Source: an uncultured Dysgonomonas sp. (GTDB taxonomy: Bacteria; Bacteroidota; Bacteroidia; Bacteroidales; Dysgonomonadaceae). From it: 64,000 bases of DNA. Where the stretch lies: contig NZ_LT599032.1 in NCBI RefSeq assembly GCF_900079725.1, forward strand, positions 3,902,054 through 3,966,053, in the 5' to 3' direction. The notes below the pieces were generated by a model. The model was not told the origin of the DNA. It saw nothing but the letters and a program-made list of their open reading frames with translations, and searched no databases. Below are positions 1 to 64,000 of the stretch, piece by piece. Made by a program: the position numbers and the translations under genes. Numbering within the stretch: position 1 is the stretch's first letter; each line of letters opens with the position of its first letter.

Positions 1-466
1 CATACAGCGTATCCTGATGGCCGATCAGACGGCAATTGCGGAGTACAACACGGTCACCTTCGATGTGCAGGGCGACAGCCTGTCCGAGTTCTGCGGAAGA
101 GTTTTCTATTGTGAGGTTTTCTAAAGTGATATCATTTCCACTCAGAAGGAAAGTATATGTTTTGAAAGTACCCATCTTGTTAATATTGGCATGATCGTCA
201 TGATTGATAACGGTTTTATCTTTGTCTTCTCCGATCAAGCGTATATTGGTGATATGCGGAGGTATGATTAATTTCTCTTTATACACTCCGTTCTTTATAA
301 ATATGGTTATTATCCCTCTGGGATCGGCTGTGCGGACAGAATTAATTGCTTCCTGTATGTTCCTGAAATCACCGTTTCCGTTGCGGTCGACGGTTATTTC
401 GGTTTTCTCCTGAGCATAAAAGCCCGTGGAAAATAATAATAAACAGGTTAGAATTATATTTTTCAT
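1..466 (-). CDS. Pectin methylesterase (CE8), 3' end beyond window
   Basis: The frame is open to the left edge; the start is the ATG at 464-466. The translated part (about 155 residues) has a signal peptide ending near FYAQ and three of the signature regions of carbohydrate esterase family 8: GVYKEKL (region I, GxYxE), GQAVALH (region II) and GHQDTLY (region III, with one catalytic Asp). The second catalytic region (DFIFG type) would lie outside the window. The enzyme removes methyl esters from homogalacturonan so that lyases and GH28 enzymes can act; here it is predicted to be periplasmic or outer-membrane associated. It starts 9 bp after the pectate lyase stop, so it is probably the distal gene of the same operon. 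Family call is firm; completeness is unknown. Confidence 0.93.
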   Translation of the reverse strand, partial: MKNIILTCLLLFSTGFYAQEKTEITVDRNGNGDFRNIQEAINSVRTADPRGIITIFIKNGVYKEKLIIPPHITNIRLIGEDKDKTVINHDDHANINKMGTFKTYTFLLSGNDITLENLTIENSSAELGQAVALHIEGDRVVLRNCRLIGHQDTLY

Positions 467-475
467 TCTTATTCT

Positions 476-1849
476 TTATTTTATTAAAAGGCTATTCAAG
501 TAAACTTCAAGATAGGTATATCCTTCTCCATTTATATCGTTTGCCAATTTGCCCGGATGATATTTCTCCAACCACCCGTCAGGAATGCCATCTATGTTTA
601 AATCCACGGGCACGGTTGCCGGATCATAGGTATATGTTTCCCATCCGCCCACATCATTTTGTGAATCGATCAGGCCAGGTTTGGTTCCAACGTTCCCTGA
701 GGCCCTGACAGGAGTTAGTCCTCTGGCAGTTTCGTTCACAATTCTAGCATCTGTTTTATCGCGTTTGTAACTTGCTCCGGCATTTGCCAATACTTTTTTG
801 TAAGCATCCTTGGCATTATCAGTTGATATATATGGTACATCGAAGGGTTTGTCTACCACGATATCCTTAATATCCTTAGATGACGGGTTGGGCTGTAAGC
901 CTATCAGATTGTTTCTGGATACTTTTTTACTTTCAGGGAAATAATTACCGTCAATGAAAAATTTTCCCCACGTACCTTTAGTCTGCTTATTTGTTCCGTC
1001 ATCGGCATTGGGAGAGAATATCCGGTCAGGATTTGAGGACGTAGGAGAGGGTTTATAGTAGTTGTTGGCAAAATTATACCTGCCGCCTTCTCCTGCATAT
1101 CCGCTGTTACTTCCCCAGTTATATATTACATTATTCCTGAAATCTACCAGTTCCAGCTCAGGCTGGTTACTGTAACGGCTTCCGCACATACGCGGATTGC
1201 GGCTGTCGTGATGTGCCAGCAGATTGTGATGATACGATGCTTTTTTTCCGCCCCATATTGCTCCATAGCCATGACTTCCTTTCTGATGAACCGACCCCCG
1301 CAAACTTTCGGAGATGATACACCATTGCATGGTGAAATTCTCGTTGTCATAAAAAGATGAGCATTCATCCGTACTCCAACTCATAGAACAGTGGTCTATG
1401 ATAATATCCTTGTTGCGGAAGCCATACAGTGCATCATCTTGTACTTTTTGTAAGTCACCAAGCCGGAAGCGGATATAGCGTATTATAATATTATTACCTT
1501 CTACTCTTACCGGATAATCTGCAATACAGATACCGTCACCGGGTGCGCTCTGTCCCGCGATAGTGGTGCTGTCGGATATTTGCAGCTTCGATTTTAAATG
1601 GATAATACCTGCGACTTTGAAAAGGATTGTTTTTGCCCCCGGCCTTTTCAAGCACCAGCGAAGTGTACCTTCCTGAGTTTTTTTATTACCCGTTATTGTA
1701 TCTTCAAGAGAGTTAACGTAATATACTTTGCCTCCCCTGCCTCCTGATGTATACATACCTCCACCTTCTGCACCAGGGAATGCGGGTGTTTGAGAAATTA
1801 ATGATATGGTGCATAATATTCCGGTTAGATACAATAATAATATTTTCAT
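476..1849 (-). CDS. Pectate lyase, polysaccharide lyase family 1-like
   Basis: 457 residues with an N-terminal signal peptide (residues 1-20). The mature protein opens with AFPGAEGGG, typical of Bacteroidetes PL1 pectate lyases, followed by parallel beta-helix features (IAGQSAPGDG, DDALYGFRNKDIIIDHCSMSWSTDE, HHNLLAHHDSRNPR). The C-terminus carries a DLNIDGIPDGW loop resembling a calcium-binding dockerin/thrombospondin-3 type stretch. It would cleave de-esterified homogalacturonan by beta-elimination, giving 4,5-unsaturated ends that the neighbouring GH105 enzyme removes. It lies 8 bp from the GH105 stop and 9 bp before the methylesterase, consistent with one operon. Catalytic residues were not assigned individually. 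Confidence 0.92.
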   Translation of the reverse strand: MKILLLYLTGILCTISLISQTPAFPGAEGGGMYTSGGRGGKVYYVNSLEDTITGNKKTQEGTLRWCLKRPGAKTILFKVAGIIHLKSKLQISDSTTIAGQSAPGDGICIADYPVRVEGNNIIIRYIRFRLGDLQKVQDDALYGFRNKDIIIDHCSMSWSTDECSSFYDNENFTMQWCIISESLRGSVHQKGSHGYGAIWGGKKASYHHNLLAHHDSRNPRMCGSRYSNQPELELVDFRNNVIYNWGSNSGYAGEGGRYNFANNYYKPSPTSSNPDRIFSPNADDGTNKQTKGTWGKFFIDGNYFPESKKVSRNNLIGLQPNPSSKDIKDIVVDKPFDVPYISTDNAKDAYKKVLANAGASYKRDKTDARIVNETARGLTPVRASGNVGTKPGLIDSQNDVGGWETYTYDPATVPVDLNIDGIPDGWLEKYHPGKLANDINGEGYTYLEVYLNSLLIK

Positions 1850-1857
1850 TCAAAAGT

Positions 1858-3024
1858 TTATTTATTGAGTAAGATACTAAGCATAATAAATGGCCCTACA
1901 GCTTTAGGGTCGTTATCCCTTACGGGTTCATTTATATAGTATTCGTAGCTTCCGTCGCGATAGTTTTTTTCTCCGCCAAGTCCGGCAACACTACAACCAT
2001 CTGTGAGTGAAATAGTACCGTCTCCGTTATCCTTTATAAACCTTTTTACAAACTGGTCATAGGCAACTTCCCCTTTTTCGAAATAACTATTATCCAGATA
2101 TCCTTTCTGTGCGCCTTTCACCCATGTATAGATAAACATAGCCGATGCACTCGATTCTATATAGTTACCTTTGCGCCCCATCTGGTCGGTTACCTGATAC
2201 CACATTCCGGTCTTTTCATCCCTGTATTTTTCGATAGCGGATGACAAGTCTTGCAGTAATTTGATTATATCGCCACGCTTTTCATGGTTTTCAGGGAGGT
2301 AATCAAGTACATCTACTATTGCCATCATGTACCAGCCGATACTTCTCGACCAGAAATTAGGAGACAGTCCTGTTTTTTTGTCAGCCCATCGTTGCTCCCT
2401 GCTTTCATCCCAGCCATGATAATAAAGACCGGTTTTGGCATCATACATGTATTTATGTACATCCAGTATTTGAACAACAACATCGTCAAACAATTCGAGT
2501 TCATTAAAAGTTTTAGCATATTCTGCCAGAAAGGGTCCTGCCATATACAGTCCGTCCAGCCATACCTGATGGGGGTATATTTTCTTATGCCAGAAACTGC
2601 CGTCGGCAGTACGCGGATGTGTCCGCATCTGGTCTCGCATCAGATCAAGAGCTTTTCTGAAACGCTCCTGTTTGGTAAGCGCATACATAGGGAAGAGAAA
2701 TTTACCGGAATTTACCCGGTCTATATTGTATTCCAGAGGTTTGTAGGTCTTGATTTGTCCATCAGGTTCTATCATGAGGTCGGCAAAACTATATACATAG
2801 TCGTAATATGTTTGATCGAAAGTTTTTTGCCATGTTTGGAATATGGCTTGCAGTTCCAATCCATGACAATAGTTCCATTTGGGAGCTTTGACAAAGTCGA
2901 GCATCCACGATTCGGGGTTTCGTTTGATTTCCGAATCCGTCAGACGGACATAATATTTTGTCTGAGCTTCCATTGCGAATATGGAAGCTATAGACAATAA
3001 AGATATAAGTAGTTTAGCCTTCAT
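1858..3024 (-). CDS. GH105 unsaturated galacturonyl/rhamnogalacturonyl hydrolase
   Basis: 388 residues, signal peptide about residues 1-20. The (alpha/alpha)6-barrel family GH105 is shown by SWMLDFVKAPKWNYCHGLELQA near residues 39-60 and the hallmark PHQVWLDGLYM at 151-161, where Asp157 corresponds to the general acid of YteR-type enzymes. The family hydrates the double bond of unsaturated uronyl ends left by pectate or rhamnogalacturonan lyases, releasing 5-keto-4-deoxyuronate. Its place between a lyase and a polygalacturonase fits this. Whether it prefers galacturonan or rhamnogalacturonan fragments cannot be told from sequence alone; the neighbours favour homogalacturonan. Confidence 0.93.
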   Translation of the reverse strand: MKAKLLISLLSIASIFAMEAQTKYYVRLTDSEIKRNPESWMLDFVKAPKWNYCHGLELQAIFQTWQKTFDQTYYDYVYSFADLMIEPDGQIKTYKPLEYNIDRVNSGKFLFPMYALTKQERFRKALDLMRDQMRTHPRTADGSFWHKKIYPHQVWLDGLYMAGPFLAEYAKTFNELELFDDVVVQILDVHKYMYDAKTGLYYHGWDESREQRWADKKTGLSPNFWSRSIGWYMMAIVDVLDYLPENHEKRGDIIKLLQDLSSAIEKYRDEKTGMWYQVTDQMGRKGNYIESSASAMFIYTWVKGAQKGYLDNSYFEKGEVAYDQFVKRFIKDNGDGTISLTDGCSVAGLGGEKNYRDGSYEYYINEPVRDNDPKAVGPFIMLSILLNK

Positions 3025-3033
3025 ACCATCCTT

Positions 3034-4683
3034 TTATTTTGTTTCGTTGATAAGAGTTTTATCTATCGTTTTTGGTAAATGTATATCTTTATTGCTTCCG
3101 CTGATATTTACTACCTCTTTCAATGTCAGCGGATATTCAAATCCGGATATGTGTACATTTTCTACGTTTTTCAGAATCAATGCAGCTCCTTCTTTCGGGT
3201 TGATTTTCACATTCCTGAAGTGAATGCCTTTCGATTCTACAAGCTCTGCACCGATTATTGAAGTGATAGTAACATCTTCCACATTTATATTTTCAATTTT
3301 CATTTCCGGCAGGCCGTTAAAATACATGGCCCGGCGCGCATTTCGCGATATAAGATTTTTTACATAAATATTTTTGAATGCAGGAGTTGTTTCGTCTACA
3401 GCAGGAATAGTAGATGTAACAGGTATGGTATCACCATCTTCAAGCGACTCTACTGCCGATTTGCCACCATAATAAAGATCGAACAGGAACGACTCGGTTG
3501 CAATGTCAAACATATTTATGTCTCTAATATAAATATTTTCCACTACACCACCACGGCCTCTGCAACTTTTGAATCTCAGACCTACGTCTGTGCCCAGAAA
3601 CTGACAGTTGGATACCGATATATTCCTGACGCTACCCGACATTTCACTGCCTACAACAAATCCTCCATGTCCCTGGAATACTTTGCAGTTATCTATCAAT
3701 ACGTTTTCGGTAGGTCGGTTGCGTCGGCGACCATCTTCATCTTTTCCCGATTTTATACAGATAGCATCGTCACCAACATCAAAAATACTATTTACTATAA
3801 TCGAATTTTTGCATGACTCCAGATCCAGCCCATCTCCATTTTGGGCATATCCCGGATTGCGTACCATTACATTGTCTAAAATGACATTCTCGCACATTAG
3901 AGGGTGTATGTTCCAGCTTGGAGAATTCTCGAATAATACGTCTTCCAGTAATACGTTTTTGCACTCTATGAAGCTCACCATTACCGGGCGGAGAAAGTCT
4001 TTGATCTCCATCCATTCGGCCTCGGTCAAATCACGACGGGGAACATTCATGTCACTTATTTCAAGTCCTTTCAGAGAGCCTGCTGATGGGAACCAGTAAT
4101 TACCATCTTTGACTACTCCCCCGGAGTTAATTACTTTTTTCCAATGGATTTCTGTTACTTTACTCTTTTTCAGAGGTCGCCACGCTTCACCGGAACCATT
4201 AATGGATCCTTCTCCGGTTATAGCTATATTTTCAAGGTTACGCCCTGATATAGGCGATTGGCAACGGCGTGTGTCCAGTCCTTCAAATACCGTGTTGACA
4301 AGTGGGTACAAAGAGAAATCGGCAGAGAACAATATTAAAGCACCTTTTTCTAAATGTAGATTTATATTTGATTTGAAAACAATGGGACCTGTATACCATA
4401 CTCCGGAAGGTACGAGCAGAGTTCCGCCCCCATTATTCGACAGGGCGTCCATTGCTTTTGCGAATGCGGCTGTATTTAAGCTAATCCCATCGGGTATTCC
4501 GCCAAAGTCGGTAATCGATACCTTATTGTCCGGGAATATCGGACGTTGAATGACCGGCATCTCGAATGGAAGTTTTTTATAAAGATATTCATATTTGTAT
4601 CCATTTCCCTGTGCATATCCATTCTGTGTCAAGAGATACAAAAATAGCATGGTAAGGTAGTGGATTGTTTTCATTTTTCTCAT
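3034..4683 (-). CDS. GH28 polygalacturonase
   Basis: 549 residues with a signal peptide ending near Ala24-Gln25; an alternative in-frame start is Met4. The right-handed beta-helix family GH28 is supported by its four motifs: NGDGLD (residues 282-287), DVGDDA (302-307, catalytic Asp pair 305/306), QGHGG (337-341, His339) and LRFKS (369-373, Arg370/Lys372). The N-terminal SITDFGGIPDGISLNTAAF segment is the usual family entry. Predicted to hydrolyse alpha-1,4-galacturonan. The gene begins 175 bp after the stop of the DUF5123 gene and a terminator-like hairpin lies between them, so it may be transcribed separately or by read-through from the susCD operon. Confidence 0.93.
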   Translation of the reverse strand: MRKMKTIHYLTMLFLYLLTQNGYAQGNGYKYEYLYKKLPFEMPVIQRPIFPDNKVSITDFGGIPDGISLNTAAFAKAMDALSNNGGGTLLVPSGVWYTGPIVFKSNINLHLEKGALILFSADFSLYPLVNTVFEGLDTRRCQSPISGRNLENIAITGEGSINGSGEAWRPLKKSKVTEIHWKKVINSGGVVKDGNYWFPSAGSLKGLEISDMNVPRRDLTEAEWMEIKDFLRPVMVSFIECKNVLLEDVLFENSPSWNIHPLMCENVILDNVMVRNPGYAQNGDGLDLESCKNSIIVNSIFDVGDDAICIKSGKDEDGRRRNRPTENVLIDNCKVFQGHGGFVVGSEMSGSVRNISVSNCQFLGTDVGLRFKSCRGRGGVVENIYIRDINMFDIATESFLFDLYYGGKSAVESLEDGDTIPVTSTIPAVDETTPAFKNIYVKNLISRNARRAMYFNGLPEMKIENINVEDVTITSIIGAELVESKGIHFRNVKINPKEGAALILKNVENVHISGFEYPLTLKEVVNISGSNKDIHLPKTIDKTLINETK

Positions 4684-4813
4684 TGTTTAGAGTATTACAA
4701 TTTGCAAGTTTTTGATCTGTTCAAATCTTTCCGGAAAATATCGATTATTCCCGGTAAAGTACAGAAGATGGGGAAATCTTCAGTTTTTCTTTGAATATTT
4801 TGAGCATTTATTT

Positions 4814-4850
4814 AAATTATTGCAGGGTATCGGAGACCCTGCAATAATTT
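4814..4850 (-). terminator. Terminator-like hairpin after the DUF5123 gene
   Basis: A perfect 15-bp inverted repeat (arms 4814-4828 and 4836-4850, core tgcagggt/accctgca) with a 7-nt loop, 8 bp after the stop of the gene at 4859-6412. On the minus strand the distal arm ends in AATAATTT, giving a weak U-rich tail. It separates susC-susD-DUF5123 from the GH28-GH105-PL1-PME genes and could attenuate read-through. Confidence 0.7.
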
Positions 4851-4858
4851 TATATAGT

Positions 4859-6412
4859 TTATGGAAGCCAGCGAGGGTCTCCCGCATTTACCACAATGCT
4901 TTGTACGGTAAAGTCTCCATTTGCAGGGTCTTTGAACTGAGGGTCTGCTTCACTTGCCGAACATTGCGACGGATTGGTATATAGACCTACCCACAGATTC
5001 GGACAGTTGTAATAAATATTATTGTTGTAAGATGCTGTTGCTTTCATATTGCTGGCTTGTCTACACCAATTTCCTGAGGCAACATTTGTAGGGGTCGATA
5101 CTCCGGTTTCATTAAATAAGCAATTGCTTACCTGGAACGTACTGCCATCTGCTATTCTGAATAAACCATGGTTGTTACTGTTATCTAAATTAGATATTTT
5201 GTAGAATGTACAGTTTGTAAATGAAATCGCCCCAGCTTTGGCTTGCATGCGCACAAATGTACGGAATCCGTTGTAGAATGTAGTATTTTCTACTTTCATA
5301 GAGCCTAATGTTCCTCCACGGAAATCAATTCCATCACCTCCACTACCTTCAATATGGTGGATAAGGCTATTAGAGATGGTAAAATTACCAATTGAGCCAG
5401 CTACATTATTGTATATTAATTGATTTAAGTAATTACTTATATCACAATCGATAATCGAGAGATTTTTTATATCACAACCCGACAATAGATTAAAGAATTG
5501 TCCTAACATAACAGCATCTCCATCTCCTCTGAATGTGAGAGACCTTAATTCCAATACATCAATAGCTGATCCACAAGTAATCTGACCATAGATGATCTGC
5601 TGGTCATTTGATTCATAACCGCTTATCTTGAGAGACTTTGTAACTTCGTATGCCCCTAAGTTGTATGTTCCCGGGAAAAGTACAAATTCATCTCCGTCTT
5701 CAGCTTCGTCCAGAATTGCTTTTAGATCATCTTCCGGATAAACGCCAGTTGCATCACCTAGATCTATTTTAGTTGTAAAAGCGAGTGTTCCACGCGTTTT
5801 AACTCCATTTTTTAACGTTGCCGTATAATCCGTTTTACCTGTAAGCTCTGTTATAGTTGCCGCGCCTGCTGCTTTTTCATCAGCAGTAATAGGATGTGTG
5901 ATATCTCCCGGAGTGAGGATAATTTCAGTCACTTCCTGACCCGCAGGCCAACGAAGAGTTACTTTTGTAGCTAACAATTCTTCCGGATCGATAGGAAGGA
6001 AAATTTGTTCCGGATTGGTTTTTATAGTGCCACTCGCCCATTTTGAATCCGGAATGGAGGTTCCTACAGCCTTAATTTGTACCGAATAATCAGCCTCTCC
6101 ATCCAATCCCTGTATCATGAAAGGATCGGTAAGAGTCCCATTTTTAACAATATCCTTAAAGGTCAGGATGGGTGTTCCCTCGAAATTAGAGCTACCATTA
6201 AATACTTCGATAACATAGCTGTCTGCATCCTTTACTGCATTCCACATTACTACGATACTCGTTCTGTTAGCGATTTGTAGCTTCAACTCGGTTGGAGAAA
6301 ACAGACGGTCATAATTAATGTTCGTTATTTCGTCATCCTGATCCGAACAACTTGGTAAGATCATCAGAAATGATAATCCCATTAAATATATAAGGTTTTT
6401 CAACTTATTCAT
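4859..6412 (-). CDS. DUF5123/DUF4957-type beta-helix lipoprotein, probable surface pectin-binding protein
   Basis: 517 residues. A signal-peptidase II motif (MILPSC, Cys22) followed by acidic residues suggests a surface-exposed lipoprotein of the Bacteroidetes type. Residues about 38-135 form a fibronectin type III domain (SPTELKLQI...SIVVMWNAV) and a second FN3-like domain follows. From about residue 225 the protein resembles DUF4957/DUF5123 proteins, with a right-handed beta-helix pattern (LDEAEDGDEFVLFPGTYNLG; repeated inward-facing Asn/Ile rungs) and a C-terminal DPQFKDPANGDFTV segment. No lyase active site was recognised. It follows susD by 26 bp, the usual slot of SusE/SusF-like glycan-binding lipoproteins, so substrate binding is the likeliest role. 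Domain names are from pattern memory. Confidence 0.75.
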   Translation of the reverse strand: MNKLKNLIYLMGLSFLMILPSCSDQDDEITNINYDRLFSPTELKLQIANRTSIVVMWNAVKDADSYVIEVFNGSSNFEGTPILTFKDIVKNGTLTDPFMIQGLDGEADYSVQIKAVGTSIPDSKWASGTIKTNPEQIFLPIDPEELLATKVTLRWPAGQEVTEIILTPGDITHPITADEKAAGAATITELTGKTDYTATLKNGVKTRGTLAFTTKIDLGDATGVYPEDDLKAILDEAEDGDEFVLFPGTYNLGAYEVTKSLKISGYESNDQQIIYGQITCGSAIDVLELRSLTFRGDGDAVMLGQFFNLLSGCDIKNLSIIDCDISNYLNQLIYNNVAGSIGNFTISNSLIHHIEGSGGDGIDFRGGTLGSMKVENTTFYNGFRTFVRMQAKAGAISFTNCTFYKISNLDNSNNHGLFRIADGSTFQVSNCLFNETGVSTPTNVASGNWCRQASNMKATASYNNNIYYNCPNLWVGLYTNPSQCSASEADPQFKDPANGDFTVQSIVVNAGDPRWLP

Positions 6413-6438
6413 AATTTGTATATTGATGTTGTTGAATA

Positions 6439-8217
6439 TTAATTGTTTGTCAGTGTTCCGTTACTATTGTCAATAAATGTTTGCCAAATAGGCCAGTATT
6501 GACTTGTATTAGGATCTTTTTGATATAATGCATTAATTAATGCATCGGTAAGTTTATCCTCTTTTATCCAGATTACACTTTCATATCCTTCGTTATCAGC
6601 AAGAGCTTGTCCTTCTACATCAGTTTCTCCGTAATTCAGGCCATAGACAATTAATGTTTCACTATCTGCAGCTGTTTTATAATAAAGTTTTTCAGGAAGA
6701 TTTGCATAAGGGCCTTCGCGTCTTGCCAGTTGCGACATTTTAGCTTTGGCCTCATCCAATTTGTCTTTCAGTTTATTCCAACGTATTAGGTCGGCCTTTC
6801 TTAAACTCTCTCCTGCAAATTCCAAAGCCCGCTGGTCCATAATTGCATTGAAGAATGCAGTTTTACTGGCTGTTGCAGTAGTCATATATGCAGCAACCTT
6901 TTCAGTCGGTAATGCACGGTCGAGAATCGGTTGCAGGTAATCAGCTGCATTTCCCGGACCTTCCAATTCATTGATAGCTTCTGCTGCCATCAGATAGACA
7001 TCGGCCAAACGCATATATTGCCAGTTTACACCATCGTCATTGGTTGATGTAACTATACGTTTCATCCATTCGTAACGAAGTTTCCCGAAACACCACGATT
7101 TAAGCGTACGCAGTTGTTGTTTACTTCTGGTATCTTTCGACCACTCATAAGGTACGCAGGTGATATCCCGGCGTACATCTTCTACGTCATAATCATAGAA
7201 CAGATAAGGTAGAGGACCGTTTACACCACCTTTAGCCTGTTTTGTATATTGGTCTTCCGATTGATGTTGTACACCAAAGGTATAAAGAACACGTCCACGT
7301 CCGTCAGCAAATGGTATTTCCCATAGAGACTCGGCTCCGGCGGTCACCACATCCTGACAAAGATTTCTGAAGTTGCTTTCAAAAGATCCTAACTTGTTGG
7401 AACCCTTAGTAATGATTGCGACACATTCCTCTTTGGCGATTTTATACATTTCAGCCCTGCTCAATTCCGGATCATTACTAAGACGTACTCCATCGGTACG
7501 CTGGCTATATCCTCCTGCATATAATGCAATGCGTGCCCTTAGTCCTTTTATAAACGCCTTATTTACCCGTTCGGTAGTCATTGTTTGAGTCGATTCATTT
7601 GGCCAGGCAACCATAGATTCAGCTTCTTTGAGGTCGGCAAGGAGGCGTTTATAGATCACATCCCTATCGGATCTTGGTACATATACAGTTTCTGTAGTAA
7701 TAGGCTCGAAGCGGGCAGGAACATCTCCCCATCCTTTTACTAAATCGAGATAAATAACTGCTCTTAGGGTGAGGGCTTCGCCGAGCAGGTGTGCCATATC
7801 TACATCATTTTCTACATTTCCGTGAGTACGCAGACCGTCTATACACATATTTGCACGTTCGATACCTTCATAAAATTTGGCCCAGGCGTTATTCGCTGTG
7901 TTCATCTCCGTATTTGTAGGTGTAGGGGCATATCCTGTAAGCGTATATTTGGGATCTGTTGCGATCTTGGTCGCATCCATGTTGTTGATCCACTCCACAT
8001 CCGAATTGATTCCGTAATAAGGAAGGAACCGTCCACGATATGAATTCGTCTCTCCGAACGACTGGTGTATTCCCATCACTGCTTTTTCTGCGAGTCCGTA
8101 TATGGTGAAAACGGATTCCGGTTCGGCAGCTGATTTAGGGTCCGATTCAAGATCGCAGGCAGTCATGACACCCATCAGAGACAAAGCCAATATTGATTTA
8201 TATATAAATTTTTTCAT
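6439..8217 (-). CDS. SusD/RagB-family glycan-binding lipoprotein (pectin locus)
   Basis: 592 residues with lipobox MGVMTACD (Cys21). The SusD alpha-helical TPR scaffold is seen in AHLLGEALTLRAVIYLDLVKGWGDVPARFEP (about residues 143-173) and the C-terminal MRLADVYLMAAEAINELEG and RALEFAGESLRKADLIRWNKLKDKL blocks. SusD proteins lid the SusC porin at the cell surface and bind oligosaccharide. The gene starts 21 bp after susC and precedes the DUF5123 gene, giving the canonical susC-susD-binding-protein order. Oligogalacturonide specificity is inferred from the neighbours. Confidence 0.95.
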   Translation of the reverse strand: MKKFIYKSILALSLMGVMTACDLESDPKSAAEPESVFTIYGLAEKAVMGIHQSFGETNSYRGRFLPYYGINSDVEWINNMDATKIATDPKYTLTGYAPTPTNTEMNTANNAWAKFYEGIERANMCIDGLRTHGNVENDVDMAHLLGEALTLRAVIYLDLVKGWGDVPARFEPITTETVYVPRSDRDVIYKRLLADLKEAESMVAWPNESTQTMTTERVNKAFIKGLRARIALYAGGYSQRTDGVRLSNDPELSRAEMYKIAKEECVAIITKGSNKLGSFESNFRNLCQDVVTAGAESLWEIPFADGRGRVLYTFGVQHQSEDQYTKQAKGGVNGPLPYLFYDYDVEDVRRDITCVPYEWSKDTRSKQQLRTLKSWCFGKLRYEWMKRIVTSTNDDGVNWQYMRLADVYLMAAEAINELEGPGNAADYLQPILDRALPTEKVAAYMTTATASKTAFFNAIMDQRALEFAGESLRKADLIRWNKLKDKLDEAKAKMSQLARREGPYANLPEKLYYKTAADSETLIVYGLNYGETDVEGQALADNEGYESVIWIKEDKLTDALINALYQKDPNTSQYWPIWQTFIDNSNGTLTNN

Positions 8218-8238
8218 TACTTATCCTATTTTATCAGT

Positions 8239-11200
8239 TTAGAAATTTAAGTTAACACCGAAAACAAACTGGCGGCTTTTTGGGTATGCAGAGTAGTCTA
8301 CGCCCGGAGTCAGATTTGTCTTGCGTATTGTAGAAACTTCAGGATCATAACCTGAATAATTTGTTATACAGAATACATTATAAGCAGTAGCATAAAGCCG
8401 AAGGTTCTGTATCTTGGCTTTGCCCATAATGGATCTAGGGAATGTATAGCCCAGAGTCAGTGTGTTGAGGCGAAGGAAAGATCCATCTTCCACAGCCCAA
8501 TCGCTGAATACCATACGGTCGGTGTATGGAGACCACATTGAGGTGTTTTTGTTCATTTCAGTCAATTCTGCACCGTCGTTCGATATTGTTCCGTCGGGAC
8601 GTAGGTTTGTCCAGCGGCTTCCTCCGGCCATTTCCGTAGTCATATTACGGTATTGGTATTTACCGGTTTCGGTGAATTCTATTTTATTGGCATTGTAAAT
8701 ATCGTTTCCTACACTCCAGTTGAAGTTTGCTGTAAGGTCAAAGCCATATAAGCGTCCACTGATACTGAAGCCTCCTGTATGGGTAGGGTTGGCGTCTCCG
8801 ATAATCTCACGGTCGTTTACGTCTATTATGCCGTCTCCGTTCAGGTCTTTCAACTTCATTGTTCCCGGACGTACTGTTCCTACAACACCTGATGCATCCG
8901 GTGCAACGCTCTTATCTATTTCCCATTTTTCTGTTGTTGAATTATAGCCGGTAAAGTCACTTACTTCGTATCTGCCGTCAGAGCGGTATCCGTACATTTT
9001 TCCGACAGCTCCACCTGTAGCAATCCAGTAGTCATATCCGATTTCGGTAGAAGCCCATTCGGTAGAAGCTCCAAAGTCATTCATTATACCAAGCGATTTA
9101 ATTTTGTTCTTATTAAATCCGATATTTGCACTGAAACTCAAACCAAAATCTTTTTTATCAATAGCTATCCAATTAATTGTAGCTTCAAATCCTGAGTTCT
9201 GAGTTTTACCCATGTTTCTGTATTGGTAATCGTATCCTGTACCTGATATAGGGAACTCAATCAATAGATCGTCTGTAGTATTTATATATCCTTCAAGTGT
9301 ACCGTTAAGCTTACCTCCTAGTAATGTATAGTCTATCCCCAGATTTCGGGTAATTGTTGTTTCCCATTTCAGGTCAGGATTGGCCATGTATTTGGATGGT
9401 GCCCAATAGTTACCAAAACCGTTAATCCATTCGGTAGTTTTAGATTCGTACATCTGTACAATGTTTCCTGAAGGAATATTATTGTTACCTGCTGTACCGT
9501 AGCTAATACGCAATTTCAGGTCGTCCAACCACGTTTTTGTATTTTCCATAAAAGATTCTGATGATACACGCCAAGCCAATGCCGCAGAAGGAAAATATCC
9601 CCATTTGTTACCTTCGCCGAATTTGGAAGAACCATCGGCGCGGAAAGTAGCGCTAAACAGATATCTGCTTTGAAAATCGTAATTTACACGACCGAAAAAT
9701 GATAATAGCTTATCATCCGGTCTGTAGTAATTTTCTATAGAATTGGCATCACCCTCTGTAGAATATTTCCATGCTTCGTCAGCTGTAAATGTTTTAGGAA
9801 ATCCGTGTACAACATTGGTCTGAATATTTGTTTTTTCGATAATATATTCGTGGCCGGCCATTGCTGTCAAATGATGATTGTCGCCTAATAGCTTCTTAAA
9901 ATCATAATTCAGTGTATTGGTACTACGGAATGTTTTACGAGAAGTGTTTTCCAGTTGTATTGCCGGTTTTCCCTGGTTTGAAGATGACGGAACGTTCTTG
10001 ATATAATATGTGGTCAGGCCCCAATAGCGTTTGTCATTGTTTCTGTAATCATCTAGGCCTAATTCAGCTCTAGCGGTGAAGTTATCAAATACTTCCCAGC
10101 CTGCACTTCCTGTCATATTCAGAGTCTTGCGCTCTTTCATACGAGCATTGTCTGAGATTGCAGTCAATGGGTGGTAAAGATTTCCTAAGTCGTCATCGGC
10201 ACTACCAGCCTCGGCTGTCAGATTAGATAGTGGTATCGGTGTATAAAGTACCGAGTACTTTAATCGCTTATCAGAGTCGTACTTGCTGTCTACATCATTT
10301 GCTCCACCACCATTGATATCTGTATCCGAATAGCGGATAGATAAATCGAGGGTAACTCTTTTTACCGGATTTGTATTCAATTTCAGACTGAAATTATCGC
10401 GTTTGAAACTGGAATCTTCCATGATCGCTTTATCATTCATATGAGAATAGCTGAAAGCATAGCGGACTTTGTCAGAACCTCCGGTAATACTCAGACTATG
10501 GTTGAATGTATGTCCTGTACGGCCGAATGTAAGATCTTGCCAGTCGTTATTGGGGATATTGTTATACAGATCGATATCTTCATAATTACCGAAATAATCG
10601 GTATATGTATCCATCTTCTTCTTATCTTTTAGCGTTGCCAGTTCATATTGCCATGTCGCATAATCTTTTGGAGAAAGTACATCTAATGTTTTGGCTATTT
10701 TTTTCCAGCTATAATAAGCGTTGTATGATATATTTACTTTACCTTCTTTACCCGATTTTGTAGTAACCAATATAACTCCATTAGCTCCACGCGATCCATA
10801 GATTGCAGTAGAAGAAGCATCTTTCAGTACATCGATAGATTCTATATCGGATGGGGCAATATCACTGATTGATTGTACAGGGAATCCGTCTACAATAAAC
10901 AGCGGACTATTATCTCCTGTAATGGAACCACCGCCACGAACACGAATCTTCATTTCGGCATCGGGTGAACCTTCTGTTGTTGTTATCTGTACGCCGGCAA
11001 GTTTACCTGTAATAGCTTCTGTTACATTTGCTACGGGAACGGCCTGGATAGCATCACCCTTAACGGAAGAAACCGAACCGGTCAGGTCTTTTCTTTTAAC
11101 CGTTCCGTAACCGATAACGACTACTTCGTCTAGTTCGGAACTAAGGTCTTCCATTACAAAATCAATTACATTTCCGGTAATCGGTTTTTCGCTCGGTTTC

Positions 11201-11448
11201 ATACCAATGTATGATGCTGAAAGGGTTTTGTCAGTATTACCGACAGAAAGAGTGTACTTGCCATCGATATCAGTCATTGTACCTTTGGTTGTACCTTTGA
11301 TTGAAACTGTAACACCCACCAGAGGTTCACCCTGAGTATCGGTAACAGTACCTTTTATCTCACGTTGCTGGGCGTATACGTTTTGTCCGCATACCAGAAA
11401 CATTGAGATACAAATAAGAGACAAAATTCTTTTGATTGTCTTTCGCAT
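8239..11448 (-). CDS. SusC/RagA TonB-dependent outer-membrane transporter (pectin locus)
   Basis: 1069 residues: signal peptide (1-26), carboxypeptidase-regulatory-like domain (IKGTVTDTQGEPLVGVTVSIKG, about 30-110), TonB box/plug (DEVVVIGYGTVKRKDLTGSVSSV, from about 107; the SusC hallmark DASSTAIYGSRGANGVILVTTK near 210-232), then a 22-strand beta-barrel ending in FVFGVNLNF with a terminal Phe. It imports oligosaccharides across the outer membrane using TonB energy. It is first in the leftward pectin operon and divergent from the hybrid two-component regulator, the usual arrangement for regulator-controlled glycan loci. Substrate is inferred from adjacent enzymes. Confidence 0.96.
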   Translation of the reverse strand: MRKTIKRILSLICISMFLVCGQNVYAQQREIKGTVTDTQGEPLVGVTVSIKGTTKGTMTDIDGKYTLSVGNTDKTLSASYIGMKPSEKPITGNVIDFVMEDLSSELDEVVVIGYGTVKRKDLTGSVSSVKGDAIQAVPVANVTEAITGKLAGVQITTTEGSPDAEMKIRVRGGGSITGDNSPLFIVDGFPVQSISDIAPSDIESIDVLKDASSTAIYGSRGANGVILVTTKSGKEGKVNISYNAYYSWKKIAKTLDVLSPKDYATWQYELATLKDKKKMDTYTDYFGNYEDIDLYNNIPNNDWQDLTFGRTGHTFNHSLSITGGSDKVRYAFSYSHMNDKAIMEDSSFKRDNFSLKLNTNPVKRVTLDLSIRYSDTDINGGGANDVDSKYDSDKRLKYSVLYTPIPLSNLTAEAGSADDDLGNLYHPLTAISDNARMKERKTLNMTGSAGWEVFDNFTARAELGLDDYRNNDKRYWGLTTYYIKNVPSSSNQGKPAIQLENTSRKTFRSTNTLNYDFKKLLGDNHHLTAMAGHEYIIEKTNIQTNVVHGFPKTFTADEAWKYSTEGDANSIENYYRPDDKLLSFFGRVNYDFQSRYLFSATFRADGSSKFGEGNKWGYFPSAALAWRVSSESFMENTKTWLDDLKLRISYGTAGNNNIPSGNIVQMYESKTTEWINGFGNYWAPSKYMANPDLKWETTITRNLGIDYTLLGGKLNGTLEGYINTTDDLLIEFPISGTGYDYQYRNMGKTQNSGFEATINWIAIDKKDFGLSFSANIGFNKNKIKSLGIMNDFGASTEWASTEIGYDYWIATGGAVGKMYGYRSDGRYEVSDFTGYNSTTEKWEIDKSVAPDASGVVGTVRPGTMKLKDLNGDGIIDVNDREIIGDANPTHTGGFSISGRLYGFDLTANFNWSVGNDIYNANKIEFTETGKYQYRNMTTEMAGGSRWTNLRPDGTISNDGAELTEMNKNTSMWSPYTDRMVFSDWAVEDGSFLRLNTLTLGYTFPRSIMGKAKIQNLRLYATAYNVFCITNYSGYDPEVSTIRKTNLTPGVDYSAYPKSRQFVFGVNLNF

Positions 11449-11491
11449 GGTTGTTTAGATTTATGATTTGTATTTCTTTTAATAAATTTAT

Positions 11492-11517
11492 CCTAAAGGA
11501 CGAGGTTCGTTTTGTCA
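11492..11517 (-). promoter_or_regulatory. Shared susC upstream motif, core ACGAACCT
   Basis: Minus-strand TGACAAAACGAACCTCGTCC lies within this 26-nt block, 44 bp before the susC ATG. About 19 of 26 positions match the block at 42661-42686 upstream of susC-1 of the second locus, and a third relative lies at 48628-48653. It may be a promoter element, a transcription start region or a 5' leader signal; the sequence alone does not decide. Confidence 0.45.
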
Positions 11518-11787
11518 GTTTAGATTTTTCTTTTTAAATTTAGTTATACTTTTCTTTACGGTAATAGATAGTTTATATGTTTTTAGTCATTAATAAATGT
11601 TTTGTTTTTTATTTAATAAATGTTATTAGATTTCGAATGCAATGTATGTATCATTTTTGATGCGTAGGGGTGTTAAAATATTTTTTTAAGGGGGATGAAT
11701 TGACTAGATCCATTATCTTACAGCATTTTATTTAAACCTGATTGTATTTACAGAATACAGGATGCGCCTCATGCAAGTTCGAATAAA

Positions 11788-11819
11788 TTCGACTCGCTTC
11801 TCAGTTTTTACTATATTTG
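11788..11819 (+). promoter_or_regulatory. Promoter of the hybrid two-component gene
   Basis: TATATTTG at 11812-11819 is an exact match to the Bacteroidetes -7 box TAnnTTTG, and TTCG at 11788-11791, 20 bp upstream, is one mismatch from the -33 TTTG box. Transcription would start about 11826, a dozen bases before the ATG at 11839, supporting that start. Confidence 0.7.
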
Positions 11820-11838
11820 TACAAAACCTTTTAGTACC

Positions 11839-14800
11839 ATGATTTTGAATCGTTTCTATTGTTTTTTGTTTATTCTGGTAGTCTATATATCTGCTACCGG
11901 GCAGCAAAAATGTTTTTTTGAACATTACGGGCCTGAAGACGGATTACCGCAGCATACCATAATGAGTATTGTACAGGATAAAAAAGGTTTTATGTGGTTT
12001 TCTACATGGAATGGGCTTTGTCGTTTCGATGGGTACAATTTCTATACATACAGGATTCAGCAGGGGGATAAATATCATATGCGCAGTAATCGCATAGATA
12101 ATATATACGAAGACAAATACGGGTATATATGGACGCTCCCCTATGACCGGGAGCCTCACCGATTCGACCCCCATACCGAAACTTTTATGGGAATAAGGTC
12201 GGTCAAAGGATATGAAAATCTTACTTTTATCGCTACCAAGATAGAAACAATGCAATCGGGTAAGGTCTGGCTGTTGTCTGATAACATGGGCTGTGTTTGT
12301 GTTACCGATTCAACATTTGCTATAGAGACTTTTAATAAGGAAAATGGCAAATTGAACAGCAATAAAATATATGAAGTATATGAAGATACAGACCTGAATA
12401 GCTGGATACTTACCGATAACGGGCTCTATCTCTTGTCTAAAGATAATAAGATAACCAGTTTTTTTTCGGATAAAGCTTATATAGAATCCAAACCCGCTCA
12501 GAATTTTTATTCTGTAATGGAGCTGGAGGGCAGGATATGGTTTGGCTCTGATAACGGAAAAATATGGATTTACAATAAGGGAAATGGACAATCCGATTTA
12601 TTACAGACCGAAACCGATTCATATGTTAGTCATATCCGGAATATTGATAATAATCAAATACTGATTGCTACAAGGAGCGACGGTTTCTTTATTTATGACC
12701 GTACATCTAAGGATTTAAAGAAGTATGATACATCGACTTTGGCAGGGATGCCTACTAATCATATAATATCATGTTACATTGACCGGTTGAAGAATATATG
12801 GATTGAATCAGATCAGGCAGGAGTTTCTAAATTTAGCCTGGAAACGGGGATTATGAAGCACTTCCGGATGAAAATAGAAAGCGTTGTGTCGAATGTATTC
12901 CCTTCTAATTTTTTTATTTTCGAGGATATAGAAAACCGTTTATGGGTACACCCCCGGGGAGGAGGTTTCTCTAGTTACGATTCCCAAAAAGATGGACTGA
13001 TCCCGTTCTTTAATGAGCCCTATTCTCCAACCTGGAGATTTTCGAATATGATGCATACCGCTTTTTCCGACAAGCAGGGAAACCTTTGGCTGAGTACGCG
13101 TTCTCACGGATTGGATAAAGTAATATTTAATGATGAAGTATTTAAGACAATTGTAGTTGATCCCAACATTCATTCGACTATAAATAATGACATTCGCAGT
13201 GTTTTTGAGGATAGTAACCGGAATTTGTGGGTATCTACAAAGGGAGGGAAAATATTTGTCTATGACCAGTCATTAGCACAACAGGGATATATATGCAGCA
13301 ACGGAAAGATAGAATATGGTAAGCCTCTGGAAGGTGTGACATACTGTATGATGGAAGATGCTGCTAAGAATATCTGGATAGGAACAAAGGGCGAGGGCGT
13401 ATACAAACTTACCCCGGTAAATAATACATACAAAATAACGCAATACAAACATTCCGATGATAATATATACAGCCTGAGCAACAACAGTGTATATGCTATA
13501 TTTCAGGATAATAAGATGCGAATCTGGGTCGGAACGTACGGTGGCGGACTTAACTTATTGGATGAAGGAAAAAATCACTTCCTGAATCATAGGAACGACC
13601 TTAAGGATTATCCGTTTCAGTATGGTTCACAGGTCAGGGCAATGAGTGCCGATAAATACGGTAATATATGTGTGGGCACAACATTGGGACTTATTATGTT
13701 TTCATCTGATTTCGGATCGGTAAATACTATCGATTATAAGTTCTATACACGGATACCAGAGGATAATGAAAGCATTAGCGAAAACGACGTCTACGATATT
13801 TATACGACCCGGAAAGGGGAAACTTATTTCGCAACTTTCGGTGGCGGTGTAAATGAGATTAAGGCTGTAGATGAAAATGGTTTTCCTTCCAAATTCTTAT
13901 CATACACAACCAAAGACGGGCTTCCCTCAGATGTCGTATTGACTCTTACAGAAGATAAGAAAGGGAATCTTTGGGTTACATCGGAGGGTAATGTCACCAA
14001 GTTCGATCCGGAAAGAAAATCGTTCGAAACCTATAGTGAGATAAACAGACAGATAGAAGGACAGAATTTTTCGGAAGGAGCAAGGTGTACCGCTCAGTCG
14101 GGAATCGTATATGTCGGTTATTCGAAGGGTGTACTGTCTGTCGATCCGGAGAATATTAATAAAAGCACATTTACTCCGTATGTTGCATTAACTAAATTCC
14201 AGATTGCCAATAAAGATGTTCCTATCGGAGAAGATTCTCCTCTGAAAGCGAATATCGATGACTTGGATTATATAAAGTTGAATCACAAACAAAATTTTAT
14301 CAATATTGAGTTTGTCGCTCTCGACTATATAGAACCCAGAAGGATCAATTATGCTTACAAACTGGAAGGTTTTGATCAGGATTGGATCATTACTTCCAAA
14401 CAACGCATAGCCAATTATACGAATTTGTCACCGGGAAATTATGTTTTTCGGGTGAGATCAACAAATAGCGACGGTATATGGATGGATAATGAGCATGTAT
14501 TAAATATAGAAATAACGCCGTCTTTCTGGCAGACAGGCTGGGCATATCTCCTGTATGTTATTCTCATCATTGCAGTTCTGTACGCTATATTGCGCACTCT
14601 GTTTGTGTTTTACCGTTTGCGGGACAAAGTGAAGCTGGAGCACGAAGAAACCGAAATGAAGACCCGATTCTTTACCGATATTTCACATGAAATACGTACT
14701 CCGTTAACTATGATTGTATCTCCGGTGGAGAATATAATAGAGAATGAAGGTACTCCGGGCGAAATAAAATCACAATTGCAACTGGTATTAAAGAACTCCA

Positions 14801-16260
14801 ACAGGATGTTGCGTATGGTGAATCAGATATTGGACTTCAGAAAAATACAGAAAATGAAGCTCAATATTCAGGAGACACAGTTTGGGGATTATGTATCTGA
14901 TATTTGTAATAATTTCTCAAAGACGGCCGAATATCAGAATATAAGGCTGGAATTTAATAACTGGGCCGGAGATGAAAGAATCTGGATAGACCGTGATAAT
15001 GTAGAAAAGCTAATATTTAATTTGTTGTCCAATGCCTTTAAATATACATCTGATGATAAAACGATAGAAGTCAATGTCTTTAGTAATAAAAAAGATAATA
15101 CTGTTGCCATCCAGGTGAAAGATGAGGGAGGGGGGATGACTAAGGATGTACTGAATAAACTGTTTACCCGTTTTGCGTCCTTTAATAAGGATAAAAATAA
15201 ACCGAGTACAGGTATCGGCCTGTCCATTGTTAAAGAAGTGGCAGACAAGCATCATGCTAAGATTGTAGTAGATAGCGAAGAGAATGAAGGCTCCGTCTTT
15301 ACCGTTTTCTTTCCTACAGGGATTGAACATTTGAAAGATGATGCAAATGTTTCTTTTACTTTTGTTACAAAAGATGTTGTTGCTGAAAAACATGAATCCG
15401 ATGTTGCCAAAGAAAAAGCTGCAGGAGAAATTATGCCCGAAAAACCCGATGGAGGGATAGAGAAAGAAAATCCGAAAGAGACTATACTGGTCGTAGAAGA
15501 TGATTCCGATTTGAGACGCTTTATTGTTTCTATATTGGAGCCTCATTATAATGTATTGGATGCTGCGGATGGGAAAGACGGCTATGATAAGGCTGTGGCA
15601 AATGTTCCGGATTTTATAGTAAGTGATATTATGATGCCGGAGATGGATGGTACCGAACTCTTACAAAAGATACGTTCTACGACCGAAATAAGTCATATTC
15701 CAGTTATCCTGCTTACAGCAAAGACCGATATGGAAACTAAACTGGATAGTCTCGATTACGGTGCCGATGATTATATCACCAAACCATTCAGTGTAAAATA
15801 CCTGCGTGCCAGAATCGAAAATATCATTCGCCAGCGTAAGCGCCTTTACGATGTTTATTCTGCGGGCAGGATTTTGGATGTTACCGAACCGGACAAAGAA
15901 GAAGAATCGGGACACAAGATTACTCCTCAGGACGAAGCATTTATCAGGAAGATAAAAGAAGTGGTGGAAGGGAATATCGATAACAGTGATTTTGTGGTGG
16001 ATGATCTTGCAAATGCTATTGCTATGAGCCGGACAGTATTCTTTAAGAAATTGAAAAGCCTGACCGGACTTTCGCCTATCGAATTTATCCGTGATATAAA
16101 AATAAAGCATGCAGCTAAGTTGATAGAAACGCAGCAATATACAATAAAAGAAGTTTCGTTTATGATAGGCATATCAGACACAAAATACTTTTCGCAATGT
16201 TTCAAAAACGTTTACGGGATGACTCCAAGCGAGTATAAGAACCTGAAAAATCGTTCATAA
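11839..16260 (+). CDS. Hybrid two-component system sensor/regulator (pectin locus)
   Basis: 1473 residues combining a complete two-component pathway in one protein. Order: signal peptide (1-21); two seven-bladed-propeller halves of Reg_prop repeats (about 25-800, e.g. GLPQHTIMSIVQDKKGFMWF); a Y_Y_Y domain (about 810-885, YAYKLEGFDQDWI); a transmembrane helix (about 901-923); HisKA with FTDISHEIRTPLTM (phospho-acceptor His950); HATPase (NAFKYTSDDK, GGGMTKD, GIGLSIV); receiver domain (about 1216-1335, SDIMMPEMDG, Asp1263); AraC-type HTH (about 1370-1470, ending KYFSQCFKNVYGMTPSEYK). The periplasmic sensor would bind an oligogalacturonide and the AraC domain activate the flanking susC and uronate operons. 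Length and order are normal for the family. Confidence 0.97.
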   Translation: MILNRFYCFLFILVVYISATGQQKCFFEHYGPEDGLPQHTIMSIVQDKKGFMWFSTWNGLCRFDGYNFYTYRIQQGDKYHMRSNRIDNIYEDKYGYIWTLPYDREPHRFDPHTETFMGIRSVKGYENLTFIATKIETMQSGKVWLLSDNMGCVCVTDSTFAIETFNKENGKLNSNKIYEVYEDTDLNSWILTDNGLYLLSKDNKITSFFSDKAYIESKPAQNFYSVMELEGRIWFGSDNGKIWIYNKGNGQSDLLQTETDSYVSHIRNIDNNQILIATRSDGFFIYDRTSKDLKKYDTSTLAGMPTNHIISCYIDRLKNIWIESDQAGVSKFSLETGIMKHFRMKIESVVSNVFPSNFFIFEDIENRLWVHPRGGGFSSYDSQKDGLIPFFNEPYSPTWRFSNMMHTAFSDKQGNLWLSTRSHGLDKVIFNDEVFKTIVVDPNIHSTINNDIRSVFEDSNRNLWVSTKGGKIFVYDQSLAQQGYICSNGKIEYGKPLEGVTYCMMEDAAKNIWIGTKGEGVYKLTPVNNTYKITQYKHSDDNIYSLSNNSVYAIFQDNKMRIWVGTYGGGLNLLDEGKNHFLNHRNDLKDYPFQYGSQVRAMSADKYGNICVGTTLGLIMFSSDFGSVNTIDYKFYTRIPEDNESISENDVYDIYTTRKGETYFATFGGGVNEIKAVDENGFPSKFLSYTTKDGLPSDVVLTLTEDKKGNLWVTSEGNVTKFDPERKSFETYSEINRQIEGQNFSEGARCTAQSGIVYVGYSKGVLSVDPENINKSTFTPYVALTKFQIANKDVPIGEDSPLKANIDDLDYIKLNHKQNFINIEFVALDYIEPRRINYAYKLEGFDQDWIITSKQRIANYTNLSPGNYVFRVRSTNSDGIWMDNEHVLNIEITPSFWQTGWAYLLYVILIIAVLYAILRTLFVFYRLRDKVKLEHEETEMKTRFFTDISHEIRTPLTMIVSPVENIIENEGTPGEIKSQLQLVLKNSNRMLRMVNQILDFRKIQKMKLNIQETQFGDYVSDICNNFSKTAEYQNIRLEFNNWAGDERIWIDRDNVEKLIFNLLSNAFKYTSDDKTIEVNVFSNKKDNTVAIQVKDEGGGMTKDVLNKLFTRFASFNKDKNKPSTGIGLSIVKEVADKHHAKIVVDSEENEGSVFTVFFPTGIEHLKDDANVSFTFVTKDVVAEKHESDVAKEKAAGEIMPEKPDGGIEKENPKETILVVEDDSDLRRFIVSILEPHYNVLDAADGKDGYDKAVANVPDFIVSDIMMPEMDGTELLQKIRSTTEISHIPVILLTAKTDMETKLDSLDYGADDYITKPFSVKYLRARIENIIRQRKRLYDVYSAGRILDVTEPDKEEESGHKITPQDEAFIRKIKEVVEGNIDNSDFVVDDLANAIAMSRTVFFKKLKSLTGLSPIEFIRDIKIKHAAKLIETQQYTIKEVSFMIGISDTKYFSQCFKNVYGMTPSEYKNLKNRS

Positions 16261-16307
16261 TAATGTAAATATACGGGGTGAAACTAATTAAGTCAAAAAT
16301 ACCCCTT

Positions 16308-16335
16308 TATATTTGATTCGTTACTCCTATATTTG
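16308..16335 (+). promoter_or_regulatory. Candidate promoter with two TATATTTG boxes
   Basis: TATATTTG occurs at 16308-16315 and again at 16328-16335, each matching the -7 consensus TAnnTTTG. The downstream copy would start transcription about 16342, 60 bp before the DUF4861 gene. No well-spaced -33 TTTG box was found for either copy, so this is suggestive only. Confidence 0.45.
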
Positions 16336-16403
16336 CTATAGGTGCAGAATAATGTTTACTTTTATGCAATTTTTCCAGTCACTCTAACCTTAAAAAAAGA
16401 CCA

Positions 16404-17627
16404 ATGAACAATTATTCTATTATGTATAAAAAGTCATTTTTTATTTGTCTGTTTTTGTTCTTACAGATAAACGTTTTCTTGTCGGCACAAAGCATTTCTG
16501 TAAAAAATAATTCGGGACAAGCAGTTGTTGATTATACCTTGGAGATCCCGGCGAATGAACTTAATCTCTCCTTAGGTAATTACATGGCGACTATAAATAA
16601 TACGGATGTTCCCGTTGAAATAATTACGGATGCAAAAGGAAGGCAGCTGGCAATACTGCCTGTTGATAAAATAGAGGCTAATAGTGAAATTCTGATTTCA
16701 TTAAGACCGGGTACAGCTGATGCTTACCCCAAACGTAGCTATGCTGAACTATCGCATAAAATAGGCGGACAATTCGAAGGTCATAAATATGTAGGTGGTT
16801 ACTCATGGGTGAAGCCCAACTATATCAGCCTCCCCGGAACATTCAGAGATCATTCTTATTATATCAAATACGAGGGTCCGGGTTGGGAGAGCGATAAAGT
16901 TGCTTTCCGGTTCTATTTGGATAATCGCAATGCAATAGACGTATTTGGAAAAAAGACTTCCGATATCGTCCTTCCTGCTGTGGGTGTTGATGGTTTTGAT
17001 AACTATCACAATATGGCAGACTGGGGAATGGATAATATGAAAGTAGGAACTGCTCTGGGAATTGGAACTATCGCTGTCTGGAACGGACAAAAAGCTGTCC
17101 GTGTAGAAAAGAAAGATAGTATGACCTGTTTTATTCCTGCTGATGGTAAAATACGGTCGCAAGTAAAAACAATTTATTACGGATGGGATGCGAATGGTAT
17201 AAAATGTGATCTTACTTCGCTGATATCCATTGATGCAGGTAGCCGCGCTTCACGTATGGAGTTGCTTGTGGATAAAAAGATTAATATTGCTACAGGGATT
17301 ATAAAAATAAAAGAAGCGGAACTTATCGTTAGCAATAGTAAGGACCGTAAATGGTCTTACATAGCTACTTTTGGTAAGCAAAGCCTGAATAACGATATGC
17401 AGGGCCTTGTTGTGTTTGCGCACACACGGCAAATTAAGGAGATAACAAGCGATGAACTGAATCATGTATTGGTCCTTGAACCGGAGGATGGCTATGTGGA
17501 ATATTATTTTATGCCTACATGGGAGCTGGATAAGGAACCGGTTGTAACCAAAGACGATTTTATGAAATGTATAGATGAAGTACTGGCTCGCTTGAATAAT
17601 CCGATAACATATACTATGAAGAATTAA
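16404..17627 (+). CDS. DUF4861-type exported protein of pectin loci
   Basis: 407 residues; signal peptide about 1-30 (an alternative start is Met8, MYKKSFFICLFL). The protein resembles the DUF4861 family by the segments GPGWESDKVAFRFYLDNRNAIDVFGKK, DNYHNMADWGMDNMKVGTALGIG and a beta-rich remainder; I recognise this by pattern, not by search. Such proteins recur in Bacteroidetes pectin loci and are presumed to act on or bind uronic-acid oligosaccharides, but I know of no firm activity. It is the first gene after the regulator and lies 26 bp before uxaB, so it is probably co-expressed with galacturonate catabolism. Predicted periplasmic. Confidence 0.7.
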   Translation: MNNYSIMYKKSFFICLFLFLQINVFLSAQSISVKNNSGQAVVDYTLEIPANELNLSLGNYMATINNTDVPVEIITDAKGRQLAILPVDKIEANSEILISLRPGTADAYPKRSYAELSHKIGGQFEGHKYVGGYSWVKPNYISLPGTFRDHSYYIKYEGPGWESDKVAFRFYLDNRNAIDVFGKKTSDIVLPAVGVDGFDNYHNMADWGMDNMKVGTALGIGTIAVWNGQKAVRVEKKDSMTCFIPADGKIRSQVKTIYYGWDANGIKCDLTSLISIDAGSRASRMELLVDKKINIATGIIKIKEAELIVSNSKDRKWSYIATFGKQSLNNDMQGLVVFAHTRQIKEITSDELNHVLVLEPEDGYVEYYFMPTWELDKEPVVTKDDFMKCIDEVLARLNNPITYTMKN

Positions 17628-17653
17628 AGTCAACTACAATAAAAACTTATATC

Positions 17654-19096
17654 ATGAAACAACTTAATAAAACAACAGTAGAGAAAAAAGATTTACCTGT
17701 AAAAATACTTCAATTCGGCGAAGGTAATTTCCTTCGGGCCTTTGTAGACTGGATGATCGACAAGGCAAACAACGCAGGAGTAATGAATCACGGTATCATT
17801 GCCGTACAACCGATAGGCGGTGGTGAAAATATGGTAAAGATGTTCCGGGATCAGGATAGTATGTACCACGTTTACCTTGAGGGTATAAAAGACAAAAAGC
17901 CTGTGAAAGAAGTTGCTTTGGTAAAAAGCATCATGGATATTATGAATCCTTACAATCAGTATGCGGAATACGAAAAACTGTTTCTGAGCGAAGGACTCGA
18001 GATGATAATTTCCAATACTACAGAGGCGGGTATCCGCTACGAAGAGGGTGATGACCTGAATGCACTGCCACCGAAATCATTCCCTGCAAAGATGACAGCA
18101 TTATTACACAAACGCTATCAGAAATATAATGGAGCAAAAGATAAAGGTCTTCTTATTATCTGCTGCGAACTGATCGAAGATAATGGCTCCACACTTCGCG
18201 AATATGTACTAAAACATGCAATACACAATAATCTGGAAGCGGGCTTTATTGACTGGGTAAATACATCTTGTCATTTCTATGATACTTTAGTAGACCGTAT
18301 TGTGCCGGGATTCCCGCGTGAAAATATCAATGAGATCAAAGCTGAGATCGGGTTTGATGATAATCTGGTAGTCAAAGGTGAATATTTTCATGTTTGGGCT
18401 ATAGGTGGCGATAGTGTCATTAAGGAGAAATTCCCATTAGATAAAGCCGGTTTGAATGTTCTCTTTATGGACGATATCAAGGCTTTCCGTGCCAAGAAAG
18501 TACGCATCCTTAACGGCTCGCATACCGCTATGGTCCCTGTGGCCCTCCAGCTTGGCTGCGAAACGGTAATGGATGCATTCAATACACCCGAAGTAGAAAA
18601 GTACATCAATAAGATGGTGGCCGAAGAAGTATTGCCATGTATAGATGAAGATCCGAAAGAACTGAAAGCCTTTGCCGCTAAAATTCTAGAACGCTTCTAT
18701 AATCCGTATCTGAAACATTACCTGAAAGATATTTCTTTAAATTCCATCTCAAAATGGGAGACACGCGATTACCCTACGGTATATGACTGCTGTAAGAAAC
18801 TGGATAAGGATGCAAAACTGACTACTTTCTCTTTTGCCGCTTTACTGGTGCTTTACACAGGACAATCAGCGGCAAAGAACTTCACACCGAATGATACCCC
18901 TGAATTTATCGAGTTTATACAGAAAACATACAATAAGAATGATATCAAAGGCTGGGTGAGAGGCATTGTGAACAATAAAGAGATGTGGAAGGAAAACTTC
19001 TCGGAAGTACCTCAGTTTATCGATGAAGTATCTAAGGATGTGGAATCGATATTGAATAAAGGTATGTTGACAGCATTGAAAGAGGTAATGGCTTGA
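17654..19096 (+). CDS. uxaB: Tagaturonate reductase (altronate oxidoreductase)
   Basis: 480 residues, cytoplasmic. A member of the polyol-specific long-chain dehydrogenase family: the N-terminal ILQFGEGNFLRAFVDWMIDKAN (about 18-40) is the NAD-binding entry, and KKVRILNGSHTAMVPVALQLG (about 280-300) holds the family Lys/Asn/His catalytic region. It reduces D-tagaturonate to D-altronate with NADH, the second step after uronate isomerase. Together with uxaA downstream it converts galacturonate released by the left half of the locus; uxaC is not in the window. UxaB rather than mannonate oxidoreductase is favoured by the pectin context and the paired UxaA. Confidence 0.92.
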   Translation: MKQLNKTTVEKKDLPVKILQFGEGNFLRAFVDWMIDKANNAGVMNHGIIAVQPIGGGENMVKMFRDQDSMYHVYLEGIKDKKPVKEVALVKSIMDIMNPYNQYAEYEKLFLSEGLEMIISNTTEAGIRYEEGDDLNALPPKSFPAKMTALLHKRYQKYNGAKDKGLLIICCELIEDNGSTLREYVLKHAIHNNLEAGFIDWVNTSCHFYDTLVDRIVPGFPRENINEIKAEIGFDDNLVVKGEYFHVWAIGGDSVIKEKFPLDKAGLNVLFMDDIKAFRAKKVRILNGSHTAMVPVALQLGCETVMDAFNTPEVEKYINKMVAEEVLPCIDEDPKELKAFAAKILERFYNPYLKHYLKDISLNSISKWETRDYPTVYDCCKKLDKDAKLTTFSFAALLVLYTGQSAAKNFTPNDTPEFIEFIQKTYNKNDIKGWVRGIVNNKEMWKENFSEVPQFIDEVSKDVESILNKGMLTALKEVMA

Positions 19097-19109
19097 AAAA
19101 GAAATAACA

Positions 19110-19472
19110 ATGAAACAAGAAATAATCCAATGTGAAGAAAAGTTTCTGCAGGCTTTTAGGTCTTCGGATTTAAAAACGCTGGAGGAAATTATGCATGATA
19201 AGCTGATTTATAACAACGCTTACGGAAAGCTTCTGAATAAAGAGATGGATTTTGAAGACTTCAGGTCTGCCAATCCTGTAATAGAAACCGTAGAGTCTCT
19301 CGAACAGGAAATAGAATTGTTTGATGATACAGCCATTGTTTCTACAGTGGTTTACCTCAAAGGCCTGTTTATGAACCATGAAGTGGAAGACAAAATAAGG
19401 TTTCTCCGCGTATGGAAAAAGTTTGGAGAAAGCTGGAAGGTTATTGGGGCAGCAAGTGTAGGTATTAAATAG
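19110..19472 (+). CDS. NTF2-like (DUF4440/SnoaL-type) small protein
   Basis: 120 residues, no signal peptide. The sequence has the DUF4440 pattern: an N-terminal helix EEKFLQAFRSSDLKTLEEIMHDKLIYNN, a middle FDDTAIVSTVVYLKGLF strand pair and a terminal RFLRVWKKFGESWKVIGAASV. The NTF2 fold often forms a small binding pocket or a lyase/isomerase site; function here is unknown. It sits 13 bp after uxaB and 38 bp before the HIT gene inside the uronate operon, so it may help with a sugar-acid intermediate, but this is only context. Confidence 0.8.
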   Translation: MKQEIIQCEEKFLQAFRSSDLKTLEEIMHDKLIYNNAYGKLLNKEMDFEDFRSANPVIETVESLEQEIELFDDTAIVSTVVYLKGLFMNHEVEDKIRFLRVWKKFGESWKVIGAASVGIK

Positions 19473-19510
19473 TGCAGATTCCTGAAATATAGTAAAAATT
19501 AGAAACGATT

Positions 19511-19930
19511 ATGAATAACGATTGTTTATACTGCAATAAGAATCAGACACAACACGACCTGATGATTGAAATTTGCAAACTGAATGTATCTACCGTATAC
19601 CTTTTCAGGGAGCAAACCTATCTGGGACGCTGTATTGTTGCTTACGAAGGTCATGCAAAGGAGTTATACGAACTGGACGATAATGCACTTTTGTCATATA
19701 TGCAGGATGTCAATAAAGTAGCAAAGGCATTGAAAGATATATTCTCCCCTGCTAAAATTAATTACGGCGCTTACTCTGACAAATTGCCGCACCTACATAT
19801 GCACTTAGTGCCTAAATATACCGATGGCCCGGATTTTGGTTCTACTTTTACGATGAATCCGCAGAAGGCTTATTTATCGGATGAAGAATATATGGACATA
19901 CTGGCATCTATCAGGAGCAAGTTGATGTAA
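19511..19930 (+). CDS. HIT-family nucleotide hydrolase
   Basis: 139 residues, cytoplasmic. The histidine-triad motif is HLHMHLV (His94, His96, His98; the last is the nucleophile position), preceded by KINYGAYSDKLPH. An N-terminal CLYC pair (Cys5, Cys8) may bind zinc as in some HIT proteins. HIT hydrolases cleave phosphoramidates or dinucleoside polyphosphates. Its presence between uxaB and uxaA is unexpected for a galacturonate operon, and its role there is not known. Confidence 0.88.
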   Translation: MNNDCLYCNKNQTQHDLMIEICKLNVSTVYLFREQTYLGRCIVAYEGHAKELYELDDNALLSYMQDVNKVAKALKDIFSPAKINYGAYSDKLPHLHMHLVPKYTDGPDFGSTFTMNPQKAYLSDEEYMDILASIRSKLM

Positions 19931-19991
19931 AACGACAGGCTTTAACAGGAAAGATGTCAACTATCAATAGAAAAAAAAGGAGAAAACTAAA

Positions 19992-21479
19992 ATGAACAAA
20001 TATCTTAAAATAGCCCCTACAGACAATGTCTGTGTGGCAATAGAAGACCTGAACGAAGGAGACATTCTGGATATAGAAGGCAAAAAAGTCACCATCAGGA
20101 ATGCTATCCCTACAGGCCATAAATTTGCGATAGACGAGATAAAAGAAAACGAAGACGTTATCAAATACGGTTATCCGATAGGACATGCTACAACTGATAT
20201 TCATATCGGAGAGCATGTACATACCCAGAATGTGAAGACCAATTTGCATGATGATCTCCAATACACTTATGTCCCGGTTCATCCGAAACTGGATATAAAG
20301 AAGAGTAACCTTACTATAAACGGTTATCTGCGCTACAATGGCGAAATGGGTATCCGCAACGAACTGTGGATAGTTCCTACCGTAGGTTGTGTCAACGGAC
20401 AGGCACAGGCTATCATCAACCGTATAAAAAGCGAACTCGATGTTTCCCATATAGACGATATACGTGTATATACCCATAACTATGGTTGTTCCCAGCTTGG
20501 GGACGATCATGTAAATACCCAGAAAGCATTAGCGGCACTGGCCAAACATCCTAATGCAGGAGGTGTACTGGTAATGAGTCTTGGTTGTGAAAACAATCAA
20601 CAGAAGGACTTCAAGAAGGTAATGGGAGAATGGGATGATAAGCGGGTTAAATTTCTTATCGCACAAGAAGTACAGGATGAAATTGAAACAGGCTTTCAGC
20701 TGATGAAGGAACTGGTAGAGAATATGCGTAACGACAAACGCGAACCGCTTCCATTATCGAAATTGAAAGTAGGACTGAAGTGTGGTGGTAGCGACGGCTT
20801 TTCCGGCATTACAGCCAATCCGTTGGTAGGGCAGTTCTCCGACTGGCTGATAGCACAGGGAGGGACAAGCATCCTTACCGAAGTGCCCGAAATGTTCGGA
20901 GCCGAAACTATCCTGATGAACCGTGCCGAGACAAAAAAAGTCTTTGATGATACAGTATTGTTAATCAATAACTTCAAGCATTACTTCCGTAAGTTCGATC
21001 AACCTATATACGAAAATCCCTCACCGGGTAATAAAGCTGGGGGTATTACTACCCTAGAGGATAAATCGTTGGGTTGTACCCAAAAGGGTGGCAACTCAGA
21101 AGTTGTGGATGTGCTGGATTATGGCCAGCCGGTAGTAAAACATGGCCTTAACCTGCTTAATGCACCGGGTAACGACCTTGTTGCTGCATCGGCACTAGCT
21201 ATGTCCGGTTGTCAGATAGTACTGTTTACAACAGGTCGCGGTACTCCATTCGGAGCTTTTGTCCCTACAATGAAAATATCTACCAACAGCAAGTTGTATA
21301 ATTTCAAGCAGAACTGGATAGACTTCAATGCCGGAGCTTTACTCGAAGGAAAGAGTATGGAAACCGTACTGAATGATTTCATCAACTTTACGGTCGAAGT
21401 CTGTGATGGCAAGCACCTGAAACATGAGGAGACCGGCTTTAAGGAGATAGCCATATTTAAGTCAGGTGTGACGCTGTGA
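19992..21479 (+). CDS. uxaA: Altronate dehydratase
   Basis: 495 residues, cytoplasmic. N-terminal SAF domain (about 1-95: NKYLKIAPTDNVCVAIEDLNEGD, PTGHKFAIDEI, HVHTQN) followed by the UxaA catalytic region (about 105-490: GYLRYNGEMGIRNELWIVPTVGC, YTHNYGCSQLG, LKCGGSDGFSGITANPLVG). It dehydrates D-altronate to 2-keto-3-deoxygluconate using a metal ion. Length matches the complete fused form. Last gene of the rightward uronate operon, followed by a hairpin at 21527-21570. Confidence 0.95.
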   Translation: MNKYLKIAPTDNVCVAIEDLNEGDILDIEGKKVTIRNAIPTGHKFAIDEIKENEDVIKYGYPIGHATTDIHIGEHVHTQNVKTNLHDDLQYTYVPVHPKLDIKKSNLTINGYLRYNGEMGIRNELWIVPTVGCVNGQAQAIINRIKSELDVSHIDDIRVYTHNYGCSQLGDDHVNTQKALAALAKHPNAGGVLVMSLGCENNQQKDFKKVMGEWDDKRVKFLIAQEVQDEIETGFQLMKELVENMRNDKREPLPLSKLKVGLKCGGSDGFSGITANPLVGQFSDWLIAQGGTSILTEVPEMFGAETILMNRAETKKVFDDTVLLINNFKHYFRKFDQPIYENPSPGNKAGGITTLEDKSLGCTQKGGNSEVVDVLDYGQPVVKHGLNLLNAPGNDLVAASALAMSGCQIVLFTTGRGTPFGAFVPTMKISTNSKLYNFKQNWIDFNAGALLEGKSMETVLNDFINFTVEVCDGKHLKHEETGFKEIAIFKSGVTL

Positions 21480-21526
21480 AATCTTTAAACAGCTTCTAAA
21501 CAAGATGTCAAAGAACCAATAGATAG

Positions 21527-21570
21527 AAAGGCTTTAGTCTGACCTGTACAGGTATATGGCTAAAGCCTTT
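21527..21570. terminator. Terminator hairpin between convergent uxaA and the transglutaminase gene
   Basis: Perfect 11-bp arms aaaggctttag (21527-21537) and ctaaagccttt (21560-21570), with an inner palindrome acctgtacaggt in the loop. It is 48 bp after the uxaA stop and 54 bp from the stop of the opposing gene; its A/T-rich outer ends suit bidirectional termination. Confidence 0.75.
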
Positions 21571-21623
21571 TCTGTGAGAACCCTTAAAAATAACGTTAGT
21601 TTCAATTAGTGATAACCTCCCGG

Positions 21624-23066
21624 TTAGTTATTAGTATATGTGACATCAAAGTCCCAGCTCCATTTATCAAAGTATAAGTTTCCTCCCTTCCATTCCAACT
21701 CGCCACGCTGAAAATCTACTGTTTCGCTTCGTGGGTAAATCTTTTCGGGAAACAGAGGTTGGGAATAATCGTTATTGACTATCCAGCGGTACGCGTCCAT
21801 CCCGTTAGAATATATGTACCTGACTTTTTCATCATCCGTAAACCTGTTGATGCCGAAAGACTGGTCCATCGGTATCCATCCCATACCTTCTATATAGAAT
21901 TCGCTCCAGTCGTGCAGGTTCAGTCCGTCCGGATGCATCATAAATCCGCTTTGCCAGCGTGCAGGAATGCCATTGTAGCGAGCCAGCGTTATGAATAACA
22001 ATGTTACCTGCCCGCAGTCGCCATGATTGTTTGCCAGTACGTAAGCCGGTATATTGTCTATTGTCGAATATTCCCGTGCGCCCGCCCAAGGGAAATTTTC
22101 ATCTATCCAGGTGAATATCTTTTTCACCTTCTGGTAAGGGTCTGTTTCATTGCCAATGATACGTTCCGATATGGCTTTGATAGAATCACTGAAAACGATA
22201 TGGGGAGCACGTTCGGAAGTATATGTCTTATACAGGTCGCTGTTCGTATCAAATGGTTTGACCTCTTTGCCCTCAAGATTGAACCATTCCGCCGCCGATT
22301 TATAAGAGAACTCTATCTCGAACTTCAACGGTTCATCTTTCTTTACGGTTTTCTCCATATATAATGTACGGTGTGCATATTTTGAAGGGGATATAATATA
22401 ATTATCGTCATTTACCGACAACAACTTTATTTCCGATTGTCTGCGCTCATCCTCTCTCGGGTACGGAAGCCAGCATCTTACAACTTCACCTTCGGGTACT
22501 GCATTCGGTTTCAGCGTCACTTCATATTTTACTCTCATTGCAACGAGGGGCATTTGGGTTTTTCCTGTTTTTCCCAATACAGATACTATTTCCGGCAGAT
22601 GTACTTTCAGGGTCTCTTCTTTTGCGTCTGTACTTGGCTTATCCACCTCCTTCTTCTTTGCGATAGCATTTTTATCCAGACGGAACAGGTTGCTCGCTCC
22701 ACGGCTGAAATATTTTTTTTGCCCATCGATGACCATATGTTCCAGTGAATTGTCAGCCTCCCATTTGGCTAACATATCATCGTTTACTTCAGGATAATAT
22801 TTTTGGATATATTCCATCACTTGTTCCTTATCTTTATTGAAGTCCAGAGCTATGCGATGCATTTTATCCTTTCTCCAGTTGAGGTCATAGATTGTATCGC
22901 CAGAAGGTTTATTCTCGGCAATATACAGGTCAATCAGATAGGACGCTTTCGTAAAGTTTCCGGCCTTTTCTTCCGTATCTATTTGCTCTAGACTCACAGA
23001 TTTGGGCTGTTGGGTATTGCATCCCCATATTGCCAGTGCGATTATTATAAAATATAAGTGTTTCAT
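21624..23066 (-). CDS. Transglutaminase-like lipoprotein
   Basis: 480 residues with lipobox AIWGC (Cys16). The transglutaminase-like core lies about residues 295-405 with a plausible catalytic triad: Cys351 in NHGDCGQVTLLF, His385 in NLHDWSEFY and Asp401 in IPMDQSFG. An upstream beta-sandwich (about 175-260) precedes it. In bacteria this fold is mostly a periplasmic cysteine peptidase or amidase rather than a cross-linker. It is the last gene of the leftward cluster of cell-wall peptide enzymes, though a 774-bp repeat-filled gap separates it from the epimerase gene, so common transcription is uncertain. A role on murein peptides is inference. Confidence 0.82.
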   Translation of the reverse strand: MKHLYFIIIALAIWGCNTQQPKSVSLEQIDTEEKAGNFTKASYLIDLYIAENKPSGDTIYDLNWRKDKMHRIALDFNKDKEQVMEYIQKYYPEVNDDMLAKWEADNSLEHMVIDGQKKYFSRGASNLFRLDKNAIAKKKEVDKPSTDAKEETLKVHLPEIVSVLGKTGKTQMPLVAMRVKYEVTLKPNAVPEGEVVRCWLPYPREDERRQSEIKLLSVNDDNYIISPSKYAHRTLYMEKTVKKDEPLKFEIEFSYKSAAEWFNLEGKEVKPFDTNSDLYKTYTSERAPHIVFSDSIKAISERIIGNETDPYQKVKKIFTWIDENFPWAGAREYSTIDNIPAYVLANNHGDCGQVTLLFITLARYNGIPARWQSGFMMHPDGLNLHDWSEFYIEGMGWIPMDQSFGINRFTDDEKVRYIYSNGMDAYRWIVNNDYSQPLFPEKIYPRSETVDFQRGELEWKGGNLYFDKWSWDFDVTYTNN

Positions 23067-23840
23067 AGGTATTGTTTTTTTTAAATTATTTATAGTAAAA
23101 ATAATGGTAATCAGCCCCCTAACCCCCGGAGGGGGAATGCTAACGCGTCAGCTAAGCCTCCACGAGGAGAGGTTGGATGGACTAAAAAGGTGACAAAGGT
23201 AACACCTTTTCAATGCTTTTTTACTTGCGTCCTTTGAGTAACTCTTTGTGTCCTTTGCGGTAAAATCCTTTTCGTTACACTGAGGACTTTGTTAAAACCT
23301 GACACATCTGACACTTTTATATTGTTTTTCATTGTTACTTTTTTACTAAAACTCCTGTTACTCTTTTTACTCTGTAGAGTTTATATCGAATAAGATTATA
23401 TGCATGTTGTTATCAGTGCTTTAATCGCCTCCACTTTTAAGTGGAGGAATAATAGTAACAATTGGTGAAGGGCTTTAGCCAAAAGATATTCGACTAAAGT
23501 CGTATTCATTTTCATCCTATATCCACGACTTAAAAGTCGTGGCAATTTAAAAAACTAAGAATTAGATATCTATACTTTTATTCGATATAAACTCTGTGTT
23601 TAAATAAAAAAGGTAACAAAAGTAACAGCTTTATTCTCTTTTGTAGGGGCGAATAAATATTCGCCCATTGTTAATTCGAAGGTATGTTAAAAAGTAACAA
23701 AGGTTACACTTTTTCATTCATTTGCTAATCAGTTTTTCAAAGAGCTATAAGCAAGCAGCTAAAGCTGGTAGCTTACTATATAGATAAATTTTTCTCAAAT
23801 AAATTATTTTCATTACTCATTACTTGAAACTTATTACTTA
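23067..23840. repeat. Gene-free 774-bp repeat cluster
   Basis: No gene seen. It holds three copies of the 17-mer AAGTAACAAAGGTAACA (23188-23204, 23611-23627, 23692-23708, with one or two changes), a ccccgg-centred G/C palindrome near 23120, the imperfect direct repeat gcgtcctttgagtaactctt / gtgtcctttgcggt near 23227, a 220-bp element with terminal inverted repeats (23376-23595), and a gggcgaata/tattcgccc hairpin (23647-23666). The 17-mer and the tgtaggggcg hairpin recur at 59.2-59.7 kb, so these are dispersed genomic repeats. Confidence 0.75.
23376..23595. repeat. 220-bp element with 18-bp terminal inverted repeats and internal palindromes
   Basis: Perfect 18-bp ends agagtttatatcgaataa (23376-23393) and ttattcgatataaactct (23578-23595). 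Inside are two strong palindromes, cctccactt/aagtggagg (23428-23447) and ccacgactt/aagtcgtgg (23523-23542), and two weaker ones, ggct..agcc (23471-23480) and cgact/agtcg (23491-23502). It has no coding capacity. The look is that of a MITE or a REP-type palindrome cassette mobilised in trans. Confidence 0.65.
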
Positions 23841-24986
23841 CTATTTCCCTATCCCTATTCCCGGCAAATCATTCAATATCAATTTCCCATCGACAACGGT
23901 CGTCCCTTTATAAATATCGTTACTTATCAACAAGTTTCCATCCAAGTCTGCCCAATCTACAGCAGGTGATAATTGAGATGCTGCTGAGATAGCGCAGGAA
24001 GTTTCCGTCATGCAACCTATCATTACCTGCATATTGGCTGCGCGGGCTACCGTCAGTATCTTCCATGCTTCTCGCATTCCCGTACATTTCATCAGTTTGA
24101 TATTTACACCCGTAAAAGCGCCTTTGAGCCGCAATACATCATTCAAACGTTGGAAAGATTCATCCGCAAAGACGGGTAGGGGACTCCTTTCTGTTACCCA
24201 GGCCGAATCGTCGAGGTTGTATTTCGGCATCGGCTGTTCTATCATTACTATCCCTTTTTCTTTCAGCCAGTATATCATATCCAGTGCATGATGTTTGTCT
24301 TTCCAGCCCTGATTGGCGTCTATGGCAATAGGCTTGTCGGTCACTGTACGGATAGCTTCTATCATCTCCTTGTCATTGTCGCGTCCCAGCTTTACTTTCA
24401 GAATATTGTAAAGCGGCGCGGCTTCCCTGGTCTTCTCTTTCACCACATCGGCGGTGTCTATGCCTATAGTGAAAGTTGTGGACGGTGCTTTCGACTTATC
24501 CAGCCCCCATATTTTATACCACGGTTGTCCCATGATCTTACCCACAAGATCATGCAGGGCTATATCCACAGATGCTTTTGCCGCCGTGTTGTTTTCCGCT
24601 ATTTTATCTACATAGGTGAGTATATCATCGAGCTCGAACGGACTGGAAAACTGGCTCAGGTCTATTTTTTTTAGGAAGTCCATAACAGATGCCTGCGTTT
24701 CTCCCAGATAGGGCGGGAGAGAGGCCTCCCCGTATCCGGTAATACCGTCATATTCGATCTCCGTCAATACAACAGGGGTTGTTGTACGCGAAAAATTAGC
24801 GATAGTAAATACATGTCTCAATTGCAGGTCGAAAGGTCTGAAGCTGAATTTCATTTTTCCTTTGCTGCCTGTAACCTTGTCTTTACCTTTCTGTGCGAAT
24901 ATGCTCAATGGGGAGCCGGCAGCCAGACCGGCACCAAGAGAGGCCAATGCTGTCTTTCTCAGAAAATCACGTCTTGATTGTGCCAT
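23841..24986 (-). CDS. ykfB: L-Ala-D/L-Glu-type dipeptide epimerase with Tat-like signal
   Basis: 381 residues. The N-terminus has a twin-arginine motif (SRRDFLRK, residues 4-11), a hydrophobic stretch and a cleavage site near Phe30-Ala31-Gln32. The rest is the enolase-superfamily muconate-lactonizing group: N-terminal cap (about 45-145) and barrel with KVK (Lys197/Lys199), Asp223 in AIDANQ, Glu250 in MIEQPM, Asp275 in FADESF and Lys297 in VNIKLMK, which are the two base lysines and three metal ligands of dipeptide epimerases. Epimerises the Glu of L-Ala-D-Glu from murein peptides. It is next to a YkfC-type endopeptidase, as in murein-peptide operons of other bacteria. Other dipeptide specificities within the family remain possible. 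Confidence 0.88.
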   Translation of the reverse strand: MAQSRRDFLRKTALASLGAGLAAGSPLSIFAQKGKDKVTGSKGKMKFSFRPFDLQLRHVFTIANFSRTTTPVVLTEIEYDGITGYGEASLPPYLGETQASVMDFLKKIDLSQFSSPFELDDILTYVDKIAENNTAAKASVDIALHDLVGKIMGQPWYKIWGLDKSKAPSTTFTIGIDTADVVKEKTREAAPLYNILKVKLGRDNDKEMIEAIRTVTDKPIAIDANQGWKDKHHALDMIYWLKEKGIVMIEQPMPKYNLDDSAWVTERSPLPVFADESFQRLNDVLRLKGAFTGVNIKLMKCTGMREAWKILTVARAANMQVMIGCMTETSCAISAASQLSPAVDWADLDGNLLISNDIYKGTTVVDGKLILNDLPGIGIGK

Positions 24987-25024
24987 ATATTATTAAATTA
25001 AAAGTGAAAAACGAAAAATAAAAA

Positions 25025-25118
25025 ATAATTAGCAGGTTCGGATATTAGCATATTAGCAAATGATATTGCCGCTTGCGCTCCATTTGCTGATTTTCAAATA
25101 TGCTAATTCGCTAATTAT
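25025..25118. repeat. Inverted repeat between ykfB and ykfC
   Basis: ataattagc at 25025-25033 pairs with gctaattat at 25110-25118, and further imperfect pairing (attagcatattagcaaat against atttgctg...aaatatgctaat) extends inward around gccgcttgcgctcc. The right arm overlaps the stop codon of the NlpC/P60 gene. It may act as a processing or attenuation hairpin between the two genes. Confidence 0.5.
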
Positions 25119-26320
25119 CTCTGCTCCTTATATAACGGACTATTATTTATACTCCAGATTCCTTTAGTATCCACAGCACCGATAACTCGCGACGCCCGTA
25201 CAAACTCGCGGGTATTTAGTTCGTCATAATTTGCTTTGGTCGAATCCAGACTGTTTATCCTTATATATCCCGAAGCGTGGATAAACTCTTTATCACCTTT
25301 GTAAAAGGCAACATGGCGTATCCGTTCTTTTTTTCCCTCCTGCGCTTTTTTTCCGAAGAACATCAGGTCACCCGGACGCAGGTTTTCGTAACCATTGCTT
25401 ATATCCACAGGAATGCCGGTCTTTACCTGCTGGGAAGCATCCCGCATAAGAATAATTCCATGCATCAGCATCACTGTTTTGGTAAATCCGCTGCAATCCA
25501 TGCCTTTGACGGATGTTCCGCCCCACGTATATGGGATGCCTTTAAGTGAAAGAGCCTTTTCCAAAATACTTTCTTCGGTTAGTTTTACAGACGTCAACCA
25601 TTCTTCGTAAGGTTTGCTCTGGCTTTTCAATACATAAGCGATACGGCCGTCAGGATAAGATACCTTATAGAAGCGTCCGTTGTCGGCTTCCAGTTTCAGC
25701 ATATTGCCGAATGCAAGGTCGGATACCCTTTGCTTCTTTTCATCAGGGTTTTCATATCCGAAGCCGTAATCACCTGTGAAAATGATTTTCTTTGCAGTTA
25801 TCCATTTGTTGAAATCATCTTTTGTCATCCTTACAAATGAACCGCCGGTCGTCCATGCCACATAGCCTTCCGCGCTCTTTATCCGCCACCAGTCGTCGTG
25901 TTGCAAAACCTGTACAGGCGCACCCAGTAATAACTGGGTTCCCATTTCAGCGGCATAACTTGCACCCATGCGTGCATCTGCTACCGAAACGTTAATCACT
26001 CCATATGTTTTTTCTCCGACCGTTTCATCAGGTAATACACTGATGCTGTCTATTGCCGCCGGATTACTTTTCCGGATCTGTTCCAGCAAATCGACTTTAG
26101 CTTCGTTCAAAGAAGTCACCCCTTTTATGACAGGCTTACCTTCATTCTCCACCACTTTGATATCATATACATTGTCCCGCCTATCCGGTACATATTTCAT
26201 TCTGACACTGTCTACGAGAGCATTAAGCTCAGGATAAGGTGTCTTTTCTTCTTTATTCTGACAGGCAGATAAGAAAATTAATGTTGCTGTAACTAGTTTT
26301 GTTATATTGTTGATTCTCAT
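25115..26320 (-). CDS. ykfC: YkfC-like NlpC/P60 murein-peptide endopeptidase lipoprotein
   Basis: 401 residues with lipobox FLSAC (Cys20). An N-terminal helical part is followed by two SH3b-like domains (about 105-165 and 180-235) and an NlpC/P60 domain (about 248-385) with Cys276 in MDCSGF, His336 in RHVAFY and His348 in FIHASG as the catalytic set. This architecture matches structurally known Bacteroides YkfC-like enzymes that cut gamma-D-Glu-diamino acid bonds in peptides with a free N-terminal L-Ala. The product L-Ala-D-Glu is the substrate of the epimerase encoded next. Predicted periplasmic face of a membrane. Confidence 0.92.
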   Translation of the reverse strand: MRINNITKLVTATLIFLSACQNKEEKTPYPELNALVDSVRMKYVPDRRDNVYDIKVVENEGKPVIKGVTSLNEAKVDLLEQIRKSNPAAIDSISVLPDETVGEKTYGVINVSVADARMGASYAAEMGTQLLLGAPVQVLQHDDWWRIKSAEGYVAWTTGGSFVRMTKDDFNKWITAKKIIFTGDYGFGYENPDEKKQRVSDLAFGNMLKLEADNGRFYKVSYPDGRIAYVLKSQSKPYEEWLTSVKLTEESILEKALSLKGIPYTWGGTSVKGMDCSGFTKTVMLMHGIILMRDASQQVKTGIPVDISNGYENLRPGDLMFFGKKAQEGKKERIRHVAFYKGDKEFIHASGYIRINSLDSTKANYDELNTREFVRASRVIGAVDTKGIWSINNSPLYKEQR

Positions 26321-26366
26321 ATTAGTTATTATTAAATAAAAGCGTTTATTGATATATTTTGGCTGT

Positions 26367-26519
26367 GGGAGGCTGTCTCAAAAGTATTTTTCACTTTCTC
26401 TTTGTCATGTTGAACGGAGTGAAACATCTCGTTTCTCAGAGTCGAGATCCTTCGTTTCTCTCAGGATGACAAAGAGAGTAACACTTTGATCGTGTAGTTT
26501 TACTTTTGAAACACCCTCC
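26367..26519. mobile_element. MITE-like inverted-repeat element 1
   Basis: Outer imperfect ends gggaggctgtctcaaaagta (26367-26386) and tacttttgaaacaccctcc (26501-26519) match at 17 of 19 positions; an inner perfect pair tctctttgtcat (26397-26408) / atgacaaagaga (26466-26477) encloses gaacggagtgaaacatctcg. The 153-bp unit has no ORF and sits between the amidase and ykfC genes. Related central sequence recurs in elements 2 and 3. The gaggctgtctcaaaa end resembles ends of IS elements, from memory. Confidence 0.65.
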
Positions 26520-26559
26520 TATAAAACAAATGCGACAATAAATATTATTCATTACTAAA

Positions 26560-29500
26560 TCATTTCTTATTAAACATAAAATTCAGAATGTTTTTCATCA
26601 GTTGGTCACGCAAAGGTGTTTCCCTGATTGTCTCGAAAGGGAAACCCAATACGCAGGTCTTATAATTATCATCAGAAGCTATCCCCGCGCTCAGGTTATT
26701 TTCGCTATACCTGAAAACAGTAAAGCTGTTTGCATCCGCAGGCTCTATGGCGTCGGGTGATTCTACCGCGTAACAATCCGAATTCAGTTCATTGTAGAAA
26801 CTGTATGTTCCTGTGAGTTGTGTGAAAGGTGAAGCCACGCTTTTTACGTTACCTGTTACTGCTGCCTGCCCTGTCCGCCACTTATATTTCAATACCTTTT
26901 GCACGAATTCTTTATCTTCATTCTTTACAAATTCATTGTCCCAAAGGTCTGTACCCACATAGGCACCACTGATAAATATGTTTCCTCCCTTGTTGCAATA
27001 ATCTGTTATTTTCGACTGTAATCCGTCAGGGAAAGTTTTAAACCGTGGGGGAAATGCACCCCGCCCGATTTTTGTTTGTTTCTGCTTCCCTAATATAAGA
27101 TCTGTCAGTTTATAATTGTTCATATCGGCCAGACCGTTCATTACGGCTTCCGTATTAGCAGACACGAAAGAGTAGCCTGCATTTACGATGGATGTGCCGT
27201 GTACAAACGGATAATCGAATGTGTTGCCTGCGATTACAGTCGTTTCATAATTGGAATTGCTAGCCCCGAATCCGGCTGCGTCGTCGTCCATCCACGGTAT
27301 CTTACGGCGAAACTCATACTGGCTTCCTATAAGGTTATACTGGCTCTTATCGGGTACTCCGTGGTCTTTATAGCTTAAGAATCCGGCAATGCTGTCGCTG
27401 CTGGCAAAGCTGTCGGGTGCAGATATACGTTGAAACCCGTTGACAATAAAAACCGTTCCTTTCTCATTCGATTTCCTGCAAACGGATAATATTTCGGACG
27501 GAAAACTTTCACCGCCTTCGTTTACCGCCGTTACTTTAAAACTATATATCTTATCTTTCTCTATATCAATGGTCGTCTGATTCCCCTTTACTAAGACACC
27601 ATTATCGAAATCGTTGTTATCCGTACGGGTATAAACGATATAACTATTTGGTGTCGCGGTCGGTTCTGACGGGTCGTTTACCGGCAGCCATTGCAGTTTC
27701 ACCTGAGTATCTCCTGAAAATTCGGTGCTGAATGATTTTATCGGCAACGGCGTCACTACATAATCGAAGTTGTACTGATAAGCGATGAATTTAAGTATGC
27801 CCTTATAAATAGCTCTGCTCGCCGTAAATTGGAAAGCCGGGTCGAGTCCGTAGCGCATATCGGCAAAATTCTGATGGGAGAGCAACTCCAGCAACATAGT
27901 CGGCACCTCCGGCATGCGCGCTTCGCTGTAATTGCGGTTCCATATATGGCGGCGTGTCCAGTTCGGCTCATATTCGGTGCGTATGTCTTTCACTATTTCG
28001 TCCATGATGAGGGAAGTAAGGTCACGGGAAGCGATTCGCGGAATGCCGTTCGCGAATATCTCATCGTTTATATGCGTCATGCAGATGGTCAGCGTGCCTA
28101 TAATAGAATCATTGTAGGTTGTGCCCGCATCGCTATGGAAAGCCATTGCCATATCCAGAGGGATATTCAATCCTTTCCCCTTCGGGATAACAGGAGATCC
28201 TCCCGCCATATAATTTACCCATAAGCCACGGCTCTGATAATCGTCTGTATAATCGCTTTTTCCTTTCGTCCATCTGTACACACTGTCGGGAACACCCGCC
28301 CATTGCAGCCAGTAACGCGCACCTTCCGTGTAGCGGGGGTGATTGCTGGTTTCCAGTTCGTACTTTATCGGCGGAAATTTAGAAACAGTCGTATCATCCG
28401 GTTGTTTCAGGTTTTCGGGATCGGTGGTACGTGCGATATTTCCCATACCTCCCCCTATTTTTATAGCATCGGCAGTAATTATCTGCCCGCTTTTCGCACT
28501 TTTGTTGGATAAGGTGATCTTACAATTCTCATTTTTACCTTTGTCGAAGGAAAAGAATCCGAGAAATATCCATGTACCGCCCCCCATAGTTTGATTGATG
28601 CTGAACTCCGTTTTTCCTCCGGAGTGATACACGGTATAGCGGGCATCTTCGCTGCTGTTTTTCAGGCTGGCATAAGATATATACACTCCGTATTTTCCTT
28701 TTTCCGGAATGTCGGGCAACCATTCGCAAACGCTTTCATTGCCTTTACTTATGGTTTTCACCTGCCGGTATGTACCATCCCGGAATGGATTTTCCAAGTC
28801 CAGATAAACTTCTTTCAGCTGGGCGAATCCGGCGCTATCCCCCTTTGTCCATGCTTCTTTTCCTGCTGTTTCTTTGTAAACAGAATTGTTGAGAGATTTA
28901 TCGTTATCTACAATTATTTCATGTTTTTGTGTATCCCGTTCGCGTGGCAGGAAAACATTTGCTCCCGCGTTCTCGAGCATAGGAACAAGGTATGGCAAAA
29001 CATAACCTTGTGTGAACAAATCCTCTACAGTCTGAAAGACCCGTGCACGCTGCCATTCCCAGCGGGATAGCTTTTGCTCGTAGTACCAGCCGTGACTTTG
29101 CCACATGGCGATATGGCGGTTCTGAAGGCCTTTGCTGCTCTTTACAGGATGAGACAGGCGTGTTATTAACGGCTTATCAACTTTGTTGGTAAATTTTTCT
29201 TTCCTGACGAGCGGAATATAGTCTTCTATTTTGTACTTGTCGGAAAAAAGTTCGACCTGATAATTTTTCATATTATCCGGCAGATATTCCTTCACTCCCG
29301 CATATATGTTGTCTACCAGTTGCCTGTCGAATCCCCCAAAGGATAGATTAACATTGGCAAACAACTGAATCTTCTTTTTCTGTATATCAACAGAGTCAAT
29401 CGTTACAGGGCGTATACGCGTTTGCTGATTAATGGTCTTGGTGAGGTATTCACCGATCTTATCAGTCGCATCTTTTGTTATTTCCTGCGCCCTTATCCCG

Positions 29501-29565
29501 GTGGATGTAAGAGACAGGATAAAGGAGAAAAATATAAATAAGAACGTTATCTTACGGCTTCCCAT
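26560..29565 (-). CDS. N-acetylmuramoyl-L-alanine amidase with inserted golvesin-type domain and FN3
   Basis: 1001 residues, signal peptide about 1-26. The Amidase_3-type zinc site is spread over the chain: WQSHGWYY (His158), TVEDLF (Glu181), AMAFHSDAG (His477) and PTMLLELLSHQNF (Glu560). Between Glu181 and His477 a beta-sandwich of about 120 residues (roughly 255-375, GKYGVYISYASLKNSSEDA, TVYHSGGKTEFSINQ) matches the golvesin C-terminal-like or xanthan-lyase-associated domain. An FN3 domain follows (about 615-705) and a C-terminal domain of unknown type (705-1001). Such proteins are sometimes misnamed xanthan lyases. It would remove stem peptides from MurNAc, supplying peptide to YkfC and sugar to NamZ/MurT. 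It is 22 bp from the metallophosphoesterase gene. Confidence 0.82.
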   Translation of the reverse strand: MGSRKITFLFIFFSFILSLTSTGIRAQEITKDATDKIGEYLTKTINQQTRIRPVTIDSVDIQKKKIQLFANVNLSFGGFDRQLVDNIYAGVKEYLPDNMKNYQVELFSDKYKIEDYIPLVRKEKFTNKVDKPLITRLSHPVKSSKGLQNRHIAMWQSHGWYYEQKLSRWEWQRARVFQTVEDLFTQGYVLPYLVPMLENAGANVFLPRERDTQKHEIIVDNDKSLNNSVYKETAGKEAWTKGDSAGFAQLKEVYLDLENPFRDGTYRQVKTISKGNESVCEWLPDIPEKGKYGVYISYASLKNSSEDARYTVYHSGGKTEFSINQTMGGGTWIFLGFFSFDKGKNENCKITLSNKSAKSGQIITADAIKIGGGMGNIARTTDPENLKQPDDTTVSKFPPIKYELETSNHPRYTEGARYWLQWAGVPDSVYRWTKGKSDYTDDYQSRGLWVNYMAGGSPVIPKGKGLNIPLDMAMAFHSDAGTTYNDSIIGTLTICMTHINDEIFANGIPRIASRDLTSLIMDEIVKDIRTEYEPNWTRRHIWNRNYSEARMPEVPTMLLELLSHQNFADMRYGLDPAFQFTASRAIYKGILKFIAYQYNFDYVVTPLPIKSFSTEFSGDTQVKLQWLPVNDPSEPTATPNSYIVYTRTDNNDFDNGVLVKGNQTTIDIEKDKIYSFKVTAVNEGGESFPSEILSVCRKSNEKGTVFIVNGFQRISAPDSFASSDSIAGFLSYKDHGVPDKSQYNLIGSQYEFRRKIPWMDDDAAGFGASNSNYETTVIAGNTFDYPFVHGTSIVNAGYSFVSANTEAVMNGLADMNNYKLTDLILGKQKQTKIGRGAFPPRFKTFPDGLQSKITDYCNKGGNIFISGAYVGTDLWDNEFVKNEDKEFVQKVLKYKWRTGQAAVTGNVKSVASPFTQLTGTYSFYNELNSDCYAVESPDAIEPADANSFTVFRYSENNLSAGIASDDNYKTCVLGFPFETIRETPLRDQLMKNILNFMFNKK

Positions 29566-29587
29566 AATTTTGAGTTTTATATATTAT

Positions 29588-31459
29588 CTATTTTTCGTAA
29601 CGAAGCAACCCTAGCAGCCCTTCGCCACTTGTATAAATACATTCTTTACCGTTTAACGGATAAACGGTGTTGATTATAGAATTTCCAATTTTGTGTTTCC
29701 AGAGCAGTTTGCTCGTTTTTCCTTCGATAGCGAAGATGATTCCGTTTTTGGTGCTTCCAAATACTACACCATCTTTTTCGACAGGCATAGAAGGTGCATG
29801 ATCGTATCCATAACCTACATTTGTCGCCCAGATTTGTTGTGGTTTACTACTTGTAGCGGAGTAACAGACAACACTGTCCTGCATCGTTTTACTGTATAAT
29901 CGCTCTTTATCTTCTGATAAGCCGATGGTTTCCCTGACTTTCCAGTCGGACATCCTCCATATAGTTTCTCCCGTATTGGCATCAACAGCGGTCATAACAC
30001 GGTCGGGAGCTGTGAAGAATACTTTGTCGTGCGCAGCGACAGGCCATACTGCAGCCGGAGAATAAAGGATTCCTTTCCTGCCTTCTGCCCATTTCCAAAG
30101 CAATCGGCCTGTATGTTTGTCCAAAGCGTACATTGTTTCATCCCATGCACCGAAAAAGATTTTGTCTTTGTAGATCAACGGGCGTGTTTCAATATATCCT
30201 TTTACTTCAGGGAATTCCCATGCCAATTTTCCTGTTTTAATATCGATGGCCCTGAATGTATTATCGCTGGCTCCAATGTAAACAATGCCATTGTCGATGC
30301 CGGCAGAACCTAATACAGCTTTATCTACGCTATACTTCCACCGCAGGATTCCTTTTTTAGCATCTAGGCAATATATGTTCTTATCGGCAGAGCCAAATAC
30401 GACAACATCCTTGTTAACTGCGGCAGTGCCCACGATACGGTTTACGGAAGTGAAACTCCAGTCTTTAGTACCATCTTTTACGGAATAGCATGAGAATATG
30501 CCGGAATCATCGCCGGCATACACTTTGTCTCCTGATATTACAGGAGATGTATAGAATGCGGACCCGTTCGATGTTGTCCAAATTTCTTTTACCTGTGGAT
30601 ATTCATTATTAACGGAGAGGTCATGACCTGAACAGGTTTTATTATCCGCCGTATAATATTCCTTTGTCAGAGAATAAGCACCCCACCTGACAGGTTCTTG
30701 TTTTATCTTTCGTTCATATACGATAATGGAATCAGAGGTGACATTGAATATAGAATATCCTCCGATATTGTCTTGTTTGTCCCGCAAATTGGAGCGACAG
30801 ATAAAAGCCGGAATTCCGTCGTATGAAAATAACCTGTTGCTATGGTAATGCCCGCCGATAAAGGATTTGATGTTATAGCTACGGACAGCGTTGGTCAGGT
30901 CGCACCAGTTATCTACATCGCTGTCGAGCAAAGGATAGTGGGTGACCAGAATCACAGGCTGTCCGGATGGCATGGCAGCTAGTTCCTGTTTCAGCCAGCT
31001 AATGTCCTGTGGGGCTATGTGCCCGTCCATCATACGGATGATAGGACCTGTATTGAACCCGAAAAAACGGATACCTCCATACTCAAAATCGAAGCGTTCC
31101 GAGCCGAATATATGTCCGAAATCGGTAGCTCCCGACTCGCTCCATTTGGTTTCGTGGTTGCCGGATATGGCGTAGTATTTTACGTTTAGCCGGTCCAGTA
31201 TATCTTTTGCTTTTCGCAAAGATTGGTAATCTCCCGATTCGCTGATGTCTCCCGTTACCAGAACAAACCTTATATCTTTGTTTGTATTAATATCGTTGAC
31301 CGTATTTATCAGGTCCTCTTCCGGGAGCGGATTGTTGCGGTTGAGATGAATATCGGTTACTACGGCAAAACGAAAGTCCTGTCCTCTGAAAACTATGGAT
31401 ATTAGCAATAACAGAGAAAAGGTAATATACTTTTTTACTATGTGTGCTGAAATATTCAT
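29588..31459 (-). CDS. Metallophosphoesterase fused to PQQ-type beta-propeller
   Basis: 623 residues, signal peptide about 1-26. Residues about 28-250 are a calcineurin-like phosphoesterase with the full metal set: VVTDIHL (Asp36, His38), VTGDIS (Asp71), SGNHE (Asn101, His102), THYPL (His174) and GGHYH (His204, His206). Residues about 285-620 form a PQQ-like propeller with repeated blades of the type VVFGSADKNIYCLDAKKGILRWKY. The first residue follows directly on the stop of the serine hydrolase gene, so the two are translationally linked. The propeller probably binds a ligand or protein rather than PQQ. Substrate is unknown; the surroundings suggest a phosphorylated cell-wall compound such as undecaprenyl-linked, teichoic or muropeptide phosphate. 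Confidence 0.85.
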   Translation of the reverse strand: MNISAHIVKKYITFSLLLLISIVFRGQDFRFAVVTDIHLNRNNPLPEEDLINTVNDINTNKDIRFVLVTGDISESGDYQSLRKAKDILDRLNVKYYAISGNHETKWSESGATDFGHIFGSERFDFEYGGIRFFGFNTGPIIRMMDGHIAPQDISWLKQELAAMPSGQPVILVTHYPLLDSDVDNWCDLTNAVRSYNIKSFIGGHYHSNRLFSYDGIPAFICRSNLRDKQDNIGGYSIFNVTSDSIIVYERKIKQEPVRWGAYSLTKEYYTADNKTCSGHDLSVNNEYPQVKEIWTTSNGSAFYTSPVISGDKVYAGDDSGIFSCYSVKDGTKDWSFTSVNRIVGTAAVNKDVVVFGSADKNIYCLDAKKGILRWKYSVDKAVLGSAGIDNGIVYIGASDNTFRAIDIKTGKLAWEFPEVKGYIETRPLIYKDKIFFGAWDETMYALDKHTGRLLWKWAEGRKGILYSPAAVWPVAAHDKVFFTAPDRVMTAVDANTGETIWRMSDWKVRETIGLSEDKERLYSKTMQDSVVCYSATSSKPQQIWATNVGYGYDHAPSMPVEKDGVVFGSTKNGIIFAIEGKTSKLLWKHKIGNSIINTVYPLNGKECIYTSGEGLLGLLRYEK

Positions 31460-32659
31460 TTACTTAACCTTTATAATAGATGCAGCTACAACATTTGCTA
31501 CTATTTCACGAAGACGTGATACAGCGCCTTTATCATCGGGATGTACCCTGTTGGTAAGCAGTATAACCGCAGTACCGGAGTCGGGGTCTATAGTAATAGA
31601 TGTTCCCGTATAGCCTGTATGTCCGTATGCGGATACATCGAATAAATCTCCGTCGCTGGCATAGCCGGAATATACATCCCATCCCAGTGAGCGGCCGAAT
31701 TCCTCAAACCCTTTCGGTACGGAGCGCATGGCACGGACAGTTAAAGGGCTTAATATGCGTATACCGTCAATCTCTCCGTCATTCAGCAGCATTGCGGCAA
31801 GTATGGCAATATCTTCCGCATTGGAGAATACGCCTGCATTACCCGAAACCCCACCATTCATTATATTTGCCAGCGGGTCGTGTACTTTTCCTTTCAGTAC
31901 CGAACCGTCAGCCTGCTTTTCGGTCGGAGCCGTCCATTCGAGTGTTTCGCCCGTAGGATTGTAATCGGTATGTTTCATCCCCAGCGGACTGAATATATTT
32001 TGTCTGGCGAAGTTTTGCAGGCTCATGCCGGATATATTTTCTATGATACGCTGGAGGGTTATAAAGTTGAGGCAACTGTAATCAAATACTTTTGTTGGCT
32101 CATTATTACGTTTCACATTCGATATATAGGTAATTAATCCATCGGGATTCGGAACAGTATATTGTTTCTTTAATTCTTCTACGGGAGCATAGGGTGGAAG
32201 CCCTGAGGTATGGGTTAATAAATCGATAATCCTTATATTCCTTTTTCGTCCTGTTATAGTATCTGTCCATGGCTGGAATCCGGGAATATACATAGCTACC
32301 TGGTCCCTTAGCCTCAACTGTCCCCGTTCCAGCAGTATCATTGTAGATATTGCCGTAGATACAGATTTGCTTAACGATGCGAGGTCAAAAACAGTATTTG
32401 TAGTCATTGCTACTGTTTCAGGATAAACTTGTTTATTACCATAGGCTTTCAGATAGGCGAGTTTTTTATGTCTTACCACAGCTAGTACAGCTCCGGGGAT
32501 ATCCCCATCCTGAACAGACTGGTTGATCGTATTATCTACATATATCAATTTCGACTTATCCATACCTGCTTTTTCAGGGTTAACCAATGGCAGAGACTGG
32601 GCGAAAAGTGTGCTGCATGCCAAGGTTAATAATATGGAGAGAATTATTATTCTTTTCAT
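31460..32659 (-). CDS. Serine hydrolase of the beta-lactamase/AmiE-like group
   Basis: 399 residues, signal peptide about 1-21. The penicilloyl-serine-transferase fold is shown by SLSK (Ser95-Lys98), the YSCLNF motif (Tyr/Asn element) and GHTGYTG (KTG equivalent), plus ITRIRDLLTHTSGLP-like text at about 134-144. It belongs to the class C beta-lactamase relatives (PF00144). In Bacillus subtilis the member AmiE, encoded beside NamZ and MurQ, is a MurNAc-L-Ala amidase; the same company here makes that function likelier than beta-lactamase. It directly abuts the metallophosphoesterase gene (no gap). Upstream lies a MITE-like repeat that separates it from murQ. Confidence 0.82.
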   Translation of the reverse strand: MKRIIILSILLTLACSTLFAQSLPLVNPEKAGMDKSKLIYVDNTINQSVQDGDIPGAVLAVVRHKKLAYLKAYGNKQVYPETVAMTTNTVFDLASLSKSVSTAISTMILLERGQLRLRDQVAMYIPGFQPWTDTITGRKRNIRIIDLLTHTSGLPPYAPVEELKKQYTVPNPDGLITYISNVKRNNEPTKVFDYSCLNFITLQRIIENISGMSLQNFARQNIFSPLGMKHTDYNPTGETLEWTAPTEKQADGSVLKGKVHDPLANIMNGGVSGNAGVFSNAEDIAILAAMLLNDGEIDGIRILSPLTVRAMRSVPKGFEEFGRSLGWDVYSGYASDGDLFDVSAYGHTGYTGTSITIDPDSGTAVILLTNRVHPDDKGAVSRLREIVANVVAASIIKVK

Positions 32660-32683
32660 TATGTCAGACTTATTTTAGTTATA

Positions 32684-32840
32684 TGTGAGGTTGTATCAAA
32701 AGCCAATCTGCACTATCAAAGTGTTACCCTCCTTGTCATTCTGAATGTAATGAAGAATCCCGACCCTCCAGATACGAGATGTTTCACTCCGTTCAACATG
32801 ACAGAAAGACCGTGAGAATTACTTCTGACACACTCTCACA
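32684..32840. mobile_element. MITE-like inverted-repeat element 2
   Basis: Ends tgtgaggttgtatcaaaagc (32684-32703) and acttctgacacactctcaca (32821-32840) pair at 15 of 20 positions. The interior has cttgtcattctgaatg... and ...gagatgtttcactccgttcaacatgaca, the same sequence family as element 1 in reverse pairing. The 157-bp element fills most of the gap between murQ and the serine hydrolase gene. Confidence 0.6.
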
Positions 32841-32894
32841 ACAGAAATTATGAAATATTTTTTCCATTACTTAATACAGATCTCTAAAAGTCAA

Positions 32895-33716
32895 TCACTG
32901 ATGCTCAGCTTTATAAGCATCCACTGCCTTTTTTACCGACCCGTGCAATAACAAGAGCCGTTGCGCCTGCTCGTAGTCCAGTCCCAACTCGTCTATAATC
33001 ATACGGGTTCCTCTGTCTACAAGCTTGTCGTTGGATAGTTGCATGTTTACCATGCGGTTTCCTTTTACCCGTCCCAGTTTAATCATGGTAGAGGTAGTAA
33101 TCATATTTAATATCATCTTTTGGCCTGTACCCGATTTCATACGCGAACTACCCGTTACAAATTCGGGGCCTACAATCATTTCTATCGGAACATCCGCCTC
33201 CTGAGACAGAGGTGAACCGGGGTTGCTGGAAATAGAGCCTGTGAGGATTCTGTTTTTCCGGGCTTCGCGCAAAGCCCCTATAACATAAGGGGTTGTACCC
33301 GATGCCGCAATGCCTATTACCGTATCTTTTTCGTTGATGTTATATGCCTGTAAGTCGCGCCATCCCGCATCCAGATTATCTTCTGCTTTTTCTACCGGAT
33401 TTCGCAAAGCTGTATCTCCTCCTGCGATGAGGCCTATCACAAGTGTATTAGGCATACCGAATGTAGGCGGTATCTCTGATGCATCCAATACCCCCAGTCT
33501 TCCGCTTGTACCCGCTCCCATATAAAATATGCGTCCACCCTGTTGCATACGGGGAATGATCTGTGATACGAGTTTTTCTATCTGAGGTATGGCTCTTTCT
33601 ACAGCTAAAGCAACTTTCTGGTCTTCCTTGTTTATATCTGTGAGAAGTTCGAGGACAGATTTGTTTTCCAGATTGTCGTATAATGATGGTTGTTCTGTTA
33701 TTTTTATAAAGGACAT
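32895..33716 (-). CDS. murQ: N-acetylmuramic acid 6-phosphate etherase
   Basis: 273 residues, cytoplasmic, SIS-domain fold. The motif GRIFYMGAGTSGRLGVLDASE (about 61-81) carries the etherase Glu81, and PVEKAEDN contains the second acidic residue Glu112; GTTPYVIGAL and ATGSSRMKSGTGQK-type sequence follow. The C-terminal small helical domain ends VKKAVDAYKAEHQ. MurQ splits the lactyl ether of MurNAc-6-phosphate to GlcNAc-6-phosphate and lactate. It follows murK by 41 bp filled with a 7-bp tandem repeat, completing the MurT-MurK-MurQ route. Confidence 0.96.
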   Translation of the reverse strand: MSFIKITEQPSLYDNLENKSVLELLTDINKEDQKVALAVERAIPQIEKLVSQIIPRMQQGGRIFYMGAGTSGRLGVLDASEIPPTFGMPNTLVIGLIAGGDTALRNPVEKAEDNLDAGWRDLQAYNINEKDTVIGIAASGTTPYVIGALREARKNRILTGSISSNPGSPLSQEADVPIEMIVGPEFVTGSSRMKSGTGQKMILNMITTSTMIKLGRVKGNRMVNMQLSNDKLVDRGTRMIIDELGLDYEQAQRLLLLHGSVKKAVDAYKAEHQ

Positions 33717-33720
33717 TTTT

Positions 33721-33769
33721 AATTAAGAATTAAGAATTAAGAATTAAGAATTAAGAATTAAGAATTAAA
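33721..33769. repeat. Seven-fold tandem 7-bp repeat aattaag
   Basis: The unit aattaag occurs seven times (last copy one base short of matching) between murQ and murK. The right end overlaps the murK stop codon (33758-33760) and encodes its final Asn-Ser. Such a short tandem tract can change length by slippage, altering the murK-murQ spacing. Confidence 0.85.
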
Positions 33770-34621
33770 TGCACCTACCGCCTGTTGGCTACTATAATAT
33801 GTGATGAGTCCTTCCATCGGGGACTGGGTAATTTTGCCGATTTTCAGACCTAAATCTTCACCCGCCTTTCTCAGTATTAGTTGATAGTGAAACGCAACTG
33901 ATCCTGTGAGGTGTACATCATAATCTTTATGTTCATACTGCATTACATTTTTGATGAAGAAGTCTTTAAATGCATTATATACCAGATTATATACCGTACT
34001 GTCATTGATATTCCCGAGAATGAATGGAGACAAACTGGCCAGAAATCTGTTTGGTGTGGGCTGACGGTATACCTTTTCGAGAATAACGGCCGGAGTCAGA
34101 TTGTATTGACTAAGAAAATTTTCTTTTATTCCCGGAGTCAGTTGATTTTTAAGACATGCGCCTATAAACAAACGGCCTAACACAGCACCACTTCCTTCAT
34201 CACCCAGAATATAACCTAATGGCGAAACATTTGAAATAATGTTTTCCCCATCATAAAAACAAGAATTTGATCCTGTTCCAATAATGCAGGCTATACCGCT
34301 GTTGTGACCACATAATCCTCTGGCTGCGGCAAGTAAGTCACTACCTACTTCTATATTTTCCACTTTGAAATTATCGGCAATAGCAGCCCTTACTATTTCA
34401 TTCTTTTCGGGGAAGGCACAGCCCGCTCCGTAAAAGTATATGGCTTCTATTTTATAGCCGGACATATCCGGAGCGAGCGAAATTCTTAGTTCTTCGCTGA
34501 TTTCTTCGCGTGTGCAGAAGAATGGATTTGCTCCTTTTGTGAAAATTTGTTTTACCAGTTGACCTTTGTTTATTAAACACCAGTCAACCTTAGTCGAACC
34601 GCCATCTGCTAATAAAATCAT
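33758..34621 (-). CDS. murK: MurK-like N-acetylmuramate kinase (BadF/BcrA ATPase family)
   Basis: 287 residues, cytoplasmic. The ASKHA kinase fold is shown by phosphate-1 MILLADGGSTKVDW (1-14), CIIGTGSNSCFYDG (about 111-124, phosphate-2), GYILGDEGSGAVLG and HLTGSVAFHY. It resembles the GlcNAc kinase family; in T. forsythia a member encoded between MurT and MurQ phosphorylates MurNAc. The identical gene order here (transporter, kinase, etherase) supports MurNAc 6-kinase, perhaps with GlcNAc side activity. A paralog lies at 48925-49770. The final codons are formed by a tandem repeat, so the C-terminus may vary between strains. Confidence 0.88.
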   Translation of the reverse strand: MILLADGGSTKVDWCLINKGQLVKQIFTKGANPFFCTREEISEELRISLAPDMSGYKIEAIYFYGAGCAFPEKNEIVRAAIADNFKVENIEVGSDLLAAARGLCGHNSGIACIIGTGSNSCFYDGENIISNVSPLGYILGDEGSGAVLGRLFIGACLKNQLTPGIKENFLSQYNLTPAVILEKVYRQPTPNRFLASLSPFILGNINDSTVYNLVYNAFKDFFIKNVMQYEHKDYDVHLTGSVAFHYQLILRKAGEDLGLKIGKITQSPMEGLITYYSSQQAVGAFNS

Positions 34622-34657
34622 ATCTATCGTTCTTTACGTTATCGTTATCTTAATGCT

Positions 34658-36121
34658 CTAATTCTTTTTTACCTTTGTCTTCTTTGTTAATAATAACAAA
34701 CCTATGAATGTAAATGCCGCATTCATTATCAGTAGTTCATAACTGAAGGAATATCCGTTGAGCCATTTCTCAGAGTTCAGGTCTATTATAAGACAAAGTA
34801 GTGGAGATAGGATTGCTACAAGTGGGATGTATTTATCTTTCACTGTCAGTTTGGTAAATATACCAAAAGCAAACATCCCCAATATCGGCCCGTAAGTGTA
34901 GCTTGCTAATACATAGACTGCATTTATTACCGACGTATTATTTAATAAATTAATAACAATAATAACTATTCCCATAACAATGGCCATCGCCATGTGTACT
35001 TTTTTTCTTTTGTTGGCTGTTGTGCTATCCGACCCTTTTTTAGAACTGCCTAATATGTCGACAGTGAAAGATGTGGTCAGGGAAGTCAATGCCGAGCCGG
35101 CAGCTGCGTAGGCCGCCGAAATAAGTCCGATGATAAACAGTATTCCTACTATTACAGGAAAATATCCACCTGTGGCCAGCATAGGGAATAGTTCATCGCT
35201 CTTTTCCGGAATAGCTATACTGTTGCTCGCTGCAAACATATACAAAAGTACTCCAAGCATTAAAAATAGTAAAATAATGACAATCTGAAGAATACCACTT
35301 ACGATAAGATTCTTTTGGGAGTCTTTCGGATTCTTGCAACTAAGGTTTTTTTGCATAAAGTCTTGATCTAGTCCGGTCATTGCAATCACCGTAAACACTC
35401 CCGCGAGAAACTGTTTGAAGAAATATCTTTTGTCATTTATATCGTCAAAGAAAAATATTTGCGAATAATTATTGTCATTGATCGCCGACAACATACTGCC
35501 AAAACCGAAACCCATATCGGAAGCGATGTAATAGATACACATAATCACCGAAACGATGAGGCATAATGTTTTGAAAGAATCGGTCCATATCAGCGTTTTT
35601 ACACCACCCTTGTATGTATATAACCAAACCAGCGCAATAGATACGGCCACATTAAGAATAAATGGTAACCCGAATGGTTCGAATACGAGAAACTGAAGTA
35701 CGGCACACACTAAGAATAAACGCACTGCTGCTCCAAGCATTTTGGAGATGAAGAAGAACCATGCCCCTGTCTTATATGAGGATATCCCAAAACGGTTTTC
35801 GAGGTACTCATATATTGAAGTCAGGTTCATCTTATAGAATAAGGGAATCAGTACGAATGCGATAATGAATTGCCCTACTGCGAAACCTATAACCATTTGC
35901 AAATAAGCAAAATTGTTTACGGCTACCATACCGGGTACAGATACAAACGTAACGCCTGATATAGCTGATCCGATCATGGCAAAAGCGACGATGTACCATG
36001 ATGATTTCCGGTTGCCTACAAAGAAACTTTCGTTATCGGCCTTACGGCTCGTTATATACGATATGCCGAACAGAACGATAAAGTAGGCTATAATGGTAAT
36101 AAGTATTAATATTGGATCCAT
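34658..36121 (-). CDS. murT: MurT-like sodium:solute symporter
   Basis: 487 residues with about 12-13 hydrophobic segments, no signal peptide. It is a sodium/solute symporter (SSS) family member: N-terminal ITIIAYFIVLFGISYITSRKADNESFFVGNR, then AMIGSAISGVTFVSVPGM and GLISAAYAAAGSALTSLTTSF, the family sodium-site helices. In T. forsythia the inner-membrane MurNAc importer MurT is encoded with murK and murQ and does not phosphorylate its cargo, unlike the PTS MurP of other bacteria. Position between namZ (43 bp) and murK (36 bp) strongly suggests MurNAc uptake. A general sugar symporter is the alternative. Confidence 0.88.
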   Translation of the reverse strand: MDPILILITIIAYFIVLFGISYITSRKADNESFFVGNRKSSWYIVAFAMIGSAISGVTFVSVPGMVAVNNFAYLQMVIGFAVGQFIIAFVLIPLFYKMNLTSIYEYLENRFGISSYKTGAWFFFISKMLGAAVRLFLVCAVLQFLVFEPFGLPFILNVAVSIALVWLYTYKGGVKTLIWTDSFKTLCLIVSVIMCIYYIASDMGFGFGSMLSAINDNNYSQIFFFDDINDKRYFFKQFLAGVFTVIAMTGLDQDFMQKNLSCKNPKDSQKNLIVSGILQIVIILLFLMLGVLLYMFAASNSIAIPEKSDELFPMLATGGYFPVIVGILFIIGLISAAYAAAGSALTSLTTSFTVDILGSSKKGSDSTTANKRKKVHMAMAIVMGIVIIVINLLNNTSVINAVYVLASYTYGPILGMFAFGIFTKLTVKDKYIPLVAILSPLLCLIIDLNSEKWLNGYSFSYELLIMNAAFTFIGLLLLTKKTKVKKN

Positions 36122-36164
36122 GTTTTTAGTTATGGGTTATGAGTTATAAGTCAGATTGCATGAT

Positions 36165-37331
36165 TCATTCGGCATATAAAAGGTATGGCTTGCGTTGTTC
36201 CCTGAATTTTTCGACATCATCTTTCCACATTGCTTTTATTTCATCGGCCGATCGTCCTTCCATTATCATTTTCCGTATGTAAGATACTCCTACAAGCTTT
36301 TCGAAAAACGGGCGGAAGAAATGGTCGTCCAAATTTAAGTTTTTATAAGCATCTATGATGTATGACAGGTCAAAACCTTTCTTAAATATTTCTTCATCCG
36401 GTATATTTCTCAGGTCTACGCCGAAACATTCACGGTCGAGTTGAGGTGGATTTTTTGCACCCGGAATACTTCGGGGTGTGAATGAAAATGAATATCCTTT
36501 CATATTAGGATGCCCGTATACCTGAAACGGGAATTGAGTGCCTCTTCCCAAACTCACAGGTGTGGCTTCGAACAGGCATGTGGATGGGTAAAGATATATT
36601 GACTTCATATTCGGTAAATTGGGAGATGGAGGGACTGGCAACCGGTACAATGTCTGATGTGTATAGTTCTTGCATTTGATAACAGTCACATCACAGACAC
36701 GGGATTGAGGCAACCATCTTTCTCCGTTTATCATCAGGGCGAGTTCGCCTAATGTCATGCCATGTACTACAGGTATAGGTAGCCATCCCACACCGGATTT
36801 ATGTTTCATATCCAGAATAGGGCCATCTATATAGTGTCCGTTCGGATTGGGACGATCCAGAACGATTACTTTTTTATTATATTCGGCGCATGCATCCATA
36901 AGCCGGGCCATGGTGATATAGTATGTGTAGAATCTCAACCCTACATCCTGTATATCAATGATAAGGACATCGAAAGAGTCCATTGTTTCCGGACTTGGTT
37001 TTTGATCCTTTCCGTCATACAATGAGCGTATCGCTATGCCGGTCTTTTCATCGACAGAACTCGAAACATGTTCCCCGGCATCGGCATTTCCCCTGAACCC
37101 GTGTTCGGGAGACAGGATACATATCATATTGATCTTGTTTTTTACCAATATGTCTACTAAATGTTCTTTCCCTACCATGCCTGTATGATTGGACATTATC
37201 GCTACACGCTTGTTTTTCAGGATGGGGAAATATTCATTAGTAGATTCTGCACCTACTATAACCTTGTTGCTTTGAGAAAAGCAAGTAAGGGATAGGGATA
37301 ACAGAAGAATTAATGATTTGAATACTTTCAT
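36165..37331 (-). CDS. namZ: Exo-beta-N-acetylmuramidase NamZ (DUF1343)
   Basis: 388 residues, signal peptide about 1-20 (LLLLSLSLTCFSQS). The DUF1343 family is recognised by RVAIMSNHTGMVG, ILSPEHGFRGNADAGEHV, SLYDGKDQKPSPETMDSFDVLIIDIQDVG, RFYTYYITMARLM, VLDRPNPNG, and SLGRGTQFPFQVYGHP. Family members NamZ in Bacillus subtilis and T. forsythia release MurNAc from the non-reducing end of peptide-free murein glycans. It is exported, so it would act in the periplasm and hand MurNAc to the adjacent MurT. It follows the susCD pair after a terminator-like hairpin. Confidence 0.93.
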   Translation of the reverse strand: MKVFKSLILLLSLSLTCFSQSNKVIVGAESTNEYFPILKNKRVAIMSNHTGMVGKEHLVDILVKNKINMICILSPEHGFRGNADAGEHVSSSVDEKTGIAIRSLYDGKDQKPSPETMDSFDVLIIDIQDVGLRFYTYYITMARLMDACAEYNKKVIVLDRPNPNGHYIDGPILDMKHKSGVGWLPIPVVHGMTLGELALMINGERWLPQSRVCDVTVIKCKNYTHQTLYRLPVPPSPNLPNMKSIYLYPSTCLFEATPVSLGRGTQFPFQVYGHPNMKGYSFSFTPRSIPGAKNPPQLDRECFGVDLRNIPDEEIFKKGFDLSYIIDAYKNLNLDDHFFRPFFEKLVGVSYIRKMIMEGRSADEIKAMWKDDVEKFREQRKPYLLYAE

Positions 37332-37382
37332 TTTTTTGTTTGATATTCGGATTTATAATCAAAAATAATCAAGTGTTGAGTA

Positions 37383-37421
37383 AAAACAAGAGGTAAACAT
37401 AGGCTGTTCACCCCTTGTTTT
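37383..37421 (-). terminator. Hairpin between susD-1 and namZ
   Basis: Arms aaaacaagaggt (37383-37394) and accccttgtttt (37410-37421) pair with one mismatch; on the minus strand the stem ends in TTGTTTTTA. It lies 48 bp after the susD stop and may limit read-through into namZ-murTKQ, keeping transporter transcripts higher. Confidence 0.7.
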
Positions 37422-37469
37422 GATGTGTCATTACTAAATCTAGTAACGGGATCGTATGCTAAACAAATC

Positions 37470-39293
37470 TTAATCGGCAGTATCCCACCATACCGGAAGC
37501 GAATTTACTGTAGGCAACTTGGCCTCAGGGTTTGAAGCGGCATGGTTTTCGGAGTTGTAACCTGTTTCTATTGTACAATGCTGGAATCTTCGTATCCAGT
37601 AACGCTCATTCTTCGGATCGTCTGTAGGGAAATGGGTTTTGCTCGAACTGTTGAACTCATATGGGCGATCGAAATCGATATAAACAACTCCAAAATCCTT
37701 AATGTTCCCCGCACTGTAATTGAAGCGGCGCATGTCATTCCAGTTTTGTAGCGAATATGAGCAGGCAATGAACTTTTGCTGCATAATCTTAGCCATAGTC
37801 AGTTCGCCTGCACTTTGTGCAACAGCTGCACTTTTCAGAAAGTCATCGATGGCTGTGGCAGGTATCACCTGCTTGCCGAATACGGTCTGATCATAATCTT
37901 TTAATTTATCATTCATTAATTCCATATGTGCTCTGATACCGTCTTTGTAAGCTGTTAGAGCCCCTCCTTTGTCTCCTTTGCGGAAAAGAACTTCAGCTTT
38001 GATAAAGCACATTTCGGGATATGCCAGCAGATGGCCGGGAGCATCGGCACGGGTATAGAATGTACCTGTAGAGATGATCTGGGCTGTTTTTCCGTTATAG
38101 CGGTTAGCTATATAACGGTCATCTTTGGCATCGCCGGGTGAGGCTTTGATCCATGATAATAGTTCGGAATAGATAGGTGTGTATATAGAGTCACCTCTTC
38201 TGTCGACCAGTTGAGTGGCGTTGTACCAAATGTCTTTAGCCACAGGGAAAATATTCCCGTTCATATCCTGTGTTCTGGAATAAATATCAAAAGCTACAGG
38301 ACCCGATTTGGTACGAATATCACTTTTTATAAAATCTACACCTGCGGCGCGTACATATTTCAATTCGTTATTTATCATATATTGTCCGTTGGGAACGAGC
38401 AGGTCGGTACGGGGGTCTACTACTCCGCTACCTCCTGTAAAGGTATTTGTCAACAGGTCGAGATACCATTTAGTAATACGCGAAGTTGTATTCGACAGGT
38501 TTGTATGTTGTAAAGCCCGTATACCGGATTCATCCTCATTTGCCGAGTTTACATAGCGCATTATTGTACTTTCACTGTTATTCTTCGGTGCTTTATCCAG
38601 AGCTGCTAATATTGCATCAGGATCATATGCATTCTTTTTTGAGAGGTTGTTTAGCCAGCGCGCTTTGAGACCGTAGGCGAGTTTCAACCATTTGTCTTTA
38701 TCTCCGTTATTCCATAGGTCTCCGCTAGCGAAAGATGTCGCTGTTGAAGGCTGATCTTTCTGAAATTCGGCAATTGCCTCGTCCAGCATAGCCAGACATC
38801 CGTAGAATATAGTTTCTCCGTTATCGTACTTTGGAGTTATTACATTGGTAAGGGCTTCAGTATACGGCATTTCACCATATACATCAGTCATTGTCATAAA
38901 TCCCCATGCGTGTATCAGCTTTGCTGCACCTACATATGACCATGCTCCTTCCGCTGTTGCCTTTTCAATCAGTGGTTTCAGATTGGCAGCTGTATATATG
39001 AACCATGCCTGATATGGCCATGTAGTAGAGGCTGATTGCGGATCCCATTTGATAAGATAATCATTGTATGCAGTTCCGTAAGATTTTCCGATGTTTCCGG
39101 TAAACCAGCAACCTCTGGTTCCGGATGATTCATAACTATCAACAAAATTCTGCATAATACCTCTTAACCGAAGATCGGGAGTAGGTACGGTATTGTTGGG
39201 GTTATCAGGATTATCGTTTATATCCAGATAATCATTACAGGCACTCATACCTATCAATAATAAGCCTAAACAGATATATATTATTTTTTTCAT
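37470..39293 (-). CDS. SusD-like lipoprotein (SusD_2 type), peptidoglycan locus pair 1
   Basis: 607 residues with lipobox IGMSACN (Cys19). The N-terminal YLDINDNPDNPNN and TTWPYQAWFIYTAANLKPLIEKA, KLIHAWGFMTMTDVYGEMPYTEAL segments are the SusD-like family 2 pattern (PF12771-like), and the C-terminus has LAYPEMCFIKAEVLFRKGDKGGAL. It binds ligand at the surface with the SusC partner encoded 46 bp upstream. Next gene downstream is namZ, so a muropeptide or MurNAc-containing glycan is the suggested ligand. Type-2 SusD proteins also occur at peptide-import loci, so a peptide ligand is possible. Confidence 0.93.
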   Translation of the reverse strand: MKKIIYICLGLLLIGMSACNDYLDINDNPDNPNNTVPTPDLRLRGIMQNFVDSYESSGTRGCWFTGNIGKSYGTAYNDYLIKWDPQSASTTWPYQAWFIYTAANLKPLIEKATAEGAWSYVGAAKLIHAWGFMTMTDVYGEMPYTEALTNVITPKYDNGETIFYGCLAMLDEAIAEFQKDQPSTATSFASGDLWNNGDKDKWLKLAYGLKARWLNNLSKKNAYDPDAILAALDKAPKNNSESTIMRYVNSANEDESGIRALQHTNLSNTTSRITKWYLDLLTNTFTGGSGVVDPRTDLLVPNGQYMINNELKYVRAAGVDFIKSDIRTKSGPVAFDIYSRTQDMNGNIFPVAKDIWYNATQLVDRRGDSIYTPIYSELLSWIKASPGDAKDDRYIANRYNGKTAQIISTGTFYTRADAPGHLLAYPEMCFIKAEVLFRKGDKGGALTAYKDGIRAHMELMNDKLKDYDQTVFGKQVIPATAIDDFLKSAAVAQSAGELTMAKIMQQKFIACSYSLQNWNDMRRFNYSAGNIKDFGVVYIDFDRPYEFNSSSKTHFPTDDPKNERYWIRRFQHCTIETGYNSENHAASNPEAKLPTVNSLPVWWDTAD

Positions 39294-39339
39294 TGTATGT
39301 ATTATTAAAGTATATAATAAGATGTATTCGGATATAAAA

Positions 39340-42300
39340 TCAGAATGTTAAGTTAATACCGAAAGACATTCCTGCTGTTGCAGGTACACCATTATAGTCT
39401 ATACCGACGCTGCTCGAACCGACTGCTCCGGATCCTGCTGCACTTGTTTCAGGGTCCATACCTTTATAGTTGGTAAATAGCAAGAGGTTTGTTCCTGTCA
39501 CATTGATAGACATTCCTTTGATAAATTTAGTCTTATTGAGTAGCTTGCTAGGCATATAGTACGACAGAGACAATGATCTTAAACGCAACCAGTTGGTATT
39601 GGTCATGTAGTTTGCCGATTCATAGTTATAATATGTATCCCAATATTTCTGTATAATCTGATATCCACTTTCGGCTTTAGCTGTTCCACTGGAAACTTCC
39701 TGTCCTTTCAGATAGAATTTGTTTGCCTGGAAGGTGTATGTCTTTGATTCCAATTGTTGTGTGTCCGGATTTTTTGCCACACCTGATAATGTAAGTGACT
39801 CGCGATCCATACTTCTTTTGCTCATACCTATACCTGTCATGAAGTAATCTGTTCCGTTATAAATGTCTCCGCCGATTCTGAAATCGAGAAGGAAAGACAG
39901 TTCAAAATCCTTGTACCGGAATGTATTAGTAAAACCACCGGTCAGTTTAGGCTCACGGTTACCGATATCGTATATTTCTTTTCCGTCTGATGTAGGCATA
40001 CCGCTTTCCCAATCGAGAATCATATTTCCGGCTTCATCTCTGTTATATTTAGATCCAGATATTCCCATGAAGTTACCACCATTGAATGAAGCTGCTTTTG
40101 CACTTCCTACCTGTACGTCAGTTACATAAAGTACGTCTATTCCCGGTAATAAATTATTTACTTTCCCTTTGTTTCTAGCTAAGTTGAGCATTGTGTTCCA
40201 TGAGAAATCCCTGGTTTTTATCGGTTCGGCTTTAATAGATATTTCAAAGCCTTTATTTGTAATATCACCTGCATTTGTGGTCATAAATATATAACCTGTT
40301 GTCTGAGATGTTCTCGGACTTAGCAGCTGATTTATACTCTTGTTTGAATAATATGCCATATCAAAACCTAGTCTGCCGTTGAGAAATCCTAATTCGAGTC
40401 CAATTTCTGTCGATCTTGTTTTTTCTGGAACCAGAATATCGTTACCATGTGTCCATGCATCTTGTATCCCAGTACCACCAACGGTAGGGAATGGAGGGTC
40501 TATATATGTATTTGTTACATACGGGTCGGCATCTTTACCTACTTCGGCCCACGATGCTCTGATCTTTCCATAAGACAGGATGTCATTCTTAGGCATCACT
40601 TCAGTGAAAAGAAAACTTCCGCTGACTGAAGGGTAGAAGTAAGATCTGTTATCTATCGGTAGGGTCGATGTCCAGTCGTTACGTCCTGTAACAGTGGCAT
40701 AAAGCATGTTCTTGTATCCCGCTCTGAATTCTCCATATGCTCCAATCAGTCTTTTTCTACTGTTTCCTTGAGCTATACGGCGGTCTTCATTCGCAGTATT
40801 GTTTATGTTGTAAAAGTTTTCAGTAACAAAGTTCCACGCTCTGTATCGGTTAGTTTTTACTTTGGTGTCTTCTACAGATTGTCCCAGTAATAAATTGAGG
40901 TCAAAATCTCCGAATTTCTTTGTGAAATTCATCATGAAGTTTGATGATAAATATTCATATGTCCTGTCATTTTCAGATAACATCCCTTTCTGATATATCA
41001 GGTCTACACCGCCATTTGCGCCGATTATTCTTTTGGTGTTGGTTGTGTATCGGTCTGTGCCTGCGATATATGCAATGTTGAACCATTCGGCAATATTCAA
41101 TTTTGCGTTTATAGTTCCCGTAAAGCGGGTTGTTTTTTCTGTAATAGGATTTCTGTTTATAATCCAGTACGGATTATCTACGTCAGCAGCCGGAAGTTGG
41201 AGCCCTTCAAACATACGGTATCTGCTGCCGTCTTCGTTAAGCCAGTGTTTCATATCATCACTTCTTGCCCATCTGTAAACGGAAGATATAGCACCTGTTC
41301 CACCTGATCCTGTCAGCCCTGTACTGGTCAGAGCCTTGTCTGCCGATCCTACTGAATAGGCTACATTTGCACCTGTAGTGAGTATACCATATTTTTGTTC
41401 ACCATTGAAGCGGAAGGTTGTTTTTTCAAATCCGGTTTCAGGAATAATACCTGTTTGGTCGTAACGGGAAGCGGAAAGGAAATAGTTGCTGTTTTTGCTA
41501 CCCCCTGATATGCTTACATTGTTGTCCCATGTGCTACCGTTCTGAAAGAAATCTTCCATATTGTTATACACTTGCTCTCCTTCTTTGAATGCAGCTCCCC
41601 ATGAGTTCATGGTATAATCATCCAAAGTTCCTGATTGGTTATAGTATCCTCTTTTGTAACGGTCTTGTTGTTCAGGATAACGATTCACCCAAGAAGTACT
41701 GAATTTTGAATTTACATTCACTTTTACTTGTCCTTCCTGCCCTTTTTTTGTTGTGATCACGATAACACCTGCTGCTGCACGCGAGCCGTAGAGGGCCGAT
41801 GCCGCAGGACCTTTCAATACCGATACATTCTCTATATCTTCCGGATTTATGTCCATAATACGGTTGCTATTGGTCGAGTTAACGCGTGTGGCACCATCAA
41901 AAGCACTATTACCTCCGGCATCAGTAGAGTTGTCATATATCATTCCGTCTACTACGAAAAGTGGTTGGTTGTCACGTTCGAGCGATGTTCCCCCACGAAT
42001 GATTATACTGGCTCCGGCTCCGGCTGCACCACTACTTTGTGTAACATTCAATCCGGCTATTTTGCCACTAAGAGAGTTGAGGATGTTTGTACTTTTGTTT
42101 TTCATTAGTTCATCGGCATTAATATCCTGCACGGAGTATCCTAATGCCTTTCTCTCTTTCTTTATACCCATTGCTGTTACAACAACTTCATCCATCATCT
42201 GGGCATCTTCTTCCATAGTGATATCAATCACACTGTTTTTTGCCGCAACAGAAAGGGGTTTAAATCCTATGTATGAAAAATTCAGTACCTGATTGTTGTC

Positions 42301-42576
42301 CCGTACTGTTATGGCATATTTGCCTGATCCATCAGTCATTGTACCAGTGATTGTTCCCCTTATAGTGACGCTTACGCCAGCCAGGGGTTCTCCATTTCTA
42401 TCTACAACAGTTCCTGTTATAGTTTTTACCGTTTGTTGCAAATCTGTAGGATCTTCTGATTTTCCCGTGTTTGCCTGCACATCTATACTCCCTGCGGTAG
42501 ATAATACTAACCCTGCAAAGAGGATACACAAAAGTTTCTGTATAAAACTTTTTCTGGCTTGTTTTAATGCGGTCAT
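39340..42576 (-). CDS. SusC-like TonB-dependent transporter, peptidoglycan locus pair 1
   Basis: 1078 residues: a long signal region (MTALKQARKSFIQKLLCILF, cleavage near VQA at about 35), carboxypeptidase-like domain (ITGTVVDRNGEPLAGVSVTIRG), TonB box MDEVVVTAMGIKKERKALGY, plug with GPAASALYGSRAAAGVIVITTK, and a barrel ending in MSFGINLTF. The first 50 residues are nearly identical to those of the second SusC at 45202-48543, and the 350 bp upstream are homologous too, pointing to a duplication of the 5' end or gene conversion. Paired with the SusD downstream. Confidence 0.95.
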   Translation of the reverse strand: MTALKQARKSFIQKLLCILFAGLVLSTAGSIDVQANTGKSEDPTDLQQTVKTITGTVVDRNGEPLAGVSVTIRGTITGTMTDGSGKYAITVRDNNQVLNFSYIGFKPLSVAAKNSVIDITMEEDAQMMDEVVVTAMGIKKERKALGYSVQDINADELMKNKSTNILNSLSGKIAGLNVTQSSGAAGAGASIIIRGGTSLERDNQPLFVVDGMIYDNSTDAGGNSAFDGATRVNSTNSNRIMDINPEDIENVSVLKGPAASALYGSRAAAGVIVITTKKGQEGQVKVNVNSKFSTSWVNRYPEQQDRYKRGYYNQSGTLDDYTMNSWGAAFKEGEQVYNNMEDFFQNGSTWDNNVSISGGSKNSNYFLSASRYDQTGIIPETGFEKTTFRFNGEQKYGILTTGANVAYSVGSADKALTSTGLTGSGGTGAISSVYRWARSDDMKHWLNEDGSRYRMFEGLQLPAADVDNPYWIINRNPITEKTTRFTGTINAKLNIAEWFNIAYIAGTDRYTTNTKRIIGANGGVDLIYQKGMLSENDRTYEYLSSNFMMNFTKKFGDFDLNLLLGQSVEDTKVKTNRYRAWNFVTENFYNINNTANEDRRIAQGNSRKRLIGAYGEFRAGYKNMLYATVTGRNDWTSTLPIDNRSYFYPSVSGSFLFTEVMPKNDILSYGKIRASWAEVGKDADPYVTNTYIDPPFPTVGGTGIQDAWTHGNDILVPEKTRSTEIGLELGFLNGRLGFDMAYYSNKSINQLLSPRTSQTTGYIFMTTNAGDITNKGFEISIKAEPIKTRDFSWNTMLNLARNKGKVNNLLPGIDVLYVTDVQVGSAKAASFNGGNFMGISGSKYNRDEAGNMILDWESGMPTSDGKEIYDIGNREPKLTGGFTNTFRYKDFELSFLLDFRIGGDIYNGTDYFMTGIGMSKRSMDRESLTLSGVAKNPDTQQLESKTYTFQANKFYLKGQEVSSGTAKAESGYQIIQKYWDTYYNYESANYMTNTNWLRLRSLSLSYYMPSKLLNKTKFIKGMSINVTGTNLLLFTNYKGMDPETSAAGSGAVGSSSVGIDYNGVPATAGMSFGINLTF

Positions 42577-42900
42577 AGTAACATAGGTTTAATTTTAAAA
42601 AATAATTGAAAGCGCTTACTTAATAAGTTTGACTAAATAGTGTTTTTTATAGCAGAATTGCCTATAAAACAAGGTTCGTGATGTCAATATTATGCGTCGT
42701 TGCGGTATATCCGCTAATAGAATTATTAATATTTAGATACTTAAATTAGAATAAATTCACATTTAAGAATAAAGAGGATTTTTACTTCATTGCTAATTGC
42801 CTTATCAATAGAAGTAATTTAGAACTAAGTACTTTCTTTGTTTTTATGTTACAATTACTATAGGATATTGCACTAACAAATATAAATTAATATATTTAAA
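42577..42900 (-). promoter_or_regulatory. Upstream regulatory/leader region of susC-1
   Basis: This region aligns along its length with 48544-48860 upstream of the other susC. Shared items on the minus strand, from far to near the ATG: TATATTTG (42877-42884, a TAnnTTTG -7 box), a TTTAAGTATCTAAATATTAA block, the palindrome gcggtatatccgc (42702-42714, one mismatch), and the 26-nt ACGAACCT motif (42661-42686), 85 bp before the ATG. If TATATTTG is the promoter, the transcript has a leader of about 290 nt. The rest of the gap (42901-43165) shows nothing recognisable. Confidence 0.6.
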
Positions 42901-43165
42901 TAAAATGCGTATTGTATAAAAAGAATTCAAGAATTAACTATTATTAAATGTCTTATACAAAAATTAGGTTATTTGCTGTAGGTTTGATGAGTTCTTAAAT
43001 TATAGCTGAGAGATTGTCTTTCTGGATAAAATCCGTCGGGTATTGTGTTGCGGATAGTTTTTGTTTTCTTCTAAGATTTAGGGTGATAGGTTGCCAGGCG
43101 ATATGTATGGTTGTTCATTCTGTATGTTCTCGTAATAGGTTGTTGGTAGATATTTCATTAAATAG

Positions 43166-43198
43166 AAAAAGCACGTCCTGTGATAGAACGTGCTTTTT
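43166..43198 (-). terminator. Terminator after susD-2
   Basis: Perfect arms aaaaagcacgt (43166-43176) and acgtgcttttt (43188-43198) with an 11-nt loop, 15 bp after the susD stop; on the minus strand the stem ends ACGTGCTTTTTCT, a classical intrinsic terminator. It separates the two susCD pairs into different transcripts. Confidence 0.88.
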
Positions 43199-43213
43199 AT
43201 TTTATAGGGATAT

Positions 43214-45088
43214 TTACCAGCCCGGATTCTGGGTTAAAGTATATCCTTTATCTTTATAGATTGTTATTTGAGCCGCCGGTATGGAGCGCAAATAATTTCT
43301 TTCTGACTTTATGTCTCCTTTTACAAAAGATCTTAATGGTGAAGTAATGCTGAAATAACTTATGTATCCCTTGGTCGGGGTTGCTGTCGGATTTTCAGGA
43401 TCGAACAGTTTTACGGCTGTGGCTATTCCCGGATAATCCGCTTTGTCTATCCACGCACCAAGTACTGTTTTGTTAGGATTGTTAGAAGTACCAGTGTTCA
43501 GATATTCAAATTTTGCCCATCTGTTGAGATCATCGCTGCGTCTGCCTTCCATTATGAGCTCGGTGCGGCGCTCTCTTCGTATTTCCCATAATACAGGATC
43601 TACAGAAGGATCACGGTCGGGGTCGTTTATAACGATGTTGTTAACGGCTATGTTGTTCCCGCTAAGAGTGACATTCGGCATTTTTCTGCTTACGGCAGGG
43701 GTTTCTCCCCATTTGGTTAAGTTTCTTTTTCTTATTTCATTGATGGATTTGTCCAGATCTGCCTGACTGAATGCTTCTCCGCCTATTTTGCTTATTTCGT
43801 ATCGTGCTTCAACGTAGTTGAGGAGTACTTCGGCGTAGCGTATTATGGGTGCATCTGCCGGGCTGAGGATTCCTGTAACATACGGAGATCCTCCCAGAAG
43901 CCAATCTTCGTTAAGGAATTTCTTAGAAGCGAATCCTGTTGGAGAGGCGGCGCTGAACAAACCGGAGTTTAAGATGCGGAGAGTGTCTACGAATGTATCA
44001 TATATCCTAGGGTCACGATCTTTGAAAGAGTTTTTGATGCTAGGATCTGATTGTCCCTGATAGGACGGGGACTGTCCTATCGGAAGGCCGTCAAGACATA
44101 GATAACTGTCGATAGCATCGATGGTTGCCCCTCCTAATTTTTGGTCTTCTTTAGCATTATAGGCCATTAGTGCGTTACAGGCTATGCCTGTGGTGTATTC
44201 CCTGTAGAATATTATTTCAGGGTTGTCGGCCAGACTTTCGCTTGTAAATAGTGCGTTGTATGTATTACCTATCGAATAACTGTGTGATTCTATAACACTC
44301 TCTGCTCCATCAATAGCTCCTTTAAAGAATTTTGAAAGCTCGGTGTTGCTTACTGGCTGGGATGTCGGGCCAACGGTTGTACCATGATATTTCAGCCATG
44401 TAGCATGGTAAAGCATATTACGCGACATGAATGCTCCCACAACGGATTTGTTGACCTGGCGTACTCCGTCATTTGCTCTGATGTATTGCAAGGCATAGTT
44501 GTAGTCTTCCAATATCTTATTTACAACTGTAACTTGAGGGTCGCGGTCTTTATACAGGGTGTCGTAATCCTTGGCATCTACGACAGCCAGTTCTATATAT
44601 GGTACATCTCCGTATGTCTTAACCAGGGTGCTGTAGGCTGTTGCTCTAAAGAAACGGGCAATAGCCATCCAGTGATTTTTAGCTTCGTCGGAAATGGTCA
44701 TACCCGGAATTTTTTCGAGCATGACATTGGCTTTGCGAACAATCTTGTATTGATCTGTCCACAAGGCAGTGACACTATTGATTCCGGTTGTATTCGTAGT
44801 AGGGAAAAATAAGCGTTGATTTGTGTCACTCACATTGTCACTAGTGAGAAGGAAGTCATCGTTGTATGAGTCTCCTGAAAAATAGCCGCCAAAAGCCCTG
44901 TAATCTTGAGCATATCCAACAAAATAGGTTGAATAGAAATCTTGGGAATAGGCTCTTAAGCTTACTTCGTCTACCCAGTACGAGTCGTTTGCCAGCTTGT
45001 CCAAAGGAGCTTTGTCTAGGAAATCATCACAGCCGGAGTTGGTTGCGAGAGCTAATAAACATCCTATATATAATAAATATTTTTTCAT
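43214..45088 (-). CDS. SusD/RagB lipoprotein, peptidoglycan locus pair 2
   Basis: 624 residues with lipobox ATNSGCD (Cys20). SusD features: DFLDKAPLDKLANDSYW, HWMAIARFFRATAYSTLVKTYGDVPYIE, PIIRYAEVLLNYVEARYEI and RRERRTELIMEGRRSDDLNRWAKFE. This is the classical SusD (RagB) type, unlike the type-2 SusD of pair 1, so the two pairs probably bring in different ligands. Starts 113 bp after susC-2. Ligand unknown; murein glycan or peptide is proposed from context. Confidence 0.94.
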   Translation of the reverse strand: MKKYLLYIGCLLALATNSGCDDFLDKAPLDKLANDSYWVDEVSLRAYSQDFYSTYFVGYAQDYRAFGGYFSGDSYNDDFLLTSDNVSDTNQRLFFPTTNTTGINSVTALWTDQYKIVRKANVMLEKIPGMTISDEAKNHWMAIARFFRATAYSTLVKTYGDVPYIELAVVDAKDYDTLYKDRDPQVTVVNKILEDYNYALQYIRANDGVRQVNKSVVGAFMSRNMLYHATWLKYHGTTVGPTSQPVSNTELSKFFKGAIDGAESVIESHSYSIGNTYNALFTSESLADNPEIIFYREYTTGIACNALMAYNAKEDQKLGGATIDAIDSYLCLDGLPIGQSPSYQGQSDPSIKNSFKDRDPRIYDTFVDTLRILNSGLFSAASPTGFASKKFLNEDWLLGGSPYVTGILSPADAPIIRYAEVLLNYVEARYEISKIGGEAFSQADLDKSINEIRKRNLTKWGETPAVSRKMPNVTLSGNNIAVNNIVINDPDRDPSVDPVLWEIRRERRTELIMEGRRSDDLNRWAKFEYLNTGTSNNPNKTVLGAWIDKADYPGIATAVKLFDPENPTATPTKGYISYFSITSPLRSFVKGDIKSERNYLRSIPAAQITIYKDKGYTLTQNPGW

Positions 45089-45201
45089 ACGATAATTTTG
45101 TTTTTAACGGATGTATGGAAACTCGCATAACAAAGTTGCCATGTGCTTTGATGAATTGTTGTTTATGCTCGTTTTCATAATTTCCAATTTTTAGCAATCA
45201 A

Positions 45202-48200
45202 TTATAATGTAAGTTGTAATCCGAAAGAAAGGGTTCTCTGATAAGGGTAGCTACGGCCGAAATTTCGGGAGTCGGCTGCTGTTCCTACATAGCGGACATC
45301 TATCTCGGGATCGATATCCGGTTTTACATTATCAAATTCGAATAGGTTTTCTGCCGTAAAGTAAACTCTGAGGTTGTTTATGTAAGCTTTCTTCGTTAGA
45401 GCCCGAGGGAGTGTATAACCTACAGTCAGGGTTTTGCATCGCAAGTAAGCCATATTGAGTAGGTATCTGTCGTTTACCTGATAGTTGCCGGAGGCTACCT
45501 GGGAATAGTTCATCGGACGAGGGTAGAACGCATTCGTGTTTTCGGGACTCCAGTAATCTTCTGCTCCTTTATAATAAGGTTCACCAGCAGTATAGCCCGG
45601 TAATACCTGATTGCCCATTGCCCACAGTTTACGCCTTCCAACACCCTGGAAAAACATGCTGAAATCAAATCCTTTGTAATCAGCTCCTATGCTAAATCCG
45701 TATTCGAAGCGAGGCATCGCGTTTCCTATTACAGACATGTCTTTGGCGTCATCCACTCTTACGCCTTTTCTGATGTATCCGTCGCCATCCAGATCCTTAT
45801 ATAATACATCGCCCGGGGCAAATTTGTAATTTGCCGGAAATACTTCGGCCTGATTTGGTATGCCTGTTACGAGATTCCCGTTTGAGTCAAAATCACTTTC
45901 CTGAAGCAATCTGTCTACCTGTAATCCCCATATATCTCCCAGGATCATACCTTCTCTGTAGACTGCTACATCTGTAGACCATCCATTTCCGTTACCTCCA
46001 TAAGTTGGTATGGTTGAGTTGTTCGACCATTTTTTTACTTTGGTCTTGTAGTCTGTAATCTGTCCGCCTAGTGTAATTGTCAGGCCGCTGGAGAATTTGT
46101 GATGGAAATCGGCGGATAATTCCCAGCCCGGGGTTTCGAGTTCTCCCATATTCTGATATGGGCTTGTTGCGCCTAATGTAGCAGGAAGAGCTTGGGAAGC
46201 AAGGACATCACTGGTTGTTCTCTTATACCAATCGAATGTGATGCCTAGTTTGTCGTCTATGAATCTGGAATCGAAGCCTATATCCACGGTTTTCACCTTC
46301 TCCCATGTCAGGGATTTGGATACAACTGTAGGTGCACTTACTGATGTTTGTCTTACGCCATTTATTACCCAGCTATCCAATTGTCCATCGAGTGTAGATA
46401 TGAATCGGTTCAATCCTACATCCTGATTGCCGATAGTACCATATGATGCTCTTATTTTTAGAGATGAAAGTGCCGGGTAGAGTTTCTTCATAAAATCTTC
46501 TTCCGATATCCTGTATCCGGCAGAAACCGAAGGGAAAAATGCGAACCTGTCATCTCTCGGGAATCTTGACGATCCGTCATAGCGTCCATTTACCTCTAAA
46601 AGGTAACGGTCTTTGAAGGAGTAGTTGATTCGACCGAAGAAACCTGCAACAGCCCAATGTGTGTGTTCGGAGCTGGTGGTTGCGTCTCCTACGGCAAGGT
46701 TGAGTTCAGGCTTGGAGGCGCTTAATAAACCTTTCTTCTGTGCCCAGATGTACCGGTATTGGCTTTGTTCGATATTAGATCCGGCTATTACTTTGAAGTC
46801 ATGATCTTTTATTTTCTTGGAATAGGTTGCTACAATGTTGTTTGTGAGGGTCTGAGTACGTCCTCTTTCTTCGTACACATAGTCATAGCTTGAAGAGATG
46901 TAGTTACCGTACGAATTCATTAATTTCTCCAGGGAATTATGTGCTGTGAAGATATCGTATGCATATACTTTATCTCCAAATTTCTTGTAACGTGATTCGA
47001 TGGTGGTGTATACAAAATCAAAATCAACAGTTAGTCCATCCATTGGCTTTAGTGTCAATCCAGCACCCAGGCGCATATAGTCTTTCTTACGCCGGGTCAT
47101 CGGGGCTTGTTGCAGCTCGGTTAAGGCGCTTCGGAATGGCTTTCCGTCCAATGTGCCGTATGGGTACATCGGTTGCCATCTGTACAGGTAGTACATGTGA
47201 TCATATAAATCCGAGGCGTACATAAACGGTTTGTCTAGATCGGTTTTTGTATACATCGCATTTGCCCTGACAGTCATATATTTGCTAAGCTCAGTATTTA
47301 GTGTGATGTTTGTATTGTATCTGTCATACATATCCGGATTCACTTTGGTGAGTCCTTCCTGATGGATATATCCCAGCGTTAATCCATAACTTGTTCTTCC
47401 ATTGCCTCCACTTATAGAGAGGTTGTGAGATTGTTGTGGCATCCAGTCTTTGATGTACATGTCGTACCAATCCCATGTTCTGTAATAATGTGCTCCGGCG
47501 GCATCTATTTCAAAGTCGCGGCCGTAAACCATCTCCAATCCCAGTCCTTTACCATCGCCGTATTGTTCTGCCCAGGCTTTCATTCCGTCTACTGTTTTCT
47601 GGTCTACTATCATATTGGCGACCACATTGTATGAATTTGCAGGAGAAGGAGCTACCTTCATGCCGGCCAGATTGATTTCGGCTTGCTGCCAACCCGGTAG
47701 TTGTTCAGGTTTCTTGGTAGGCGTTCTCCAGGCAAAGTTGTTGGAGTAGCTTATTGATAGTTTATCGTTTTGCTGTTTTGCCTTTGTGGTGATGAGTATA
47801 ACGCCAAACGCGGCTCTGGCTCCATATATGGACGATGATGCTGCGTCTTTCAATACTGAAATGGATTCGATATCATCAGGGTTTATCAGAGTTATGTCTG
47901 AAATCTCTACATTGTCTACCAGGATCAGTGGATTGGCGCTTCCGTTAGGAGAGCCTACACCTCCTCTTATCTTAATTGTAGGGGCACCTCCGATTTCGCC
48001 TGATTTTGTAGATACAGTCAAGCCCGGTACGGCTCCTTGTAATGCCCGGCCTATATCTGCAATCGGGCGGCTTTCTACGGTTTTGCCTAAATCAACGGAT
48101 GCTACAGCTCCAGTCAGGTTCTCTTTTTTCTGAACTCCGTATCCGACAACGACGATTTCGCTCATTATCTGAGAATCCTCTTCCATGATTACATCGATAT

Positions 48201-48543
48201 TGGTTTGGTCGGCAAGGATAGATACAGGTTTGAATCCTACATACGAGAAGCTAAGTGTGTGGTTGGCTGCTGCGTTGATCGAATATTTCCCATCGATATC
48301 TGTTATTGTGCCGGTGGTTGTGCCTTTGATGGCGACGCTTACTCCTATTAAGGGGGCTCCGGTGTGGTCCTTAACTGATCCTTTTACGGTTCTGGTGGCT
48401 TGCTGTAAGTCTGATGGTTCATTTGATTTATCAGGGCTTGCTTGCACATTTATACTCCCCGCGGTGGATAGTATTAATCCTGCAAAGAGGATACACAAAA
48501 GTTTTTTTATAAAACTTTTTTCTGCTTGTTTTAATGCGGTCAT
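45202..48543 (-). CDS. SusC-like TonB-dependent transporter, peptidoglycan locus pair 2
   Basis: 1113 residues: N-terminus MTALKQAEKSFIKKLLCILF almost the same as SusC-1, regulatory-like domain (VKGSVKDHTGAPLIGVSVAIKG), TonB box SEIVVVGYGVQKKENLTGAV, plug DAASSSIYGARAAFGVILITTK, and a barrel ending in SFGLQLTL. Beyond the first 120 residues it diverges strongly from SusC-1, which suggests that only the signal and leader have been homogenised. First gene of a susC-susD operon with its own leader region and terminator. Confidence 0.95.
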   Translation of the reverse strand: MTALKQAEKSFIKKLLCILFAGLILSTAGSINVQASPDKSNEPSDLQQATRTVKGSVKDHTGAPLIGVSVAIKGTTTGTITDIDGKYSINAAANHTLSFSYVGFKPVSILADQTNIDVIMEEDSQIMSEIVVVGYGVQKKENLTGAVASVDLGKTVESRPIADIGRALQGAVPGLTVSTKSGEIGGAPTIKIRGGVGSPNGSANPLILVDNVEISDITLINPDDIESISVLKDAASSSIYGARAAFGVILITTKAKQQNDKLSISYSNNFAWRTPTKKPEQLPGWQQAEINLAGMKVAPSPANSYNVVANMIVDQKTVDGMKAWAEQYGDGKGLGLEMVYGRDFEIDAAGAHYYRTWDWYDMYIKDWMPQQSHNLSISGGNGRTSYGLTLGYIHQEGLTKVNPDMYDRYNTNITLNTELSKYMTVRANAMYTKTDLDKPFMYASDLYDHMYYLYRWQPMYPYGTLDGKPFRSALTELQQAPMTRRKKDYMRLGAGLTLKPMDGLTVDFDFVYTTIESRYKKFGDKVYAYDIFTAHNSLEKLMNSYGNYISSSYDYVYEERGRTQTLTNNIVATYSKKIKDHDFKVIAGSNIEQSQYRYIWAQKKGLLSASKPELNLAVGDATTSSEHTHWAVAGFFGRINYSFKDRYLLEVNGRYDGSSRFPRDDRFAFFPSVSAGYRISEEDFMKKLYPALSSLKIRASYGTIGNQDVGLNRFISTLDGQLDSWVINGVRQTSVSAPTVVSKSLTWEKVKTVDIGFDSRFIDDKLGITFDWYKRTTSDVLASQALPATLGATSPYQNMGELETPGWELSADFHHKFSSGLTITLGGQITDYKTKVKKWSNNSTIPTYGGNGNGWSTDVAVYREGMILGDIWGLQVDRLLQESDFDSNGNLVTGIPNQAEVFPANYKFAPGDVLYKDLDGDGYIRKGVRVDDAKDMSVIGNAMPRFEYGFSIGADYKGFDFSMFFQGVGRRKLWAMGNQVLPGYTAGEPYYKGAEDYWSPENTNAFYPRPMNYSQVASGNYQVNDRYLLNMAYLRCKTLTVGYTLPRALTKKAYINNLRVYFTAENLFEFDNVKPDIDPEIDVRYVGTAADSRNFGRSYPYQRTLSFGLQLTL

Positions 48544-48860
48544 AGTAACATAGGTTTAATTTAAGTAATAATTGAAAGAGAATTACTGGACTATAATGAT
48601 CTAAATAGTGTTTTTATAGCATAATTGCTTATAAAACAAGGTTCGTGATATCGAATCAATATATTATTGCGGTATACCGCAGAAGGATTATTAATATTTA
48701 GATACTTAAATTAATATAAATTCACATATGTAAATAAGGAGAATTTACTTCAGTGATCTATGATCTTGTTTATGAAGTAACTGAGCACTAATACTTTCTT
48801 TACTTTTATCTCAACACTACTAATAATATTATGCTAACAAATATAAATTAATATATTTGA
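48544..48860 (-). promoter_or_regulatory. Upstream regulatory/leader region of susC-2
   Basis: Homologous to 42577-42900. On the minus strand: TATATTTG (48838-48845, exact TAnnTTTG), the conserved AAGTATCTAAATATTAAT block, a perfect 12-bp palindrome gcggtataccgc (48669-48680), and the 26-nt ACGAACCT motif (48628-48653) 85 bp before the ATG, at the same distance as in the other copy. The palindrome is a candidate operator or RNA hairpin. No regulator gene lies next to either pair. Confidence 0.6.
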
Positions 48861-48924
48861 ATAAATTAAAGGAAGGTGGAAAAGTTGCTTTTGTTTAACT
48901 TTTATTAATCGTTATATACATAAA

Positions 48925-49770
48925 TTAGTATTTTAGGCTATTCCGGTGATATTGGATTAATCCTTCGACAGGATTCTCTGTAATGCTGTCGATAACTATA
49001 CCCAAATCGGTTGAGACCTGCTTCAGCATACTTGAGTATTTTTTTGCAACAGATCCGCAGAAACGTACCGGATAATTCGGACAATCATACTGTAAAACAT
49101 TTCTTTCGAAGAAAATTTTAAAACTGTTATAAACTAAATCGTAGACATAGGGATGGCCGAGGTTTTCGGAAAGGTAGAAAGAAAGGACAGCCAAAAGCCT
49201 GTTAGGGAAAGGTTTGCTGTAGACATAATCCAATATTTGCTCCGGATCTATCCCGTATTTTTTGTAGAAGGGCGTAACTAGTTCGTCCGGCGCCAATCCC
49301 TTTAGGCAATCTGAAAGAAATGTTTTTCCGAGAAAGGCCCCGCTGCCTTCATCTCCGAGTATGAAGCCCAGTGGACGGACGTTTTTAGTAATCTCTTCTC
49401 CGTCATAGAAGCAGGAGTTTGAACCCGTTCCCAGGATACAGGCTATTCCGGCTTGATCATTAAACAGAGAACGTGCAGCACCTAATAAATCGCTTTCGAC
49501 AAATGCAGGAGTGCGGAACTGGGATTCGAGTGATGCCTTCACCACACTCTTTTTCTCGGCAGATGAGCATCCGGCACCATAAAAGTATATGGATTGGATT
49601 TTTGTTTTGAAAAATATTTCGGGTAACTGTAACCTGATAGTGTGGCTGATTTCTTTTCTCGATTCGAAATAAGGGTTTATCCCGTCAGTGAAGGAGTGTT
49701 CGGAAACAGTCGTTTTACTAACTAAACACCATTCGGTTTTAGTGGATCCGCTTTCAGCTAAAAGTATCAT
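48925..49770 (-). CDS. Second MurK/GlcNAc-kinase-like protein (BadF family)
   Basis: 281 residues, cytoplasmic. Clearly paralogous to the MurK at 33758-34621: shared MILLA..GSTK..WCL, IYFYGAGC, GIACI.GTGSNSCFYDGE, GDEGSGA.LG and PNRLLA.LS. Position 1-10 reads MILLAESGST instead of MILLADGGST, so the first-phosphate motif Asp is replaced by Glu, which may change activity or nucleotide handling. It is followed by the leader of susC-2. It may be the GlcNAc kinase partner of MurK for the disaccharide products of murein, or a MurNAc kinase of different specificity. Its own promoter was not identified in the 296-bp upstream gap. Confidence 0.85.
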   Translation of the reverse strand: MILLAESGSTKTEWCLVSKTTVSEHSFTDGINPYFESRKEISHTIRLQLPEIFFKTKIQSIYFYGAGCSSAEKKSVVKASLESQFRTPAFVESDLLGAARSLFNDQAGIACILGTGSNSCFYDGEEITKNVRPLGFILGDEGSGAFLGKTFLSDCLKGLAPDELVTPFYKKYGIDPEQILDYVYSKPFPNRLLAVLSFYLSENLGHPYVYDLVYNSFKIFFERNVLQYDCPNYPVRFCGSVAKKYSSMLKQVSTDLGIVIDSITENPVEGLIQYHRNSLKY

Positions 49771-49973
49771 CGTCGTATAGTGTTTATGTGAAAAATGGAA
49801 ACCTGTATTTTATCGAAATCTTCTTATATGCAAATATATAAATAATATAAAGAATTCGAATAGCCGGGATATGGTAATATATATGTATATTTTAAATAAA
49901 CTTTATCTATATAGGGAAGCCGTGGTTTAGCGTTCTTTGACATGTTTGATAAAATTGTCCGGGCAGAAAGAAG

Positions 49974-50017
49974 AGTAACAGAGGCTAAAGAATATTTCTT
50001 TTTTAGCCTCTGTTACT
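49974..50017 (-). terminator. Terminator after ndh
   Basis: Perfect 16-bp arms agtaacagaggctaaa (49974-49989) and tttagcctctgttact (50002-50017), 50 bp after the stop of the NADH dehydrogenase gene; on the minus strand the distal tail is CTTCTTTCTG, moderately U-rich. The remainder of the gap 49771-50066 is AT-rich with no feature seen. Confidence 0.75.
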
Positions 50018-50066
50018 TTTAATAATAAATATGAGATCTATAGAAGAGCTGTAATTCTTTTCAGGG

Positions 50067-51368
50067 TTACAGTTCTTCTTTGTACATTTTATTGAATTTT
50101 GGTTTGATAAACAGGCGTAAAGACACATCGTAGTTAAGATAGCTCCATACCCAGTCTATAAAGACAGATACTTTATTTCTCATACCTACAATCGACAAGA
50201 TATGTACCCATAGCCACAGCCACCAGGCGAACCATCCTCCAAAGCGGAATTTCCCTAAATCAGCAACTGCGGCGTTGCGTCCAATGGTAGCCAATGAGCC
50301 TTTATCTACGTAGGTGAATTTTTCCCAATTATTACTATTGATTGTAGTGTTAAGGTTTTTTGCGAGGCGTTTTGCCATCTGCAAAGCTACCTGTGCTACC
50401 TGCGGATGCCCTTTAGGACTTTTGTCCGATATAAGAAGGGATGTATCGCCTATCGCAAATATGTTGTCATAGCCTTGCACCTGATTGTATTCGTTAACGG
50501 CAAGCCGACCACGGTTATATGCTGTTTCAGCCAGTCCTTTCAGGCTATTGGGTTTTACGCCTGCAACCCAGAGTACGTTGCGCGTGCGAATATTGGTGCC
50601 GTCGCTGAGTTCTACAAATGGCTTGTTATAAGATTTCACAGATATATCCTGATGAATGATTACCCCTCGGTTCTTTAAGGTGTCAGCCGCTTTTTCTGAT
50701 GCTTGTTCCGACATGGCAAAGAGTAATCGGGGAGAGGCGTCTACCAGATGGATTTCCATCTTTTCGAAATCTATTTCGGGATAATCTTTAGGTAAAATGG
50801 ATTTCTTCATATCAGCCAAGGCTCCGGCAAGCTCCACGCCGGTAGCACCCCCCCCGACGATGGTAAATGATAGGATTTCTTTCAACTCTTCCTCGTTATC
50901 GGTACTCAAAGCTTCTTCGAAGCTAAGTAATATTCTGTTTCTGAGCAGCAAGGATTCCGAAACAGATTTCAGGGCAAAAGTACTTTCTTTAAGGCTGTCG
51001 TTTCCGAAGTAATTGGTGTCGCATCCTGTCGATATAACCAGATAGTCGTATGTAATATCTCCTATATTTGTTCGTACTACTTTCTTTTCAGGGTCCACAT
51101 TCTGTGCCTCACACATACGGAAGTGAAAATTCTTGTTCTTCTGGAAATTCTTACGGTGAGGGTAGGAGATAGAACTGGGCTCTAATCCTCCGGTAGCTAC
51201 CTGATAAAACAAAGGCTGGAATTGGTAATAGTTGTTTTTATCGATTAAAACAACCTGATATTGTTTCTTGTCTATCTTTTTAGCCAGTTCCAGACCTGCA
51301 AATCCACCGCCGATAATGACCAGCCTCTTTTTTGTCCCCGTGTCGGGTATGTTTGCTATATTGTTCAT
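50067..51368 (-). CDS. ndh: Type II NADH dehydrogenase (NDH-2)
   Basis: 433 residues. Two dinucleotide-binding motifs: VIIGGGFAGLELAKKI (about 18-33, FAD) and IVGGGATGVELAGAL (about 169-183, NADH), plus FAIGDTSLL for FAD. The C-terminal amphipathic and aromatic-rich segment FGGWFAWWLWLWVHILSIVG serves as membrane attachment in this family. It transfers electrons from NADH to menaquinone without pumping protons. It is transcribed after a strong terminator that follows dedA, so it has its own promoter. Confidence 0.93.
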   Translation of the reverse strand: MNNIANIPDTGTKKRLVIIGGGFAGLELAKKIDKKQYQVVLIDKNNYYQFQPLFYQVATGGLEPSSISYPHRKNFQKNKNFHFRMCEAQNVDPEKKVVRTNIGDITYDYLVISTGCDTNYFGNDSLKESTFALKSVSESLLLRNRILLSFEEALSTDNEEELKEILSFTIVGGGATGVELAGALADMKKSILPKDYPEIDFEKMEIHLVDASPRLLFAMSEQASEKAADTLKNRGVIIHQDISVKSYNKPFVELSDGTNIRTRNVLWVAGVKPNSLKGLAETAYNRGRLAVNEYNQVQGYDNIFAIGDTSLLISDKSPKGHPQVAQVALQMAKRLAKNLNTTINSNNWEKFTYVDKGSLATIGRNAAVADLGKFRFGGWFAWWLWLWVHILSIVGMRNKVSVFIDWVWSYLNYDVSLRLFIKPKFNKMYKEEL

Positions 51369-51400
51369 ACAATGTTAGTTTATGGTTTATTAAATAAAAA

Positions 51401-51447
51401 ACCACTATCACGATAGGAGTATTTAGGCTCCTATCAGTGTCAGTGGT
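51401..51447 (-). terminator. Terminator after dedA
   Basis: Outer arms accact/agtggt (51401-51406, 51442-51447) and inner arms gataggag/ctcctatc (51412-51419, 51428-51435). On the minus strand the stem is followed by TTTTTTATTT, a textbook U tract. It lies 25 bp after the dedA stop. Confidence 0.88.
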
Positions 51448-51472
51448 AATAGTTTAAGATATTATTATCTTT

Positions 51473-52153
51473 TTATCCTTTGGCTTTTGCCGCCTTTCTT
51501 GCTTCTAATTTAGCTTTTATTACCTCATATATTGCCGGTAGAATAGATACGATCACGATAAGAATAACTACTTTGTCGAGATTCTTTTCAACCCATTCTA
51601 AACGTCCGATAAGGGCTCCCAGGGTGCAGAATATAACAACCCATGCTATACCTCCTATAACATTATAAGAGAAGAAATGTTTATAACTCATCCTGCCCAT
51701 ACCTGCAACAAAAGGCGCAAATGTGCGCACTATCGGTACAAAACGTGCTAGTATAATGGTTTTTCCCCCATGCTTTGCATAAAATTGGTTTGTTTTTTCC
51801 AGATACTCTTGCTTGAATATTTTGGATTTCGGGTTGCTGAAAAGTTTTTGCCCGAAGAAACGTCCTATGGTATAATTAACTGCATCGCCAATGATTGCAG
51901 CAACTATAAGTATAGCTATGAGAAAATAAATGTGGAGAGGATTATCGGGGCGTACAGCTATCGCTCCTGCCAGGAATAATAAAGAATCGCCCGGGAGAAA
52001 AGGAGTGACAACTAATCCTGTTTCACAGAAAATAATCAAAAATAATATGGCGTAGACCCATACTCCATAGTCGGTTACCAGCATGTCAAGTGTGCCGCCG
52101 GTGTCTCTTAACAGATTGAGGAAGAAGTTCCATACTTCATGTAAAAATTCCAT
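51473..52153 (-). CDS. DedA family membrane protein
   Basis: 226 residues with several hydrophobic segments. DedA/VTT domain signatures: ETGLVVTPFLPGDSLLFLAGAIA (about 45-67), the re-entrant IGDAVNYTIGRFFGQKLF, and ARFVPIVRTFAPFVAGMGRMSYKHFFSYNVIGGIAW (about 136-171) with the conserved Arg residues. Members support membrane homeostasis, including undecaprenyl-phosphate recycling in some bacteria, which would be a loose thematic link with the murein genes. Ends in a lysine-rich tail. Confidence 0.92.
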   Translation of the reverse strand: MEFLHEVWNFFLNLLRDTGGTLDMLVTDYGVWVYAILFLIIFCETGLVVTPFLPGDSLLFLAGAIAVRPDNPLHIYFLIAILIVAAIIGDAVNYTIGRFFGQKLFSNPKSKIFKQEYLEKTNQFYAKHGGKTIILARFVPIVRTFAPFVAGMGRMSYKHFFSYNVIGGIAWVVIFCTLGALIGRLEWVEKNLDKVVILIVIVSILPAIYEVIKAKLEARKAAKAKG

Positions 52154-52185
52154 TTTCTAAGTTTGAGTTATATTTGAAATAATGA

Positions 52186-52213
52186 AAATGATGGAATATG
52201 CATCCCATCATTT
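52186..52213 (-). terminator. Hairpin after the DJ-1 gene
   Basis: Arms aaatgatgg (52186-52194) and ccatcattt (52205-52213), 8 bp after the DJ-1 stop; the minus-strand tail is TCATTATTTCAAAT, only partly U-rich. Confidence 0.55.
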
Positions 52214-52220
52214 CCTGTTT

Positions 52221-52763
52221 TTATTTTACTAATAGCCCGGCAGCTACGGCATCACGCTTTTCTTTCCCGGCCAGTTGTTCTACCAGATTCAGGGCAAAGT
52301 CAATTGTAAGTCCGGGACCTCGGCCTGTTGTGATATTTCCGTCTACAACCACGGCTTTATCCGTTTGCAGGGTAGCACCTTTCAGGTATTGTTCGAAGCC
52401 CGGATAACAGGTCGCATTTTTGCCATCAAGTAATCCCAAGCCGCCTAATACCATTGGCGAGGCGCATATAGCAGCAACTTTTTCGCCTTTATTGGCAAAA
52501 GCCAACAGTTCTTTTTTCATATTCTCATGCTCGTTAAACTTTACAGTTCCACCCGGTAATATCAGTAGCTCTGCTTCGGAGAAATCTACCTGGTCGAACA
52601 TTAAGTCGGCTGTAACCAGTACCTGATGGCTGGTCATCACTTGCTTACTGTCGGTCAGAGATACCGATTTTACATTCAATTCAGCCCGGCGTAGGATATC
52701 GATTGTAGCAATAGCTTCAATATCTTCAAATCCGGTTGTGAGAAATATAAATATAGTCTTCAT
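52221..52763 (-). CDS. DJ-1/PfpI family protein
   Basis: 180 residues, cytoplasmic. The family nucleophile elbow is VAAICASPMVLG with Cys100; Glu13 or Glu16 in TGFEDIEAI is the conserved acidic partner, and LLILPGG is the core strand. It matches the YajL/ThiJ subgroup, which handles oxidative or glycation stress. It begins 6 bp after the TonB-like gene and is the last gene of a pdxJ-tonB-DJ-1 operon closed by a hairpin. Confidence 0.92.
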   Translation of the reverse strand: MKTIFIFLTTGFEDIEAIATIDILRRAELNVKSVSLTDSKQVMTSHQVLVTADLMFDQVDFSEAELLILPGGTVKFNEHENMKKELLAFANKGEKVAAICASPMVLGGLGLLDGKNATCYPGFEQYLKGATLQTDKAVVVDGNITTGRGPGLTIDFALNLVEQLAGKEKRDAVAAGLLVK

Positions 52764-52769
52764 CCCAAT

Positions 52770-53633
52770 TTAATTTAGATTAAACTTATATGTGATTGTT
52801 CCTTTCTGATTAATGACAGAAGATACTGCATTAAACTTTGTTCTCTTTGCCGCTCTTAAGGCTTCGTTGCGCAAGTTGGTATTCGGAGTATTGGTTCCTT
52901 TACCTATATTTACTTCTACAACATCGCCCTTGGCATTAACAACTATATCGACAACTACAGTACCATAGTCGTCGACCGAATAGTTGGGCTTAACAAGACC
53001 TCCGCCGCCAAGACTGCGTCCTCCCAGATCGAAAGAACCCCAGCCTCCCACGCCGGAAGTTTTGCCATAGCTGGCATTTCCTGTAGGTACGCCTTGCGTT
53101 CCTTCTCCCGTTCCTTCACCACGGCTGCCACTGCCTGTTCCATTACCAAACAGGCCTGCCATTTGGTTGTTTATCTGGCCTTTTTTAGCAGCTTCTTGTT
53201 GGGCGACACGTTCGGCCTCGGCCTTTCTATGTTGTTCGGCAGCCTCCTGTTGTTTCTTTTCTTCGGCTTTCCGTTTGGCTTCTTTTATAGCTACTGTTTC
53301 TTCAAAGTCCTGAGTGACGGCTGTCTTCTCTGTATTGGTTACAGTTGGCTTTGCTTTGACAGTGGTATTCTCTACCATGGGGATGGGATCCTCCACTACA
53401 TTCGGAGAGGTTGCTTCTGCTGCACCCTGATTTCCATTGCCCCTGCCAAAGGGCTCATCATCACCACCTGCGTCGGCTACATTACCGAACATAACGGGCA
53501 CTCCACCCAATTCGTCGGAATGACGTACGACCGGCGATGGTTTCAAATAGTAAAACAATAGGAACAGGATGATCAACAGATGAAAACCTGCCGTTCCTAT
53601 TATACTTATCATTTTATCTTTTTGTGCCTCCAT
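52770..53633 (-). CDS. TonB/TolA-like envelope energy transducer
   Basis: 287 residues. One N-terminal transmembrane helix (about 9-30, ISIIGTAGFHLLIILFLLFYYL), then a proline/acid region, a charged coiled coil (about 114-150, EAKRKAEEKKQQEAAEQHRKAEAERVAQQEAAKK), a glycine-rich linker, and a TonB C-terminal-like domain (about 215-287, DYGTVVVDIVVNAKGDVVEVNIGKG, NEALRAAKRTKFNA). It starts 3 bp after pdxJ. ExbB and ExbD genes are not in the vicinity; they would be needed for function and must be elsewhere. TonB versus TolA identity cannot be settled from sequence. Confidence 0.85.
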   Translation of the reverse strand: MEAQKDKMISIIGTAGFHLLIILFLLFYYLKPSPVVRHSDELGGVPVMFGNVADAGGDDEPFGRGNGNQGAAEATSPNVVEDPIPMVENTTVKAKPTVTNTEKTAVTQDFEETVAIKEAKRKAEEKKQQEAAEQHRKAEAERVAQQEAAKKGQINNQMAGLFGNGTGSGSRGEGTGEGTQGVPTGNASYGKTSGVGGWGSFDLGGRSLGGGGLVKPNYSVDDYGTVVVDIVVNAKGDVVEVNIGKGTNTPNTNLRNEALRAAKRTKFNAVSSVINQKGTITYKFNLN

Positions 53634-53636
53634 ATT

Positions 53637-54371
53637 TTAATCCAATAATTCGGGAGTTTCTTTTAAACAGTTTTTATAAGCCTTTATCGTTTTTTCCAAT
53701 CCCAGATATAAAGCATCACTGATAAGCGCATGCCCTATAGATACTTCGTCGAGCCAGGGAATGTTCTTGTATAAAAAGTGCAGGTTTTCCAGGCTCAGAT
53801 CGTGCCCGGCATTTACGCCAAGGCCTAATTTCTTTGCATATTTAGCAGCTTCTATAAAAGAAGCAATTGCAGCTTCTTTATCTTTACTATAGTCACTTGC
53901 ATAAGGCTCTGTGTATAACTCGATACGGTCTGTTCCTGTTTTAGCGGCAAATTCTATAATCTTCAGATCCGTTCCTGTGAAGATGGAAGTCCGTACACCG
54001 ACAGCCTTAAATTCATCGACCAAGTCGGATAGCAATTGCTGATTTTCGATGGTGTCCCATCCCGCGTTGGATGTTATGGCATCCGGTTTGTCGGGAACAA
54101 GTGTTACTTGCGTGGGTCTGATTGTTGTAATCAGGTCTACGAACTTTTGAGAGGGATAGCCTTCTATATTCAGTTCGGTTTTTATTTTGGCTTTCAGGTC
54201 ATACACATCTTTAAACCGGATATGCCTTTCATCCGGACGGGGGTGTACAGTAATTCCTTGTGCACCGAATTTTTCACAATCGAGGGCTACTTTCACTACA
54301 TCAGGAATATTTCCACCACGCGCATTACGTAAAGTCGCTATTTTATTTATATTTACACTCAGCTTGGTCAT
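53637..54371 (-). CDS. pdxJ: Pyridoxine 5'-phosphate synthase
   Basis: 244 residues from the internal Met at 54369-54371 ([20 protein letters not shown]), which is where PdxJ proteins normally begin; an upstream ATG at 54389 would add six residues. TIM-barrel features: [40 protein letters not shown]-like [29 protein letters not shown] and [13 protein letters not shown]. It condenses 1-deoxyxylulose-5-phosphate with 3-amino-2-oxopropyl phosphate to form pyridoxine phosphate. First gene of the pdxJ-tonB-DJ-1 operon, divergent from nadK. Confidence 0.95.
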
Positions 54372-54829
54372 AAAAACTATTAAGGTCACAGACCCATTTA
54401 TTATTTATTAAGTAAAATAATGACAGTAAGTTATGATGCTAAATATTTCATCAAATTTTATATTTTACTTAAAATACGATCTCTCAAACATCAAATACTA
54501 AAATCTATCATTATTAAGTTAAAACTTTTTAGCAACTTTGCACAATGATACATCATGCAAATGTAATACGAATTGATGAAATAGTGTGTATCAGTTCCAT
54601 TTTATTAACAGCTTGACTGTTTATTTATTTGGTATGAGTTTAACAAAATATTTATTGTTGTATTTTAATGTTGGATTCTTTTCTACTACGCGGAATTAAA
54701 ATTCCTTGTGTTCGTTTTGGGCAATGCCAAAATGAACGTTCGAACGAAACGTAGTGAAGTAGAAAAGAATCCAACATTAAAATAAGACATTAATTTTTAT
54801 TGATAACTTAGAGGTAAAATTATAAGATA
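54372..54829. other. pdxJ-nadK divergent intergenic region
   Basis: Gene-free and AT-rich. CAACTTTG at 54533-54540 is one mismatch from the TAnnTTTG -7 box reading toward nadK; if used, the nadK leader would contain the whole 122-bp inverted repeat at 54662-54783. No promoter for pdxJ was identified with confidence. Confidence 0.5.
54662..54783. repeat. 122-bp inverted repeat upstream of nadK
   Basis: Perfect 25-bp arms at 54662-54686 and 54759-54783 (starting attttaatgttggattcttt), followed inward by cg/cg pairing and a second stem gttcgttttgg / ccaaaatgaac with one mismatch. No ORF. It ends 46 bp before the nadK ATG. MITE-like insertion or a large RNA hairpin. Confidence 0.75.
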
Positions 54830-55699
54830 ATGAAGATTGCCATATTCGGAAGTAAGCATCAGAAGAAAGAGCAGATAGAAAAATTGTTCAAAATTCTATT
54901 GGATAATAAGACAGAGATATATCTTCAGGAGAAATTTTACAATTATCTTAAAGATGTACTCCATCTACAATACGATATTGCCGGTATCATTACCAATGAC
55001 GAGTTCGATGCCGATCTGGTAATCAGTATTGGCGGTGACGGTACATTTCTCCGTACAGCCTCCATTATAGGAAAGAAAAATATTCCGATATTAGGTATTA
55101 ATGCAGGACGTCTTGGTTTTCTTGCCGATGTAGGAGAAAAAGACCTGGAAGCTACATTTGCTGATGTATTCTCCGGGAATTACCGGATAGAGCATCGCAG
55201 CCAATTGCAGCTATCGACCGAACACAAGGATTACCTCGGGTTCAATTATGCATTGAATGAAATCGCGATATTGAAACAGGATACGGCATCTATGATAACT
55301 GTACATGCTTATATCAACGAAGAATACCTGACTTCATACGAAGCGGATGGGTTGATTGTCGCGACACCGACCGGCTCCACAGCTTATTCATTGAGTGTAG
55401 GTGGTCCGGTAATGACTCCGACAGCTGCTAATATTGTGATTGCTGCCGTTGCTCCCCACAGTCTTAGCAACAGGCCATTGGTGGTGACAGACGATTGTGT
55501 TCTTACGCTGGAAGTCGAAAGCCGTAACAAGAATTTCCTTATCTCACTGGATGGACGTTCCAACATATTTACTACGGGGACTAAGTTGGTTATAAAGAAA
55601 GCTGATTTTACACTGAGGGTTATAAAGCGCAAAGAGAATACTTTTTATAACACATTACGTAATAAGCTGATGTGGGGTGTTGATCCGCGACAAAGTTAG
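54830..55699 (+). CDS. nadK: NAD kinase
   Basis: 289 residues, cytoplasmic. The diagnostic motif is ISIGGDGTFLRTA (GGDG at 68-71, catalytic Asp70), with LGINAGRLGFLADVG, YALNEIAI, DGLIVATPTGSTAYSLSVGGP and a C-terminal beta-sandwich (SISLDGR-like LISLDGRSN). It phosphorylates NAD to NADP. Length is normal. Followed by a strong bidirectional terminator. Confidence 0.96.
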   Translation: MKIAIFGSKHQKKEQIEKLFKILLDNKTEIYLQEKFYNYLKDVLHLQYDIAGIITNDEFDADLVISIGGDGTFLRTASIIGKKNIPILGINAGRLGFLADVGEKDLEATFADVFSGNYRIEHRSQLQLSTEHKDYLGFNYALNEIAILKQDTASMITVHAYINEEYLTSYEADGLIVATPTGSTAYSLSVGGPVMTPTAANIVIAAVAPHSLSNRPLVVTDDCVLTLEVESRNKNFLISLDGRSNIFTTGTKLVIKKADFTLRVIKRKENTFYNTLRNKLMWGVDPRQS

Positions 55700-55879
55700 G
55701 ATTTCTCATTTATTCGATATTCAGATTGTCAAAGAACTATATATAAAGTAAATAAAATAACACTTCTTCGTATTTTTTATTTGTCATTTTTTTATAAACG
55801 ATTTAATCGCAGAAAGCTATTGACCGGTAGCTTTTCTATATAGATAAACCTATTTGATAATAATGACATTTTATGTGAT

Positions 55880-55914
55880 AAAAAAGAAGGGATATTCTAT
55901 ATCCCTTCTTTTTT
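55880..55914. terminator. Bidirectional terminator between nadK and the DUF4251 gene
   Basis: Perfect 16-bp arms aaaaaagaagggatat (55880-55895) and atatcccttctttttt (55899-55914) with a 3-nt loop; A and T runs on both sides allow termination from both convergent genes. The rest of 55700-55950 shows nothing else recognisable. Confidence 0.9.
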
Positions 55915-55950
55915 TATAAACACTATCTGAATAAATTCCACCTGTTATCC

Positions 55951-56487
55951 CTATAAAGACCTTCCCTTATATACATTCGAATCGGCTTCCTGATACAATT
56001 CTCCCCTAAAGTTTATTGTATTGCTGTTAAAGTTGGGGTTTATTGTGGCATTGCATTGATTGGTGCCATTGGTGAGACGCAAGGTAACAGTGGCTGATAC
56101 AGCGGCTCCCTGTACTGTCATACTAAAGGTCACATTACCTTTCTTGTCTGTTTGTATTTTTACGTTCGAAGCTCTGCCGTCTACTGTTATACCACCTATT
56201 CCATTAGGCCCGGCATAGGGCGAATTGAAAGCCATTTGGATCGTTGCTTTGTCTCCATGCATAGAGATGAAATTTGTATTGGCCGTTACATAAGCAAAAC
56301 GTCCGTTTCTGAAATCGATACGCTCTGCTTCTAATACAAATTCCCTGTCATTGAGTGCCTGAACTGCCTTTTCATACCACATTTTCTGTTCCGCTTCTTC
56401 GGCTGCGGCTTTGAGCGGATCTTGCTGAGTTTTGCATCCTGCAAAGATTAGCATAATTGATGTTAATAAAAATACAATTGCTTTCAT
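55951..56487 (-). CDS. DUF4251 lipoprotein
   Basis: 178 residues with lipobox LIFAGCK (Cys18). The mature part matches the DUF4251 pattern of Bacteroidales: ALNDREFVLEAERIDFRNGRFAYV, NFISMHGDKATIQMAFNSPYAGPNGIGGITVDG and a C-terminal FRGELYQEADSNVYKGRSL. Function unknown; a small beta-rich periplasmic lipoprotein. It stands alone between a terminator and lpdA. Confidence 0.82.
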   Translation of the reverse strand: MKAIVFLLTSIMLIFAGCKTQQDPLKAAAEEAEQKMWYEKAVQALNDREFVLEAERIDFRNGRFAYVTANTNFISMHGDKATIQMAFNSPYAGPNGIGGITVDGRASNVKIQTDKKGNVTFSMTVQGAAVSATVTLRLTNGTNQCNATINPNFNSNTINFRGELYQEADSNVYKGRSL

Positions 56488-56584
56488 AATCTTTTCTGTT
56501 TTTAGAATATAACAAAACCTACGGAAGAATAGTTTGCTTATTTAACGGAATTTTAACTCTTTAGATAACGTATTGGTAGTCAGG

Positions 56585-57937
56585 TTATATAAATAAGGTT
56601 TCGTGAATGATTTCTCCCACTGTAGGATGAGGAAATACAATTTTACGGAACTCTTCAACCGTAAACTCTTTCTCTATGGCTATACCTGCGATAACAATCA
56701 GCTCCGAAGCCGGATTGCCCAGCATATGGCAACCTATGATCTTTTCATCTTCACCGATTATTAATTTGCACATTCCATTGACTAATTCGTTCTCTGCCAC
56801 AAAACGGCCTGAATATGCCATAGGAAGTTTCAATACGGTATGTTTTATACCTTTTGCTGTAAGTTCTTCTTCGGTTTGTCCTACTCCGGCTATTTCAGGA
56901 TTGGTATATACTACTCCGGGAATCGCTTTATAACTCATTCTGTCCGCTTTGCCGAGAATATGGTTTACGGCCACTTCACCTTCACGCACAGCAGTATGGG
57001 CAAGCAGTGAATAGCCTGTAATATCTCCGCAGGCATATATGCGGGGATGCGATGTCTTCATAAATTCGTCCACTTTTATTCCGTTGCGGTACATCTCGAT
57101 ATTTAGCTTGTCAATGTTCAAGTTTGCTGTAACCGGACGTCTGCCCGTGCTTAACAGTATTTGCGCTGCTTCGACAGATGATTGCTCTCCGTCTTTTTCT
57201 ATAATCACCTGACCATCTTTTACCTCCACAACTTTTGTGCCGAGATAGAAGCCGATGCCTTTTTTTGCATACTCAGTACGGAGCATGGCGGATAATTCCT
57301 TATCCATAGCGCCGAGTATTTCGGGCAACATTTCTATGACGCTGACTTTCACACCCAGGCTGTTAAAGAATGAGGCAAATTCCACACCGATAACTCCTCC
57401 GCCTATAATTGCCAGCGATTGGGGAACCTCTTTGTTGTCCAGCGCTTCTTTCGATGTCCAGTAGCCACTGGCGTCTAATCCTTTGATGGGCGGCACTATT
57501 GTTTCGGAACCTGTGCAGAGCAGGATATATTTAGCTGTATATGTTTCGTTATCATTGCCCAACAGTATATTCCCGCTGTTGTCTTCTCCTATAAGATGTA
57601 CTTCCGCACTGATAATTTCCACTTCGTGGGCAGTCATTTTCTGTTTGATGCCGGCTACCAGTTTGCGAACGGTCTTTTGTTTGCGGGCGATTATTTTGCT
57701 TAAATCAAAGCCCGGCTGTCCTTCGACTGACACTCCATATTTTGCCGAATTTTTTATATTGTCTAATGCCTTGGCTGAATACAGCAGGGTCTTGGTCGGG
57801 ATACATCCTTCGTTCAGGCAAACACCGCCTAATGCATTTCTTTCGAATAAAATAGTTTTTAAACCGTTTGCAGCGGCTCTTTCAGCGGCAGTATATCCGG
57901 CAGGGCCTCCACCGATAATGGCAATGTCGTACAGCAT
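56585..57937 (-). CDS. lpdA: Dihydrolipoyl dehydrogenase
   Basis: 450 residues. FAD motif IIGGGPAGYTAAERAA (8-23), redox-active pair Cys40/Cys45 in GGVCLNEGCIPTK, NAD motif IIGGGVIGVEFASFF, FAD motif YACGDITGYSLLAHTA, and the C-terminal FPHPTVGEIIHE with the catalytic His/Glu. It reoxidises dihydrolipoamide of 2-oxoacid dehydrogenase or glycine cleavage complexes. No E1/E2 or gcv gene is adjacent, so its partner complex is elsewhere. The Ntn-hydrolase gene upstream ends 41 bp away. Confidence 0.95.
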   Translation of the reverse strand: MLYDIAIIGGGPAGYTAAERAAANGLKTILFERNALGGVCLNEGCIPTKTLLYSAKALDNIKNSAKYGVSVEGQPGFDLSKIIARKQKTVRKLVAGIKQKMTAHEVEIISAEVHLIGEDNSGNILLGNDNETYTAKYILLCTGSETIVPPIKGLDASGYWTSKEALDNKEVPQSLAIIGGGVIGVEFASFFNSLGVKVSVIEMLPEILGAMDKELSAMLRTEYAKKGIGFYLGTKVVEVKDGQVIIEKDGEQSSVEAAQILLSTGRRPVTANLNIDKLNIEMYRNGIKVDEFMKTSHPRIYACGDITGYSLLAHTAVREGEVAVNHILGKADRMSYKAIPGVVYTNPEIAGVGQTEEELTAKGIKHTVLKLPMAYSGRFVAENELVNGMCKLIIGEDEKIIGCHMLGNPASELIVIAGIAIEKEFTVEEFRKIVFPHPTVGEIIHETLFI

Positions 57938-57978
57938 AGTAATTTAGGGAGTTAAAGAGTTATTTTTATTATGTTTTT

Positions 57979-59196
57979 TTATTTACGGATGGCGAATGTC
58001 ATAAAGTACAGGTCTGAAACATATATATCTGTTTGATGGCAGAAATATTTCAAATCTTTCGGGTCATATCCATTAGTTCTCCATTTGCTAAGTAGCGCAT
58101 CGGCATCATTCAGTATTCTGTTTTCATGAGATTGAACTTTTTGCATAATGCCATTCCCATCAGCAGAAATTAGTGCTGCAAGATTTATATAATCCGTACC
58201 CTCTCCGCGTGTGATCGGGAAAAGCTGTTTTTTCAGTTGGAGCGACCAGTCGCAAAGTTTTGCATTGCCTGTTTCGTCTGCCAGAAGTACGGACGGATAT
58301 ATATTCTCTTTATTCAGCCATACCGGTACTGCAACGGCTGTAAGCGGTGAACCCAGTATTGTCCACATTGTAGTAAGGGCGGGCGATTCTTTATCCTTTA
58401 CACCCTGTACCACCATGACAGAGGATGTGCTATAGCGGGGGATAAAATCCCTGAAGGGTACGAATATCCGTTTGTTGGCATTCTCCGGCATCTGGTCATA
58501 TAGGTTTACTCCTGTCAATCCGTGTGTAAGATGGCGGGATACATCTTGCAGGAGGAATCTGTAAGAGAGAGAATTTGATAATGACGCCTTGTAAAACAAC
58601 GGCTCGGCAGCCTGATAGCGGCTTATGCCTTTATCGCGTTCCCTATCGCCGGAAAAAGAGTAGTTTGTGCGGACAATATATCCAAGGGGGGCGGTATTGG
58701 TATCGTTGGCGTCGAACTTTTTATAAGTATAATCTCCTGTTTCATAATAAGCTGCGCCACCTTGCGCGTCTATCACTCCGAAGTTGGCGCTCACATACAT
58801 CGGCTTTGGCAATGAATCGAGCAGGCGTTCAAAGTCGGCCAGAGTGGCACAGCGTTGCAATGCCAGTTTCATAACCACGCCTTCGAGCTCGTCTTTACCG
58901 TCTTCATCGGGGTTGAGGTTGTAAGAAGCCGAATTCATTATGGCGAATCCGGTGGAGTTATAGCCTCCCCATACTTCTTTGCCTGCCTTGTCCGAACTGT
59001 TTACAATGCCTGTGTAGCTGTACTTGCCATCGGTGAAGTACATCAGTTTGTTTTGCAGGCTGCCTGTATCCCTGTGCTTGTAGAGTAACGGTCGGCCATC
59101 GGCAGTGTATTTACCCGAAATAATAGCAGTGGTACAGGCCAGTACAGGAAAAGATATGATGAAGGATAAGAGGAATATAAACAGAGTCCGCTTCAT
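57979..59196 (-). CDS. Exported Ntn-hydrolase, C45/choloylglycine-hydrolase-like
   Basis: 405 residues. The signal peptide ends FPVLA-CTTAI, so that cleavage exposes Cys21 as an N-terminal nucleophile, as in linear-amide C-N hydrolases; DGRPLLYKHRDTG (Arg near 42) follows, typical of the C45 acyltransferase-like group. Other features: GGYNSTGFAIMNSASYNL and GVIDAQGGAAYYETGDY. These enzymes hydrolyse or form amide bonds (bile salts, penicillins, N-acyl amino acids, small peptides). The precise substrate is unknown; beta-lactam or cell-wall peptides are possibilities. Predicted periplasmic or lipid-anchored through Cys21. Confidence 0.78.
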   Translation of the reverse strand: MKRTLFIFLLSFIISFPVLACTTAIISGKYTADGRPLLYKHRDTGSLQNKLMYFTDGKYSYTGIVNSSDKAGKEVWGGYNSTGFAIMNSASYNLNPDEDGKDELEGVVMKLALQRCATLADFERLLDSLPKPMYVSANFGVIDAQGGAAYYETGDYTYKKFDANDTNTAPLGYIVRTNYSFSGDRERDKGISRYQAAEPLFYKASLSNSLSYRFLLQDVSRHLTHGLTGVNLYDQMPENANKRIFVPFRDFIPRYSTSSVMVVQGVKDKESPALTTMWTILGSPLTAVAVPVWLNKENIYPSVLLADETGNAKLCDWSLQLKKQLFPITRGEGTDYINLAALISADGNGIMQKVQSHENRILNDADALLSKWRTNGYDPKDLKYFCHQTDIYVSDLYFMTFAIRK

Positions 59197-59683
59197 AGTT
59201 TCAAATTTTATCCTTTAAAGATAGGCTTTATTTTATGCTTATTAATTATGTATTGTTAAAAAGTAACAAAGGTAACAGATATATCAGTAAACAGTTATCA
59301 GTAAACAGTCAACAATTAGAACTCCTTTATACTTATTACTCAATACTTACGACTTTGAACAGGTAACAAAGGTTACAGTTTTTGCATTCTTTTGTAGGGG
59401 CGGAATATTTTCCGCCCGCAGACCTTTTTCTATTTCGGGCGGAAGATATTCCGCCCCTACAGTTTTCCCAAAAAGTAACAAAGGTAACACGGAAAGCAAT
59501 TAATAATTAAGAATGAAAAATTAATAATTAGCTTGTCATACCGAGTGGAGCGAAGCATCTCGTCAGTAATCAGTTAATAACTTGTACCTCGTCTACTTGC
59601 AACTTTTCTTCAAAAGGTAACAAAGGTAACACTTGTTTCAGCTATCAGTTAACCGTCAATAACTCATACCTACCTGAAGAATA
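59197..59683. repeat. Gene-free 487-bp repeat cluster
   Basis: No gene seen. It has four copies of the 17-mer AAGTAACAAAGGTAACA (59261-59277, 59361-59377, 59473-59489, 59615-59631), the direct repeat atcagtaaacagt near 59284 and 59298, a 69-bp cruciform at 59393-59461, and half of a MITE-type core (gcttgtcataccgagtggag and following, from 59531). It has the same repeat vocabulary as 23067-23840. Confidence 0.75.
59393..59461. repeat. 69-bp cruciform with tgtaggggcggaatat arms
   Basis: Perfect 16-bp arms tgtaggggcggaatat (59393-59408) and atattccgcccctaca (59446-59461), then inner arms tccgcccg (59411-59418) and cgggcgga (59436-59443). A shorter relative (tgtaggggcgaata) is at 23643-23666. 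Confidence 0.8.
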
Positions 59684-60403
59684 TCAATAACCACGCAAAA
59701 GACTCCGGTAGCGCAGAGGCCTTTCTTTCAGGATGGCAGGTGGTTGAGGGGCGGGCGTCTGTTCCATAACTTGCCCTTGTTCCGCTTGCTCTTGCCCATT
59801 TTCCACTTTTAGTTCTTCACTTTTCACTTTTACATATGTTTCGCTCCTGTGACCGTTGGTTCGTTCTCTTTCCAGCTTCCTGTCCACAGCAGCTACTACC
59901 TCCGGATTGAGCGAGCCGCCCGAACGGAAGCCGTTCTCCTGCAAGATCATCAGCTCACGTTTGGTTTCCTCATCCTGTACTTCGATAATCAGCGGACGGC
60001 GTTCCGATGCCAGTAAGCGGTCTTTGTCTTTTTTCCTTTCTTCGCGGTCGAGTACATACTTTATCGCACGGATACTCGGCGGACAGAATTTCTTTTCCAC
60101 CACACGGCATTTCTCCACATCATTCAGCGGATCGTTCTTATCGGGGACATAGGTGATTTTCTCTTTTTTCTGCACGTATCCCTCGAGCAGTTGTTTCAGT
60201 CCGATACGTGCCGAGGCTACCATCACCTCTTCCCTGTGGTCGATGGCTTCTTCCACCGCTTCACCGAAATCAGGTTTTGCCTTTTTCCATTCATAAAATG
60301 TTTTCCGGCTGATTTTAAATGTTTTGCAGATTTCGGAAATGCTACACAAGTCCTGTTCTATCATCCGGATAATCTCCGAGGCCGTTTTTTCTTTATACTT
60401 CAT
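59684..60403 (-). CDS. Orphan HTH protein resembling phage terminase small subunits
   Basis: 239 residues, cytoplasmic. N-terminal helix-turn-helix (about 8-40: SEIIRMIEQDLCSISEICKTFKISRKTFYEWKKAKPDF) followed by helical EAVEEAIDHREEVMVASARIGLKQLLEGY and CPPSIRAIKYVLDREERKKDKDR, which recalls terminase small-subunit or phBC6A51-type HTH proteins. No large terminase or other phage gene is nearby. The C-terminal tail from about 188 is low-complexity (KVKSEELKVENGQEQAEQGQ) and its DNA looks like the aaaagtgaaraa intergenic repeat. Could be a domesticated phage remnant or a transcriptional regulator. Confidence 0.65.
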   Translation of the reverse strand: MKYKEKTASEIIRMIEQDLCSISEICKTFKISRKTFYEWKKAKPDFGEAVEEAIDHREEVMVASARIGLKQLLEGYVQKKEKITYVPDKNDPLNDVEKCRVVEKKFCPPSIRAIKYVLDREERKKDKDRLLASERRPLIIEVQDEETKRELMILQENGFRSGGSLNPEVVAAVDRKLERERTNGHRSETYVKVKSEELKVENGQEQAEQGQVMEQTPAPQPPAILKERPLRYRSLLRGY

Positions 60404-60483
60404 AAGATACTTAAATATTAATGTTTAATAATTAGTTTCTTATATAGATAAAGATATTTGGTTTTGATAAAACTCTGATTACA

Positions 60484-60632
60484 AAGTCGTATAGACTTTT
60501 TGAATCTGGTAACATTATAAAACAAATACCCTCTTTGTCATTTTGAACAGAGTGAAAAATCTCTTGAGAAACGAGATGCTTCCTATCGTCAGCATGACAA
60601 AAAGATAAGAAAATAAAAAGTCTAGACGACTT
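60484..60632. mobile_element. MITE-like inverted-repeat element 3
   Basis: Ends aagtcgtatagacttttt (60484-60501) and aaaaagtctagacgactt (60615-60632) match with one mismatch; an inner pair tttgtcat (60534-60541) / atgacaaa (60594-60601) encloses gaacagagtgaaaaatctc, the same core as elements 1 and 2. It fills the gap between the HTH gene and the SDR gene. Confidence 0.65.
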
Positions 60633-60693
60633 CTACAAGTAAGCAAGATATAAGATATGTGCGGACAGCCTTGCAATCCCTATACTTTGTATT

Positions 60694-61452
60694 TTATTCT
60701 TCATAGATCATCTTCTTAGTCATACCTCCGTCTATAATAATATTTTGCCCGTTGATAAAATTGTTTTCAGGCTGGCAGAGGTAGATGCACATACGTGCAA
60801 TATCTTCAGGGGTACCCACCCTGTTGGATGGATGCTGTTCGTGATCTATCGGACGCAATTCTCCATAGTGTCCCGTGTCTATCCATCCCGGACTGATACA
60901 GTTCACCGTTATATTATATTTACTCAGTGAAATTGCCAGCGCATGAGTGAGCGATACGATTCCTCCTTTCGATGCCGCGTATGCCTCCGAATCGGGTTCA
61001 CTCATCAGATAGCGGGTAGACGACATATTGATAATGCGTCCGTAATTATTTTTCGATCTGCTTTTTGATCGGTGTTTGGCTAATAATTTAGCGGTAATGA
61101 ATACTGGCCGTAGGTTTGTCTTCAAAACCTTGTCGAATCCATTGACCGACATATCCAAAATGGAAGCAAACCGACTTACGCCCGCATTATTAATGATGAT
61201 ATCTATATCTCCCTTTTGACTGACGATAGAGGTGATGACATTTGCCAAAGCACCTTTATCCGATATGTCGGCTTTAGCAAATGTACATTTATAATCATTC
61301 AGTTCGTCACTGAGTTGTTTTCCCTCTTTTTCGTTTATATCGCAAAAGAATACATCTGCGCCGGCCTTACAGAAAGCGGTCACTATGGCCTTGCCGATTC
61401 CCAGCGCACCTCCGGTAACGAAGGTGACTTTGTTTTCCAGTGTATTCTTCAT
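60694..61452 (-). CDS. Short-chain dehydrogenase/reductase
   Basis: 252 residues, cytoplasmic. Classical SDR: TGGALGIG (13-20), NNAG (88-91), Ser144/145 in NMSS, and YAASK (Tyr158, Lys162). The C-terminus GTPEDIARMCIYLCQPENNFINGQNIIIDGG is typical of FabG-like or sugar/alcohol dehydrogenases. Substrate is not evident. It starts 12 bp after the adenosine-kinase-like gene and is probably co-transcribed with it. Confidence 0.92.
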   Translation of the reverse strand: MKNTLENKVTFVTGGALGIGKAIVTAFCKAGADVFFCDINEKEGKQLSDELNDYKCTFAKADISDKGALANVITSIVSQKGDIDIIINNAGVSRFASILDMSVNGFDKVLKTNLRPVFITAKLLAKHRSKSRSKNNYGRIINMSSTRYLMSEPDSEAYAASKGGIVSLTHALAISLSKYNITVNCISPGWIDTGHYGELRPIDHEQHPSNRVGTPEDIARMCIYLCQPENNFINGQNIIIDGGMTKKMIYEE

Positions 61453-61464
61453 AATGCAATCGTT

Positions 61465-62442
61465 TTATATCAATTTTTTAATTTCCTCTTGTAGGCAACT
61501 CCATTTATTTTCTTCTATTTTGGCTCCGATAGCTTCTATTACATTTCCGGCGAGCAGTGTTCCTATTCGTCCGCAGGCAGAAAGCGGGCTGTTGTTTATC
61601 AGGCCGTAGATAAAACCTGCCGCATACAGGTCGCCTGCTCCTGTTGTGTCCACACAATTTACTTTAAGTGCGGGAACAAATACTTTTTCATCTCCCTGCT
61701 GAATCCACGAACCTTTTTCTCCTGTTTTCACAATTGCTATATCTACCTGTTTCGCTATTTCTGATACAGCTATTTCAGGTTCCAGATCGAACAGGGCTTT
61801 GGCTTCTTCTTCATTCGCAAAAACAATGTCCACATATAGAGGGATAATTTCGAGCAGAAAATCACGATTGGCTTCCACAACATTATAGCTGGCCATATCC
61901 AGAATAATTTTTGCCCCGGCTTCTTTTGCCAGTACGATAGCTTTCTTTATCAGGTCGTGGCTTTGTACCAGATACCCTTCGATGTAGAAATAATCATATC
62001 CTTTGAAATCATTTGCGTCCAATTCGTCGGCATGGAGCAATGCCGCCGCTCCCAGATAAGTGCCGAAAGTACGTTCTCCGTCTTTGGAGATGAATGTAGA
62101 TGCCACACCCGAAGCTTCATTCACTTCGGTCAGATGAGATGTTACACGATGCTTCATTAGGTCCTCCTTGTAATATGTACCATAGAAGTCGGTACCTATG
62201 CGACCGAGAAACCCTGTTTCGACATTCAGGTTGGCAAGTCCTACGATTGTATTGGAAGCAGACCCGCCGGAAACAATACTTTTGTTAAGTTTATTAATTT
62301 CTTCAGAAATTATTTCCAGCTTCGTTTCGTCGATAAGTTGCATACTTCCTTTTGGTAATTGGAGGAGTTCCAGTATCTTATCGTTTTCTATTACTGCAAG
62401 AACATCTACAAGGGCGTTACCCATTCCTAATACTTTTGTCAT
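61465..62442 (-). CDS. PfkB-family kinase, adenosine kinase-like
   Basis: 325 residues, cytoplasmic. Ribokinase/PfkB features: MGNALVDVLAVI at the start, SGGSASNTIVGLANL (58-72), and the catalytic signature VDTTGAGD (264-271, base Asp271). The N-terminal region and the small ESEGYLVQ lid resemble Bacteroidetes adenosine kinases (sugar kinases annotated as such). It would convert adenosine to AMP; another nucleoside or sugar cannot be excluded. Promoter-like TATCTTTA sits about 20 bp before the ATG. First of a two-gene operon with the SDR. Confidence 0.88.
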   Translation of the reverse strand: MTKVLGMGNALVDVLAVIENDKILELLQLPKGSMQLIDETKLEIISEEINKLNKSIVSGGSASNTIVGLANLNVETGFLGRIGTDFYGTYYKEDLMKHRVTSHLTEVNEASGVASTFISKDGERTFGTYLGAAALLHADELDANDFKGYDYFYIEGYLVQSHDLIKKAIVLAKEAGAKIILDMASYNVVEANRDFLLEIIPLYVDIVFANEEEAKALFDLEPEIAVSEIAKQVDIAIVKTGEKGSWIQQGDEKVFVPALKVNCVDTTGAGDLYAAGFIYGLINNSPLSACGRIGTLLAGNVIEAIGAKIEENKWSCLQEEIKKLI

Positions 62443-62469
62443 TCTTCTTTAATTTTTTGTGTAAAGATA

Positions 62470-62500
62470 TTGCATAATTCAGAAATAAGGCCTATTTTTG
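62470..62500 (+). promoter_or_regulatory. Promoter of the tRNA-Asn pair
   Basis: TTG at 62470-62472 and TATTTTTG at 62493-62500 are separated by 20 bp, matching the Bacteroidetes -33 and -7 boxes exactly. Transcription would start about 62507, 17 nt before the first tRNA. Confidence 0.82.
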
Positions 62501-62523
62501 CGTCACTTTTGAGAGAAAAATAC

Positions 62524-62597
62524 TCTTCCTTAGCTCAGTCGGTTAGAGCATCTGACTGTTAATCAGAGGGTCCTTGGTTCAAGTCCAAGAGGAAGAG
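62524..62597 (+). tRNA. tRNA-Asn (GTT), copy 1
   Basis: A 74-nt cloverleaf: acceptor tcttcct/aggaaga, D arm with agctcagtcggttagagc, anticodon stem tctga/tcaga with anticodon GTT at 62558-62560, T arm cttgg-ttcaagt-ccaag, discriminator G. The 3' CCA is not encoded (gca follows the acceptor). Confidence 0.97.
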
Positions 62598-62632
62598 CAA
62601 ATCTGAAAGGATTCTTTCCCTCAAAAGTATAT

Positions 62633-62706
62633 TCTTCCTTAGCTCAGTCGGTTAGAGCATCTGACTGTTAATCAGAGGGTCCTTGGTTCAAGTCCAAGAG
62701 GAAGAG
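62633..62706 (+). tRNA. tRNA-Asn (GTT), copy 2
   Basis: Identical to copy 1 over all 74 nt, with anticodon GTT at 62667-62669. Separated from copy 1 by 35 bp with no promoter of its own; both are read from the promoter at 62470-62500 and end at the terminator at 62711-62740. Confidence 0.97.
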
Positions 62707-62710
62707 CAAG

Positions 62711-62740
62711 AAAAGAGTTACAAGAAATTGTAACTCTTTT
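62711..62740 (+). terminator. Terminator of the tRNA-Asn pair
   Basis: Perfect 13-bp arms aaaagagttacaa (62711-62723) and ttgtaactctttt (62728-62740), 4-nt loop, followed by TTTG; it begins 5 nt after the second tRNA. Confidence 0.9.
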
Positions 62741-62794
62741 TTTGTGTTAATATACTCAGTCTGCTTCTTCATGCATATCTAAGGTTAACCAACA

Positions 62795-62820
62795 AGGGTG
62801 TGACTCTAAAATCACACCCT
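62795..62820. terminator. Hairpin between the tRNAs and the histidine phosphatase gene
   Basis: Arms agggtgtga (62795-62803) and tcacaccct (62812-62820), 57 bp after the phosphatase stop. No U tract on either side, so termination of the leftward gene is only a guess. Confidence 0.5.
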
Positions 62821-62877
62821 AATTATCAATATTAAAGTTAATCGATAGGCTTCGCAGCTTTTCTTTATGTTCTTTGA

Positions 62878-64000
62878 TTATTTCAACAGCGATTCATAAT
62901 AGGCTTTTATGTCAGTCCAATTATAAAAGGGAGCCTTATCTGTTTTGATGGGCGGCACTAGTATTTCCTTTTCGTGAAGAAGGAATTTAACCAGAACATC
63001 ATCCGATTTAGGTTTGCGGTAGAATATGATCTGTATATTGCCCGCCATAGGTGCTACTTTAAAATCGCTCCATGCTTTATAATACTCATCAGGATTGGAT
63101 ACGCTGTTGTAACATCCATCCAGATGTAAAAGCATAGCTAGCGGGATGATGTTGCCGTCGTGGGCAAAGCGCAGGTCTGCCCCTTTTCCGTTAGTTGATA
63201 TAATATGGCTGGCATTTTCCAATATATCTTTCAGAAGAGGTTTGCAGTTTTCAAACATCAGACCGCCATTTATTGCCCCATTAGCATCATTGACATATAA
63301 TTTGTAATTCTTGCATTGCCAGAGATCAAAAAGTTCCTGTTTCTCAAATATATCGTAGAAAGACAGATCGGTTTCTATATTTTGCATTCCTCCTGCGATA
63401 TAAAAGAGTTGCCACATAGTCTCTTCCGGATTTATATTTTTGTTGATATAGTCCTTATCCGAAAAAAGAGAATTGATCAAACGAGCCGGTTTTACATGTT
63501 CCTGTTGGAATTTGCGGTGTTGTTCACGCCATGTATATTTTGCCGAACGGAATTCAATAGCCTCTTTGGTATGATGATTCAGAAAACTTTGCCACTTCAT
63601 ACCCGAATTGCGCCCGATCTGTATAGAAGGGTTCAATTCTTTCAGCCGCTCGCAAAAGGCATCCATACTAAGGACGCAACGAACGATGGTAGTTGCACAA
63701 GCCGTATATCTTCCATCTTTGGAAAAAACCTGAGGGTTGGCTATGTACATGCGTTCGGCGATGCCTCTGTGTTCGCGTATGCCCAAAGGTGAAAGATCGC
63801 CTCCTCTGAGTTCGGCTTCCTGCCATACTTGCTGTAAGCGGGCATAAACATCTTTACCCAGATCAGTTAATACATTATTGTTATAGGCATCTTCAAATCG
63901 ATCGAGCACATCCTTATAGTCGCTGTCGCTGATAAGATAGCGCGAACCATGACGTCCGAAATGGCTTATATAAAACGGTTCGTACCCTTTGGGTGGTGCT
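62878..64000 (-). CDS. Histidine-type phosphatase (MINPP/acid-phosphatase clade), 5' end beyond window
   Basis: The frame is open to the right edge; about 374 residues are visible, although a GTG at 63907-63909 could be mistaken for a start. The upstream part reads FYISHFGRHGSRYLISDSD, i.e. the RHGxR catalytic motif of branch 2 histidine phosphatases, so the true start lies outside. The partner motif is LRFAHDGNIIPL (HD, general acid). The family includes multiple inositol-polyphosphate phosphatases such as the Bacteroides MINPP enzymes that degrade phytate; a signal peptide is expected but not visible. The 3' end is complete. Phytate or another organic phosphate is the likely substrate. Confidence 0.88.
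   Translation of the reverse strand, partial: APPKGYEPFYISHFGRHGSRYLISDSDYKDVLDRFEDAYNNNVLTDLGKDVYARLQQVWQEAELRGGDLSPLGIREHRGIAERMYIANPQVFSKDGRYTACATTIVRCVLSMDAFCERLKELNPSIQIGRNSGMKWQSFLNHHTKEAIEFRSAKYTWREQHRKFQQEHVKPARLINSLFSDKDYINKNINPEETMWQLFYIAGGMQNIETDLSFYDIFEKQELFDLWQCKNYKLYVNDANGAINGGLMFENCKPLLKDILENASHIISTNGKGADLRFAHDGNIIPLAMLLHLDGCYNSVSNPDEYYKAWSDFKVAPMAGNIQIIFYRKPKSDDVLVKFLLHEKEILVPPIKTDKAPFYNWTDIKAYYESLLK

Follow-up and report, generated by a model that had tools for sequence, protein, structure and literature searches.

The window, that is, the whole stretch of 64,000 nucleotides of an uncultured Dysgonomonas sp., a gut-type bacterium (contig NZ_LT599032.1), that was analysed, contains an island of 15 genes across 21624-49770, all on the minus strand according to open reading frame calls and family scans. 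A sequence-only reading had placed a murein-utilization locus at these coordinates, in exact agreement with the open reading frames; its claim of a single strand stands, but not its count of about fourteen genes, from which the gene at 29588-31459 was omitted. From the highest coordinate to the lowest, the genes and two leaders are:

48925-49770, minus strand: MurK2, second sugar kinase (PDB 8oqk and 8ow7, 356 and 355 bits)
48544-48865, minus strand: leader copy 2, upstream of susC2; it holds TATATTTG, which we take to be a -7-like form
45202-48543, minus strand: SusC2, TonB-dependent transporter (TIGR04056, 880 bits)
43214-45088, minus strand: SusD2 lipoprotein (PF07980, PF14322)
42577-42904, minus strand: leader copy 1, upstream of susC1
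39340-42576, minus strand: SusC1 (TIGR04056, 677 bits)
37470-39293, minus strand: SusD1 lipoprotein (PF12771, PF12741)
36165-37331, minus strand: NamZ exo-beta-N-acetylmuramidase (NamZ_N 254 bits, NamZ_C 110 bits)
34658-36121, minus strand: MurT-like sodium:solute symporter (PF00474; identity by family and gene order)
33758-34621, minus strand: MurK, MurNAc 6-kinase (PDB 8oqw, 328 bits)
32895-33716, minus strand: MurQ, MurNAc-6-phosphate etherase (TIGR00274, 315 bits; cut-off 302)
31460-32659, minus strand: AmiE-like hydrolase, beta-lactamase family (PF00144, 210 bits; signal-like N-terminal stretch)
29588-31459, minus strand: PPQQ, calcineurin-like phosphoesterase with a BamB-like propeller (PF00149, PF13360/13570)
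26560-29565, minus strand: AMI3, divergent Amidase_3 with golvesin insert and fn3 (Amidase_3 match below cut-off)
25115-26320, minus strand: YkfC-type SH3-NlpC/P60 protein with lipobox (PF00877, PF18348; PDB 3npf, 294 bits)
23841-24986, minus strand: YkfB-type L-Ala-D/L-Glu epimerase with Tat signal (PDB 3iji, 592 bits)
21624-23066, minus strand: transglutaminase-like lipoprotein (PF01841)

Most gene assignments of the sequence-only reading were borne out: the two SusC/SusD pairs (both SusC above the TIGR04056 cut-off, one SusD of PF12771 type and one of PF07980 type), NamZ with both its domains, the MurT-like symporter, MurQ, MurK and a second MurK-like kinase (matching the solved MurK and K1058 of Tannerella forsythia, respectively), the YkfC and YkfB types (the latter a member of the enolase superfamily, dipeptide-epimerase type), and the transglutaminase core of the last lipoprotein. 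NamZ belongs to CAZy GH171. The adjacent murT, murK and murQ keep the order of Tanf_08375-08385 in T. forsythia. The best solved match of MurK is the uncharacterised 1zxo (360 bits), and the protein retains the MurNAc-specificity residues S133-P134-L135 and the contacts D95, N119 and D141, as named in PMC10465942. It differs from T. forsythia MurK at residues 94, 96 and 137 (S, L, Y vs T, M, F) and in a loop at 69 that is one residue longer. MurK2 is closest to K1058, a T. forsythia MurNAc kinase (356 bits vs 249 for MurK); its pocket reads R-P-L at 132-134, with D94, whereas that of K1058 reads R-A-G. The genome encodes MurA and NagB; since MurA is present, auxotrophy as in T. forsythia was rejected, and the island would serve nutrition or salvage instead. 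Family scans of the window's locus found neither an endo-muramidase nor a GlcNAcase, and Rfam at its gathering threshold gave two tRNAs and nothing else.

For the peptide side, the naming of the AmiE-like hydrolase stands at the level of the beta-lactamase Pfam family, but its best NCBIfam model is PBP4B, at 208 bits under a cut-off of 385; the gene adjoins the NlpC/P60-epimerase pair in locus L167 and MurT in L168. The proposed amidase, AMI3, scores below the Amidase_3 cut-off (19.2 vs 27 bits), yet all 24 scanned relatives match this family at E<=1. When its domain stretches were compared with those of Amidase_3 proteins from its own genome, AMI3 aligned over 49 columns in the C-terminal half (probability 53%, E 1.4e-4) and the N-terminal half gave no alignment; a PDB profile search with the AMI3 alignment returned golvesin- and fn3-type parts only. 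Its structural model (mean pLDDT 59.5, below 50 over 121-212 and 371-599) leaves the core unmodelled, including the N-terminal half, and was for that reason not taken into a fold search. PPQQ is better modelled (AlphaFold pLDDT 84.7), with a propeller resembling BamB. The epimerase scores far lower against other solved dipeptide epimerases (3jva, 144 bits; 1jpd, 138 bits) and below the cut-off of the NCBIfam epimerase equivalogs. Its Tat motif is present in 18 of 18 relatives read and TatC is encoded in the genome; because the epimerase carries this signal, stem peptides are apparently processed before they reach the cytoplasm. The transglutaminase-like lipoprotein gene adjoins the NlpC/P60-epimerase pair in L048 and L096.

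The two susC genes share a leader of about 330 bp (79% identity between copies), for which the genome otherwise holds one 24-bp match and no third copy. The same leader stands directly before amiE-nlpC-epi in the sister species G164. Among the other sister islands compared, L168 has a partial match (E 0.0019) that lies upstream of its MurT-AmiE genes, and the rest gave no significant one. As one leader is common to both susC, both SusCD pairs probably form a single regulon that also takes in at least some of the enzymes. Folding of five leader sequences gave a covariation term of +1.08, with double changes in 6 of 41 pairs; this was not taken to support a conserved RNA structure. Across 21000-40900, scans for generic promoters and terminators yielded chance numbers (53 vs 54.5 expected; 16 vs 15.9), and the pattern TTTG-N-TAnnTTTG counted 5 vs 3.6 in the window. 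Dedicated regulators are common in polysaccharide utilization loci, if not universal; family scans of the 15 island genes revealed none of the HTCS, sigma/anti-sigma or AraC type. An HTCS gene at 11839 is part of a pectin locus.

A comparison of gene order across Bacteroidales, as the sequence-only reading had suggested, shows that parts of the island recur around NamZ in many of them, in other orders; the full set it had described is there, but as one of several arrangements in which a more widespread Bacteroidales island occurs. Among 77 NamZ loci, MurT is found in 54, AMI3 in 41 and PPQQ in 33, compared with 0/77 for the flank controls NDH2 and altronate dehydratase; the clustering thus exceeds chance. 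Where AMI3 or PPQQ accompanies NamZ (45 named loci), SusC occurs in 38, SusD in 31 and both in 30, most NamZ loci showing a single pair. SusD lies directly before NamZ on the same strand in 15 of the 77. NamZ-MurT-WYL loci contain no SusC (0/9, of which only 3 have at least 8 kb on both sides), and NamZ loci that lack both MurT and AMI3/PPQQ have SusCD genes in 2/17 cases (0/7 among those with flanks of at least 8 kb). Independently of NamZ, a search seeded with AMI3 (29 non-own loci from 34 non-own genomes with a match) found another island gene within 1.5 kb in 21, the neighbours including a MurNAc gene in 11; of 19 wider AMI3 regions, 10 hold a MurNAc gene and 6 no island partner. Accidental clustering was rejected on these two sets of counts. 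Within the genus, 12 of 25 Dysgonomonas genomes have both the epimerase and a type-1 NamZ, on one contig in 10 (starts 2.6-29 kb apart) and on separate short contigs in the remaining two.

The best explanation, to which we give a probability of roughly two in three, is a murein-utilization island that would take up SusCD-borne wall fragments and dismantle both glycan and peptide, as the sequence-only reading had proposed; enzyme families, kinase residues, recurrence and the common leader give good support to a murein locus that handles both moieties. We infer that AMI3 and the AmiE-like hydrolase strip stem peptides, after which SusC1D1 and SusC2D2 would bring wall fragments across the outer membrane and NamZ would remove MurNAc from non-reducing ends in the periplasm. 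MurNAc would be brought in by MurT, phosphorylated by MurK and the K1058-type kinase and, as MurNAc-6-phosphate, converted by MurQ into GlcNAc-6-P and lactate, the pathway being finished by enzymes encoded elsewhere, NagB among them. The NlpC/P60 lipoprotein would trim the peptide to L-Ala-D-Glu, which the exported epimerase would turn into L-Ala-L-Glu before uptake. Against this explanation weigh the lack of a leader match in most sister islands, the kind of enzymes adjoining SusCD in some of these and the gene group of G151 (see below for both), the failure to find an endo-muramidase, GlcNAcase or regulator in the window's locus, the sub-cut-off amidase match of AMI3, the AMI3 regions that have no island partner, and the neighbourhood of SusD2 relatives. 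Only 4 of the 13 non-own relatives (34-41% identity) lie beside NamZ, MurT or PPQQ within 1.5 kb, with 3 more located 8-18 kb from an AMI3 match. A search with SusD1 in 149 genomes of the order was not informative (best non-own match 92 bits, 31%).

A finer form of this explanation, one SusCD pair for the glycan and the other for the stem peptide, is doubtful. The pairs are of two lineages (SusD-like_2 vs SusD_RagB), SusC1 and SusC2 being identical at 64 of 99 positions in the first 100 residues and 27.6% overall, and the island encodes enzymes for both moieties. In addition, SusC1-type (52-54%) and SusC2-like (39-60%) genes occur together near NamZ in L049, L070 and L105. Nonetheless, most loci manage with a single pair, and in G154 another pair stands in place of SusC2D2.

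It is unlikely, in turn, that the bacterium merely recovers its own wall turnover from the periplasm in the manner of T. forsythia, with the nearby SusCD importing something else. MurTKQ and AmpG are described there as one recycling operon (Tanf_08345-08385), of whose nine genes the available portions of the literature name these four; SusC goes unmentioned in the main texts of two papers, whose only "susc" string in each case is part of "susceptibility". The operon falls within the wider Bacteroidales set of genes. The Dysgonomonas island shares with it the MurT-MurK-MurQ order, the MurK family and the specificity residues, and sister Dysgonomonas islands also contain an AmpG-like gene. The island differs in adding SusCD and peptide enzymes, and the genome in having the MurA that T. 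forsythia lacks. Own-wall recycling would also fit the MurK-MurQ-NlpC-Epi group of G151, which has NDH2 as its neighbour but neither SusCD nor NamZ at that place, the high sequence divergence between loci of the SusCD pairs near NamZ, and the patchy leader. Against it stand the leader of both susC before amiE-nlpC-epi in G164, the SusC counts of AMI3/PPQQ and WYL loci, and the placement of ampG, which is not in the same cluster: the AmpG-bearing part (GT2-DUF4922-SpoIID-AmpG-NamZ2, locus L136) lies near 0.42 Mb of the contig, its AmpG-like gene near 421 kb, and the window's locus at 3.93 Mb.

Import of another amino-sugar polymer (chitin, PNAG-like or deacetylated glycan), with the GlcNAc-6-P route common to it and the murein enzymes, is very unlikely, although sister loci offer some grounds for it: between SusD and AMI3, L163 carries GH9 with CelD_N, a polysaccharide deacetylase, ROK, SIS, creatininase and MFS genes, and L145 a GH9-deacetylase fusion. 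Such genes could indicate a chitin- or GlcN-type cargo, but they could equally target deacetylated murein, and none is present in the window's locus. Of 20 proteins scanned near sister SusCD, seven are of this kind, five are GHL10, one each is Amidase_3, SusD and purple acid phosphatase, three are unrelated (L032, L041, L066) and two have no family (L031, L036). The GHL10 genes, of DigH type, are SusCD neighbours in five sister loci, which speaks for murein rather than another polymer.

Returning to the murein-utilization island, its parts belong to known families, but there is hardly any description of a locus of this kind for taking up cell wall material as a nutrient. The B. subtilis cluster murQ-murP-amiE-nagZ-namZ likewise unites NamZ, an AmiE-family hydrolase and MurQ, but with a PTS transporter in place of symporter, kinase and SusCD. 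As in Bacteroidetes polysaccharide utilization loci, tandem susC-susD pairs (two here) accompany a glycan-active enzyme, NamZ, and an inner-membrane transporter; the difference would be the target, murein. The NlpC/P60 endopeptidase beside an Ala-Glu epimerase recalls YkfB-YkfC of Bacillus subtilis/cereus, although Bacillus YkfB has no predicted signal, whereas the Dysgonomonas YkfB type has a Tat signal and the YkfC type a lipobox; excerpts of an earlier report already note such a pair in B. thetaiotaomicron (PMC2954226). More tentatively, and with the odds somewhat against it, the islands might form an unnamed Bacteroidales-wide class of murein utilization, with SusCD import of foreign fragments that are then broken down almost entirely outside the cytoplasm by amidases, NamZ, the NlpC/P60 protein, the exported epimerase and PPQQ, which may remove phosphate-linked wall polymers, e.g., teichoic acid stubs. 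In some species, SusCD cassettes would be interchangeable behind a single conserved leader.

Cell wall polymer is plentiful in guts, termites and biofilms. For fragments of it the island is a candidate outer-membrane route, on which the accessible parts of the T. forsythia literature are silent. A survey of polysaccharide utilization loci, as far as its available text goes, finds GH23/24/25/73 strongly under-represented, though present in several (PMC6499787). If murein is imported, this would partly reflect the choice of families counted, with NamZ, GHL10 and amidases serving instead. In T. forsythia, a strong amidase activity has been suspected in the periplasm (PMC7670621), and the island supplies a protein family that could be examined as its source. 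Finally, gut bacteria could remove immune-active muropeptides by means of such islands.

The 15 open reading frames (ORFs) filling 21624-49770 all lie on the minus strand of the window, which corresponds to 3902054-3966053 of the organism's own genome, a single contig of 5.22 Mb. About fourteen same-strand genes had been proposed from sequence alone; the single-strand cluster stands, and the count becomes 15 ORFs with PPQQ, a calcineurin-like phosphoesterase with a BamB-like propeller. The locus and its surroundings are:

476-19096: pectin-type polysaccharide utilization locus (PUL), adjoining the murein locus; GH28, GH88, SusCD, HTCS, followed by DUF4861 and a gene of the mannitol-dehydrogenase family
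19992: altronate dehydratase, after the PUL, on the other flank of the locus
21624-49770, minus strand: the murein locus; in order of transcription MurK2 (a second, K1058-like kinase), SusC2, SusD2, SusC1, SusD1, NamZ, MurT-like symporter, MurK, MurQ, AmiE-like hydrolase, PPQQ, AMI3 (a divergent Amidase_3-like protein), NlpC/P60, epimerase, transglutaminase-like lipoprotein
50067: NDH2, upstream flank

The locus stands up as real, and its enzymes are very probably best read as serving murein catabolism. Its NamZ is 97% identical to that of Dysgonomonas sp. UBA7710. The MurK assignment is supported by 328 bits against the solved T. forsythia MurK; among solved structures the top score, 360 bits, goes to the uncharacterised 1zxo. 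In the reference study, S133, P134 and L135 are key to the MurNAc specificity of MurK, and D95, N119 and D141 are among its sugar contacts (PMC10465942). All six residues are present in the window's enzyme, which departs from the reference at residues 94, 96 and 137 and has a loop at 69 longer by one residue. MurK2, correctly recognized as a second MurK-like kinase, scores best with T. forsythia K1058 (356 bits, versus 249 with MurK), and its pocket is R-P-L.

The YkfC-type claim is likewise borne out, the NlpC/P60 protein reaching 294 bits with 3npf ("putative dipeptidyl-peptidase VI"). For the YkfB-type claim, the epimerase reaches 592 bits with its closest structure, PDB 3iji, which we take to be B. 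thetaiotaomicron BT_1313, but scores under the NCBIfam epimerase cut-offs. A twin-arginine motif, read from the sequence, is found in 18/18 epimerase rows with a readable N-terminus (matches of at least 60% identity, one cut-off row left out; L058 and L155 share an N-terminus and are probably one genome), and TatC is present in the own genome. By a simple pattern, with some rows cut short, a lipobox occurs in the NlpC/P60 protein of the window and of 3/18 rows, other N-termini resembling plain signal peptides. Unlike the window's epimerase with its Tat motif, both Bacillus YkfB epimerases are without a predicted signal peptide according to PMC2954226, which already records the ykfB-ykfC association for B. 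thetaiotaomicron. An exported epimerase would convert L-Ala-D-Glu ahead of its uptake.

AMI3 is likely an amidase, to judge by sequence similarity. The window's copy scores 19.2 bits to Amidase_3 against a cut-off of 27, but 24/24 of the aligned relatives match at E<=1 (best 8.7e-5). In the window's copy the match covers the C-terminal half, with a golvesin domain before it, and the core was not resolved in the fold model. PPQQ (29588-31459) was modelled with a pLDDT of 84.7; in this predicted model the propeller resembles BamB, and the phosphoesterase half has only distant kinship to solved ones, e.g., Rv0805. It lies near NamZ in 33/77 NamZ loci and is a frequent neighbour of AMI3; its substrate may be a phosphodiester-linked wall polymer.

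The comparison of gene order across Bacteroidales, suggested by the sequence-only reading as a check, came out in its favor, since the island parts recur, arranged in other orders. The 77 named NamZ loci (flanks up to 10 kb per side) were collected via exact peptide words, and the sample is therefore skewed to near relatives. The usual block, a composite of several genomes, is MurK2-SusC-SusD-NamZ-MurT-AMI3-PPQQ, continued by GT2-DUF4922-SpoIID-AmpG-like-NamZ2-c17-MurK-MurQ, where NamZ2 is the island's second NamZ type and c17 a protein cluster recurring near NamZ. SusC is present in 38 of the 45 loci that have AMI3 or PPQQ, SusD in 31, both in 30, MurT in 40 and a MurK-type kinase in 26; in the 35 of them whose two flanks each reach 8 kb or more, SusC is present in 33 and SusC plus SusD in 25. 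SusCD was found in 5/6 other MurT loci, in 0/9 loci of the NamZ-MurT-WYL class (3/9 with 8 kb on both sides) and in 2/17 loci with none of those partners (0/7 with flanks of at least 8 kb), these groups differing in taxonomy and related species being counted separately, so that the SusCD counts are not independent events. SusD immediately precedes NamZ on the same strand in 15/77 loci, and the control genes NDH2 and altronate dehydratase are found in 0/77. Within the conserved recycling block, L073:20037-21155 encodes a fusion protein that combines SpoIID with an endonuclease-like DUF559 domain. Matches fall in separate frames in L044:12143-17131 (AMI3, PPQQ) and in L062 (SusC, MurT, PPQQ), by a real break or a sequencing error.

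AMI3, a seed chosen to avoid NamZ selection, and SusD2 were also searched in 295 Bacteroidales genomes. AMI3 was found in 35, the own one included. Among 29 non-own loci with 1.5-kb flanks (of 34 genomes), another island gene accompanies AMI3 in 21 and none in 8; 11 of the 21 have MurK, MurQ, MurT or NamZ, and 10 only GT2, c17 or PPQQ. The 19 wider regions from the 34 genomes contain a MurNAc gene in 10, AmpG-like in 12, GT2 in 12, SpoIID in 13, SusC in 5, and none of these in 6 (one with a 23% AmiE-like match). SusD2 relatives of 34-41% identity occupy 13 non-own places; four adjoin NamZ, MurT or PPQQ and three further ones (L189, L191, L193) have an AMI3 match 8-18 kb away on the same contig, and hence the family is not murein-specific at this identity. 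Nearer relatives of SusC2 (59-82%; L029, L030, L043, L065, L086, L105) and of SusC1 (52-54% in L049, L070, L073, L096 and L105; 94% in L092) sit near NamZ because they were picked up through it.

In the sister loci L138, L142, L148, L101 and L159 the SusCD part contains GHL10 genes, and c15 (7 loci), another cluster recurring near NamZ, is represented by a more distant GHL10 match; none is found in the window's locus. We assume that E. coli DigH is a GHL10 member, a word absent from the DigH paper. According to that paper, DigH hydrolyses denuded murein glycan specifically (PMC12288456). In L071, NamZ is preceded by an Amidase_3 protein of 1294 residues that carries a type IX secretion tail. 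Two sister islands count against a simple murein reading: in L163:9829-16043, SusD and AMI3 are separated by genes of the GH9, deacetylase, ROK, SIS, creatininase and MFS kinds, and L145:10494-12977 encodes a fused GH9-deacetylase (polysaccharide deacetylase). Such a set could strip deacetylated GlcN from murein or could serve another glycan.

Regarding known systems, MurT-MurK-MurQ and AmpG of T. forsythia belong to the GppX-regulated nine-gene unit Tanf_08345-08385, and the word SusC is absent from both main texts (PMC5790795, PMC7670621). Peptidoglycan families GH23/24/25/73 are strongly under-represented in PULs, yet present in several (PMC6499787). That the sequence-only reading knew of no described locus with the full set agrees with the titles and abstracts of the matches listed, among which there is no murein PUL; most subscription literature lies outside that search. 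For the proposed murein-utilization locus, catabolism is the reading that fits the enzymes best; the SusCD pairs likely import murein fragments, and we give catabolism together with such import about two chances in three.

Within Dysgonomonas, type-1 NamZ (at least 73% identity) is present in 13/25 genomes, own included, and the epimerase (at least 77%) in 16/25, 12 having both; in 10 of these 12 they share a contig, with starts 2.6-29 kb apart, and in G162 and G164 they lie on separate short contigs. G157 has NamZ without the epimerase, and G151, G153, G161 and G019 the reverse. Most regions mapped contain a two-part island: NLPC-EPI (the NlpC/P60 and epimerase gene pair)-MurK2/AMI3/SusCD/PPQQ, and NamZ-(MurT)-GT2-DUF4922-SpoIID-AmpG-NamZ2-c17-MurK-MurQ. 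This second part is divided in the own genome: the window has MurT-MurK-MurQ, and GT2-DUF4922-SpoIID-AmpG-NamZ2 lies at ~416-425 kb (L136) next to one more MurK2-like gene (62%). G154 has the window's gene order with SusC2D2 exchanged for a different pair accompanied by a GHL10 gene, and just a SusD2 remnant (20% of length, 86% identical); in G151, NDH2 and MurK-MurQ-NLPC-EPI are in one place, from which SusCD and NamZ are absent. The own genome also has a third NamZ (G000:C1:2750600-2770500, L137; 48-49% to the window's) with none of the island partners searched for, and a distant copy of the plan (G000:C1:2237500-2256500, L175), with SusCD-like, AmiE-like (25%) and symporter-like (24%) genes close together.

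The DNA ahead of susC2 is 79% identical to that ahead of susC1 over ~330 bp. A whole-genome search found two copies of this leader, plus one 24-bp match, in the own genome; G154 has both copies, one before its exchanged SusC too, and a copy in G164 (69%, E 3.5e-26) stops just ahead of amiE-nlpC-epi, with no strong match in the other loci examined. With a five-copy profile, L168 gives a partial match (E 0.0019) ahead of MurT-AmiE, and the further matches, ahead of NamZ in G155 and G157, are non-significant (E 0.6-1). Both window copies share an identical 18-mer containing TATATTTG, presumably a Bacteroides -7-like form; fold analysis of the leader did not point to a conserved RNA structure. SusC1 and SusC2 are identical at 64/99 positions in residues 1-100 and far less in the remainder (27.6% overall), and appear to consist of a constant 5' end with swapped downstream parts. 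We read the leader pattern as probably one regulon in the window's species group, and we infer that the window's form was put together from older modules.
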